Assembly (NCBI GenBank): GCA_011033025.1
Contig: WFMF01000516.1
Location: forward strand, 53,790 to 117,789
Direction: 5' to 3'
Length of the DNA: 64,000 nt
Source of the DNA: Beroe forskalii
Taxonomy: Eukaryota > Ctenophora > Nuda > Beroida > Beroidae
In this document: positions 1 to 64,000 of the stretch, in pieces
Layout: every line of letters starts with the position of its first letter
How positions within the stretch are numbered: position 1 is the stretch's first letter
Position numbers and translations under genes: made by a program
The notes under the pieces: generated by a model
What the model saw: the letters and a program-made list of their open reading frames with translations, nothing else
Told to the model about the DNA's origin: nothing
Database searches by the model: none

Positions 1-146
1 TTATAGTTATTATGGACTGTAGCATATGAACTGTAGAATTTATCTGTTACATTTAAAAGTGGACAGTTCGTTACCTATCCCCCATTTCCTAATTCCTTGC
101 TAACGCAGTGCATCTTGTTAAGACAAAAATGATAATAACTTTGCAG

Positions 147-3100
147 AGACTGGTTCTGGAGATGTAGCAGAGCCAGTAGTCAACTTCCTGAAGTGGTTCT
201 ACCACTTTATCGAGAGGAATGAGATATACCATGTGGAGAACATGTACGAGGATGGCTTCTACAAAATATCTGGTTGGTTAAAATGAGAAGATATGGGAGG
301 ATAATATGCATCTGATGTAGATTATTCTTGACGAATCGCACTGATAAGAATGCTTTTAAAATCATTTATTAAGTTACTAGCAGGCCCGTTGGGCCTGCTA
401 GAATAATATGTAAATGATGGACCTGCTAGAATAATATATAAATGGATACATAGCTCACTCGGCGGCGCTTCGCGCCACCTCGTTCGCAAATTTTGAAAAA
501 AGGAACGGAATATTAAACCTTATGTAGCAATCCAATTATTAACTTAAACGAAATAATGAATTTTATGAAGGAGCAGAGTGCAAAGCAGTTCGGTCAATCT
601 TAGTCGTGCTAAACCATTTGCGTTTTGTTCCGTGTTGATTGCAAGATGATGTTGATTCTGATAACTGATAGTGATTCTCATACTGACTTACTGTCATTGG
701 ACAACTTTGTTTTGATCACATTGATCCAGGCCAGGAATGGTCTTCGTAATCTGCTAATTTATCCGACTCGGTTAAATAGAACTTTTGTAAACCTTAAATT
801 GATCTTTACGGCTAATTTAAAAACTACATTTACGCCGACCGAGCATTTATTATCGGCCGACCTCTACCGCAGTTCTTTTTGAAAACCATCCTCCTTTATT
901 CGAGTTATGTCCATCTTGAGATCTTGAATTTGAAGTAAAAAGAATGTCAAATGTTCAAAAACTGCAGCACAACATTTAACAGTTGTAGCGTAATAGAAAG
1001 CACTCTCAACGAACTGATTATCATCTGCACGTGCGAAAATTGGTTTCCATAGCAACGGCGCCTCATTTCTCCCTTTCGCCTTACTTTCTCTTGATATTTC
1101 CTTGCCCGCACAGACAAACATTATTCACGTGTGAATTTACTTTATTATTAAGATTGTATGAGATAATTATATGACTACTAGCAGGCCCGATGGGCCTGCT
1201 AATACATAGTTCACTCGGCGGCGCTACGTTGGGCCGGCTAGATAATACAGGACCAAATAATAAGCTCTCAAAATTTTTATGAAGGAGCAAAATTTACCAT
1301 TATTCGTTGGTAACTTTTATTAATGCTGGAGCTGGACCCTGCAAGTTTTGATTATTATAATTTGCTCTTGTATGATATAGTTCAATCTGAAAATTTAAAC
1401 CGAGTATCGTATTCATACTGAACGTTGAATTAAAGCATTGATTCACGCCAAAATCGCCAAAATGCTTTTGTTCAATCTTAGATTGCTCTAAATTCACATT
1501 TTTCTGCTACCATCGACCGACGTCTGTCTCAGATTTATGAAGAGATTCTATCAGAAACAGCCTCCACGATGCCAGCCATAAGGTCGTCCTCTGTCTTCAG
1601 ATCTTGAATTTCAAACAAAAACCAGTAAACACGCCGTTCTTTCAAACGTTAAAATGCAGTAGTCAACATCGTATCAGAAAGCACTCGCATAGAACTGATC
1701 ATAAGCTGCACGTGCAAAATACGTGTATCCATAGCAACGGTGCGACTTAACCCAGCTTAGCCTTCGTTTCTCTTGATATTTTCTTGGCAAGCTCAAATTT
1801 AAACTGTGCGCCCGCACAGACAAACATAATTCACGTGCCATCTCCAAATTATATATAAGATCCTGTAATGACCCTGCTCTGAGTTCTACTACAAAGACAA
1901 AATGTGGCCGGCCCCGGAGAAAGTCCAGGAGATTGTGGAAGAAAAGGACGAGGGCTCTATCTTCATGATATTGTACCGAGAACTCTATTACAGACACATA
2001 TACGCGAGACTTAAACCAACCCTAGAGCACAGGTGAGGGGAAATTAACATCATTAGTTCATAACCCCATTGACATGTTGCTATTGAATAAATAATGATTA
2101 TTTTCTACTGGAACATTATTAAATCATTATTTGCTTGGTCAACGATCTGTAATTATTGATTTGGTGATGGTGAAACAATAATGAAATTGAACTTCGACAA
2201 AATCCTGCTCATTGCAAGCCCTGTGGCCAGATGAGATTAGCGATTAATTAATTGGGATAAGTTTTACTCCTCTGACCTTTCCGTTGTAAAAATATTTAAC
2301 TTGTTGTTCAATATTCATTCCAAAGCTCATAACAACCCCAGACTGTTTTCCTAGCATTTGAAGCATTCTTATCGCAAAAGCTGGAAGATATTCTGCAGTA
2401 ATATCTATTTCTTGATCAATCTGGTACCGTACCCCCTTGGTATTAAAAGTAACAGGAACCCTTAACAGCTTCAGGAAAACCCCAGGAGAAATTTCAGGTT
2501 CCCCTCAGGAATCCTCAGGTTAAAATATCACTATTATACCGAGGTGGTAGCAGCAAGCAATCGCCAATTTCTTCATGAAACTTTTGGCTACTCACAAGGC
2601 TGTGCAGCAGTTGGCAAGCAACAAAGCTGCTGGATCAGATGAAATCAGGAGCGTAAGGATTTCTAGATCGCGGAGGTGGATCAGAGATCCAGAGAAAATG
2701 GTTTTTCTCGTTTGCTTTTAAGCTTTTACTGGTATACTCCCTGAATTGGCATAACATATTAGGTTACATTTTACCGAATTCCACTTGACGGCACCCTGAA
2801 ATATTTTCTTTCAGCCAGTGCCGACTATGCGACTCTATTCCTATGGAAATTGTTTTAAGTCACAGGTTATGAACAACTGTCCAGGACAGATTAGCGGAAA
2901 AAGAGAAACTGAATCAACTTTTCTTGAACGCCTGGTACATTTTCAGCTATGAACCATTTAACGTAAATTGGCCACTGGAGCTGGTTTTACTGGAAATTGA
3001 CCATTGAGAGGAACAACCTGTTTATGGATCACTGGTGACCTTCTAAGGTTAATTTGGAAAGTTCTGACATCCCACACAGGATTTATCCTGTGGGGAATAC

Positions 3101-6100
3101 AGAACAAAAGAACAAATGGGTTTGGCCTGAGCGTTGGTCCCTGTCTGCTCTCCGAGTTTGCAGCGCTCCAGGTAGCAACTGACATTAGACTCCCGTGTCT
3201 AGTTGCAGTTCTATGATATAGGTAAGTATGATTATTGTTATATACAGGGAGTCCTTGGGGTCGAGCTAGCAGGAGTTTGCCTCTGGGGACCCGGCGACAG
3301 AGACACAGCACTGATGCTGTGACTAGAAACCGGTGACCGCAAAAGAAGAAGAACCCCAATATCCATATACTCATATAAAATCCTTATTATATCCAGTGAC
3401 TTAATGACAGAAAATCCCTCTTCAGGTTTGACTCGTACAGTAATTACTGTGAGCTGTTCGCCTACCTGCTTGCAGCCGAGGAACCTGTGAAGATAGAGCT
3501 GCCTAACAAGTGGTTGTGGGATATTATTGACGAGTTCGTGTACCAGTTTCAGAGCTTCCAGCAGTTCAAGAGCAAGGTATGGACCCACTTGCCGCCCTCT
3601 CTCATGATTCACTGCTCTCCCATATTAGTATATCATACAACCCTTTCCACTCGTAACTTCATATCTTCATCCGAGTTCAACTCGCTCCTTGCATCCCTCA
3701 CGTTACCCCCGGATACCCATTTGACACCACCCTTCAAAATCTCTGAATTTCCTTTCAGGGCTTTACAAATGTGAAGCTGATTTAATGGCTTCTCTCAGGC
3801 TGGTAAGATAAACGATGAAGAGAAGAACATGTTACGGGACGAGGACCAGGTCTGGAAGGTAACAGCAGTTCTCAACATCCTCATCCAGCTGACGGAGAAG
3901 TGCAACCTCAACGACCAGCTCCAGGCCCTAGAGGAGGGTGAGGTGGTCACTGAGGAGATCGCTGGGGAGTTTGGCATGAAACCCATCTACACCATGACTG
4001 GTATGTGGGAATTTAGAAACCCATGAATCTGCACGTGCATTTTCCCCCATTACGCGCGCGTTACCATGGTGCGTGACGTACAAAAAATACAGAATTTGCG
4101 ACTTTATAAGAGACCAGCAGGCTCGTTGGGCCAGCAAATACACAGCTCATTCGGTGCTGCTACGCAGCACCTCGTTCGCAAATTTCAAACATCACAATTC
4201 AATTTGATTGAATACTTTTTGCCGCATCAAAAAATTCCAATGAGATCAAAAGTTATGTAGCAACTTACTCATACCAACAGAAGTGAACGCGCGCGTTCTT
4301 AATCTGCACGTGCAATTTCCCTCATTGCGCGCGCGTTGCCATGGGGCGTGACGTACAAAAAACATACAGAATTTGCGATTTTACAAGTAAGACTAGCAGG
4401 CCCGTTGGGCCTGCAAATACACAGCTCACTCGGCGCTGCTACGCAGCATCTCGTTCGAAAATTTCAAATCAACTAAATACTTTATACCGCATCAAAAAAT
4501 TCCGACCTCATAAAAAGTTATGAAGCTCCGAAATCAAAAAAGCGTTAAACAGAAATGAACGCGCGCGCAACTATAATCTGCACGTGCATATTTCCCCATT
4601 GCGCGCGCGTTGCCATGGGGCGTGACGTACAAAGAAACACAATCTGCGACTTTATAAGTAAGACTAGCAGGCCCGTTGGGCCTGCAAGTACACAGCTCAC
4701 TCGGCGCTGCTACGCAGCACCTCGTTCGCAAAATTCGACCTTTGCAATTCAAATCAACTCATACTTTTTACCGCATCAAAAAATTCCAATCATGTCAAAA
4801 GTTACAGAGTAACGTACTCATACCAGCTTTAAACAGAAATGAACGCGCGCGCACTTAATCTGCACGTGCAATTTCCCCCATTGCGCGCGCGTTGCCATGG
4901 GGCGTGACGTACAAAGAAACACAATCTGCGAAATTATAAGTAAGACTAGGGGAGTAGGAGAGCTAGCAATTAGTAGTCGCCTTGATGAGCTGAACAAAAG
5001 ATAACAAATGTATCTTGGTGTACTTGAAAGCGTTTTGCTTTAGTGGTAGCCCCCATCATATGGCACATCAAATGAATTATATTTCTAAGTTTCTACCTTC
5101 ATTAAGGACATCGGAGTGGGGTTTTCCCCGCCTTCGTCGGGGTCTGAGTAGTCGATTAGGTCCTGAATTTTCATGTGCTTCATCTCCAGAACACAATTCA
5201 AATCAACTAAATACTTTTTACCGCATCAAATAATTCCAATCAGATCAAAAGATATGGAGCACCGAAATTAAAACAGCATTAACAGAAATGAAAGCGCGCG
5301 AATTTAATCTGCACGTGCATTTTTCCAATTGCACGTGCGTTGCCATGGGGCGTGACGTACGGAAAAACAGAAAATGCAACTTTATATAAGAGAAGACTAG
5401 CAGGCCCGTTGGGCCTGCACATACACAGCTCACTCGGCGCTGCTACGCAGCACCTCGTTCGCAAATTTTCGCAAATTTCAAACCCCACAATTCAAATTGA
5501 CTGAAAAAAATTTACCGCATCAAAAACTCTAATCATACCAAAGAGCATTGAAAAGCAATGACCGTGCGCGCAGTTAATCTGCACGTGCACTTCCCCCATT
5601 ACGCGCGCGTAACCATGTTGCGTGACGTAAAAAGAAACACAATCTGCGATCTTATATAAGAGATAATTTTTATTATTACCCTCCCGTGGCTCAAACTCCA
5701 GTGTGATAATTATCGATATATCACTCCTTTATAGAACTACTGTACAGTGGCGGAATAATAGAGCAGAATATCGTTGAATAAATTGTTGATTTTATGAAGG
5801 AGCACTCAAAATCTATAAAAACGTTGAATTCAGACGAGGGTCGTCAGACCCGAGAGGGAGGGAGTACTGTTTTGTCGGGTAATAATACAATTAACAAACT
5901 CATGGATCGTGTGATATCGAAAATTGTCAAACTCGGCTGACGCCTCGTGTGATAATTTTCGATATCACACTCCCATTCGTTTATTAATCGTACAGTATTA
6001 ATTGGTCGCAAGTAGGGTATGAACCCCAGAATCCAATCTATATGACATTTCTCAAGAGGATCATCACAATATCATGCTATTACAATGTAAGTATGAAGAT

Positions 6101-9100
6101 TTCCTAGGATTTGCTTTTGTTAATAACAGAACCTTTTTTGATGCTGCCGTAGTTAATAAATCTAACAATTAGTTTATCGTTTAAGAATAAATTATAAAAA
6201 ATTTCTTCGATAAAACATTCGTACGACAATTGTAGACTAATAGTGAAACCATTGCGAAGAGTCTCGAAGCAATTGAATGAAATGAATGTGCGGTATTTTA
6301 AACGCAAGGAAATATCTTTTGCGCAGCTTTTTATTGCTATAATATTCTCTGAGGTCCAGTCTGGTCTCACTGCATCACGAATAAATCTTTCGCCTTTTAC
6401 TAAAGATTTCCGTGCAGTGGGGCAACGTTACAGACATTTATATTTTTCTGTAGTCCTCTGTAGAGGGCACCCAATGAACGAGTGATATGATAGTGGAATT
6501 GTGAGTATCTGGCTAATTGTGTCACTTACTACCTGTTGACCGTTGCTGTCATGTAACACTGTAATATGACACGGAGAGCGACCTTCATAGATTTTAATTG
6601 GTCTGATCAATGTGTTACATTAACAAATGAAGAACCTTTTATTCTTTATAGAGCTAGCTATTTGCGCTAAGTTTGAAGAGTTGCTAATGCTCTCATAATC
6701 ACCAGACATTTGACGCCTGTTCCCACTCAGGTTTCTTCAGTTTGGTGGGGCTACTACGTCTCTACTGCTTGCTGGGCGACTATCACATGGCCCTGTCCTG
6801 CATCGAGAATGTCCAGTTTAAGGATAAAGACATGATGGCTCTAGTACCTGCATGTCAGATTACAGCTAACTACTACGCAGGCTTTGCCTACTTCATGATA
6901 AGGAAATACGCAAATACCATTCAGTTGTGAGTGTAGCTATTTTGTAGTTCATTAGCTCCTCTAGAAAATTCCAGAGTTTTACTTGTACTTTATGCGTTTC
7001 GTTTCGTTTCGTTTTAAACCCACGGTGGGGTACCCATAAGGGCTTTGAAATAAATATATAATCATGCTTTTTCACTGCCCTTTTAGTCATCGTGTATACT
7101 CTTCAAATGTTTCTAAGAGTAATTGAGTAGATTTGTCGATTCTTAGGATATCATAGACTGCTCGTCAGGTACCAACATATTCTGGGTTACATGCAGCGGA
7201 CCAAACAGTTCTTCCAGAACCGCTCCTTCCAAGTTGAGGACATCAACAAGAAGAACGATCAGATGCTAGCACTACTCGCTATTGCCAGCACCTTCTGTCC
7301 ACTGAGACTCGACGAGAGTGTCAATATTCAGGTACCATGTGATGTTGTCTGGCCTCTGTTATCAGTTAAGATGTAACACACCTCTGGATTTGTAACATAT
7401 TCCCTACCCTAACACAGGACCTTTGGACCATATCTCACTTGTAAAACTCCTTAGATCAAGGAAAAGCAGGGAGACAAGGTAGCTCGCATCCAACACGGCG
7501 ACATTACAGTGTACGATGACCTCTTCTTTAGTGGCTGTCCTAAGTTCCTCTCTCCTGTGGTCTCAGAAAACCCCACGTCTCCCTTCGGGAGCAGGTAACA
7601 AGTTACTGTGCAGGCCCTGAACTGGAGTTCTATTGATTGATTATAATCTGCGTATATTTGTATATTTGAAATTGGCGCGTTGCTCGGTTGATCCGTCGCC
7701 TGTCACGTGATAACCTTTGAGTGCAGTACCGGGTAGACCATTAGGACGGTTGGATGTGGCATTGGCAACTTCAGATAAAACCGTTTGATTAGTCTATTTG
7801 GCTTCGTGCTCGAGGGAGGTCGCTTGGGGGGCGGTGGATTGACCAAGCGATGCTACTTTCAAATTCGCAAAATTTTAGGTAAATTTCTTGAAATTTTAAT
7901 ATAACCGAGTCCAATGTTTTACAGTGGACCCAGAGGCATGCAGTTGCAAGTTTTCAAGGCTGAAGTGGAGCAACAACGACTGATCCCGACCCTCCGAAGC
8001 TTCCTGAAGCTCTACACTTCCATCCCTATTTCAAAGCTAGCCAAGTTCCTGGACATGCACGAGAACGAAGTGAGGTGCTGTCTCATGGCCTTCAAGCACA
8101 AGAAGGAAATTGTAAGTTGTAGGTATTTTATCCTTGGTTGATGGTTGCCTATTTTGGCGGTATGCTTTTCGGCCCGTCACTCACTTTTTGATGGTTTACG
8201 GACGCGGCGGTGTCATAAACTCAATGCTTTTCACGCGCGTTCTTGTGCGCTCTTTTATGGAAATTAGGAATTTGAATTGCGTAAATTTATTTTACATTAA
8301 AATGTCGCGTCGGGCCGTAAGAAACGTTCAGATCTTTCAAATACAGATATACATGCAGTTGGCCATTTGGGAGTAGTGGGTAAATTGACAAGGTCCAGTC
8401 AATTGATGTATTGAATGTGTAAACGCCGCATTCGTCACGCCTGATTTGATGTTGAGTGGTGTCAACGTCATTGAGTTGGTATGTGGAATATGCATACGTC
8501 GCTGTTCGTCATAGATGACGGAGTGGTGTCAGCAATCATATATAAGGACGTGTGCTGCACTTCTTGCCATTAGTTCGATTCGTTTTCTTGGTGTTCAGTT
8601 GTCTTGCTAAATGCGTTGTTAATAAGGTACCGTTGTTGGTAAGGTACCGTTGTTGATAAGGTACCGTGGTTGTTAATGTTCCGTGGTTGTTAATGTTCCG
8701 TGGTTGTTAAGGTACCGTTGTTGTTAAGGTACCGCTGTTGTTAAGGTACCGTTGTTGTTAAGGTACCGTTGTTGTTAAGGTACCGTTGTTGTTAAGGTAC
8801 CGTTGTTGTTAAGGTACCGTTGTTGTTAAGGTACCGTTGTTGTTAAGGTACCGCTGTTGTTGAGGTACCGTTGTTGTTGCACCACAGTTGTTGTTAAGGT
8901 ACCGCTGTTGTTAATGCACAGTTGTTGTTAAGGTACCGTTGATGTTAGAGTAACGTTGTTGTTAAGGTACCGTTGATGTTAGGGTAACGTTGTTGTCAAG
9001 GTACCTTGCTAGGGACCGTTGCCGTTATTGGTCGCCAGATTAAGGATCTTATGCTCTTGCCATTCATACTTAATAAATTGCACCAAAATACCCAAATCCG

Positions 9101-12100
9101 GTCTGATATGATGATCGTGTAACAAAGGTGTCTGAAATTTCCATAAAGCTGCCATTTGTACCTGCGTGATACTGATGATTTGACATCTCTGTAATATAAT
9201 GACGTTCAAGAGAAATTAACAATGCATAAGGCAAGTCATAAAAGGTTCAATTGACCCCAATTAACTGGCCTTTTTTTTGACCGGCCCCTTTTTAACCGGC
9301 ATTTTTAAACCGGCCCTTTGGAATCTCAGTCATTTGTTCTTAAGGGCCGGTTAATTAAATAAAGGCCAATAAGGTATATTGGTTTGGAACGATGATCGTT
9401 TAAAAAAAACGATTACGCATATGTTATGTGTGCAGACCGCTCGATTGACAGAGGTCTCGATAAATAGGCGCGGATTTCCTCTGCGCCATTTCCTCGGCCA
9501 TTTCAGACCCCTCCCTCCCCCTTGTCCGCAATCCACTGCTTACCTTCCAAAAGTGGGTAGCAGGAGTAGTACTGCTACCGAGGGGATTTTTTTCAAAACC
9601 AAGGGGATTTTCAAGTCAAGATGCACGCACGCGCAGCGTGCGTGCCATGCCGAAATCACAAATAAAAAATTGATAAAAATTATATTTATTTGCAACTAAT
9701 GTGTTCAAATAACAACGTAAATCAATTTTAACTGTAAAGATGCATATGTTCCAGGGGAATACAAACATACAAAAGGATGTGAGGCGAAGTAATCATGAGG
9801 TGAGGGGAAGCCGGTAGCTGAGGGCAATTAAGTAATTAAGATGAGGGGAAGTAAGGTGAGGGTAATTAAGTAATTACTACAGTAAGGGGATGTATGGTGA
9901 GGGGATGTATGGTGAGGGGAAGTATGGTGAGGGGAAGTATGGCGAGGGGAATTAACTAACTGAGGTGAGGGGAAATATGGTGAGGGTAATTAAGGTGATT
10001 CGTGATGAGATGTAAGGTGAGGGAAAGTGAGGTGAGGGAAAAGCGATGTATGCCACACAAGAGGAAAATACTGACCATTGTAAACTTTTGTAATAGTTCG
10101 ATGATAAATAATCGATAGAAAACGCCTTTGGCAAGAAAGGATTGTTAATCAAATTAAACATTACCAGATTGATCTCAGAGGCATACTCAGGCACAAAACC
10201 TGAAAAATTTTCGCCTGCGGCGGGCTGTTGTGATTCAATAATGTCACTAATTTGATTCTGCACACAATCTCAGATGTAATACTTTCACAATTTTTGCCTA
10301 CGGCTGGCTGTTTTAATCACATTATACATTAACCAGATTGATGTTCGAGGCAGATTCAGGTGCAAAACCTTAAAAATTTTCGCCTGCGGCGGGCTGTTCT
10401 GATCAAATTTTGCCACTTCATTGATCCTGAAACTATCTCAGATGTAAAACTTTCACGATTCTTGCCTATGGCTGGGCCCTGTTTTAATCACATTATACAT
10501 TAACCAAATTGATCTTAGAGACAGATTCACACATAAAAACCTTAAAAATTTTCGCCTGCGGCGGGCTGTTGTGATCCAATTATGTCACTAAATTGATCCT
10601 AGACACAATCTAAGGTATAAAACCTTCACAATTTTTGCCTACGGCTGGCTGTTTTATCACATTATACATTAAACAGATTGATGTTCGAGGCAGATTCAGG
10701 TGGAAAACCTTAGAAATTTTCGCCTGCGGCGGGCTGTTCTGATCAAATTTTGCCACTTCATTGATCCTGAAACTATCTCAGATGTAAAACTTTCACGATT
10801 CTTGCCTATGGCTGGGCCCTGTTTTAATCACATTAAACATTAACCAAATTGATCTTAGAGACAGATTCACACATAAAAACCTTAAAAATTTTCGCCTGCG
10901 GCGGGCTGTTGTGATCCAATTATGTCACTAAATTGATCCTAGACACAATCTAAGGTATAAAACCTTCACAATTTTTGCCTACGGCTGGCTGTTTTATCAC
11001 ATTATACATTAACCAGATTGATGTTCGAGGCAGATTCAGGTGGAAAACCTTAAAAATTTTCGCCTGCGGCGGGCTGTTCTGATCGAATTTTGCCATTTCA
11101 TTGATCCTAGACGCAATCTAAGGCATAAAACCTTCACAATTTTTGCCTACAGCTGGTTGTTTTAATCACATTATACATTGAGGGGGCAGGGGGGGGTCTT
11201 CGGGGTGACGATGGCCAAAATGGAGTTTTTGGCTAGAAATGATAGAGGAGCATCGTAGCTACCAGAAAAACTTTACGGAATGAAAAAATCTTGTTCCTAG
11301 CCTGAGTTATGCGATTTTGAAAATCGGAATTTGCCTGTAATTACAGTACGCGCGCAAAATTCAATCGCGATTTGCCGAAAATGATCTTAAAAATCTATCT
11401 CCTCCTACATTTTTGGAGAATCATCCTGAAACTTTCCAGATATGTTCCAGGGATTAAAATGTCTAAAATGAAGAGATTTGTTTAGTAGATTTTTGATTTA
11501 GGCCTTCAAACCGAAAATATTCCATTTTGAAATTTCGAACCTGCCAAAAATCATCAAAATTTGGCACCTCAAAATTTTAAAATCGAATATTTTCGGTTCT
11601 GAGGCCTAAATCAAAAATCTACTAAACAAATCCCTTCATTTTAATCCCTGGAACATATCTGAAAGTTTTCAGATGATTCTCAAAAATGTAGGAGAGATAG
11701 ATTTTTAAGATCATTTTCGCAAATCGCGATTGAATTTCGCGCGCGTACTGTAATTACAGGCAAATTTTCAAAATCGCAACTCAGGCTAGGAACAAGATTT
11801 TTTCATTCTGCAAAGTTTTCTGGTAGCCGATGCTCTCTACATCATTTCTAGCCAAAACTCCATTTAACCATATCGTCACCTGAAGACCCCCGCCCCCTTA
11901 ACTAAATTGATCTAAGAGGCAGATTCATGTGCAAAACCTTGAAAATTTTCGCCTGCGGCGGGCTGTACTTAATGGTCACTTAATTGGCTCTTGGCTCCGA
12001 GCAAGCTTGAAACCGAGGGGATTTTGATATCTGCTACCGAGGGGATTTTCCTTTTTGGAAGGTAAGCAATCCAGAAACCCCTCCCTCCCCCCGGACGTCC

Positions 12101-12823
12101 GCATTTTTCTTGAAAATTTTTTGGGTCACCATTTTTGGCCCCGAATTTCCATGATTTTCCAGTGAAATAGCTCAAGCTGTCAAATCGCCCGAAATTTCAA
12201 TGAATCGCGGACGTACGCATTTGGCCAAACACCCCCTCCCCCTACGTCCGCAAACATCCGCTTTGGCCAGACTCCCCCCTCCTCCCTCATTGTGGATGTC
12301 CTTTATGGATGGCACCTAATATCGAGGCCTTTTTCAATCGAGCGGTCTGCACACATTGATACATGGGTTATCGCGAGACAATCGTTTCTAAAAACGATTT
12401 AAAAAAATCGATTTTCGTTTTTTAAAACGATTATCGTTTTTCAACTTCAAGACGATTATCGCGCGATAATCGATTTATCGCTCATTCTTGTCAGAGCGAT
12501 TGGGAATTTATGTAATAATCGTTTTGTGCAATTCTAAAATCCAGAGATTTTCCACCGTGTTTACGTTTACGTTCTACGAGATCTTTTCTACGACGCAAGT
12601 CGGCTAAAACACAATTTTTCAGGCGAAGGGGGACGGTGGCGAGCAAACCACCCTCGACATAGACTTCTATGTGGACAAGAACATGATCCACATATCCGAC
12701 ACGAAGATAGCCAGACACTACGGTGACTACTATGTCCAGCAAGTCATCAAACTGAGGGACTCCAACAAACTTATAATGAGTGCTGCCCTGAACCCCGTGG
12801 CTGCCGGCCCAACGCCCCCGTAG
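147..12823 (+). CDS. EIF3L: Eukaryotic translation initiation factor 3 subunit L, left copy (5' partial)
   Basis: eIF3L is a PCI-domain subunit of the eIF3 complex, which organises the 43S pre-initiation complex in the cytoplasm. Exons read on the plus strand: 147-272, 1884-2032, 3426-3576, 3799-4000, 6731-6926, 7169-7331, 7455-7594, 7925-8111 and 12623-12823 (stop TAG at 12821). Recognisable blocks are [18 protein letters not shown] in the fourth gene exon, [51 protein letters not shown] and [21 protein letters not shown]; all match the order of vertebrate eIF3L. Exon 1 (start codon) would lie left of the window; its equivalent in the right copy is at 28299-28347. No stop or frameshift was seen in the exons. 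The second intron's acceptor does not fit GT-AG and frame together (see findings). Introns hold arm-specific insertions. Confidence 0.9.
374..1858. repeat. Left-arm-only insertion: two tandem copies of a dispersed repeat with GGCCCGTTGGGCC hairpin
   Basis: The right-arm intron runs straight through this site, so about 1.5 kb was inserted into eIF3L intron 2 on the left only. It consists of two related units starting near 374 and 1176. Each opens with CTAGCAGGCCCGTTGGGCCT or a variant, followed by CTCACTCGGCGG. Each later carries an ATCTGCACGTGC-type block and ends with AT-rich sequence containing TTCACGTG. Related copies occur at about 4110-5480, 23162-23870, 50672-50770 and 60885-61010. No protein is encoded; short ORFs here are not convincing. 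Probably a nonautonomous mobile element; class uncertain. Confidence 0.7.
2341..3351. mobile_element. 1.0 kb left-arm-only insertion flanked by a 7-bp direct repeat
   Basis: eIF3L intron 3 is 1393 bp here and 360 bp in the right arm. The extra block is bounded by AACCCCA at 2334-2340 and again at 3352-3358. The right arm has this sequence once, in the order ACAACCCCAATAT. That is the pattern of an insertion with a target-site duplication. I see no terminal inverted repeat, no poly(A) and no coding sequence, so the element type is unknown. Confidence 0.6.
4020..5660. repeat. Intronic satellite of about 270-bp units carrying CACGTG and TGACGTAC motifs
   Basis: Six units lie in the left copy's eIF3L intron 5. 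Each starts at ATCTGCACGTGCA; starts are near 4027, 4302, 4576, 4858, 5307 and 5577. The spacing is 270-282 bp except for one 449-bp gap holding an unrelated block (about 4945-5175). Each unit carries GCACGTGC (E-box core), a run of GCGCGC, CCATGGGGCGTGACGTAC (half-CRE-like TGACGTAC) and, in most units, the GCAGGCCCGTTGGGCCTGC hairpin followed by CTCACTCGGCGCTGCTACGC. The right arm lacks the array. The short ORFs read through it are spurious. Confidence 0.85.
5661..6730. other. Remainder of left eIF3L intron 5
   Basis: AT-rich intron. From 5690 to 5975 it contains two direct copies of a GTGTGATAATTNTCGATAT motif about 245 bp apart, within a left-arm insertion. From about 6005 it is collinear with the right arm (about 22595-24050), apart from the right-arm insertion at about 23162-23870. 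No exon recognised. Confidence 0.5.
8620..9005 (+). repeat. 17-bp minisatellite with KpnI-like core GGTACC (left arm)
   Basis: Tandem copies of a unit reading GGTACCGTTGTTGTTAA with point variants, within the last eIF3L intron. The mirror array in the right arm (about 20308-20745) is on the opposite strand, longer, and has a distinct sub-variant with an added G (GGGTACC). The same satellite existed before duplication and changed copy number independently. Confidence 0.9.
10180..11175. repeat. Tandem array rich in CGCCTGCGGCGGGCTGTT
   Basis: The higher-order unit is about 330 bp. It alternates sub-blocks ending in TTCGCCTGCGGCGGGCTGTT and in TTGCCTACGGCTGGCTGTT, separated by AT-rich spacers such as CACATTATACATTAACCA. 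At least three higher-order copies are present. One further CGCCTGCGGCGGGCTG block follows the nested foldback at about 11950. Noncoding, inside the 9537-12068 element. Confidence 0.8.
11179..11896. mobile_element. Foldback (palindromic) MITE nested in the tandem array
   Basis: The two halves are inverted copies. The left starts GGGGGGTCTTCGGGGTGACG and the right ends CGTCACCTGAAGACCCCCGC. Both carry inverse copies of blocks such as CTGTAATTACAGTACGCGCG and AGATTTTTGATTTAGGCCTT. It interrupts an array unit between CATT and AAC, where other units read CATTAAC. A related half-element is at about 63016-63560. No ORF. Likely a nonautonomous DNA transposon. Confidence 0.8.
12357..12485. repeat. 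Nested CGATTATCG palindrome cluster (left arm)
   Basis: A 130-bp stretch built from overlapping palindromes of A, T, C and G such as CGATTATCGCGCGATAATCG and AAACGATTT, just before the last eIF3L exon. It is mirrored at about 19320-19435 in the right arm. It could be a hairpin-rich repeat terminus. No function is evident from sequence. Confidence 0.6.
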
Positions 12824-14968
12824 ATCACGCAGTCGGCAGAAGCCTTTAATGACTCACGGCACCCGGTTGTTTTTATCTATGATTGATTCATGTTGGAATT
12901 ATTTGGTGAAAATAGTTGTTTCATTTTGTTCTAAAAACGTCGAATTCGAAACCACCAGACCCACCTAAAATCATCCGAACCCACCTGAAACTTCGTTTTT
13001 TCGATAATTTTTAAATAAAAATAATAATAATATTAAAATTGTCCGAACCCACCCCGAAACGAGAACAAACTTTACTCAAATGTTGAACCACCCCAAACGA
13101 GCCAAAATATAGTTTTTGGTCGGGTAACTGTAAGGGTTGGGCCTCGACCCTATCCCGAACCGATTGGTTTCGGTCCTATTCCTTAAAGTTCTCAAAATGC
13201 TATTATCTGTGAAACGAGCTAAAATTTAATTAACTTTAAGAAATGGAACCACCTGAACAGTGAACCCACCCGAAAAGAGTGGAATTGCCACATGCTGTTT
13301 CAGTTTGAGTTTGTTGGCACGCGCGCTTGCGCGTGCAAAATAGGTTCTACAACGCAGGACAAGCGACAAGAGTGGAACCAGGCGAACCAACCCAAAGTAT
13401 GAGTTTTGGATGTGTTCGGGCATGGTTTGACTTTGAGGCTAAATCCGCTTTGTTCGGGTGGTCTTGCTTTAAATTTTAATGTCAACGTAAATTTTGGCTA
13501 AAATTAAAAAGTGATGAGAGTCTTTCAAGTCTCACATTCTATTTCTTATTGCTACTACTACTAGACTATTGCTTGGTTATCAATATCATATCATTTAGGA
13601 TCGTTTTCACATTACGTAATCACCGGGGACCGGGAGGGGGATTTCCGAATACGCGACAGAGGATCAAAATTGAAACAATAACATTCTCTCAATTAGAAAA
13701 TAACGAAATTCTAATCACATAACAACGCGAACGTTTATTGCAAAAGATTATCACATTTAAAGTCAAGGAAACATACACGTCTTTTTATTCTTTCAGTCAT
13801 TCCCAGTGCAAATGCAATAGTTAATTAGTTAAACTTTATGTAACCTTGAAAATACAAAATTTAAATAGAAACAGTCAATTTCAATCAATGGTCACCCATC
13901 TATTATCTAATTCTATGGCCTCCGCATAGTTAAATTATGTATTGTGATGATGTAATTGCCATAAATTATTAATTTACGGCAATTACATGATCACAATACA
14001 TCATTGTCATCATTACGAAGGGAGACAAGGTTTGCAAAAGGCCTAAATTTGTTCTCGTTATGTCAAATGTGGGATCGTTCACGGATTACGTTATCTTCTA
14101 CTTCTAGTTCTAGGGGAGGGGGTGTTTCAAAATCAAATGATTACGTTTGATAAAGGGGAGGAGGGGTTTTGGTGGTTGATTAAGTAATCAAACTCAAAGT
14201 ATCCAATTTTCGACACAATCTTTGACATCTACCCCAATTTCTCGGTATTTTGTGGCAAAAAAGGCCGACTCAAAATTAAGGAACATTTTTCAAAATTTTC
14301 CTCAAGAGTTTAAACAGAGAGTTGAAAACGGAGTATTATTATTGACACCGTCAATTTTCTTCATTGTGTACTCAAGTATGTAGGAGGGAGTAGTCATGAT
14401 CACATAATGTTCTCCTCAGGGGGGGGGGGGGGGAATTTATTACGTGATATGTGAACGATCCCTATGTCATGTGTAACTGTAAACGGCCCTGAAAGATCTT
14501 CAAAATTTCCATAATTATCAAATAATAAATAGAACGGTTCCCAAGCTTTTTAAAGATGTCTCTGGAAGCAAATTTTTATATCAACCCAATGTACTAAGAT
14601 TATGTACAATTCTCATTGTATGATACACTCAGATTTCACAACGACAACTAAAATCGATCAAGATTTCACAACGACAACTAAAATCGATCAAGATTTCGAC
14701 TCAAACGTACTAAAACGAATTAAAATCACAAAAAATACCATCGGTAATTACTACTAGTGTAGTACTAGAGTTCACTGTTCATTGTTCAACCAAGCAGCTT
14801 AATAAAGTGGAACGCGCCACTCGAAAAGTCTGAGAGGACAGAGACATTAACAGAGATACTCCATGGAGGTAATGTCAGTCACTGTCCCAATTGTCCCTGA
14901 CTCAATTCACGTTTTCTTGAGTTTGGGACAAATAGGACAGTGCCATTCCCCCTCCTTGACTCTCAGAG
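12824..14968. other. Non-coding 3' flank of left eIF3L with a GGGATCGTTCAC MITE
   Basis: No gene recognised. About 14065-14462 is a roughly 400-bp element with ends GGGATCGTTCAC and GTGAACGATCCC and G/C-homopolymer-rich internal parts; the right-arm equivalent is at about 16970-17380. Around 13930-13995 the left arm has an extra inverted copy of a TGTAATTGCCATAAA stretch, forming a hairpin, where the right arm has a single copy. About 14834-14968 repeats in inverse at 16457-16610. Confidence 0.6.
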
Positions 14969-16040
14969 GAACGACGCAACATGAAACCGGCAAATCTAAC
15001 GCTAACCCTGATAGAACATATTAACACTAAGTAAATCATAGCACGATGAGGGATATTACAAAAGTAACGAAAGTCATATAAAACAGCAGTATGTACAACA
15101 GCAGTGATCTCATGCCATGGCGGTGATGTATTACCATCTGAGCAGGGAATAATTAGAACAGAAGTGGTTGTTATTCAATATTTCTTATGGTTTTCCAGCA
15201 CGCAGCGTACAAGAAGTATTCAATTTATAACCAGCAGTTCAGGGAGTCAGCAACGTTGCAATGAGCGGTTTTCAAATATTATGCAGTCCCCAATCCCCAT
15301 TGTAGTTGTACAATACATACTGCTCAATACGCAGCATGCATTGTACAATGTACAATGTATTTATAGTGTACACTCTTCATATTGTCCAAAATGCACACTG
15401 CTCAATGAACACTGCTTACTGCTTGCTGCTATATACTACTAAGTGCAGTGTACAGCCTGTATTGCTTAGTGTAAATTGTATATGTACAATGTGGACTGCT
15501 AAGTATACACTGTACATTGTATTTGTACAAAGTACGCTGCAAATTACACATTAAACACTGCTCGTTGCACTGTGTGTGTGTGTGTGTTGTTTTATGCGCT
15601 CTATTCATTGTAGAAAGAATACACTGTACTTTGTACAATGAATACTGCACTGCTCAGTGTGTAGTTCTCATTGCAATTTGTACAGCGTACACTAACCTAA
15701 GTTTATCTGAAAACTAATCTATCAGAAAACCAAGCGATTTTTGCTGTTTAATTATTAGATTTTTTGGAAAATGGAAAGGGGCCATCATTAAAGGATGTTC
15801 GCAAAGAGGGAGGAGTCTGGTAGATGCGGACGTAGGGGGATCGGTATAGGGGGTGTTTGCCAAATGCAGACGTCCGCAATTGTGAAAATTTTGGTCCATC
15901 TGATTCAGGATAGTGATGATCTTTATGCTGCAATTTTGTGCTTTTTGAAGAAAACGTGGCGCGCTATTTGGGAACAGGAAAATAATTACCTGCTCTACTT
16001 TCACCCCCACCAAAATCCCTTTTTTTCACCAGTGGTACCA
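14969..16040. other. Palindrome spacer, first part: TGTACA-rich region and partial Harbinger-like repeat
   Basis: Unique sequence between the two arms. About 15300-15700 is strikingly rich in TGTACA, GTGTACACT and TGCTCAATG-type words, with one (GT)n run near 15568. About 15778-15900 is a partial copy of the GGGGCCATCCATAAAGGACG repeat family. Open frames here look like low-complexity read-through; no protein recognised. Confidence 0.5.
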
Positions 16041-16281
16041 GCACCTAATCATGACCCCCACACCAGGCTACGACCCCGAAGCACCTAATCATGACCCCAC
16101 TCCAGGCTACAACTCCGAAGCACCTAATCATGACCCCCCCCCCTCCAGGCTACAACCCCGAAGCACCTAATCATGACCCCAACTCCAGGCTACAACCCCG
16201 AAGCACCTAATCATGACCCCCACTCCAGGCTACGACCCCGAAGCACCTAATCATGACCCCCACTCCAGGCTACAACCCCGA
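16041..16281 (+). repeat. 40-bp minisatellite whose unit spans the following exon's splice acceptor
   Basis: Six tandem units of about 39-44 bp read GCACCTAATCATGACCCC, then CACTCCAG, then GCTACAACCCCGAA. The last unit runs directly into the WASP-like exon, which begins GCTACAACCCCGAAG after CACTCCAG (acceptor AG at 16267-16268). Each unit therefore carries a copy of the acceptor plus the first exon bases. The unit length is not a multiple of three, so the array is not itself a coding repeat. Confidence 0.85.
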
Positions 16282-16427
16282 AGGAGGCTCCGGAGCCAGA
16301 TGACGAGTTGGAGGGCATGGCCGGGGCTCTAGCACGAGCTCTGGGAGCCAGGAACCGGGCGGTGGCGCTCGCCAGCGACTCCGACCACAGTGATGACGAG
16401 AGTGATGATGACGACTGGTCCGATTAG
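16269..16427 (+). CDS. Orphan terminal exon resembling the C-terminal connector/acidic region of WASP/N-WASP
   Basis: After a pyrimidine-rich acceptor (CACTCCAG), 52 codons run to TAG at 16425-16427. The peptide has an amphipathic stretch (GMAGALARALGARNRAVAL) followed by Ser/Asp clusters and the end DDDDWSD. In WASP-family proteins the connector helix and acidic tail with an invariant Trp bind and activate the Arp2/3 complex, and this has the same order and spacing. No WH2 motif, proline-rich region, GBD or WH1 exon is visible upstream in the spacer, so this is only the 3' end of a gene. The family assignment rests on this short region; another acidic-Trp Arp2/3 activator is possible. The exon is present once, between the two eIF3L arms. 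Confidence 0.5.
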   Translation, partial: ATTPKEAPEPDDELEGMAGALARALGARNRAVALASDSDHSDDESDDDDWSD

Positions 16428-16969
16428 AGGGCACTTCTGACAGGAGGACCATGAGATCTGAGAGTCAAGGAGGGGGAATGGCACTGTCCTATTTGTCCCA
16501 AACTCAAGAAAACGTGAATTGAGTCAGGGACAATTGGGACAGTGACTGACATTACTCATTACCTCCATGGAGTATCTCTGTTAATGTCTCTGTCCTATCA
16601 TACTTTTCGAGTGGCGCGTTCCACTTTATTAAGCTGCTTGGTTGAACAATGAACAGTGAACTCTAGTAGTAATTACTGATGGTATTTTTTGTGATTTTAA
16701 TTCGTTTTAGTACGTTTGAGTCGAAATCTTGATCGATTTTAGTTGTCGTTGTGAAATCTTGATCGATTTTAGTTGTCGTTGTGAAATCTGAGTGTATCAT
16801 ACAATGAGAATTGTACATAATCTTAGTACATTGGGTTTATATAAAAAGTTTGCTTCCAGAAACATCTTTAAAAAGTTTAAAGCTTGGGACCCGTTCTATT
16901 TATTATTTGGTAATTATGGAAATTTTGAAGGTCTTCCAGGGCCGTTTACACATTACATAGGGATCGTTC

Positions 16970-17390
16970 ACATATCACGTAATCAATTTTTGCCCCCCCC
17001 CCCCTGAGGAGAATATAACGTGATCATGGCCACTCCCTCCCACATACTTGAGTACACAATGAAGAAAATGGATGGAGTATTACTATTGACTTAATAGTAA
17101 TACTCCGTTTTCAATTTTCATCTTAGAAAAACTTTGAGGAAAATTTTGAAAATGTTTCTGAATTTTGAGTCGGTCTTTTTTGCCACAAAATAGCGAGAAA
17201 TTGGGTAAAAAATTGTGTCGAAAATTGGATGCCTTGATTGCGTTAACGTAATCACGGTAATCAACCACCAAAACCCCTCCTCCTCCTCCCCCCGTTATCG
17301 AACGTAATCATTTGAAAACACCCCCTCCTCTAGAAGTAGATGATAAGTATAACGTAGTCTGTGGAAGATCCCACATTACGAGAAAACATA
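16970..17390. mobile_element. GGGATCGTTCAC MITE, right-arm copy
   Basis: Inverse equivalent of about 14065-14462. It starts GGGATCGTTCACATATCACG and ends in a degraded GAAGATCCCAC. Internal runs of C and of CCTCC blocks mirror the G-rich side of the left copy. Further related fragments with GGATCGTTCAC and TACGTAATC lie near 34015 and 36437. Noncoding. Confidence 0.6.
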
Positions 17391-18195
17391 AAGGCCTATT
17401 GCAAACCTTGTATCCCTTCGTAATGATGTATTGTGATGATGTAATTGCCATAAATTATGCGGAGGCCATAGATGGGCGACCCTTGATTGAAATTGACAGT
17501 TTCTATTTTGTATTTTCAAAGTAACATTAAATTTAAGTATTGCATTTGCACTGGGAATGACTGAAAGAATAAAAAGACGTGTATGTTTCCTTGACTTTAA
17601 ATGTGATAATCTTTTGCAATAAACGTTCGCGTTGTTATGTGATTAGAATTTCGTTATTTTCTAATTGAGAGAATGTTATTGTTTCAATTTTGATCCTCTG
17701 TCGCGTATTCGGAAATCCCCATCCCGGTCCCCCTAGGTGATTACGTAATGTAAAAACGGTCCTAAATGATATGATATTGATAACCAATAGTAGTAGTAAT
17801 AAGAATGTGAGACTTTAAATTAAAAATGCTGGCTTGAGCTTGTCTGTCGTTGGAACTGGAAGACCCTCGTCACTTTTTAGCCAAAATTAGCTTGACATTA
17901 AAGCAAGACCACCCGAACTTGACATTAAAGCAAGACCACCCGAACAAGCCTCAAAGTCAAAACCACATGAAACCACCCGAACGCATCCAAAATATTCATA
18001 CTTTGGGTTGGTTCGCCTGGTTCCACTCTTGTCCTACGCAAACGTTGCAGGACCTATTTTGCTCGCGCAAGCGCGCGCCGCGGCCGCGTGTGTTCAGAGA
18101 ACACGCGCGGGCGCTAACAAACTGAAACAGGGACACAGCATGTGGCAATTCCACTCGTTTCGGGTGGGTTCACCATTTGCATTCCATAAAGTTAA

Positions 18196-18486
18196 GGGGC
18201 CATCCATAAAGGACGTCCACAATAAGGGGGGAGGGGGAAGTCTGACCAAATCCAATGCGGGCATAGGGGGAGGGGGTGTTTTGCCAAAGGCGGACGTCCG
18301 CAGTTAACGGAAATTTTGGTGGATTTGGCAACAATTTCACTAGAAAATAGAAATTCGTGAAATTGATGAAAAGTTTTTTAGAAAAAATGCGGACGTCCTG
18401 TGGGCAGGGAGGGGTTTCAGGAATGCGGACAAGGGGGGAGGGAGGGGTCTAGAATGGCCGAAATTTTGCGGGTCTAGGATGACCCC
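18196..18486. mobile_element. PIF/Harbinger-like MITE (TAA target duplication), right arm only
   Basis: It starts GGGGCCATCCATAAAGGACG at 18196 and ends with a degraded inverse ending GACCCC at 18486, flanked by TAA on both sides (18193-18195, 18487-18489). The left arm lacks it. Internal GCGGACGTCCGC blocks and G-rich runs match the 19499-19775 copy. Three-base TWA target sites are typical of PIF/Harbinger; superfamily is inferred because no transposase is present. Confidence 0.7.
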
Positions 18487-18976
18487 TAAATAAATTTTAT
18501 TTTTAGCTCGTTTCGGGCTTGTTTTGCAGTAATAGTATTTTGAGAACTTTTAGGACCGAAACCAATCGGTTTGGGATAGGGTCGAGGCTCAACCCGACCA
18601 AAAACTATAATTTGGCTCCTTTAGTCCTTTGAGGTGGTTCATTTTCAACATTTGAGTTAAGTTTGTTCTCATTTTGGGGAGGGTTCGCCCTTCGGACAAT
18701 TTTATTATTATTATTATTGTTATTTTTATATAAAAATTATTGAAAAAACGAAGTTTCAGGTGGGTTCGGAAGATTTTAGGTGGGTCTGGTGGTTTCGAAT
18801 TCGAGGCTAAATCGGGTGTGTTTGAGTTGTTTCGGACGGTTCCTGCTTTTATAGTATCGACGTTTTTACAACAAAATGAAACAACTATTTTCACCAAATA
18901 ATTCCAACATGAATCAATCATAGATAAAAACACCCGGGTGCCGTGAGTCAATAAAGGCCACTGCCGACTGCGTGAT

Positions 18977-21900
18977 CTACGGGGGAGTTGGGCCGGCAGC
19001 CACGGGGTTCAGGGCAGCACTCATTATAAGTTTGTTGGAGTCCCTCAGTTTGATGACTTGCTGGACATAGTAGTCACCGTAGTGTCGGGCTATCTTCGTG
19101 TCGGATATGTGGATCATGTTCTTGTCCACATAGAAGTCTATGTCGAGGGTGGTTTGCTCGCCACCGTCCCCTTTCGCCTGGAAAATTGTGTTTTAGCCGA
19201 CTTGCGTCGTAGAAAAGATCTCGTTGAACGTATACGTGAACACGGTGGAAGATCTAAAGATTTTAAAATTGCACAAAACGATTATTATGAATACATAAAT
19301 TCCCAATCGCTCTGACAAGAATGAGCGATAAAACGATTATCGCGCGATAATCGTCTTGAAGTTGAAAAACAATAATCGTTTTAAAAAAAGAAAATCGATT
19401 TTTTTAATCGTTTTTAGAAACGATTATCTCGCGATAACCCATGTATCAATGTGTGCAGACCGCTCGATTGAAAAAGGCCTCGATATTAGGGGCCATCCAT
19501 AAAGGACATCCGCAATGAGGGAGGAGGGGGGAGTCTGGCCAAAGCGGATGTTTGCGGACGTAGGGGGGAGGGGGGTTTGGCCAAATGCATACGTCCGCGA
19601 TTCATTGAAATTACGGGCGATTTGACAGCTATCATGAAAATTCGGGGCCAAAAATAGTGACCCAAAAAAATCCAAGAAAAATGCGGACGTCCGGGGGAGG
19701 GAGGGGTTTCTGGATTGCGGACAAGGGGGGTCTGAAATGGCCGAAATTTTGCAGACGTCCTTTATGGATGGCCCCTTAACGAAATTGTAAGCTTTTGACG
19801 GAATTTATATAGAAAGTTGAAGAGCGCAGAGGAAATCCGCGCCTCTTTATCGAGGCCTCTGTCAATCGAGCGGTCTGCACACATATGCGTAATCGTTTTT
19901 TAAACGATAATCGTTCCAAAACCAATATACCTTATTGGCCTTTATTCAACCGGCCCTTAAGGACAAAATGACTGAGATTTTTGTCCGGTTTAAAAAGGCC
20001 GGTTAAGAAGGGGCCGGTCAAATTAAAGCCAGTTAATTGGGGTCAAATGAAACTTTTATAACTTGCCTTATGCATTGTTTATTTCTCTTGAACGTAATTA
20101 TATTGTACAGAGGTGTCAAATCAGTATCATGCAGGTACAAATGGTACAAATGGAAATTTCAGACACCGATCTCAGATATGGCGACACCTTTGTTACACGA
20201 CCATCATATCAGACCGGATTTGGGTATTTTGGTGCAATTTATTAAGTATAAATGGCCATGTTAGAAACAAAGATCCTCAATCTGGCGACCACTAACGGCA
20301 ACGGTACCTAGCAAGGTACCTTAACAACAACGGTACCTTGACAACAGCGTTACCTTGACAACAACGTTACCCTAACATCAACGGTACCTTAACAACAACG
20401 GGTACCTTCAAAACAACGGGTACCTTAACAACAATGGGTACCTTAACAACAACGGGTACCTTCAAAACAACGGGTACCTTAACAACAATGGGTACCTTAA
20501 CAACAGCGGTACCTTAACAACAACGGTACTTTAACAACAATGGGTACCTTAACAACAGCGGTACCTTAACAACAACGGTACCTTAACAACAACGGTTCCT
20601 TAACAACAACGGTACCTTAACAACAACGGTACCTTAACAACAACGGTACCTTAACAACAACGGTACCTCAACAACAACGGTACCTCAACAACAACGTTAC
20701 CTTAACAACAACGGTACCTTATTTACAACGGTACCTGATTAACAACACATTAAGCAAGACAACTGAACACCAAGAAAACGAATCGAACTAATGTCAAGAA
20801 GGGCAGCACACGTCCTTATATATGATTGCTGACACCACTCCGTCATCTATGACGAACAGCGACGTATGCACATTCCACATACCAACGCAATGACGTTGAC
20901 ACCACTCGTAACCTAATCAAGCATGACGAACAACGTTACGTACACATACCAACTCTATGACGCTGACACCACTCAACATCAAATCAGGCATGACGCACAG
21001 CGGCGTTTACACATTCAATATTTCAATTACATCAATTGACTGGATCTTGCCAATAAACCCACTACTCCCAAATGGCCAACTGCATGTATATCTGTATTTG
21101 AAAGAACTGAACGTTTCTTACGGCCCGACGCGACATTTATGTAAAATAAATTTACGCAATTCAATTTCCTAATTTCCATAAATAAGCGCATAAGAACGCG
21201 CGTGAAAAGCATTGTGTTTATAACACCGCCGCGCCCGTAAACCATTACAAAGTGAGTGACGGGCCGAAAAGCATACCGCCAAAATAGGTAACCATCAACC
21301 AAGGATATAATACCAAAAACTTACAATTTCCTTCTTGTGCTTGAAGGCCATGAGACAGCACCTCACTTCGTTCTCGTGCATGTCCAGGAACTTGGCTAGC
21401 TTTGAAATAGGGATGGAAGTGTAGAGCTTCAGGAAGCTTCGGAGGGTCGGGATCAGTCGTTGTTGCTCAACTTCAGCCTTAAAAACTTGCAACTGCATGC
21501 CTCTAGGTCCACTGTAAAAATGGGACTCGGTGTTATTAAAATAAACGGTTTCATCTGAAGTTGCCAATGTCACATTCAACCGTCCTAATGGTCTACCCGG
21601 AACTTCACTCAAAGGTGATCACGTGACAGGCGGCGGATCGACCGAGCAACGCGCCAATTCCAAATATACAAATATACGCAGAGTATAATCAATCAATAGA
21701 ACTCGCAGCTCAGGGCTTGCACAGTAACTTGTTACCTGCTCCCGAAGGGGGACGTGGGGTTTTCTGAGACCACAGGAGAGAGGAACTTAGGACAGCCACT
21801 AAAGAAGAGGTCATCGTACACTGTAATGTCGCCGTGTTGGATGCGAGCTACCTTGTCTCCCTGCTTTTCCTTGATCTAAGGAGTTTTACAAGTGAGACAT

Positions 21901-24900
21901 GGTCCAAAGGCTCTGTGTTAGGGTAGGGAATATGTTACAAATCCAGAGGTGTGTTACATCTTTACTGATAACAGAGGCCAGACACCATCACATGGTACCT
22001 GAATATTGACACTCTCGTCGAGTCTCAGCGGACAGAAGGTGCTGGCAATAGCGAGTAGTGCTAACATCTGATCGTTCTTCTTGTTGATGTCCTCAACTTG
22101 GAAGGACCGGTTCTGGAAGAACTGTTTGGTCCGCTGCATGTAACCCAGAATATGTTGGTACCTGACGAGCAGTCTATGATATCCTAAGAGTCGACAAATC
22201 TACTCAATTACTCTTAGAAACATTTGAAGAGTATACACGATGACTAAAAGGGCAGTGAAAAAGCATGATTATATATTTATTTCAAAGCCCTTATGGGTAC
22301 CCCACCGTGGGTTTTGAACGATACGAAACACATAAAGTACAAGTAAAACTCTGGAATTTTCTAGAGGAGCTAATGAACTACATAATAGCTACACTCACAA
22401 CTGAATGGTATTTGCGTATTTCCTTATCATGAAGTAGGCAAAGCCAGCGTAGTAGTTAGCTGTAATCTGACATGCAGGTACTAGTGCCATCATGTCTTTA
22501 TCCTTAAACTGGACATTCTCGATGCAGGAAAGTGCCATGTGGTAGTCGCCCAGCAAACAGTATAGACGTAGTAACCCCACCAAACTGAAGAAACCTGAGT
22601 GGGAACAGGCGTCAAATGTCTGTTGATTATGAGAGCATCATCAACTCTTCAAACTTAGCGCAAATAGCTAGCTCTATAAAGAATAAAAGGTTCTTCATTT
22701 GTTAATGTAACACATTGATCAGACCAATTAAAATCTATGAAGGTCGCTTTCCGCAGATTGTGGTGTCATATTACAGTGTTACATGAGGGATATGACAGCA
22801 ACGGTCAACTGGTAAGGTAGTAGGTGACACAATTAACCGGATACTCATAATTCCACTATCATGTCACTCGTTCATTGGGTGCCCTCTAGAGAGGACTACA
22901 GAAAAATATAAATGTCTGTAACGTTGCCCCACTGCACGGAAATCTTTAGTAAAAGGCGAAAGATTTATTCGTGATGCAGTGAGACCAGACTGGCCCTCAG
23001 CGAATGTTATAGCAATAGAAAGCTGCGCAAAAGATATTTCCTTGCGTTTAAAATATTGTACATTTATTTCATTCAAGTGCTTAAAAACTCATTTAATGGA
23101 TTGACTATTAGTCTACAATTGTCGTACGAATGTTTTCATGAAGAAATATTTTATAATTTACTAGAAAGGCCCGTTGGGCCTGCCAGATGATACAGGACCA
23201 AATAATAAGCTCTCAAAAATTTTATGAAGGAGCAGAATTTACCATTATTCCTAGGCTACTTTCAGTTATGCTGGACCGTGCAAGTTTTGATCATTATAAT
23301 TTGCTCTTGTATGATGAACTTAAATCTGAAAATTAAAACCGAGTATCGTACTCATACTGAACGTTGAATCAAAGCATTGATTTACGCCAAGAGCAGTGTT
23401 CCAAAAGCGCAATTTGCTATACCCAAATTCGATTCAATTTGATTTTGATTTTGTTCAATCTTAAATTGCTGTAAATTCACATTTTTCCGTTAACCATCAA
23501 CTCAGCATTGTTTTAAATTGATTGATGTCTGTCATTGATTTATGAAGAGATGCTAACGGAAATAATAGCCTCCACAATGCAAGCCATACCCGTTCTCTAT
23601 TTCCAGATCTTGAATTTCAAATGAAAACAGTTAACACTTTGTTCGTTCAAACGCTAAAACGCAGCAATCAACAACGTATCAGAAAGTACTCGCATAGAAC
23701 TGATCATAATCTGCACGTGCAGAATATCTGTATCCATAGCAACGGCCCGACTTAGCCCAGCTTAGCCTTCCTTTCTCTTGATATCATCTTGGCAAGCTCA
23801 AATTTAATTGTATACGGCGGCACAAACATTATTCACGTGTGAATTCATTTTATATTAAAGATTCTAAAATGATAAACAATTCGTTTGATTTATTAACTAC
23901 GGCAGCGTCAAAAAAGGTCCCGTGATTAACAATAGCAAATCCTAGGAAATCTTCATACTTACATTGTAATCGCATAATATTGTGATGAAACTCTTGAGAA
24001 ATGTCATATAGATTGGATTTTGGGGTTCATACCCTACTTGCAACCAATTAATACTTTAAAATTATTTATCATATAATATTAAGTTATAGCGAGCTACAGT
24101 GCTACACCCTATGAAATGTGTCCTTGATAGGTTTCTAAACTCCCACACACCAGTCATGATGTAGATGGATTTCTAAAGTCCCACATACCAGTCATGGTGT
24201 AGATGGGTTTCTAAACTCCCACATACTAGTCATGGTGTAGATGGGTATCTAAACTCCCACATACCAGTCATGGTGTGATGGGTATCTAAACTCCCACATA
24301 CCAGTCATGGTGTAGATGGGTATCTAAACTCCCACATACCAGTCATGGTGTGATGGGTTTCTACACTCCCACATACCAGTCATGGTGTAGATGGGTATCT
24401 AAACTCCCACATACCAGTCATGGTGTGATGGGTTTCTAAAGTTCTAAACTCCCACATACTAGTCATGGTGTAGATGGGGTTCTAAACTCCCACATACCAG
24501 TCATGGTGTAGATGGGGTTCTAAACTCCCACATACCAGTCATGGTGTAGATGGGTATCTAAACTCCCACATACCAGTCATTGTGTAGATTGGTTTCATGC
24601 CGAACTCCCCAGCGATCTCCTCAGTGACCACCTCGCCCTCTTCTAGGGCCTGGAGCTGGTCGTTGAGGTTGCACTTCTCCGTCAGCTGGATGAGGATGTT
24701 TAGAACTGCTGTTACCTTCCAGACCTGGTCCTCGTCTCGTAACATGTTCTTCTCTTCATCGTTTATCTTACCAGCCTGAGAGAAGACATTAAAAAAACAA
24801 AAAAAAAAACGAATTTATACACCGCTTAACCATTGCTGGGATCAGCCTTAGTAGACTAACCCTAGGTAACAAAGCGGTCCTCTTCTGAAAAATAATGTTT

Positions 24901-27900
24901 GTCAGTGAAAATGTCAGCAAGGTTTCGGGAACTCTGCCTGGAAAGTGTAAAGTAAATTCACGATGCACCTGTCAAGCGCATCTGAAGAGAAGAAAATTTA
25001 TGTGGCAAGTCTGGGCAAATAAAGAAATAAAAACAATAATCCTACCATAATTCATAACATTTCAATACTGTAATTCATAACAAATTAGCTTCACATAAAT
25101 CAGCTTCACATAAATTGTAAAGCCCTGAAAGGAAGTGTCAGAGATTTTGAGTCAAATGGTTATGGAGGTAACGTGAGGGATGTAAGGAGCGAGTTGAACT
25201 GGGATGAAGATATGAAGTTTCGAGTGGAAAGGGTTGTATGATATACTAATATGGGAGAGCAGTGAATCATGAGAGAGGGCGGCAAGTGGGTCCATACCTT
25301 GCTCTTAAACTGCTGGAAGCTCTGGAACTGGTACACGAACTCGTCAATAATATCCCACAACCACTTGTTAGGCAGCTCTATCTTCACAGGTTCCTCAGCT
25401 GCAAGCAGGTAGGCGAACAGCTCACAGTAATTACTGTACGAGTCAAACCTGGAGAGGGATATTCTGCCATTTAGTCACTGGATATAATAAGGATTTTATA
25501 TGAGTATATTGATATTGGGGTTGTTATGAGCTTTGGAATGAAGATTGAACAACAAGTTAGATATTTTTACAACTGAAAGGTCAGAGGAGTAGAACTTATC
25601 CCAATTAAATAATCGCTAATCTCATCCGGCCACAGGGCTTGCAATGAGCAGGATTTTGTTGGAGATCAACTTCATAATTGTTTCATGATCAGCTAATCAA
25701 TAATTACAGATGATTGACTTAATGTTCCAGTAGAAAATAATCATTCTTTTTCAATAGCAACATGACAATAGGGTTATGAACTACCTAATGATGTTAATTT
25801 CCCCTTACCTATGCTCTAGGGTTGGTTTTAGTCTCGCGTATATGTGTCTGTAATAGAGTTCTCGGTACAATATCATGAAGATAGAGCCCTCGTCCTTTTC
25901 TTCCACAATCTCCTGGACTTTCTCCGGGGCCGGCCACATTTTGTCTTTGTAGTAGAACTCAGAGCAGGGTCATTACAGGATAGTCATATAATACTTATCT
26001 CGTACAATAGTTTAATAAATGATTTTAAAAGCATTCTTATCAGTGAGATTCGTCAAGAATAATCTACATCAGATGCATATTATCCTCCCATATCTTCTCA
26101 TTTTAACCAACCAGATATTTTGTAGAAGCCATCCTCGTACATGTTCTCCACATGGTATATCTCATTCCTTTCGATAAAGTGGTAGAACCACTTCAGGAAG
26201 TTGACTACTGGCTCTGCTACATCTCCAGAACCAGTCTCTGCAAAGTTATTATTATTTTTGTCTTAACAAGATGCACTGCGTTAGCAACAGTGGTCGACCG
26301 GGGCCCCGGCCCCGGCCCCGGCCCCGGCCAAAATCACTGCCCCCGGCTCTTCCCGGCCCCGGCCAAAATTGAGGCATAGACCGGGGCCCCGGCCCCGGCC
26401 CAGCCCCGGCCGAATTTTTTAACCCCGGCCCCGGCCTAAAATCGTGATTTTACCGGGGAATTGGCCGGGGATTTAACATTTACCTTTTCAGATGGAAATT
26501 TGTGAATTCCATACTAATTTCCTCATATTTGACATGAAGCGGGACGATATATTTTCCATCCAATGATATTACTAATGCTTAGGACATTTAACTTCTCAAT
26601 AGGTCGCTCAAGACGCGTACTCACGTACATTTTAATTATTTGAAATTGTAGGGAAAATTGTATTGACCTCTAACCACCACCCCTAGACCAGCATATATCA
26701 TCAGAAGTTAACTTTTGTGTTATTTTTGCTTCGACGAGACATGTAAACACGTTGAAAATAGACGAAAATACTGTTTTGAAAAGGCTAAATACTTTTGAGG
26801 CATGTATTTTATCAGCCTGATTAAACACTTGGTTTCTGGAGGTTGTCGCCCCCAGGGCACTCGACACTCTTGATCTTTCTTCAGGACCAGACATGTTTTA
26901 AAAATACAAAAATAGAGCCTTAATGCTATAAAAGCGACTGTTCTATTTGCACAGGTCATCTGGCTTCTGGGGGCTGCCGCCCCCAGACCCCTACATATCA
27001 TTGAATTTCAGTGACAGTTTTGATTTTTCTTCCGCCAAATTCGTTTGAAAAATACGAGAATCGAGCTGAAATACGAAGGAGGCGATTATACTATTTGCTC
27101 AGGTCATCTGGCTTCTGGGGGCTGCCGCCCCCAGACCCCTGCATATCATTGAATTCAGTGACGGTCTTGATCTTGCTTAGACCAGATTCGTTTGAAATAT
27201 CAAGAATCGAATCGAAATACTAATGAGGCGATTATTCTATTTGCTCAGGTCGTCTGGCTTCTAAGGGCTGCCGCCCCAGACCCCTGCTTACACACTGAAT
27301 TTCAGTGACGGTCTTGATTTTGCTTCGACCAGATTCGTTTGAAAAATACGAGAAATTGAGTTGAAATACTAAAGAGGCGAATACTCTATTTGCCCAGGTC
27401 GTCTGGCTTCTGGGGCAGCTGCCTCCAGACTACAGAGTCTGGGGCGGCAGCCCCCAGTCTAAGCCACACGACCTGAGCAAATAGAATATTCGCCTCTTAA
27501 GTATTTCAACTAAATTTCTCGAATTTTTCAAACGAATCTTGTCGAAGCAAAAGAAAGACCGTCACCGAAAATCAATGATATTGAGGGGTCTGGACTTCAG
27601 ACCCCTGCATATCATTGAATTTCAGTGACGGTCTTGATTTTGCTTCGACCAGATTTGTTTGAAAAATACGAGAAATTGAGTTGAAATATTAAAGTGGCAA
27701 TTATTCTATTTGCTAAGGTTGTCTGGCTTCTGGGGGATGCCGCCTACAGACCCCTACATATCATTGAATTTCCGTGATTTTGCTTAAATGTGTATTGAAT
27801 ACCTAACCTGTCAGTTTTTCATGCGCATATTTTGTATTCCATTTCTTGTCTTAAAAGTACTCCGGCCCAATTTTATTAATCTAACTTTGGTCAGCAATCC

Positions 27901-28347
27901 CCGGCCCCGGCCCCGGCCCCGGCTAAATTGATGTTTCCCCGGCCCCGGCCCCGGCCCCGGTCAAATTTCTCAATTCTTCCCCGGCCCCGGCCCCGGCCTG
28001 AATCGCCATCCCCGGCCCCGGCTGAGATCCCGCCCCCGGTCGACCACTGGTTAGCAAGGAATTAGGAAATGGGGGATAGGTAACGAACTGTCCACTTTTA
28101 AATGTAACAGATAAATTCTACAGTTCATATGCTACAGTCCATAATAACTATAATAACTTATTCATTAAAGAATGTATTAGTTCTCGTTCATTGGACAAGA
28201 GATCTGGTTCATGAGTTTATTGAAGCCATGTTTTCATATTGTATGATTTCTTGAAATTTAACTATACAGTAGTGACAAAATCTGGGATACATACATACCT
28301 TGGTAGTAGTTTTGTGTAGGAGGTGCCTCATTCCTTTGCCAAGCCAT
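18977..28347 (-). CDS. EIF3L: Eukaryotic translation initiation factor 3 subunit L, right copy (complete-looking)
   Basis: Exons on the minus strand, 5' to 3': 28347-28299 (start, [16 protein letters not shown]), 26237-26112, 25957-25809, 25448-25298, 24775-24574, 22594-22399, 22161-21999, 21875-21736, 21511-21325 and 19177-18977 (TAG). They encode roughly 520 residues, slightly shorter than vertebrate eIF3L, with the same conserved blocks as the left copy and the PCI-type C-terminal half. Every exon shared with the left copy has the same length, and the changes I checked are silent. All phases agree except exon 2 to exon 3, where GT-AG and frame cannot both be kept; a GAG codon bridging the junction would restore alignment with [11 protein letters not shown]. 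The donor after exon 5 is embedded in a 12-unit tandem array. It looks functional, but expression is unknown. Confidence 0.88.
19499..19775. mobile_element. PIF/Harbinger-like MITE (TTA target duplication)
   Basis: Terminal inverted repeats GGGGCCATCCATAAAGGACA and CTTTATGGATGGCCCC, flanked by TTA at 19496-19498 and 19776-19778. It is 277 bp with no ORF. The left arm carries the same copy, split and partly deleted by the 9537-12068 element, with the remnant at about 12069-12328. That makes this insertion older than the duplication or haplotype split. Confidence 0.78.
20308..20745 (-). repeat. 17-bp GGTACC minisatellite (right arm)
   Basis: Mirror of 8620-9005. Units read TTAACAACAACGGTACC, with variant CGGGTACCTTCAAAACAA units clustered at 20398-20560 that are absent from the left array. 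Confidence 0.9.
23162..23870. repeat. Right-arm-only copy of the GGCCCGTTGGGCC dispersed repeat
   Basis: About 700 bp in eIF3L intron 5, beginning AAAGGCCCGTTGGGCCTGCC. It contains TTTTATGAAGGAGCAGAATT and ATCTGCACGTGCA blocks and ends near TTCACGTGTGAATT. It is closely related to the two units at 374-1858. The left arm lacks it at this position (about 6180). Confidence 0.65.
24138..24596 (-). repeat. EIF3L: 37-bp minisatellite spanning the 5' splice site of eIF3L exon 5 (right copy)
   Basis: About twelve tandem units of 37-46 bp. On the minus strand each reads CATCTACACCATGACTG, then GTATGTGGGAG, then TTTAGATACC or similar. The first (most exon-proximal) unit is the real end of exon 5, where donor GT falls at 24572-24573 on the plus-strand reverse. 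Every further unit repeats the last coding bases plus the donor. The left copy has one complete unit and the start of a second (3983-4024). The array expanded only in this arm. Confidence 0.88.
26288..28049. mobile_element. hAT-like nonautonomous transposon, GC-rich, right arm only
   Basis: 1762 bp flanked by an exact 8-bp duplication, GTTAGCAA, at 26280-26287 and 28050-28057. The left arm has the single empty site near 100-115. Termini are CAGTGGTCGACCGGGGCCCC and CCCCCGGTCGACCACTG, inverse to each other. Subterminal arrays of CCCCGGCCCCGG sit at both ends. The interior has several copies of a CTGGCTTCTGGGGGCTGCCG block with AT-rich spacers. The 8-bp target duplication with CAG termini is typical of hAT elements. 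No transposase is encoded; two overlapping short minus-strand ORFs near 26670-27000 come from repeat read-through. Confidence 0.85.
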
Positions 28348-28349
28348 AT

Positions 28350-29124
28350 CCTCAAAAATATTTCCAAATTTAAGGATCAGGCATGAAATTAATCTATAGT
28401 TCAGGTTAAGTAGCCTATATTAATTTCAGCAATTTAAGTATATTAATCAAGTCAATGAATTAATTGAGTTTGTTAGTAGACAATAGTAGATGAGGCAAAT
28501 ATTAATAGAATATTTCGTTAATAGATACTACAAACTGACTGAAAAATAAATTGTACAATTAGTTTAAAATTATTGTATGTATTTCAAATCCAAATGTAGG
28601 GAATTTAGCATACAGGCAATAAACAGGCTTCTATTCTATGATAGGTACTATTAAGCAATTACTAACTTACAGTGACTTTCAGGTAATTAGTAAATCATAT
28701 ATTAAATGAAAAAAATTGATGAGGTTTTCAAAGCTTAATTGTCATTAATAATTCAAATTATTACAAATTAGATAAAAATTAGACAAACTGTCCTGATATC
28801 AAATAAATTATGTAAAATGAATTCAGAAAATTTGATTTTGGTAATGTATGTTGTCATTAATTGTCAAAATTCAATTAATTGTTAAATATGCATTACCAAA
28901 TCTAATCTCAGTTTAAGAGATAACTGACTCATTTCAGGTACAAATCAAACTGTTTTAGTTGTGTTCTATTTCATTATTGAGTTTAAAACTAATCTTTATA
29001 TAAGATTGATAGGTACTTTTTGTACCTTTGATGATAAAATTCTGATTTCTACCAATTCAAGGATAAAAACATCAAAATTTGAAAAGTTTGAACATTCAAT
29101 CACAAACACAAGAGTCAAAACAAA
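28350..29124. other. AT-rich intergenic region
   Basis: Lies between the start of right-copy eIF3L and the 3' end of Timeless, both on the minus strand. It must hold the eIF3L 5' UTR and promoter and the Timeless 3' UTR. No TATA box or polyadenylation signal stands out with confidence, and no coding signal was seen. Confidence 0.5.
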
Positions 29125-29385
29125 TCAACCATCTGAATCACTGCTACTTATGACAGCTGTTCTTTTCTTTTTGAATTTTATTGGATTATTTGTTTCAGAG
29201 TCAGAATCACTAAGCACTGTGTTCCTCCGTTTTGGTGAAGAGCTGTCAATAACTAAATCATTTTCTTTATCACTCATTCCATCATTACTTGCATCAAAAT
29301 TCAAGTCTCTATGATAATCTGTAGATGTTTCTTGAAGGACATCCTTCTGTGCATCAGAAAAGCCTTTTCTTTGAGGACATTTGTC
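29125..29385 (-). pseudogene. TIMELESS: Timeless C-terminal tail in a different frame (probable frameshift)
   Basis: The main Timeless frame stops at 29301, but a second minus-strand frame is open from about 29385 to a TGA at 29125-29127. Its peptide is typical of a Timeless tail, acidic and serine-rich with basic patches: it includes KENDLVIDSSSPKRRN, VLSDSDSETNN, FKKKRTAV and a SSSDSDG end. The frames differ by one base, so a single-base indel between 29301 and 29385 is the simplest explanation; an AAAGAAAAGG-like homopolymer lies there. This may be a sequencing error, a natural allele, or the start of gene decay. Confidence 0.65.
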
Positions 29386-32300
29386 TCAACTTGAGGTTGT
29401 GTTCGTTGCTGTTTTAAAGCATCCAAAAACTTATCCATGTCGTCATCTGAACTGTAAGTTTCATTCTCCAAATTCTGATCATCACTTTTCTCATTGCTAA
29501 TGCTTTCATCAGCTGATTCATCACTATTCAAAAGTTCATGATCACCTTTCAAAATAGAATGGGCCCTGTTGAGGATATTGTCACTTACATCACTTGTAAT
29601 TTTCCAGTATGTTTCATAAGAACTTAAAGGTGGCATTGCACCAAGGCAAAGCAACATAGCTTTGAAATCATTACTTTTCAAAGCATTAAGATGTTCTTCT
29701 TCTTTGGCAATAATGAAAACAGAATCATAGTCTAAAAGATCTTCCCTATTGTTGATTATGTCATGGCAGATGCAAGCTATCCATTCCACTGCAATGGAAT
29801 GGCTACTCTTCACTTTGCTGACATATCTGTGGAAGTCAAAGAAATCATATTCGTCTTCTTCCCCATCATCTCCACTAGCTTCTGTATCGGACTCATCGAT
29901 TTCAAGCAATAACTTGGCACCTTCCTTTGTATCCATCTTATCCATACGAATAAGTTGTTGGATAATACAGCTTATCTCCAGTTTTCCTAAATCAGACTTA
30001 ATCTTTTGGACCATTTCTTTTTTGGAACTCAGCATCTCATATTTAGAAATTATAGCAAGGTCTTCATTAGTCCAAAAGTGAGCAGTGCTTCTTTCATCTT
30101 TTTGTAATTTAAGTCGTATTAGTGCATCTTTGATTTCTTTATGAGTCCGGGATTTAGGTATATGATCCTGCAAACACTGGAGCAGGGTGTCCCTTGTTAG
30201 CGTTTCACTTTTATTCTGATATAGAATCATAAGCTCTTCATCATCATCTCTAGTCCAGATGCAACGATTTACATCAAGGTCAACTTTTCTGATACCTAAA
30301 AGTGACTCTAGTTCTTTAACAATCATTTTCCGAGTTTTTGTGTCTAGCTTTTCTTGTATCAATGCAACTGGGTCCCTTTCATATTGGAATTCTGCATAAA
30401 GATGTTTCAAAGCTTCATGTTCATCACTCAGCCATTCCTTTTTACTATTGGGTCGTCTCTTAAGAATATCTGAATTTTCTTCTGCAACCAGCTTTAACTC
30501 GATTATTTTCTTTTTCACATCTAATCTCTGTTTATCAGAACTTGTAGTCATATCCTGGACAATCATATCACAAATATCTATAGCCTTAGCTTTATCAACC
30601 CATTTTTCGAACAACAACTTCAATTCTTCTTCCTCTTGTGGGCTCCATTCAACTTTTGCTTTACTTGGTCTTATTTTTTCAGCATCATAACCATGCTCAA
30701 TTGCCATTACATCATCAGTTGTTTTCCAAAACAGAGCATCAACACAAACCAGTGGAGTTTCTTTTAAACTAGTAACAAAGCGTCTAACTATGAATGATGC
30801 AAATTTTTGCAGATCTTTATATGCATCAACTTTTGGTGCAGAAAGTATTCTTTTAATGGTGATAAAAAATGAAATCTGAAACATAAGGGGAACCATAGCA
30901 ATTTTGTTTGCAATACGGTAAAGCATTTTCACCACAGCATGGTTCGTGCTATTTGAATTGGTTTCAAAGAAATCTAACAAGTAGCAATAACATTTGACAA
31001 TACCTGGCCGAGCATACAACATTAAATAATCAGTGCTCTGGAATTTGTGTTCACTGACAGTATGAATTTGTGTATTGGCTTCATTTTCTTTTTCAGTCTC
31101 ATCTTCATTATTTGCACTCATCACTTCAGGTATATCTTCATGTGACAGAAAAATTGATTTCATTACATTTAACTCATCTATGACTGCCATATCAGGCATT
31201 CCAAATGATGGTGAATTTGGCCATACTTCTTGAGCAGACTTATATAGTGCTACTGCTTCTAGAAATGAGCCTGATTTTAAAAGATCTTGAATATTTTGTT
31301 TACATAAGACTCTTTGCTGTTCCATTGAATAGTCAGATGATCCATCAAATGGATGAGCATTAGAAGTAGAAACTTTACCTGATGATAGAATATTCAGGAC
31401 ATCTTTTTCAATGTCACCATTCCACATATCAAGCAATTCTTGTTCTGAAAGCAAATTTTTCTTTTTCTTGATTTTAGACTTCTTTTTTGGCTTCTTTTTT
31501 GTCTGCTGGACTATCAATGTATTTTGCTTGGTGTAGGCATCAAGCATTCTGATGTAGAGATGTGTACATTCAGTTAAATCTATCAGGTAAGATTTAGTGA
31601 AAATTTGGGGCTTAAACTGTTTCAACAAAAGAGTGGGCAGTTCTCTGTATTCTTGTTGATAGAAGATGATGTTCTGTATAATGCCAGATATATCTTTTAT
31701 CTTACTGTCATTGGACATAACCATTAAATTCAAATTTTCCAAGATTTCTTTATAAGCCTTTATGGCAAAGTGTAACCGTTGTCCTCCCTCCTTCTGCTGT
31801 TCTAACATTTTTGCACTATAACCTTTGATATCTTCATGGAATTTAAATATGATCTGAAGAATGTAAGCAAATGTGTCTGAGCTCAGAGTTTCAGCCACCA
31901 ATTCTAGCTTGAACCCAACTCTTCTATTGAATTCCATGAAGAAAGCACATGACCATAGATAGAAAGATTCGTCACAGTTTGAAGTGCTTTGACCTCTACA
32001 TAAGAATTTTTTAGTTTTTAGCATCAGTGGGTTGTAGCAGAGGTCTAAAAATTTGGAAGCTAAGTCCTTCAAAGTACTTCTTATTGTTGCTGTTGACATT
32101 CTCTTGGATGAAATATCTTTCACTACTGCATTAAATCTAGTGTGCCTTTGAATCTTCTTCTCTTCATCAAATGATAAGTCTTTGATCTTTTTAATATTCT
32201 TGTGATATATCAAATCCTTTTCTGTGATGGATTTTTTCCCTTGGACTACAAATGTTCCTCCAAATCGAGAATGCCTTGTATTTTTCATACATTTTTTGCT

Positions 32301-33194
32301 TTGTCTTTCTAATTCCTCCTTTGCTTTTAGTTCTTTTAACTCTTTGTCAACAACAATACAATCATGATTTTGTTTTTGCATTGCTAAGGTTTCTGCATTG
32401 AAGTCTCTGAATATCAAGTTAATGACCTCTAATGATAAGAGACAATGTTGTTCTTCATCTCTATTGCCACAGAGATAAAACAGGAGGTCAATTACACCAT
32501 ATTCTACAATTGACATAACAAGTTTATCATGAGTAGAAACTGAGCTATGCAATTGCTCATCCTCAAAAGTATCTGATGGAACATGAAGGATGTTTCTTAT
32601 GATAATCAGAATTCTTTCAAGCATTAGATCATCTTCATCTGTCCTGTTTGATTTACCAAGCTCTAGTAGGTGCCCAAGTTGGTTGCTGAATACTTTCATG
32701 ACATTGAAAACTACAAAAAGATCTTTGTACCACCTTAAATGATTGGTTACTTCTATGAAAAGCTTTTCAAAGATTTTATCCTTTTTAGACGATGATTCGT
32801 CCTTCTCAAAACTTAGTAAAGCTGGCATTGTGAGATTCACTAGAAGCCTCATAAGTGCATCAAGTATTGCATGGTCATCATAGTATTTACTCAGGATTGG
32901 TAGTATGTCTTTTTCCATAGTTTTTGATGCTGCAATTTGTCTTCTAATATCACAAGTCTTCCTATCTTCAATTCTTAAAAACTTTATTATGTCTCCAATA
33001 CATATCTCACATTCATCACCCTTTATGTATTCAGCCCCTTCATAGGATCCAAGAGCGGCAATAGTAGCAACTAAATCAGGATCAATGAAATCAGAATTTG
33101 CTGATGGTTGAAAATCTTCAACATCAACATCTTCTTGGTCATGGTCATCATTATCACACTCTTCACCATAATCTACATTTTGGCTCTCTTCCAT
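29301..33194 (-). CDS. TIMELESS: Timeless (TIMELESS/Tof1/Swi1 family) replication fork protection protein
   Basis: An uninterrupted 1297-codon frame from ATG at 33194. With Tipin, Timeless forms the nuclear fork protection complex, coupling helicase and polymerase and supporting checkpoint signalling. The N-terminal TIMELESS domain starts near residue 41 (LVATIAALGSYEGAEYI) with LVNLTMPALLSF near residue 117. RHSRFGGTFVVQGKKSI lies near residue 305. A lysine-rich segment is near 565-585. Four repeats with W followed by acidic residues and L (near 851, 921, 980 and 1040) lie in the C-terminal part, which in vertebrates includes the PARP1-binding region. An acidic stretch follows. The single 3.9 kb coding exon is unusual for animal Timeless. 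A possible 3' splice site (CTTTATCTTGTAG) lies just before the ATG, so a 5' UTR intron may exist. The true C-terminus probably lies in the shifted frame ending at 29125. Confidence 0.93.
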   Translation of the reverse strand: MEESQNVDYGEECDNDDHDQEDVDVEDFQPSANSDFIDPDLVATIAALGSYEGAEYIKGDECEICIGDIIKFLRIEDRKTCDIRRQIAASKTMEKDILPILSKYYDDHAILDALMRLLVNLTMPALLSFEKDESSSKKDKIFEKLFIEVTNHLRWYKDLFVVFNVMKVFSNQLGHLLELGKSNRTDEDDLMLERILIIIRNILHVPSDTFEDEQLHSSVSTHDKLVMSIVEYGVIDLLFYLCGNRDEEQHCLLSLEVINLIFRDFNAETLAMQKQNHDCIVVDKELKELKAKEELERQSKKCMKNTRHSRFGGTFVVQGKKSITEKDLIYHKNIKKIKDLSFDEEKKIQRHTRFNAVVKDISSKRMSTATIRSTLKDLASKFLDLCYNPLMLKTKKFLCRGQSTSNCDESFYLWSCAFFMEFNRRVGFKLELVAETLSSDTFAYILQIIFKFHEDIKGYSAKMLEQQKEGGQRLHFAIKAYKEILENLNLMVMSNDSKIKDISGIIQNIIFYQQEYRELPTLLLKQFKPQIFTKSYLIDLTECTHLYIRMLDAYTKQNTLIVQQTKKKPKKKSKIKKKKNLLSEQELLDMWNGDIEKDVLNILSSGKVSTSNAHPFDGSSDYSMEQQRVLCKQNIQDLLKSGSFLEAVALYKSAQEVWPNSPSFGMPDMAVIDELNVMKSIFLSHEDIPEVMSANNEDETEKENEANTQIHTVSEHKFQSTDYLMLYARPGIVKCYCYLLDFFETNSNSTNHAVVKMLYRIANKIAMVPLMFQISFFITIKRILSAPKVDAYKDLQKFASFIVRRFVTSLKETPLVCVDALFWKTTDDVMAIEHGYDAEKIRPSKAKVEWSPQEEEELKLLFEKWVDKAKAIDICDMIVQDMTTSSDKQRLDVKKKIIELKLVAEENSDILKRRPNSKKEWLSDEHEALKHLYAEFQYERDPVALIQEKLDTKTRKMIVKELESLLGIRKVDLDVNRCIWTRDDDEELMILYQNKSETLTRDTLLQCLQDHIPKSRTHKEIKDALIRLKLQKDERSTAHFWTNEDLAIISKYEMLSSKKEMVQKIKSDLGKLEISCIIQQLIRMDKMDTKEGAKLLLEIDESDTEASGDDGEEDEYDFFDFHRYVSKVKSSHSIAVEWIACICHDIINNREDLLDYDSVFIIAKEEEHLNALKSNDFKAMLLCLGAMPPLSSYETYWKITSDVSDNILNRAHSILKGDHELLNSDESADESISNEKSDDQNLENETYSSDDDMDKFLDALKQQRTQPQVETNVLKEKAFLMHRRMSFKKHLQIIIET

Positions 33195-33224
33195 TTCAAT
33201 TCATGCCACCTACAAGATAAAGCA

Positions 33225-34060
33225 AATACTTAAGTGATGGAAATTAAATTTGTATTTATTAAGGTGAAGCAAATAATGATGTGCACTATTTAAAATTTCT
33301 GAACAAATCAAACATTTCTTATCATTTCTTCTAAGTCCAAAAATCCCAAAAAAGCAACTTAAAATACCAAAAAAGCAACTTAAAGTTGATAGAATTTTCA
33401 CACACTGAATTTAATCTAGTTGCAATTATTGCTACATGTATGTGTGATCATCAGTCAAAAGCAGCTTGTCAAAGGGGTAGTAAAAACAGTTGTGAGGTAC
33501 AAACTTAGACAGCTTTTTAACTTCAGGACAAATTTTTTATGGTCAATTCGTGTGTTGGTACAAATTTTAAAATACAATCAAAGAGTTTTTAATCATTATT
33601 TTGGGGTCAACTCCCTTTCCAACCCCCTTTTAACACCCTTCCCCCTCCTTTGCTATCCTACCTTGTCAAAAGGGTAGTTAAAAGGAGTAGTGAAACGGGC
33701 TCTCAAGGTACTCTTTGTGTTCTTTAATAAAAACTGAAATAATTTATGATGCACATTGCACAGTTGCATTCTATGGTGTTCTGATTGACACAGCAATAAT
33801 CTCAAAATAAAGTCAGTTGCAACTATCTATTCAAATATGTGATGACAATTTGACAGTAATTACGAATTGTAAATAGTTATTTATGAAAAACTATCAATTG
33901 CATGGAGTTATGTGTCGAAGGTCACCCATTGTTTGGTACTTGAATCTCCATCTGACCCACATCAAACTGGCTGTGATTGGTTTGATAAAGAAGATTATCA
34001 TTGTTAGGGATCCGGGGATCGTTCACCTAGTATGTAGTACGTAATCGGCCGAGGGAGATG
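33225..34060. repeat. Timeless upstream region, copy A of a local direct duplication
   Basis: Matches 34985-36470 in the same orientation: 33240-33840 with 34990-35560, and 33840-34060 with 36165-36455. It includes the probable Timeless 5' flank. Copy B carries a 0.6 kb insertion (about 35563-36165) and a shorter insertion of about 76 bp near 36300-36375. A GATCCGGGGATCGTTCAC fragment ends each copy. Confidence 0.85.
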
Positions 34061-34534
34061 GGGTTTTCAAATGATAACGTTTGATTAAGCGCACGCAGCA
34101 CCTTGCTCTGACTTGCCATGCCAAACGTTGTCTGACCTCTTCGCCTTCCCCTAACTAGAGGCGTCGCGAGACGGTTTAGCGGCTTGCCGCGCACTCCAAG
34201 CGCGAAACCAGGGCGCTGGTTAGGGCAACCCTTCGCCTTCGGTGGGTGCGAGCGCGCGGCGCGCGTCTGCCGAAGCGAAGAGACGCCGCGCCCCTAGTTA
34301 AGGGAGTACAAAGAAGCTTGACAGTTGACGGATCGGACGTTGCTCGTTTATTTCTTCTGACTGGATAGTGGATGGCTCAAAGTGACGTCTGACGTCCAAA
34401 CTCCAAATGTGGAACGTTGCGCCGCGCGCGAGGGTAGGGTAACATCCTACGACAAAGAAGCCAGTCAGAGGAAAACTACAATTGACTTTTTCTAAAGTTT
34501 ATCGTAATTGCTGGCTTATTTATACACTCATCCT

Positions 34535-34535
<1 letters not shown>
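34061..34535. repeat. GC-rich dispersed repeat ending at a poly(A) tract
   Basis: Contains CAAGCGCGAAACCAGGGCGC and GGGAGTACAAAGAAGCTTGA. Related fragments occur at 36745-36830, 37130-37230 and 38145-38335 (AAAGTGACGTCTGACGTC, CCAAATGTGG). It looks like pieces of one mobile element family; no ORF was identified. Confidence 0.55.

Positions 34536-34606
<71 letters not shown>
34536..34606 (+). repeat. 71-bp uninterrupted poly(A) tract
   Basis: A pure A run between the GC-rich repeat and the decayed Timeless fragment. It could be the tail of a plus-strand retroinsertion or an expanded mononucleotide repeat. Its length may be inexact in any assembly. Confidence 0.9.
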
Positions 34607-34610
<4 letters not shown>

Positions 34611-34612
34611 AT

Positions 34613-34975
34613 GATGATCAATTCTTTGCAGAAGCATTGTTTGATTCCAAGCTCCCAAGGTTTGCTGAATACTTTCATGACATTGAAAACTACAAAAGAT
34701 CTTTTGTAAATGATTGATTTACTTCTATGGCTTTCAAGGAACATCTAGCACATTAGTTAGTAGCCCATAAAACTTTTGATTCTGAAATAAATGACCCATG
34801 ATTAAATGTATTTACTCAAGTTAGTATATTCTTTCTGGTGCTTTTATTGTAATACATATATTCAGCCCTTCATGGGATCAAAACAATAATGGCAACTAAA
34901 TCGGGATCAATGAAATTGATGATGTCTTTATCTTCCCAGGTCAGTCATCATTATCTACACTCATCATTTTGGAAA
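34613..34975 (-). pseudogene. Decayed 5' fragment of Timeless (copy B)
   Basis: 34660-34735 matches 32685-32760 (the FVVFNVMKVFS region of Timeless). 34860-34970 matches 33025-33185 (ATIAAL and N-terminal acidic region), with deletions, substitutions and no open frame. The segment between them is mostly deleted. It is continuous with the duplicated upstream region at 34985 onward, so it is a genomic duplicate, not a processed copy. Confidence 0.8.
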
Positions 34976-36470
34976 TAAATAAAATAAAATGAAATTAAAT
35001 TTGTATGAAACAAATAATGATGTGCACTATTTAAAATTTCTGAACAAATCAAACATTTCTTATCATTTCTACGAAGTCCAAAGATCCCAAAAAAGCAACT
35101 TAAAATCCCAAAAAAGCAGCTTAAAGATGATAGTATTTTCACACACTGAATTTAATCTAGTTGCAATTATTGCTACATGTATGTGTGATCATCAGTCAAA
35201 AGCAGCTTGTCAAAGGGGTAGTAAAAACAGTTGTGAGGTACAACCTTAGACAGCTTTTTGACTTCAGGACAACTTATTTATGGTCAATTCGTGTGTTGGC
35301 ACAAATTTGAAAATACAACCAAAGGGTTTTTAATCATTATTTTGGGGTCTACTCCCTTTCCAACCCCCTTTTAACACCCTTCCCCCTCCTTTGCTATCCT
35401 ACCTTGTCAAAAGGGTAGTTAAAAGTAGTAGTGAAAAGGGCTCTCAAGGTACTCTTTGTTTTCTTTAATAAAAACTGAAATAATTTATGATGCACAATTG
35501 CATTCTATGGTGTTCTGATTGACACAGTAATAATTTCAAAATAAAGTCAGTTGCAACTATCTAAAAAATAAAATAAAATAAAATATTTTGATATTACATC
35601 AACACTAATTTCATAAACATGTCAATGATTCATTGGCCAATCTGCTGGATCTTCCAGCCCATATTATTTTATAGACATTAACATTGAAAAATAAATTAAA
35701 CATTATAAGTTAAACATTATAATTTAAGGGATAGTAAATTAGCGCATAATAATTTAATATTGATAAATTAATAGAAATTAACATACAGCATAGGTAATAA
35801 CTGCTTCAATGAAATAAAAAACACAACAAACACAGTGTCTCTGTGTCAAATACTAATTTAAAAATGCCCAAAAACCGAATTCATATGAATTTAATTTGAA
35901 TACTGCAAAACATAAATAAAGATACAATTACAAATAGATTAAAACAAGTAATTTGCTGAGAAGTAACCTATTAGTGCATACAAAAACTCCAAATAAGTAC
36001 AAAATAAATTCATGAAAGCCCTTACATGTAACCTAATATCTTAAATTGAAATAATTCTTTTTGGCTAAAAAGTTAACCATAAGAACTCAACTTGTTTTGA
36101 TCTACTGATTAGATAAGCAGGTTTTAAATTTTTGACAAGACTTCATGTGAAACATTCCAATAAAATGCTCAGATATGTGATGACAATTTGACAGTAATTA
36201 AGAATTGTAAATAGATATCTATGAAAAACTATCAATTGCATGGAGTTATGTGTCGAAGGTCACCCATTGTTTGGTACGTGACTCTCCATCTGACCCATAT
36301 TTGCCGTACGTTGTATGGCCCGCTGACGCCAGCCGCGAAGCTGATTCTCGAGAGGGTCTGTCAACGTCAGACAAACCCATATCAAACTGGCTGTGATTGG
36401 TTTGATAAAGAAGATTATCATTGTTAGGGATCCGGGGATCGTTCACATAGTACGTAATCAGCCGAGGGAG
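34976..36470. repeat. Timeless upstream region, copy B
   Basis: Direct repeat of 33225-34060. An AT-rich insertion at about 35563-36165 starts with an (AAAAT)n run and has no visible gene. A second insertion of about 76 bp near 36300-36375 lies between two CCCATAT sites, suggesting a short target duplication. Confidence 0.8.
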
Positions 36471-36494
36471 AGGGGGTTTTCAAATGATGGTCAG

Positions 36495-37130
36495 TCTCCC
36501 ATGTAAACGGGAGCCTTCATTATCTATGACAATGACGTCACTCAGAAAAATATAATTAAGCGCACCTAGCGCTTTGAGCATTAGGGTTAGGGTTCTGATT
36601 AGGGTCAGGATTTGTTAGGTTCAGGGTTAAGATTAAGGTTAGGGTTTTGGTTAGGGTTATGGTTAGGTTTAGGATACAGAAAAATTGACGTTTAGATCTG
36701 TGACATCACTCAGAGCCGTTTATATGGGAGAGATACCAGGCGAAGGGGTCAGACAACGTCTGACAAGTCAGAGCAAGGCGCTGCGTCCGCGTAATCAAAC
36801 GTTATCATTTGGGTATGTTTCCTAAGCCCGCATAGGTGTGCGTACGCGCGCCGCGCAACGCAGACAGGGATATACGTGTTTAGCAAGGGTATGTCTCCCA
36901 TGTAAACGGGGCTGAGTGACGTCACAGATCTAAACGTCAATTTTTCTGTATCCTAAACCTTACCATAGCCCTAACCAAAACCCTAACCGTAATCCTAACC
37001 CTAACCCTAACAAATCCTTACCCTAACCAGAAACCTAACCCTAGTCCTTAAAGCGCTAGGTGCGCTTAATTATATTTTTCTGAGTGACGTCATTGTCATA
37101 GATAATGAAGGCTCCCGTTTACATGGGAGA
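36495..37130. mobile_element. Foldback element with internal degenerate TTAGGG repeats
   Basis: The inverted ends are TCTCCCATGTAAACGGGAGC and GCTCCCGTTTACATGGGAGA. Arms are 36495-36738 and about 36892-37130. Each arm contains TGACGTCA, ATATAATTAAGCGCACCTAG and a block of about 90 bp of imperfect TTAGGG (left) or CCCTAA (right) repeats. The centre (about 36740-36890) carries fragments of the GC-rich repeat family seen at 34061-34535. No ORF. Confidence 0.82.
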
Positions 37131-38820
37131 CGTACCCTTCGCCTTCGCCTCCGAAGGCTCTCACGAAGAGACGCCCCTGGTCAGGGGAGTACAAAGAAGC
37201 TTGACGGACGTTGCCCTAGGGGTGTCACAATGCGTACTTGCGCACAAAGTACTAGCACGAAATTATGATAAAAAGTGTAACACATTTTTACGCATAAAAA
37301 GTGTCCTAACTCAAGATGTATTAATGGGTTTTGTCTGAAATTTGGATATATGCCGTAGAACACATATACCTAGCGTACTGACTAATTTTTTCTGGAAATT
37401 TTGCTCCTAACGGAAGTTATGGCCAAAAATGAACCATTTTACAAAATTTCTGTACACAAATGCTCATATCTCGTCTCATGATTCGATTTTCAGAAAAAAA
37501 TTAGTCCGGATGGCTGTTAATTATGTTTTTCAACTTTTCTGAAAGTTTCATGATGATTCGATGAAAAATGGGGAAGATAGAAATTTGACAAAACCCATTT
37601 TTTCACCGGGACTCGCGAAACTAACAAAATATACCCAAACAACAGAAACTAATCAAGCAGCACGTGCTACGCTTCAACATTAAGAATTCGCGCTGCAGTG
37701 GGAATGCACGGGGCGCTTGCAAGCTTTCAAACAGTGTTTTCAGATTTGTTTTTCGTCTATCACAAGGCCGAGTTATGGACGAAATACGTCGGAATTTTGA
37801 TCAGTTGACTTTTGGAGATTGATAATTCTACTTCCACATAATATTTCCTGAAAATTTCAACAAGCGTTAGAGAAAGGATTAAGCTTTGATTTCCATGCTT
37901 TATCTTGTAATTTGGCGATGATTTTCCATTTAATCGCTTTTTTGTGAGGACAGTAGATGTGCGAAATTTCAAGCGAAATTTCAGCGTTGCAGATTTATTT
38001 GTGGCTCCTTGCCCCGTGCAGCCTATAACTCTCTTAAATTATCGAAAAACAATAAAACTTAGTTTGTTTGAAAGAGCTCATCGTGCTGATCATTTTGATA
38101 CCATTTTTGTGGGGAATCGTCCAAGTTGATTTTTCATTTGACCCCCCTAGTTGCCCGTCTATTTCTTCTAACTGGATCGGATGGCTAGAGCGCAAAGTGA
38201 CGTCTGACGTCTCGTAGGATGTTACCCTACCCTCGCGCGCGGCGCAATGCGTTCCACATTTGGACGTCACTTTGCGCCTTCAGAGGAAATAGACGGGCAA
38301 CTTCCTTCGACTGACGTCCAAATGTGGCACTATAGGCACCCCCGGCACTGCAACTGGGTGCGCCGAAATTCGGCAGTCGCGCGCGCCGTACAAGTAAGAA
38401 TTTGACGCGACATTTCTGATTCGAATTCTAATAGCGCCGCGCACTCTTACGTTTATCATTGCAATATGCAGCGCGCGGGAAATTTTAAAATTTTCAAAAT
38501 ATTTAAATTTTCACAATAATTAGAAAAAGTTTCTATGTTTAAATAGTTATTATGCCTAATGCCATTATATTTTTGGCAATTTTGTTTTAATTTCAAAGCC
38601 TGTTATTTTTATGCAAATGTTAATATTGCAAATTGGTAAATATACACATGAATTTTCAAATTTATTTGCTGATCTGCCAAAGTTTATACAAGTTTGGTCA
38701 GCTTGAATATTCTGCCGTCTGCATGTGTTTGGTTATCTTTTAATTGTTGTGCTGTGCTTTAACTTACCAACATACCTTGACTGAGGATAGTCCTTGGGAT
38801 ACACTCTTTTTAGTGATGAC
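37131..38820. other. Repeat-derived intergenic region
   Basis: 37131-37230 and 38145-38335 are fragments of the GC-rich family. 38155-38310 forms an imperfect hairpin around TAGACGGGCAAC and GTTGCCCGTCTA ends. 37320-37950 has AT-rich text with GAAGTTATGGCCAAAAATG and resembles MITE interiors elsewhere in the window. 38340-38770 is AT-rich with no feature seen. No gene recognised. Confidence 0.5.
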
Positions 38821-38879
38821 TGATGATGGGAGAGTTTCCTTGATCCTGGAAAGACTGATCCTGAGAAAGACTCCTTGCT

Positions 38880-39290
38880 CCTGGGAAAGAATCCTTCATC
38901 TGAAAGACTCCTTCATCTGAAAGACTCCTTCATCTGAAGGACTCCTTCATCTGAAAGACTCCTTCATCTGAAAGACTCCTTCATCTGAAAGACTCCTTCA
39001 TCTGAAAGACTCCTTCATCTGAAAGACTCCTTCATCTGAAAGACTCCTTCATCTGAAAGACTCCTTCATCTGAAAGACTCATTCATCTGAAAGACTCCTT
39101 CATCTGAAAGACTCCTTCATCTGAAAGACTCCTTCATCTGAAAGACTCCTTCATCTGAAAGACTCCTTCATCTGAAAGACTCCTTCATCTGAAAGACTCC
39201 TTCATCTGAAAGACTCCTTCATCTGAGGGACTCCTTCATCTGAAAGACTCCTTCATCTGAAAGACTCCTTCATCTGAAAAACTCCTTCAT
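38880..39290 (+). repeat. 17-bp minisatellite TCCTTCATCTGAAAGAC
   Basis: More than twenty near-perfect tandem units. It adjoins the next array, and the boundary units (CTCCTTCATCC, CTAGGACTG) look intermediate, suggesting a common origin. Confidence 0.93.
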
Positions 39291-39299
39291 CCCAGGATG

Positions 39300-40215
39300 A
39301 ACTCCTTCATCCTAGGACTGATTCCTTGTTCCTGGGATTGTATTCTTCATCCTAGAAGAGTCTCCTTTGTCCTGGTCCTGGTCCTTGTTCCTGAGAGAGT
39401 ATCCTTGATCCTGAGACAGTCTATTTGCTCCTGAGAGAGTCTCCTTGGGCTTGATCCTGGGAAAGTCTATTTGATCCTGGGAGAGTGTCCTTGATCCTGG
39501 GAGAGTCTCCCTGATCCTGGGAGAGTCTCCTTGATCCTGGGAGAGTCTCCTTGATCCTGGGAGAGTCTCCTTGATCCTGAGAGAGTATCCTTGATCTTGA
39601 GAGAGTCTCCTTGATCTTGAGGGAGTCTCTTTGATCTGAGAGAGTCTCTTTGATACTGTGAGAGTCTCTTTGATCCTTAGAGAGTCTCTTTGATCCTGGG
39701 AGAGTCTCCTTGATCCAGAGGGAGTCTCCTTGATCCTGGGAAATTCTATTTGATCCTGGGAGAGTCTCCTTGATCCTGGGAGAGTCTCCTTGATCCTGGG
39801 AGAGTCTCCTTGATCCTGGGAGAGTCTCCTTGATCCTGGGAGAGTATCCTTGATCATGGGAGAGTCTCCTTGAGAGTGTCTTTGATCCTGGGTGAGTCTC
39901 CTTGATCCTGGGAGAGTCTCCCTGATCCTGGAAGAGTCTCCTTGATCCTGGGAGAGTCTCCTTGATCCTTAGAGAATCTATTTGATCCTGAGTGTCTCCT
40001 TGATCCTGAGAGAGTCTCCTTGATCCTGAGAGAGTATCCTTGATTCTGGGAGAGTCTCCTTGATCCTGAGAGAGTCTCCTTGATCCTGAGGGAGTCTCCT
40101 TGATCCTGGGAGAGTCTCCTTGATCCTGAGAGAGTATCCTTGATCTTGAGAGAGTCTCTTTGATCCTGGGAGAGTCTCCTTTATCCTGGGAGAGTCTCCT
40201 TGATCCTGAGAGAGT
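39300..40215 (-). repeat. 20-bp minisatellite GATCCTGGGAGAGTCTCCTT
   Basis: More than forty variable units of 20 bp, some lacking a base. The unit has no stop codon in one orientation, so long frames (181 and 88 codons) appear on the minus strand with a 20-residue SRRLSQDQGDSPRIKETLPG period. A 20-bp unit gives the same peptide set in three frames. There is no splice or start context, so I treat it as noncoding. Confidence 0.9.
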
Positions 40216-41030
40216 CTGGGGGGATTGTAGCCCACAAAAACCAAGCCCTACCCCAATTTTCGGATCTTGGGCTAGTGGCTCTTAAAGGTTATTTGATGAA
40301 TAGAAATGGTTATTTTTATACTTTCAGAGCTTAAAGGGCTTAGGTATCACCTAACAGTAGAATGTACTATATTGCTTGACTAAATGGTGTTTCTTGCCCT
40401 AGTGCTAATTCGACCGCAGGGTGCACTCCTTTGATTTCCTCTTTTGCCCTGCTTTGCAGAGCATGCCCTGCTTTTCCAAGGAAATTCCAGAAAGGTACCG
40501 AAATTAAACGATTTTTAGTCCAAAAAGGCAACAACAGTATAGAACCAAAAAGGTACTTGCTATATCACACCCACAAAATTGAGGTTTTTGCAAAATGGTA
40601 CCAATATTATGATACTCGAGTAAGTTGAGGCTCTTGATTATCGAAAAGGTACATATGCCATTTAAAATTATGAAAAGGTACCTTCTTCTGCCCTTCTTTT
40701 GGCATTGAAATCGTTCCCTGCATCGGGTTTTCCAAGATTTGACAGCTATGTCTCTTGCTGACTTACTGGTGACTATTGTCTGAGTGAAAGGTGACCCTGT
40801 ACCCATGCCAGGCCCAGCTTGTAACTCTTGCCTAACTCACTGGTGAATATGACCTGATTCAATAGGACCTCTTGCCTGAGCTATTATGACTCCTGGATGA
40901 CCTGCTGAGTGCTGACCCAGCTTTGCAACTCTTGCCTAATTCACTGTGACTCTGACAGCTGACCTGACCAGCTAGGTCGAGTCCTCTTTCTCTTTTGTCT
41001 GACAGAAAGATGACTTTTGTCTGACTTATT
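40216..41030. other. Intergenic region with a CTTGCCTGACTTACTGGTGA-type diverged repeat
   Basis: 40740-41035 consists of diverged copies of a CTTGCCTAACTCACTGGTGA-like word. A related stretch is at 48290-48500. 40216-40740 shows no recognisable feature. Confidence 0.5.
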
Positions 41031-41039
41031 GGCTTACTG

Positions 41040-41232
41040 GTGACGGGGGTCCGAATAACGGGGGTCCGAATAACAGGGGTCCGCATAACGGGGGCCCGAA
41101 TGACGGGAGTCCGAATAACGGGGTCCGAATAACGGGGTCCGAATAACGGGGGTCCGAATAACGGGATCCGAATAACGGGGTCCGAATAAAGGGGGTCCGA
41201 ATAACGGGGGTCCGAATAACGGGGGGTCCGGT
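41040..41232 (+). repeat. 14-bp minisatellite GGGGTCCGAATAAC
   Basis: About a dozen tandem copies with one-base length variants. The minus-strand frames through it are repeat read-through. Confidence 0.92.
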
Positions 41233-41268
41233 AACATGGGTTTAAACTACATACATCTGTCAAGATAT

Positions 41269-41415
41269 CACCACCAAAACCGTTGGACGGTTGGTCTAGT
41301 AACCCCCCGGCCGGGTTTGGATGTGACAACGGAACCTAAAAAGAGACAAAATGGGCTGATCACATCCAAACCAGCGGGGGGTTACTAGACCAACCGTCCA
41401 ACGGTTTTGGTGGTG
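41269..41415. mobile_element. 147-bp foldback MITE
   Basis: Inverted ends CACCACCAAAACCGTTGGAC and GTCCAACGGTTTTGGTGGTG. The arms also share GGTCTAGTAACCCCCC, with a short loop around 41335-41355. No ORF. Confidence 0.85.
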
Positions 41416-44400
41416 TAAAATAATAATAAATTATTAATAAAATTTCATAGGGTCGACATCAAGCTGAAAATGTATTTGATACCGCAGCTGTTGAACTTTG
41501 AAGGTGACGATAATATTTAGGATTCTTCTGCTCCTCGTGAGGGCTCTGAGAGGAGCGATTCCGTCAGTATCGCATTTGGTCCCCCCGGTGCTCATAGAAG
41601 CTGCTAAGGCAAATGAGCTTCCTTTCAGCAACCAATGTGCGATAGGGGCGGGATGCCGTTGCCTCCCGTGGGTCATCCCGGGCTAGCAATGAACCCCACC
41701 CTGAAGTTACAATTTTATTTAAATCTAAAACCTTAATCTTATCGAAAGTGAAGATTAAGTCGACACTCCAATTTGAGTTACTAGTTATTTGGTATAACCA
41801 TAATGTCACAATGCACGACGCGACCAAAATTTAGTAAGGTACCTGATCAGGTATCAATAATTACAGAAAATTGCGACTGCACGAAAATATTAATACGCAC
41901 TAGTACAGTAGTACAGCTGCTAACATGTGCGTCCCGATCGGAACTGTCTGAGGGCGGCCGTTGGGCTGCAGGCTGCTCCATCCGACGGTGGCTGTGTGCC
42001 GGTCTCGGTTGCTCGTCCCCCTTGCATTGATCAGACTTGATCGGCTCATGTATTAATAGCAGTGCGCACGCCATTTGCTGCCGTACATGAGCGGCGAGCT
42101 TCCGATAGCCGTGCACAGACTCTCAGAGTGTAGTCTGAGGGCCGTCCTTCCTTTGGAACGCATTGGGGCGCATCAAGTCTGCAGACATTGCATATCTTAA
42201 AGCGAGTCAGTCCACTAGTCCAGGCCTTTGTATCTAAAAAAAATTAATCTTGATAATTGAAACTTTAATGAAAAATGTAATGCGTATTTGAGTTTGAATT
42301 ATGACTGATGCATAAAATGCGTGTTTGCAACGCTGTTTTTTTTTGAATAATTTGATGCATGTATTATAATTAAAATTACAGATGACTTCCTCATATAACT
42401 AATTGACGTATAATCTAAATTATTTTAACTAATCTAGATCATTTTAACTAACTAAACAAACACAGTTAAGTTATTAAAATCAAAATATATTTACATTTCA
42501 CGAGCTGTTAATATTATAATATTATAATTTATATTCGAGATTTAGAGATATGGGCTGTCTCAAATTTAATAATTATTATGAATATTTGAAGACTATAATC
42601 TTTATAATCAATTGCAATTATCATAACAATAGTTATCGCAATAAACAAAAATAATAAATATCATCGCATGCGCGCCGAGCTTCGCATGCGTCTTTAATAA
42701 AAGCTATGGCACCTGCATCGTTCCGCGTCGATCGAATGAGCTGATCGGATGAAAAACGCGCACAATCGTTCGCGCTTGCTCTTTTGCGCGGACGTCTTCA
42801 TAAAAGTGTGTTGTGCGCGTTTTTCGTTTGATCGGCCCGTTTGATCGATGCGGAACGATGAAACCACCTATAGCTGTAATTAGCTGTAGCTAAGCTCAGC
42901 AGTATCTATATCGCAGTATCATTGCAATTGATAAAGTTTTTGAAATTTCCTAGAAGACAAGAAATTAGATATTAGATATTGTATTATGAAATTTTGTTGT
43001 TGGCTACTAGATAGTTATAGTATAGTACTTAAATACTTACGTAACATAATGTTAAAATTTTCGATTTGACTTGTGAGTAGTGTTACCCAGTTGTATCTGG
43101 CCCGTTGTGGCGCCGCGGCCTGTGCCGCGCGCAGCGCCTGGGCTCTGGGTGCTTTTCCTGGGGTGCGTTGCACTGTCGCACTGAAGGTACCTTGCACAGT
43201 GTCGCGCGCCGCAGGGGAGGGTATCATTGCCCGCGCCATGGTGCTCGGGTGCGCGCCATAGTGCGCGGCGCCCCGGCGGGCTGGGGCAACTGAGTTAAGT
43301 TTAATTGTTAAATTGGGAAATTATAGGGAAAAGGAAAGGAATTATTTTGTTTTGTATTTTAAATGTATTGTAATGTTGATAAAAAATAAATTTCTTTCTC
43401 TAAAATTTCTTTCTCTACTCCTTACCTGATCCAGGTGGCGACTCTTGTCTGAAAAAACTGGCAAATTGTGACCCTGGCACAATTCGGCATATTGCATGAA
43501 TAATGAATGTCACACTGACTGATGACTCCCCATGCACAGTGGCTGCATAGGAACAAATTATCGCGCGATCGCGAATTTCGCGCGCTCCGAAAAAGAATTT
43601 GCAAACATTCAGCGCAAAATTTGCCAAATGTGACACTGCGCGGCGCCTGTGCCGCGCGGTGTCACAATTTGGCAATTTTTGATTTTTTTTTGAATTTGTG
43701 TGAATTCCGCCGCGTAATTCAGACTTCGGATTCTTAATTTGATAATTACGTTGCAATGCTGAATGCAACCATTGAATATTGTGATTGAATATTGTGATTA
43801 GTAAATTGCTGCTTGCCTAGTGAAATCCTCGGATCCGTTCAAATCATTAAAACCCGGAATGTTAACCTTTATATTCGCAATTTAACCTTTATATTTCAAT
43901 TTATAACGTCGAGTCTATTTATAAGGACCCGGAATGTTAACCTTTAACCTTTTAAGCTTTTATATTCGTTTTGGAAAAGGCAAAATCCTCGGTTAGAATT
44001 TAAAATTAGGACCTGTAAGTGGAATTTCCTTTTTTCAATTTATACCTTAAAAGTCACGAAGGCCAAATCCTGGAGCGAGTCCATTTATAAGGACCTCGAA
44101 TATGATCTTGAAGTTTGAAATTGCAAAGTCAAGATCCTCGAGACCGTTTACAAGGACCTGGAATGTTTATAGGTACACTTAGCTTTTTAAATATCAGGGG
44201 TAGGGTCCTCAAGCCGCCGGGATTTTCTCAATTTATTTCAAAATGTTCGGACTTTGCTCTTAAAGTTAACTACGGACACAGTATTTTAGGATCTGGGTTA
44301 GGGTTTTCATGGGGACCAGGGTCTGTATAACTATTATAAAGTTATAAAACTATAGATTCGCATTCACACGAAATATCTTATTGTACTGATCGTACAATTC

Positions 44401-47400
44401 ACAATTATCATAATCAGTGCATTTATAGGTATACCTGTATCAGTTTAATAGTTAACGAGCATGATTTAGATTATGAATGAGCCGAGCAATAGCATTAAGC
44501 GGCATCAATCATAATCATATCCATCAGCATTATGATCTTGAGCGATGAATTCAAATTCAAAAGTGTCAGTGCCGCCTTTCCCATATTTCTATTTCACTTT
44601 GAAAATACAAAACACGTCCCGCTACAAAACTCCCGCATTTTATAATCGTACGAAACCTTGGGCTACATTAAGTACCGCCGTATAATGATGTTCATGTACG
44701 TAATATTTTAACAATATTCCCACTGAATGTTTGGAATCTGCCACTTTGATACACCCTTTTCCCTCGAAAGAAATCAGACAATTCCTCATACTCCTTAATT
44801 TCATAAATATTTTGTGGTTCCCGTAGTCTGGCGTAAGGAAACACCCAGCTCCGCCTCCAGCTATCATGACTTCAAAGCCATGAGTTGCAGTGTGACTGTT
44901 AGTGTTAGATCATCATCTAATTCTGCCGTTCTAATGTTATTGTTTATATTTCCCTGCAGTACAAAAGTAGAACAGCTATTTTATGATATGCTCATTATAT
45001 GCTTTGAGTGACGAGTGAGAAAGAGATACTCAATGCTTTCTTTATTGCTCCATCGGTATCCTTTAAACTTTTTTAAAGCTTAAATCCTGAGACGCATTTT
45101 ATCGCTGGAAAATCATCGCAAGCAAATAACGGACGCATAATTCTTCAGCGCGATCATTTCGCATTTTAGTACCAAACCTACCTTCCTAAAAAAAACTGAT
45201 CCATTAACTATAATTGAAATTCATCAAGATTTCTCTCAAAGGCAACACCTACCTGTGATATGTCTAATTGTGTGGTAAATAGAAATTACCAGCCGACAGA
45301 AATTTCCATGAAATGGGGCCCGGATGCCATTGCCAGGAAAACATAGTACAGACTTGTTCTGAGAATAGCAGAAAATCGTGATCCATCAGCCGCCATTACA
45401 CGTGAGGAAGGGAAACGCTTTGCCATTTCCTTCATCCCGAGTGCAAGGATGCTGCACACAAGGATACGGGGTGAGACATCATTAATTCTTCAAATTTACT
45501 AGTACAATCAATTGCGTGACGCAATTCTGAACAGCCTATCATTCGACGTGTATGATCAGCTTCTATCTCATCCTACTGACTAATTAGACAATAAAGGTGA
45601 AACTTTAGTAATCAGATCACCCCATCAGGCCTGGAATTTCTCTTTGACGTGTTAGCTACACTCAATCTGATTGTTTACCTTACTCTCGATTGTCCCATCC
45701 ACTCAGCATCAAGACGGCCCCCACCTGATTGCTTTGGGATGCTGTGAGTGGCTAGCCGGTGCAGAAGAAGCCCCATGCAAACATCCAATCAGCATCAAGA
45801 CTTTCCCCACCTGATAGCTTTGGGCAGCTGTGGAGTGGCTAGCCTCTTGGAGGAGCTTTGGAGAGCGTGATTTTTTCATCACTCTTCTCTGTTCATGTTA
45901 TAGGGGGTCAGAAGCGTCTGCAGCTATATTTTCATAGAATTGATATGTTGTTTTTCAGTCGCATATCCCGTTTCAGCTATACGTTTCAGACAGCAATTTT
46001 TGACCATGGTCAAAAATTGCTGTCATTTCATAACCAGCATTCCTAACACTTATAATAGTTAACGACCGGCTTCTAATTTTAATGTGGCAACAGCTGTTCC
46101 CAACGAGTAAATTTGTAATTGTAGGTATTATAATCAGGGATTTTTAAAACAAGATCATGCTGTATACATGATAAAGGCCTTTTGACCATGACTGGATGTT
46201 TTAATTCAGTAATACCTACTACCTATATCAGTCGTTCTATAAATGGGGTAGGTACTGGTTCTGATATAGTGATAAGACCAAATTTTTTAAACCATTTTAA
46301 CTTTTAAACCGACCTAACTTTCCGCAGGAAATGACAATACCTATACCTAAGTCCTAAAATATGGAAGTGGAACACGCAATCTCAATATCGGATTCGGAGC
46401 TTCAAAGTGATCTGTTTGGGTTTTATTTTATCTGAGGTTATTTTTTTACGATCTAACTTTCAACATTTTATTTCGTACACAAGCACGATCATGCATTTGA
46501 CCATGCACATTTGAGGCCAACTGTCGGAGGCTGTACGACGCGTTTTGGTACGACTAATGGATTACCATAACCATTGGACAAGATTCACAACTCTAATGAC
46601 CATTCTAGTTTTTAATACAATCTTCAATAAATGAATTTAGATTATACTTATATCATATTTATAATTATGGTCGCAGGTGTTAGAATTTTGACGATCTTCG
46701 GACAAGCATCACTTAAATGGCACGCTACAGCCTGAGCCAGTATAACAGGAGCATGATCTAAACTCTGGATCAGTAGGTATTTTTAACGCTTTTTTTCAAT
46801 TCCATTTCTATTGTAATTGAATGCGATGAGATAGGATTGTACGGAATCAGAATTTTTGCATGTGTGATCCAGGGCTTCATGGACTATAGAGTCAATAATT
46901 TATAATTATAACGTCGAGCGCTTAGACAATGATTTTAAGCTTTTTGAAATTAATGTTCAGATTATTCTAATTTATCATTTTATCCATTATCACACAATCA
47001 CAGCATATTTGCTATTGTGAAATTGACTCGACTGTCGGATCATTATACTCAATTATACCTATACTCTAACGTTTTCTGCCGTTATGCTCAGTTATTTTCA
47101 GTCCGTTATGCTCCTGAACTTGAACTTGATGTTGGAAAGTTACTGGTCGATGTGCTGGGATTCCAGAACTTCCTTGACAGAAAATCTCGGACGAAGCTGG
47201 AGATCATGAGATTGGGCAGCAGCAGTCTCCACTCTCGAACATGGAATCCTCAACGACGACAGAAACTGTGCATGGTACAGCGTTTTAAAAGTACGGCGTT
47301 TAATGAGACTGAGTGAGTTCGAGGAAATGTTGACAGTTGCAACGGGTGCAAGCTGACGTTGGGTCGTTGGGAATAGGAATACGACGGGTTTGAATATTCA

Positions 47401-48290
47401 GCGCTGGGGTAATAAAATATTGCCAATTATTTAGCTATTAATTGAGGAGTGAATAGTGATCAATAAGTTATTAATATTAACCAATCGAAAGCCGAACGCA
47501 TAACTTTTAACGCAGGACGGTGGTGCTTATCAGTGTCAAATAGGAATATCTGAATATAGGAATATAACCTACTCCGATCAGGCCAGTGCTGATTTTAATT
47601 GCCAAATGCCACGTCATCTGTTTATCAAGCTATAATAAAGTATAAGAGTATAATGATTTAAACTTTTTCGTTCAGATGTCTGTACGGTGAATATGTTTAT
47701 TTAATTTCCTGTTTCGTTATTATAATGTGACAAAGTTTGTTTCCATTATCCAGCTAGAGCTATCCATATGAATATGATTTAACGATCGAGTATTTAATCA
47801 GGAAAGAGAAAATGCTAAAAATTATACCAGCAGCGTTCTCTCTTTCTGCAACCTTGCATGAAAAAATCTTTCGGGTGTTCATTTTGACGGCCAATTTTGA
47901 ATATGATCGCCTAGTTTCGCCTTGTCAAACCAAAATAAAATTAAAGATAAAGCCTTGAATTCTAATATGCCGAAGGTTTCAAGATGGACATTTGAATACT
48001 TTTTGAGTTATGGCCCTATGAAAAGCCTTATTTTCGCAAGATTTTCATCGAGAGATAACTCGGCTTTGGAATGGACTTAGAGACGAGAGAAAAACATCGA
48101 ATAGGGCTATCTTTCCTCTAAACAATGCAAAAACCCCATTGCTGTGAGTTTTTAGGAATTTCTTCGAGGTGCCTTCAAACACGGTACACTGTACGTACGT
48201 CGTAAAATTGTCCGCGCGCCGCGGAAATAATTTGTTCGCTTTGTCGTAAAATGCAGCCACTGTGCGATGACCCAGCTGCCCATTGGACCA
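41416..48290. other. Long gene-poor region
   Basis: No protein, tRNA or rRNA recognised in nearly 7 kb. Structures seen: an inverted repeat at 42718-42864 (CGTTCCGCGTCGATCGAA near one end, GATCGATGCGGAACG near the other); a GC-rich island at 43085-43290 (CGCCGCGGCCTGTGCCGCGC); a foldback-like block at 43440-43680; diverged repeats of GGACCCGGAATGTTAACC at 43820-44180; two direct copies of a CATCAAGAC and CACCTGAT block at 45705-45850; and a 36-bp perfect palindrome at 45989-46024. A 99-codon frame at 47017-47316 is unlike anything I know and is given no function. Confidence 0.5.
45989..46024. repeat. 36-bp perfect palindrome
   Basis: GACAGCAATTTTTGACCA followed immediately by its exact reverse complement TGGTCAAAAATTGCTGTC, with no loop. 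The flanks do not extend the symmetry. Confidence 0.95.
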
Positions 48291-48496
48291 CTTATAACTC
48301 TTACCTGATCTCTTACTGCCTCTTACTTGACCCACAGTTGGCCTCTCTTACCTGAAATCTGACGACCCTACCTGACCTACTGCCGAATCTTATTTTAGGT
48401 AGAATACCAGTGCAAGGTAGCAGTCCTCTGACCGCCTCTGACATACTGGCGACTTTAACCTGGCCAAGTGATGATTCTTACCTGACCTACTGACTG
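48291..48496. repeat. Diverged CTTACCTGACCTACTG repeats
   Basis: Imperfect copies of CTTACCTGACCTACTGAC and CTCTTACCTGA words up to the LINE end, related to 40740-41035. Noncoding. Confidence 0.55.
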
Positions 48497-49335
48497 ATAA
48501 TAATAATAAATAAATAAAGAAATTAGAACATTTATTACACGCTTAGACATTGTCAAATAGATATCTAGGAGGGAACTACTCTAGCCATTTAAGCGTGACT
48601 AAAACTAAACTCAAAGGCTCAGATAGCAAAAGTGTTTCATGTCAAAAATGTGCCCAAGGAAAATTTCATCTAATATAGAATATTACAAAATATATAATAC
48701 CCACCATACCTAACTTTAATCTAATCAATTCCCGAAAATGCATCTTCAAAATAATATGTCTTCAAGGATTTCTTAAAATTATCAATTTCTCCAATACTTC
48801 TTATTTCATAAGGTAAACTATTCCAAACTTGTGGACCATAATATTGAAAAGCACCTTCTGTTCTTTTCAAGTTAACAGGACTAGACGTTTTTAGTATAAA
48901 GAAATCATCGTCTAACCTCAAACTCATCCTTTTAGTATCTCTTAATGATATCAAATTCTTCAAATAAATAGGAGCTAAATTATTGATGCACTTATATACT
49001 AACAAAGCAACTTTAAATTTTATTCTATAAATTACTGGCAAAAAGTGTAGTTTTTTAAGGAAAGGACTTATGGACTGCCACTTTTTCTTTCCATTCAACC
49101 TAAAAATAAATCGCACAGCATTGTTCTGGATTTTTTGAAGTCTTTGCAGGTTTTTATCTGTTATGCCTGCATAACTTGAATTACAATAGTCCAATACTGA
49201 CAAAATGTTAGCATGTACTAACTGAACCTTTAATTCATGGCTGAGTCTAGATCCAATCTTTTTGATGTTCCTCAAATTCAAATAACAAATCTGGGAAAGA
49301 TGACTAACTTGATCATCCATACTGAGTCTACCCAC
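48497..49335 (-). mobile_element. 5'-truncated LINE, reverse transcriptase C-terminal part
   Basis: The 204-codon minus-strand frame (49335-48721) carries the region after the RT domain of CR1/Jockey/RTE-like non-LTR elements: ILSVLDYCNSSYAGI, LQKIQNNAVRFIF, KKLHFLPVIYRIKFK, INNLAPIYLKNLI, and VWNSLPYEIRSIGEIDNFKK near the end. The palm with the catalytic Asp residues is absent, so the element is dead. The 3' UTR runs to an (ATT)n-type tail at 48498-48520 (plus-strand AATAATAATAAATAAATAAA). The truncated 5' edge coincides with the start of inverted duplication 2 at 49336. Confidence 0.85.
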
Positions 49336-49497
49336 CCTCCCCTGCTAATCAAGTTTACAGAAGTTTCTCAATGACTTGCACTGATATAATCTAATGCACT
49401 GATGATGAATTGATTATGGCTATTCATTTTGCAGAACTTAGCAACTACATTTTATATCTCATTCTTATATTTGCAGCAAGGTAATTGAAGGTTCAAG

Positions 49498-52400
49498 ATG
49501 GCACCTGTAGTCGAGGGTGAGTCATTGTGTTATGAACAGGCTGCCTTATGAAATCAGATGTATACCTAATATTGACAATTTCAAAGTTGCATTGAAAACT
49601 TATTTTTATCGCTGTGCATTTGATGTTCAATAAGATACTATGATGAGACATTTTTGACCTTAAGCTCCTTTTTTTAAGTTTTAGGATACTTATCAAGACT
49701 GTTTATGAATGTTATTAAGTAGGCTTCCGCTTTGTTACTTAGAGCTTGCTCAATCATGGTTTAGCGGAATATAAGTTCATTATTATTATTATTATTATTA
49801 TTGACTGTTGAGTGCACTGTACATTATGCTATTTCATTGAACGAAAAATTTGTAAAAAGAAGCTAAAAAGAAGCACCTATTCTCCTCCTCTGCCCCTTTA
49901 AGTACTCTCTTCTCACCAGACACTGACCCTCATGACCTAACCCGTTAAAACCTAATCTTCCTGTCATCCTGTCTCACTCTTTAAACTCTCTAACCGTTAA
50001 ACGCCTTATCCTTCTTACCTCTTTAAAACACTCATCCTAATTTCGTTCCTCTCATTACTATTAACCTAAACCTTGACGTAATTTCTCCACTCTTTCTCTT
50101 CTCACAATGCTCTTATCATAATTAACTCAGTCTCCATTTCCCAGTCATCCGCTCTTATCTTAATTCCCTTACTGCCTGTTAAAACTACGCTCTCTGCTCG
50201 TGACCTGACCATGCTCCTCTCCCGTACGACCTGTGAACTGCCACTACCACATTCCCGTTCCCCTGACATCATCCTACCCATTCCCCCTTACTCTGTTACT
50301 AGCGCTCTCAATCTCATGCCCTCTCCAATCTATCCAATTTCACCTATTAACACATCTTCCCCCAAAAATCTGATATTTTATTGTGACAAATTTTATTGAC
50401 ATTTCTGTTTTATTGAAATGTTGTTTTATAATCAAATGCCAAAAACTACCTAAAGATCACTTGCAATCACATGTTTTTGTTTATACCTTAAATTCCCTGA
50501 ATGGCTATTTTGCAATTTGATCAATGAAATGAGGTTATTTATTTTAGGTGCTGATCAGCCATTCTCGAACCCTATTGCTCCTGCAAATCTGAGCATTGAT
50601 GAAGAAGCTGATAATGATAACTTGGTCACCACGTAAGTTGGCTCTAGTTTAGCATATAATAATATAATATGTCAAGCAGGCCTGTTGGGCCTGCTAATAC
50701 ACAGCTCACTCGGCACTTCTATGCAGAACCTTGTTAGCAAATTTAAAATCCTACAATTCAAATTAACTAAATACCTCCAAGTTTTGATTCAGGAGCGTGC
50801 CCACCCCCCTCCCCCAGCACGCTCCCGTGGACCCATGCCTGGCCCCAACATTAATGGCTTGGTCTCGGACCACTTACATACCTTCAAATACACCATTTTT
50901 CCAGGGCCAACCTTACCAATGCTGACTTCCGGAAAATGCTTATGACACCCGCTCCAAAGCAAGCCAAAGCAAAGGCACAAGTAACCATTGCCAATGTAGA
51001 GAAAGAAAAGCAGAAGGAGCGTGAAAAACGGCTAAAGGAGAAAAAGGTATCAGTTCATTGACAGAGGCCATGCAAATATTACCTAATATTTGCAATATAA
51101 TCAATTTTGTGGCTTTCCTTTTGTAATCATGTGGTGTTCTATCATTTTACAGTAACTCATTGTAATCTCAATGACTAATTTATACTCCTAGTACCCACTT
51201 ACCTATGTAAGTGTGAACAATTGCAATCCCACGTTGATTATTGATCTTTTGTAATTTTTGTCATAGATTTCGGTTTCGATGTGGATTGTGCATCCCCAAA
51301 CCCCAATTTTAGTTGAAAGTTGATTAAGGAGGAAGTAGGTACATAGATACATGCACAACATTAAAACTTCAATAGCTATCCCACTTCACAGTGCTCGTGA
51401 CCAATAATATTGTTTTATATATACACTATTATAGGTATTGTAATTTGTATAACTATACCTATAACTCTGTATGTAACTCTATAAGACTGAATAGTCAACA
51501 CTCAACAGTCTTGGTGTGAACATTTCATCATTAGTATTCCATATTATTTTCAGCATTAAAAGTCCTTAAACCTCGCAGAAAAAGAAGAGTGAGTACTTAG
51601 AATACAAGAAGACGACAGAAGCTCGACAGAAGGAACTAGCTGAACGATATCGGGATCGTGCAGATGAAAGACGTCAGGAACAAAAAAATTACGAGATTGC
51701 AAATCTCGAAAGCCAAGCCAATCAGTATGCTCCAGCTGGATCAAGTATTGCTTCTGTTGCAGACAGACGAAAACAAACAATTCAAGAGTCTAAGTTTCTT
51801 GGTGGTGACATGGAGCATACTCATTTAGTGAAAGGGCTGGACTTTGCACTGCTTCAAAAAATGAGGGAGGAAATGGCTAGAACTGATCAGTCAGAAGGTA
51901 AAATCCAAAAGACTGAAGCCCATTTAAAAACCGAGGAGGCGAAAAATGCTGAAGAGGGTATGAACTTCAAGACGAAGATGGCCCAGTCAGTATATCGGAT
52001 CCTGTTCGTTAATAAGTATCCAGAAAGGAACGAACTGTTTTCTCAAAACAGGATGGCTTATCAAGTTGACATGGATGATGAATATGCAGAAACCGATGTC
52101 CCAACTACACTTATCAGAAGTAAAGCTGATGCAAAGGCCAGTGTTGAGAAGCGAACTCTAACAAATAACGACATTGTCATCAACAAGCTGACTCAAATCC
52201 TGTCTTACCTCCGGCAAGGTAACCGATATGGAAAACAGAAATTCAAGAAGAAAGAAAAGAGGAAGTTTGAAACCAAAGCTCCGGCAGTACCTGCTACAGC
52301 TGCTGAAGAAGACATCTTCAGTGGAATTGGGGAGTACGTTGCTCCGGGCGTTAAGGCTGCAGCTGCTGGCAGCAAGAAAATGGAGAAACCCAGCACCTAC

Positions 52401-53320
52401 TTCAATGAAGTCACTGAGAAAAGCAGGGCTGAGGCTGAGGCTAAGGTGGAGGCTGCGAATCAGAAAAGGGCAGCAGACGCTCGAAGGATGCGGTTAGATG
52501 CTCAGCAGCCTCAGGACAGCTACATGGAGTGTTACCCTGGAGCTATGGAGGAGAGTGGGAATGCTTATGATTCAGACGAGGATGCAGACTACAGTAAGAT
52601 GGATATGGTTAGTACGTATTTCTTTCTGATTGTGCCGTCGTGGGCATAATTTTTCTACCTAATTTTATTGATTTTTAATGGGATTAAAAAGTACAAGCTG
52701 ACATACTGACATGTTCTCTAAATCTGTTATCTCTACATGTGGTTTGAATTGTTTTAGCAAATGATTGCTCAAATGGCGAATCTTTATTCCACTTTGCTGT
52801 ACTGGTCAGTGAGTGCCTCTATATCACTTTGCTCATAATCAAAAGACTTAAAGAGAATAAAGGATTTATCATATAGAATTAATATCTATCGCTTGTTGAC
52901 TGCAGGGAAACAAGAAAGGTCCACTAACACGGTGGGACTTTGAAGACGAAGATAAGTACAACAATTACATGGAAAAGAAGGAGGCAATGCCAAAAGCTGC
53001 CTTCCAGTTCGGAATCAAGATGAGTGATGGGAGGTTAGAGAGAAAGTATTATTGATGAATTTGGTGTTAACTACATTATACACTTATACACGATTTATTC
53101 TCTTTCAACTATTTCTTGATTGATAATCTGATAATGTTCTTTAAATAATCCAGATTTCATAAATTCAATGTGTTGTTTCAGGAAAACAAAGAGACACAAG
53201 CCAGTCGATGAGAAACAGAAGCTCGATCGTGAAATGCAAAGGATAAACGCCCTGATAAACAAACGAAAAGCTGTCGGTTCTGGAGAAGTCGAGATTCCGG
53301 AAAAGGTCGCCAAGTACTGA
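49498..53320 (+). CDS. IK: IK/RED spliceosomal protein, intact left copy
   Basis: Exons 49498-49516, 50548-50632, 50905-51046, 51579-52607, 52906-53033 and 53182-53320 sum to 1542 bases: 513 residues, in frame, all with GT-AG introns. IK/RED is a nuclear component of the spliceosomal B complex, needed for pre-mRNA splicing and mitotic spindle checkpoint function. Diagnostic blocks in order: ADQPFSNPIAPA, ESKFLGGDMEHTHLVKGLDF (RED N-terminal domain), YRILFVNKYPERNELF, DEYAETDVPTTLIRSKAD, NKLTQILSYLRQGNRYGK, DEDADYSKMDM, NKKGPLTRWDFEDEDKYNNY and KAAFQFGIKMSDGR. The Arg-Glu/Asp dipeptide tract that gives human RED its name is missing; an Ala/Glu/Lys-rich linker takes its place. Start chosen at MAPVVEG because the right copy keeps the same short first exon. 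Confidence 0.93.
49532..49803 (+). mobile_element. LINE 3' fragment inserted in IK intron 1 (left arm only)
   Basis: Encodes the last residues of a LINE ORF, NRLPYEIRCIPNIDNFKVAL and CAFDVQ stop, closely parallel to the end of the 48721-49335 ORF but on the opposite strand. It is followed by a short 3' UTR and a (TTA)n tail ending at 49803. The right arm has an uninterrupted GTTATGACTGTTGAG sequence at this position. Confidence 0.85.
49852..50392. mobile_element. Unclassified 0.54 kb pyrimidine-rich insertion (left arm only)
   Basis: The right arm joins its flanks directly (GAACGAAAAATTTG to TTTTATTGAAAT). The block is rich in CTCTCTAACC and CCTAACCCGTTAAA-like words. No terminal repeat or ORF was seen. 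Confidence 0.55.
50672..50770 (+). repeat. GGCCTGTTGGGCC dispersed repeat in IK intron 2, present in both arms
   Basis: A short member of the family found in eIF3L introns: CAAGCAGGCCTGTTGGGCCT, then CAGCTCACTCGGC and a degraded GCAGAACCTTGTTAGCAAAT. The inverse copy at about 60905-61010 shows it predates the duplication. Confidence 0.75.
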
Positions 53321-54163
53321 GAAATGACTCACTTAGGAGTCTGCGTTTTGTGAGTTTCGTGGCTGCCTTATACCAGCTATTCTTCAGCACTTTGAACGGT
53401 AATGGTCATTGATCCTGAGCGATGTAAGAAGAAGGAGAAAGAAAATCATAATGTTACTGTACTGTGTAGAGACTCTGAGACTGCTGAGTCACGCCGAATA
53501 TCTCACTTGAAGATTGTGTTTTTGGCCAACAGAAAGAAAGTGTCAGCTTCACTTTCCCCGAGTTTCACTGTACATTATAATGCTACAAAATACGTTCATT
53601 ACTCCAAATCGTGCTCTAATAAGTTACTTATTCAGTACCTATATATCTAATGCAATGATTGATGATATATAGGTATTTATTTCTGTTCTGTGAGAATTGA
53701 TGACAAAGTGATAGTTTGACTTTCACTTTATTAGTACATCAAAATACGAGATTCCGTAAAATTCTTATCTATTCCATTTGCAATTTTCTCCATGTATAAT
53801 TTAGTACTGTACAGTTTTCATCCCATACCAGTGAATATGAGAGTTTGAACTTGTAAGTAGAAACGAGCTGCAGAAATGGGTAAATGTAAGAAGTGTTTTT
53901 CTTAATTATTTTTTGATTCAAGTGCTGTATTATTTTACTAAATTCTGTAACTGAGTGAATAAGACGAACAGCTGTTTCATTCAAAACTTTAAGCGTTCAC
54001 TCTTTATCGAAATACGTTGTGCAGACAGACAGGCTCATATTTGATTAAATAGGCAAATATTTACATATTAATTATTTTCATACCATATTCATATAGTTTT
54101 TACTGAATTATTACCTCTTCTAAACTCAACCCATGCGTCTGTTAAACTCAATGCAACCGACAA

Positions 54164-54228
54164 CATTTTGATTGCAATCCCCCTCGCACAGCATGATATT
54201 GCGACCTAATGTCACTGGTGCCTGACCA
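54164..54228. other. Short region between IK arm and REV3L start
   Basis: Only 65 bp separate the palindrome inner edge from the REV3L ATG, so the REV3L 5' UTR and promoter would lie inside the duplicated arm, 0.9 kb after the IK stop. Confidence 0.4.
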
Positions 54229-55445
54229 ATGGATGGATGTGTCTACGTGCAGAGGTGTGTCTCAGTGGATGATTACCTGGGAGCCCCCATCCCGCCTCTA
54301 GATGAAACTGTCTGTCCTCTCTCAGGATCTATCATAAGGAAGGTAATGACGAAGTGATATAACCAGTGGTATCCGTGCGACACAAATTCATTTGGTTGAA
54401 GCGGTGTTGTGGTCTCTCGTTTTGATAATATTATTTTGACAATTGCTATGTGAAATTTTCCGTAATCTCTAGAATTTGTTTAGATAGAATTAAGCTTTTA
54501 AATGGGGTTGGTTTGTCAATAAAATATACAAATTTGCAAATTGTGGTTTTTATGTTCTTCGTGGTAACATCGTTAGCATGAAAGTGTATCCCAATTCCCA
54601 GGTCCCTATTCTGCGAGTTTACGGAGCGACACAGCTCGGACAGAAGGCCTGTATCCACGTTCACCGGGTGTTTCCCTACTTGATGGTCCCCTACAGAGAC
54701 ATTGCAGGGCAAGTTGGTAAATTATAAATCCTTTAATCTTGATTACTGACACTGCAATTCTGTTACTTATCAATTAAATGACAAAGTCGCAACCGGCAAC
54801 CACTCATTTGTTTGAAATATATTATTTCAATTTCATTAAATACATAACATTTGTCATTTCAATTTTAAGAGTTGGTTTCATTTATGAAATTGTTGCTTGA
54901 AATGAACAGTTAGTATAAACCGTTCTCGCAGACGCCGACTTCAGAGACATCTTCACTGAGCTCGAGAGTTCGCTTAATCGGAGCTACGGATCCTCCAACG
55001 GCCAGTTCATCCATAACATCGTCACAAAGACTGGCATTCCATTCTATGGCTTCCACGAAGATGAGATAGAGTTTCTCAAGATCCTTTTCTACCAGCCAAG
55101 ATACGTTAAGCGAACTGCAGAGCTCCTTCTTCAAGGCTGTTTGAGGTAAGAAATTAGTCATGATTTGCATAATTCTGCTAGCGAAAATGTTGAAATTCTT
55201 AGGTATTATTACAATTGAGCTTGATTATAAAGTATTCTATATAAATACTTCATTTCAAATAAAGTATTCTCAGAGGTAAGCTGGTGCAGCCTCATGAAGC
55301 CCACATCCCGTATTCTCTGCAGTTCCTGACAGACTACAACATCCACGGAATGAACCTGATATACTTCCGGAGGGTCCTTTTCAGAGTGTCAGAGGATCAG
55401 TTCAACCAGCTGACTATCAACGAGAATACCGATTACATGTCATCT
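54229..55445 (+). CDS. REV3L: DNA polymerase zeta catalytic subunit REV3, N-terminal four exons only
   Basis: Exons 54229-54342, 54602-54716, 54932-55145 and 55274-55445 splice in frame with GT-AG sites to 205 codons without a stop. Matches to the REV3L N-terminal domain: KVPILRVYGATQLGQKACIH, FPYLMVPYRD, TKTGIPFYGFHEDEIEFLKI, VKRTAELLLQG, VQPHEAHIPYSLQFLTDYNI and HGMNLIYFRRVLFR. REV3 is a B-family translesion polymerase of about 3000 residues in vertebrates. None of its exonuclease-like or polymerase motifs is here. After the last donor (GTGAGT at 55446) no further exon is found before the inverted arm starts at about 56742. So the gene is cut off, either by rearrangement or by a misjoin. 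The reading frame itself shows no decay. Confidence 0.88.
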
Positions 55446-56741
55446 GTGAGTAGCTTTATCATTCTGGTCCCTAACCCACTCGCCGGGGTATGGGTCATGT
55501 TTTGTATTTTATTTTAAACCTCATGCTCATGGGGCATTGTGATTCGGATGGACAAGAATTTGGCGGATTTAATTCTGGAATACCTTCTATCTATATAATA
55601 ATTATACAACTTTTAAGATAAGACTAGGATAGCAAATATTATCACAGTTTCACTTTCAGCATAGTATATTAAGCTGTTAAGATTTTTCAAATAAGCAGGC
55701 ATTGAATGGATGAAAAGCTATCTTTATCAACGGTATCATACTTCAACTGATGACCGAACTAAATAATTGTTCTCACATAATATTGAATTAAACTTGAAAT
55801 TAAACTCGACGCATTTGAATATTGCCAGTTTGGTCAAGTAAGTTGTAACCCAAAACTTTTAACTTACCTAGGGCAGAAACTGGATATTGAAACTTCCAGT
55901 TTATGCGGGTTCATGAAAGCATGAAGTGTGGTGGTGAAACCCGGCCCCATCTACTGACTTTTTCGGTTGCTGCCCAGTGCCCCAGGTCAAATTTGATTCA
56001 TTTGACCATTCCGACATTATTACCTACTACCTATAGCTTAATAATAGAGGTTACTGTGAACTGTATAAAAAGACATTAAATACAAGTTCAGGGAATACAA
56101 TCTACTTGAAAGTGCTCGACTTATTGAATGAGATTTAGCGATGCTGAAGATTGGTCTAAAAGCCATGAAACATATTGTTCATCCATAACGTGTTGTTTCA
56201 CTTTGTTAAAAAGACATAATATATATACTTTTCTTTGTCTTTTTCCCCATCACTCGGAGTACTGTCATTTCTTGTCGGCGTTTTAGAATCATTTCAGACT
56301 CATTGTTATGCATATTTCCGAGTATTTAAATCACCCATATAAGAGTATAAAGACAGGAGTATTCTATGTTTTCGTAACTAGGCCGCAGATCTGCCCGTTC
56401 TTTCTACAAGTTATGAACTCCGAGTTTCAGGATTGGTTTCCTCCATTCTGTTTGTTGTTTCCTGTTGGAATATATCTTGGGGTTGTTTTTATTAATGTAC
56501 GCACATCACAATTGATTTATTTATAGGTAGGTTTTTTTGGTGTGGAGTTGGAGTAATAAGCACCATTTGCCACTTCAAACTTATCTAAGTCATCTAGGTA
56601 ACTAGGTAACTAGAATATTAACATATTACAAGGATCAAGGTTTGAGTGAGAAAGAGGAATAATTCAAGCCGTATACTAACATTTCCATTGGCCGGTGTGA
56701 TCCTCTCACCACAAGCCTCCTCCACTTCGTGAGCTGATTCA
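55446..56741. other. Rest of palindrome 2 spacer, no gene seen
   Basis: AT-rich and single copy in the window. It should be REV3L intron if the gene were intact, but no exon with REV3L similarity was recognised. A 72-codon frame at 56308-56526 is hydrophobic but unsupported. Confidence 0.5.
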
Positions 56742-57209
56742 TCCGGTTGCATTGAGTTTAACAGACGCATGGGTTGAGTTTAGAAGAGGTAATAATTCAG
56801 TAAAATTGTATGAATATTGTATGAAAATGATTAATAAGTTAATACTTGCCTATTTAATCAAATATGAGCTTGTCTGTCTGCACTACGTATTTCGATAAAG
56901 AGTGAACGCTTAAAGTTTTGAATGAAACAGCTGTTCGTCTTATTCACTCAGTCACAGAATGTAGTAAAATAATACAGCACTTGAATCAAAAATAAGCAAA
57001 ACACTTAAATTTCCCCATTTCTGCAGCTCGTTTCGACTTACAGTTCAAACTCTCATATTCACTCCAGTATGGGATGAAAACTGAGCAGCTTACTACAGTA
57101 TACATGGAAAAAAGAATTTCCGGAATCTCGTATTTTGATGTACTAATAAAGTAAAAGTCAAACTATCACCCAATTCTCACAATTTAGAGAATCGGAAATA
57201 AATTATATA

Positions 57210-58011
57210 ACGGGTGATGACTAATTATCTGGAATCATTTCAATGCATTCCTGTGGGCAAATCGAGATCATGTTAGAGCTCAAATATGATTATTCTGGAC
57301 CAAAAAAGTCTGCCGATGCAGAATAACATCATGAGAAAATCCGAAAACCCTGTTTTCCCATGCTACGTTCCGATACAAAAAAATCTTGCACAAAAAAATC
57401 TTGAACAAAATCTCAATGACAATAATTTTCTCCAAAAGTGTTATTTAAGCCTTACTATGGGGTGATTCTGAGCAAGAGTGACTGCAGTAAGTAGCATCAC
57501 TAACTTATCCAGTGGTGACCCTATGGAACCTAAAACGTGTTTAAAATCGTCAATTCTAGGATAATGTCACTTTAATAAAACTGTGATTTTGGGTAATTGT
57601 TAATCCAAAATTCTGCAATAAATGGAAGTGGTCCAAAGACATGAGTTATGTTTAATGAAGTCCCTGCCATCAAATCTGAGTGTTCAAACCACCTAAGTCC
57701 TGTTGTAAGACTTTCTTAAGGCCTGGTGTTCATGAATAAACCTAGATGGCAACTAATGGGAATGCTCTTGTATGCAATTTTCCAATCATATGTCAGGAAG
57801 TCAATCTTTGAATTTGTGCAAGATTTTTTTGTACCTTCTCAAACTAATCGGCCAGTAGCATGGGAAAACAGGGTTTTCAAACTTTTTCATGATGTTATTC
57901 TGAATCAGCAGACTGTTTAAGTCCAGAACAAGCACATCTGAGCTCCAACATGATCTCGATTTGCCCACAAGAATACAATGAAACAATTCCAGATAAATAG
58001 TCATCACCCGT
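57210..58011. mobile_element. 802-bp foldback MITE flanked by TA (mariner-like), right arm only
   Basis: Ends ACGGGTGATGACTA and TAGTCATCACCCGT, with TA immediately outside both. Long inverted arms share TGGGCAAATCGAGATCATGT and AAAACCCTGTTTTCCCATGC (inverse GCATGGGAAAACAGGG). The left arm lacks it (about 53650). The 64-codon and 68-codon frames inside are on opposite strands of the same arm and are not convincing. TA flanks suggest Tc1/mariner, by inference only. Confidence 0.8.
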
Positions 58012-58973
58012 TAGGTATTGAATAAGTAACTTATTAAGTTATTAGAGCGTGATTTGGAATAAGAACGTATTTTGTAGCATTATAGTGTACAGTGAAACTC
58101 TGGGAAAATGAAGCTGACACTTTATTTCTGTTGGCCAAATACATAACACAATCTTCAAGTGAGATATTCGGCGTGACTCAGCAGTTTCAGAGTCTCTACA
58201 CAGTACCGTAACATTATGATGTTCTTTCTCCTTCTTTCTTACATTGCACAGGACCATTACCGTTCTAAGTCCTGAATTATAGCTGGTATAAGGTATTAAG
58301 GTAGCCACCAAACTCACAAAAGCGCAGACTTTCAAGTGACATATTTCTCAGTACTTGGCGACCTTCTCTGGAATCTCGACTTCTCCAGAACCGACAGCTT
58401 TTCGTTTGTTTATCAGGGCGTTTATCCTTTGTATTTCACGATCGAGCTTCTGTTTCTCATCGACTGGCTTGTGTCTCTTTGTTTTCCTGAAATCACACAT
58501 TGAATTTATGAAATTCTTAAAAGAACATTATCAGATTATCAATCAAGAAATAGTTGAAAGAGAATAAATCATGTATCTAAGTGTATAATGTAGTTAAAAC
58601 CAAATTCATCAATAATACTTTCTTTCTAACCTCCCATCACTCATCTTGATTCCGAACTGGAAGGCAGCTTTCGGCATTGCCTCCTTCTTTTCCATGTAAT
58701 TGTTGTACTTATCTTCGTCTTCAAAGTCCCACCGTGTTAGTGGACCTTTCTTGTTTCCCTGCAGTCAACAAGCGATAAATATTCATTTTATATGATAAAT
58801 CCTTTATTCTCTTTAAGTCTTTAGATTATGAGCAAAGTAATATAGAAGCACTCACTGACCAGTACAGTAAAGTGGAATAAAGATTCGCCATTTGAACAAT
58901 CATTTGCTAAAACAATTCAAACCACATGCAGAGATAACAGATTTAGAGAAAATGTCAGCTTGTACTTTTAAAT

Positions 58974-59180
58974 CATAGCTTCCGACCATCGAAAACACAT
59001 TCGGAGGGCAGTTTTTGGCCCAAAAAGGAGGGCAAATGAACGAAAAAGGGTCAAAAAGGAGGGCAAGTTGGGCTTAAAAGAGGGCAAAAAGGAGGGCCCG
59101 GAGAACAAGACCCAAAAAGGAGGGCAAAAAGAGGGCATGAGAGGGCGCCCTCTCAAAAAGAGGGCAGTTCGGAAGCTATG
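58974..59180. mobile_element. 207-bp TIR element with AGGAGGGCAAAAA repeats (right arm only)
   Basis: Ends CATAGCTTCCGA and TCGGAAGCTATG. Flanks are TTTTAAAT and TTTTTAAT, an imperfect 8-bp duplication. The left arm has one TTTTTAATGGGATT at the site. The interior is tandem GGAGGGCAAAAA-like units. Hat-like by target length, but uncertain. Confidence 0.7.
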
Positions 59181-60904
59181 TTTTTAATCCCATTTAAAAT
59201 CAATAAAATTAAGTAGAAAAATAATACCCACGACGGCACAATCAGAATGAAATACGTACTAACCATATCCATCTTACTGTAGTCTGCATCCTCGTCTGAA
59301 TCATAAGCATTCCCACTCTCCTCCATAGCTCCAGGGTAACACTCCATGTAGCTGTCCTGAGGCTGCTGAGCATCTAACCGCATCCTTCGAGCGTCTGCTG
59401 CCCTTTTCTGATTCGCAGCCTCCACCTTAGCCTCAGCCTCAGCCCTGCTTTTCTCAGTGACTTCATTGAAGTAGGTGCTGGGTTTCTCCATTTTCTTGCT
59501 GCCAGCAGCTGCAGCCTTAACGCCCGGAGCAACGTACTCCCCAATTCCACTGAAGATGTCTTCTTCTGCAGCAGTAGCAGGTACTGCTGGAGCTTTGGTT
59601 TCAAACTTCCTCTTTTCTTTCTTCTTGAATTTCTGTTTTCCATCGGTTACCTTTGAGCAAGGATTTAGAGTCAGCTTGTTGATAACAATGTCGTTATTTG
59701 TTGGGAGTTCGCTTCTCAACACTGGCCTTTGCATCAGCTTTACTTCTGATAAGTGTGGTTGGGACATCGGTTTCTGCATATTCATCATCCATGTCAGCTT
59801 GATAGGCCATCCTGTTTTGGAAAACAGTTCGTTCCTTTCTGGATACTTATTAACGAACAGGATCCGATATACTGACTGGGCCATCTTTGTCTTGAAGTTC
59901 ATACCCCCTCTTCAGCATTTTTTCGCCTCCTCGGTTTTAAATGGGCTTCAGTCTTTTGGATTTTACCTTCTGACTGATCAGTTCTATAGCCATTTCCTCC
60001 CTCATTTTTGAAGCAGTGCAAAGTCCAGCCCTTTCACTAAATGAGTATGCTCCATGTCACCACCAAGAAACTTAGACTCTTGAATTGTTTGTTTTTCGTC
60101 GGTCTGCAACAGAAGCAATACTTGAGTCCAGCTGGAGCATACTGATTGGCTTGGCTTTCGAGATTTGCAATCTCATAATTTTTTTGTTCCTGACGTCTTT
60201 CATCTGCACGATCCCGATATCGTTCAGCTAGTTCCTTCTGTCGAGCTTCTGTCGTCTTCTTGTATTCTAAGTACTCACTCTTCTTTTTCTGCGAGGTTTA
60301 AGGACTTTTAATGCTGAAAATAATAGGGAATACTAATGATGAAATGTTCACACCAAGACTGTTGACTATTCAGTCTTAGAGAGTTGGGGATGTACAATGC
60401 ATATCGAAACCGAAATCTATGATAAAAATTACAAAATATCAATAATCAACATGGGATTGCAATTGTTCACTCTTACATAGGTAAGTGGGTACTAGGAGTA
60501 TAAATTAGTCATTCAGATTACAATGAGTTACAGTAAAATGATAGAACACCACATGATTACAAAAGGAAAGCCACAAAATTGATTATATTGCAAATATTAG
60601 GTAATATTTGCATAAAACTCAATGAACAGATACCTTTTTCTCCTTTAGTCGTTTTTCACGCTCCTTCTGCTTTTCTTTCTCTACATTGGCAATGGTTACT
60701 TGTGCCTTTGCTTTGGCTTGCTTTGGAGCGGGTGTCATAAGCATTTTCCGGAAGTCAGCATTGGTAAGGTTGGCCCTGGAAAAATGATGTATTTAAAGGT
60801 ATGTAAGTGGTCCGAGACCAATCCATTAATGTTGGAGCCAGGCATGGGTCCATGGGAGCGTGCTGGGGGAGGGGTTGGGCACGCCCCTGAATCAAAATTT
60901 GGAG

Positions 60905-61010
60905 GTATTTAGTTAATTTGAATTGTAGGATTTTAAATTTGCTAACAAGGTGCTGCATAGAAGTGCCAAGTGAGCTGTGTATTAGCAGGCCCAACAGGCC
61001 TGCTTGACAT
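60905..61010 (-). repeat. GGCCTGTTGGGCC dispersed repeat, right-arm copy
   Basis: Inverse equivalent of 50672-50770 in IK intron 2. Confidence 0.75.
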
Positions 61011-61578
61011 ATTATATTATATGCTAAACTAGAGCCAACTTACGTTGTGACCAAGTTATCATTATCAGCTTCTTCATCAATGCTCAGATTTGCAGGAGCA
61101 ATAGGGTTCGAGAATGGCTGATCAGCACCTAAAATAAATAATTTTGTATTTTGATCCATTGACCATTTATACATCAATAACAAATAAATAACCTCATTTC
61201 ATTGATTGCAAAATAGCCATTCAGGGAATTTAAGGTATAAACAAAAACATGTGATTGCAAGTGATCTTTAGGTAGTTTTTGGCATTTGATTATAAAACAA
61301 CATTTCAATAAAACAGAAATTTCAATAAAACAAATTTTTCGTTCAATGAAATAGCATAATGCACAGTGCACTCAACAGTCATAACACAATGACTCACCCT
61401 CGACTACAGGTGCCATCTTGAACCTTCAATTACCTTGCTGCAAATATAAGAATGAGATATAAAATGTAGTTGCTAAGTTCTGCAAAATGAATAGCCATAA
61501 TCAATTCATCATCAGTGCATTAGATTATATCAGTGCAAGTCATTGAGAAACTTCTGTAAACTTGATTAGCAGGGGAGG

Positions 61579-61984
61579 GGGGGGGGGTTATTATTATCAT
61601 TATTAAATATGACAAAAGTAAATAGTTTATACTATCAAACCTCTTCACATAGGCATAACATACACTTAACAAGAATAACACCAGTTGATACATTTTTTGT
61701 TTGTCTGTTGTTCCCGTAGGTTGTATGCAGGCGCTTATTTCCCTCCCCCATGGTGCTTGATGTAACCTTAGCATCAAATACAACATGCAGTTGCAAGAGT
61801 ATAATATTGAACTCTGATTCCCATGCTGTTGCGACCACCAAGAACACCCATTGGCACCTGCCATTTCTTCTAAAATTCTTGTGCGCACCTTTGTACATTA
61901 GGGCATTTCATAATTTCCCAACTGGAGAACTGTATATTGTTTGGGGTCAAAAACTATCCTTTAGGACATAAAAAATTGACAAAA
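61579..61984. other. Flank beyond palindrome 2, no gene assigned
   Basis: Overlapping minus-strand frames of 122 and 87 codons occur at 61520-61898 but match no family I know and lack splice or start support. They may be a transposon remnant. Confidence 0.35.
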
Positions 61985-62475
61985 ACAAATTTCAGACGAA
62001 AAAATAATTTTAAGCACTTGCACAGAATTCAGCCATGTTTACCTGTAAAAATCATGATTTTCGGTAAAAAGTTACCCATCTCTTTTTCTGCTTGAGTGAC
62101 ATACTTCTAAGCCCTCCATCGTGTTCCTCAGCCCAGGAAATGGGGGTGTAGGTCCAAAAATTTTTAACCTATGATCTTCAGAAGCTGAGTTGTCATGGAT
62201 TTTCATATGCTCATATATGGGCATACGCGAGCAAAAACAGGTGCATGCCAATATATGAGCATATGAAAATCGGTGATAACTCAGTTCTGAAGGTCATAAG
62301 TTTGGACCTATACCCCCATGAGGAACATGATGAGAACGCTTAGAAATATGTCACTCAAGCAGAAAAAGAAATGGGTAACTTTTTATCAAAAATCATGATT
62401 TTTACAGGTAAAAATGGCTGTGATATGTACACGTGCTTAAAATTATTTTTTTCATCTGAAACACCCTATTGTACA
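61985..62475. mobile_element. Foldback MITE of about 490 bp
   Basis: Arms are about 61990-62220 and 62245-62470. Shared inverse blocks include AAAATAATTTTAAGCAC, GTAAAAATCATGATTTT, TCTTTTTCTGCTTGAGTGAC and CATATGCTCATATAT near the centre. The right end reads CTGAAACACCC. No ORF. Confidence 0.85.
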
Positions 62476-63015
62476 TACAAAGTTGTTTTACTCAGTTCAA
62501 TATAGATTTCACAGCATTTTGTTGAATTGGTCAATGTTTTGCATCAGATTTTGTCACTGTTTATTCATGTGATGTATATTCTTGAATGTTTATACTTAGT
62601 TGATATCACTTTTCATCTGATTTTCAAATTTGGTGCTTTCCTTTTCTGTTTCAATGCTGTTGCTTGTTCTAAAAAACAATATTCCTCTTTCATATCAACC
62701 ATTGTATTTCTCAAATTTAGTCAAATTCAGTGTACACTCTGATAGTTATAATGCAGTTTGACACTAAACCAAGTACAGAACCAAAGCCTTTTCCTCCAAT
62801 GATCCTCACTCCTAAGATTTAAGACATGAATCTTCCAATAGCCCTTTATCTAGAATTTTTCATAATTTAGGAGAGTTTGTGCATATATGGCATGGATGGG
62901 CCTAGCCAGCCTAAAAGATTAATATTTTCGACAACCAACTGCCTCAAAATATAGAAATTTGTGATTTTAAAAATTTTGTTAAAAAGGCATGGACTGATGG
63001 ATGGACAATGCTACT
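62476..63015. other. AT-rich intergenic region
   Basis: No coding or repeat signal recognised. A 71-codon hydrophobic frame at 62527-62742 is AT-rich and unsupported. Confidence 0.5.
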
Positions 63016-63590
63016 GATATTTTAAGGGGGCCAGGGGGGGGGTCTGAGGTCGATTTCCTGTTTTTTGTTAATTCTGATAGAGCTGAACGCCAGCTACCAG
63101 TAGGTTTTTACCGCATCAAAAAATATTGTTCCTAGCCGAAGTTATGAATTTTTCAAATTGCAATTATTATTATTATTAAATCTAACAATAGCATTTAACT
63201 GAAATATCGGATAATTGTTTATGAGCCGCATAATAACAATAGCACATATAAGCATATACATACTATCGTACCTCTTCACATAGGCATAATATACACTTCT
63301 GATAATTCTATTAACTTCAGATCACTGAATCAATAACTTGATAAACTAGTTACAGTGCGCACGCAAACTTTCGACGCGATTTGCGGAAAATCAACTTTAA
63401 AATCTATCTCCTACATTTTTTGAGGAAAACCCTTGAAACTTGGTAGTTATGTTCTAGGGCATAAAACAAAACTTTTGATTGGTCAGATTTTTGATTTAGG
63501 CCTCAGAAGTGAAAATATGAATTTTCAAAGTTGGCCCCTGTCCAAAAAATGGTCAAAAATGACGATTTTCAAATTTCAAAAGCCCAGGCA
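63016..63590. mobile_element. Half-copy of the foldback family seen at 11179-11896
   Basis: Shares in order GGGGGGGTCT, a TTGTTCCTAGCC block with GTTATG, GCGATTTGC, AAAATCTATCTCCT, ATGTTC and AGATTTTTGATTTAGGCCTC. It includes an AT-rich insertion at about 63165-63350. The second half of the palindrome is not seen before the window ends. Confidence 0.6.
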
Positions 63591-64000
63591 GTGAGCCGCA
63601 CACAATTAGGCCGCACATTGAAAAGCCACACATATATGAGTTTGACACGCCACCGTAACATGGACTATTATCAAGCACAAAATTAAAATGTTCCCTCATG
63701 ATTCAATGGTATCTGCACAGTTAACCCTTTGAAGTGGATTCGTCACCTGTGACCCATGACACAAAATACATTCAGTGCATTTATTACAATGAGTTTTAGG
63801 CCATATTTTTACAGTTTCTATTCAATCAATGCCTTGACAAGTTTTTGATCCATCGTTTTGAGATTGTAATTGAGCTCACACACTTAATTGAGTCGCTCAA
63901 TTATGCCAATTATCCAATTAAATTTTCAATTATCAATTAGGAGGCTTTCCTCCTTATGGTCCAACTTTGATAATCAACTTTCGATTGTTTTAATTTTTGG
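63591..64000. other. Window end, no feature seen
   Basis: AT-rich sequence with short inverted AATTGAG/CTCAATT-type words around 63870-63950. No gene or known repeat recognised. Confidence 0.4.

Follow-up and report, generated by a model that had tools for sequence, protein, structure and literature searches.

Two genes of Beroe forskalii, eIF3L and IK/RED, are each present as an inverted pair of copies on one contig, C599, and at slightly better than even strength we favour allelic false duplication with chimeric joins, rather than genuine inverted duplication, as the origin of both pairs. The two inverted copies would then be the two alleles of each gene in a strongly heterozygous diploid. 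The assembler would have kept a 5-15 kb piece of the second haplotype and joined it, inverted, beside the first, the joins running through short stretches that carry the ends of other genes (WASP, REV3L and a GPCR). If the copies are alleles, the gene counts and gene order taken from the assembly are wrong here for eIF3L, IK, U5, WASP and REV3L, and silent divergence between the haplotypes is very high, at about 5-10%. If the palindromes are instead real, housekeeping genes would here have undergone paired fold-back duplication in the germline, a clear case in which the spacers still show the genes that were sacrificed. The two leading readings are each of a known kind.

Two inverted gene pairs on one contig

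The window is the whole stretch of DNA analysed, 64,000 nucleotides, and forms the right-hand 64 kb of the gapless contig C599 (117,789 bases, 0 N); positions refer to the window unless the contig is named. The assembly searched comprises 216 Mb in 1,134 contigs. Self-comparison of the contig reveals two inverted gene pairs, almost exactly where an earlier note on the same DNA had placed them, and the longest inverted blocks, of 1,629 bp at 94.1% and 1,198 bp at 96.6% identity (E = 0), lie far beyond chance. One protein-coding gene was found per arm, together with U5 in palindrome 1, and there are no collinear multi-gene blocks. The gene assignments proposed earlier (eIF3L, IK/RED, the REV3L 5' exons and a WASP-like C-terminal exon) were borne out, the last by a weak match. 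Palindrome 1 and its neighbour display the following features:

1..14967, plus strand: left arm of palindrome 1, starting 723 bases before the window (contig 53067-68756); eIF3L with large introns
6358..6469, plus strand: U5 snRNA of the left arm, inside an eIF3L intron (86.2 bits)
14968..16456: spacer 1, with a dispersed repeat (15769-15903), a 40-bp minisatellite (16040-16283) and a WASP-type C-terminal exon
16257..16427, plus strand: frame of the WASP-type C-terminal (central/acidic) exon; weak match to the WASL C-terminus (E 0.018, 37 residues)
16457..28874, minus strand (contig 70246-82663): right arm of palindrome 1; second eIF3L copy, inverted, with the same located exons
22880..22991, minus strand: U5 snRNA of the right arm, inside an eIF3L intron (87.3 bits)
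29301..33200, minus strand: Timeless, one long open reading frame of 1,299 residues, separated from the right arm by about 430 bp

The arms of palindrome 1 measure 15.7 and 12.4 kb and enclose a spacer of 1,489 bp. The identity of eIF3L is given by a Paf67 domain in a left-arm open reading frame. The located exons form the same set in the same order in both arms, and exons for the N-terminal ~100 residues were located in neither. A 17-bp minisatellite of about 23-24 units occurs in both arms (8614-9005 and 20315-20736) and is thus probably older than their split. Outside the arms, the two flanks (contig 1-53066 and 82664-103119, that is 53 kb on the left and 20 kb on the right) have in common only one dispersed element of ~480 bp and three matches of 51-100 bp. 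The left arm adjoins this roughly 480-bp element, for which at least 46 genomic matches were obtained, including the two on C599, with the best 40 of 275 candidates scored. A simple fold of one haplotype into the other at palindrome 1 is ruled out, because a plain fold would continue outward and these flanks do not.

Palindrome 2 lies near the right end of the contig and contains the following features:

49331..54159, plus strand: left arm of palindrome 2; IK/RED with the frame of its long exon intact, first exon (MAPVVEG) read by eye
54160..56743: spacer 2, with REV3L exons 1-4, dispersed-repeat pieces and a GPCR 3' end
54229..55450, plus strand: exons 1-4 of REV3L (DNA polymerase zeta), E 4.3e-17, exon limits set by eye
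56311..56743, minus strand: 3' end of a GPCR gene of the LDLa type, with 83% identity to a gene on contig C667
56744..61583, minus strand: right arm of palindrome 2; inverted second copy of IK, whose long exon carries nine frameshifting indels
57210..58011: 802-bp insertion confined to the right IK arm, the left arm having the empty site; terminal inverted repeats of ~200 bp and an apparent TA target duplication

Both arms of palindrome 2 are 4.8 kb long and the spacer between them is 2,584 bp; by eye, the first exon of IK sits in the outermost 205-bp block of each arm. The contig ends 2.4 kb beyond the right arm. A reverse-transcriptase-like open frame, recognized by eye at 48721-49344, ends near the outer edge of the left IK arm, and a Pfam search of this frame gave no hit.

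Divergence and coding constraint between the arms

The arms of each palindrome are separate DNA lineages, because they differ by ~5% substitutions and carry arm-specific insertions. Palindrome 1 shows 426 differences in 8,365 aligned bases (5.1%), summed over 11 of 16 alignment blocks, with four alternative alignments of the 17-bp array and one secondary match left out. The corresponding figure for palindrome 2 is 160 of 3,350 (4.8%) in four stretches; a value of 8.7% mismatches from whole-arm alignment was dropped, as that alignment forces unrelated inserted sequence together. Larger differences between arms are insertions or deletions, most clearly the 802-bp element, which confirms the arm-specific transposon insertion of the earlier note. 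The outermost blocks are closer than the inner parts, with 11/818 and 3/276 bases differing in palindrome 1 and 99.5% identity over 205 bases in palindrome 2. This likeness (0.5-1.3% substitutions) is predicted by neither the allelic nor the duplication reading.

Within the coding regions the differences are strongly biased towards silent sites. The eIF3L arms carry 27 synonymous and 0 nonsynonymous differences across 450 codons (8 exon cores), where about 53 nonsynonymous changes would be expected, by simple arithmetic, had one copy been free since duplication. The IK arms carry 13 synonymous and 4 nonsynonymous differences across 442 codons (4 exon segments, 13 gap-holding codons set aside), two of the latter lying beside indels. 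By these coding differences, eIF3L and IK each look constrained in both copies, which is what alleles would show.

Exactly two copies of each gene were found. A DNA search of the whole assembly with the IK region (51475-54159) matched the two arms alone, and the eIF3L query (6188-8480) revealed, among the best 40 of 410 candidates, no third copy, the matches beyond the two arms being repeats of at most 172 bp. The allele-like divergence and the lack of further copies in these searches do not by themselves separate the readings, since constrained paralogues would look the same. One full copy of Timeless was found in the assembly; the lack of a second suggests that the assembly is haploid-like here, and it is thus probably not simply diploid and unpurged. 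A decayed piece of Timeless is present in the genome. Beside the full copy, at about 34654-34916, lie two short pieces of its 5' end (83% and 81%), by a 93% direct repeat of the Timeless upstream region. Timeless and the right-arm eIF3L stand in series on one strand (28874-33200), with an operon-like spacing of ~430 bp from the arm edge to the Timeless frame.

A cluster of frameshifts in the right IK copy

The long exon of the right IK copy contains nine indels, each shifting the frame (1, 2 or 7 bases), in a span of 485 bp. The cluster corresponds to the stretch matching 51741-52226, and the remainder of the exon contains zero indels. The ratio of indels to substitutions in this exon is 0.32, against 0.14-0.15 in three non-coding stretches, while the indel density of 8.8 per kb falls inside the non-coding range of 5.6-13.3 per kb. 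We interpret these indels as errors in an unpolished stretch of sequence, because a gene inactive for the time needed to collect nine frameshifts ought to have collected many amino-acid changes as well. In the assemblies described in the consulted part of PMC10236652, the final versions were re-polished so that allelic regions present twice were not left unpolished.

Gene ends in the spacers

The earlier note held that spacer 1 contains only a WASP-like exon and spacer 2 only REV3L exons. Both statements were too narrow: spacer 1 also holds the dispersed repeat and the 40-bp minisatellite, and spacer 2 also holds dispersed-repeat pieces and the GPCR 3' end.

A query covering 15000-16400 of spacer 1 has its full match here alone, with only a dispersed repeat found elsewhere. 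A protein search of the assembly gave no second WASP-type C-terminal exon, with one candidate in all, a search in which a distant paralogue could be missed. Domains of the WASP body lie on contig C333, where WH1, PBD and two WH2 matches (the second below the curated cut-off) follow in order on one strand over 16 kb, the WH2 matches ending at 202,610; among 4 WH1 and 3 PBD matches, this is the only contig with both. If the spacer 1 exon is the end of the C333 WASP gene, that gene is split across two contigs. A nested insertion, with an eIF3L copy in the last intron of an intact WASP gene, was rejected since WH1, PBD and WH2 sit together on C333 and an approximate human N-WASP query gave one chance-level match on C599 (E 3.3).

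Spacer 2 (query 54160-56743) likewise has its full match here alone; elsewhere it matches dispersed repeats, a fragment of REV3L and the end of a GPCR gene. The GPCR piece comprises the last codons and the 3' region, and the counterpart on C667 continues upstream with 7tm and LDLa domains. The C667 match ends at 56743, at the start of the right arm, so that the GPCR coding sequence is interrupted by the arm. Continuation of REV3L on C667 is not supported, as the matching piece there is the end of the GPCR gene. Elsewhere only a fragment of REV3L was found (C1047:264855-268271), with exon 2 and part of exon 3, broken inside exon 3 and about 78% identical to spacer 2, the intervening intron included.

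Origin of the inverted pairs

In favour of the allelic reading, both copies look constrained, frameshifts cluster in the right IK exon, the WASP exon is apparently detached from its gene, spacer 2 holds truncated genes and the contig ends 2.4 kb from palindrome 2. The joining of two divergent haplotypes, which the earlier note had offered as one of two mechanisms, thus gains from the allele-like coding divergence, the IK frameshifts and the WASP exon, and fails in its simple form at palindrome 1. There the palindrome stops on both sides, so that the allelic reading needs further false joins. Two inverted joins on one contig are also a lot to accept, the implied silent divergence between haplotypes would be very high, and the indel density of the right IK exon lies in the non-coding range, as in a decaying gene. 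Heterotype false duplications, as the consulted parts of PMC9516828 and PMC10548655 describe them, share with C599 the allele-like divergence and the finding of exactly two copies; in 7-24% of cases the two copies share a scaffold (PMC9516828), and a gene can wrongly be given exons of another. In contrast, the C599 pairs are inverted and without gaps, and gaps between the pair are, in the portion of PMC9516828 used here, a mark of false duplications on one scaffold. The gapless contig therefore counts against the allelic reading and agrees with genuine inverted duplication by fold-back repair, a substantial possibility that we hold to be less probable than allelic joining. Fold-back would begin with a break in or near the last WASP intron and another in or beyond REV3L intron 4. 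The ends would fold back and the neighbouring gene (eIF3L or IK) be copied in reverse, the loop being left as a single-copy spacer; the remainder of the broken gene would be lost and other sequence would cap the end. The arm-spacer-arm geometry fits this course, since the single-copy spacers of 1,489 and 2,584 bp fall inside the range of about 0.8-70 kb; in human inverted duplications a spacer was present at 21/21 sequenced junctions (766-70,466 bp, median 3,428; PMC3907307, as excerpted). Fold-back also predicts that genes are cut short at the spacers and that the outer flanks are unrelated, as seen here. Older broken gene copies, namely the C1047 REV3L fragment and the decayed Timeless piece, exist in the genome, and newly arisen duplicates of C. 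elegans often lie side by side in inverted orientation (PMC2728529, in its consulted part). Against fold-back stand the allele-like constraint in both copies of both genes and, if the event is fixed, the only detected WASP C-terminal exon left detached from the WASP body. In addition, the spacer edges display no clear inverted match: the longest in four tests are 5-8 bp, lengths reached by 199, 34, 13 and 83 of 200 shuffles, for present-day sequence from which the pre-break sequence may differ. The inverted duplication proposed in the earlier note is consequently compatible in its geometry, while its hairpin-prone sequences are unsupported, the matches at the spacer edges being not clearly longer than in shuffles. 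The fuller version, in which both palindromes are real and mark a rearrangement-prone chromosome, with breaks in neighbouring genes healed by fold-back, two housekeeping genes copied in reverse, the broken genes lost and both copies fully constrained, is somewhat doubtful and less probable again.

A real heterozygous structural variant, with inverted copies on one haplotype, the simple order on the other and the rearranged path kept by the assembly, would explain why the contig has no gaps and how genes could be broken with no function lost. It is nevertheless improbable, since an intact allele should have yielded a second WASP exon or a second spacer 1 (15000-16400) beyond the dispersed repeat, and as far as the assembly was searched neither is there. 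Least probable by far is a fold-back artefact at the level of reads, in which one molecule is read forward and back through a missed adapter or is made palindromic by whole-genome amplification. Palindromic reads are documented (PMC12870357 and PMC6218980, as excerpted), but the arms differ by ~5% substitutions, with mostly synonymous changes in exons, and one arm carries an insertion where the other has the empty site, which one molecule cannot give. This is decisive, and the synonymous-biased substitutions and the arm-specific insertion uphold the same exclusion in the earlier note.

Comparison with known palindromes

The following likenesses and differences hold for the published systems as described in the parts of the reports consulted. 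The human fold-back inverted duplications with disomic spacers (PMC3907307) share with C599 the inverted arms, a spacer (here 1.5-2.6 kb) and genes truncated there; in contrast, the C599 arms, at 5-16 kb, are far smaller and the inverted matches at the spacer edges are not clearly beyond chance. Young gene duplicates of C. elegans (PMC2728529) share the adjacent inverted copies. Newborn duplicates there are often structurally unequal, whereas the C599 copies have a silent divergence of about 5-10% and are both constrained. The palindromes of Adineta vaga, Folsomia candida and Meloidogyne (PMC7953838, PMC5490193, PMC5465968) likewise place inverted homologous blocks on one scaffold, but as multi-gene collinear blocks, against one protein-coding gene found per arm on C599. 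Misassembly is given as one origin of false palindromes in PMC7953838, a survey of genomes of parthenogenetic animals that counts misassemblies among its own palindromes, and a tunicate study judged large palindromes real after checks of depth and structural error (PMC12448946).

Other features of the contig

The contig contains further repeats. A direct tandem duplication of about 4 kb, with blocks 77-89% identical, occupies contig 33660-46521, and its left copy is split by an element of 2.9 kb whose terminal inverted repeats are ~0.8 kb long and which is related to another pair at contig 25172-28064. Inside the contig, tracts of degenerate TTAGGG and CCTAAC face each other (36580-36673 and 36952-37043). 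In the left part of the contig, a near-perfect palindrome of 225 bp (99.6% self-inverted) lies at L013:5329-5553.
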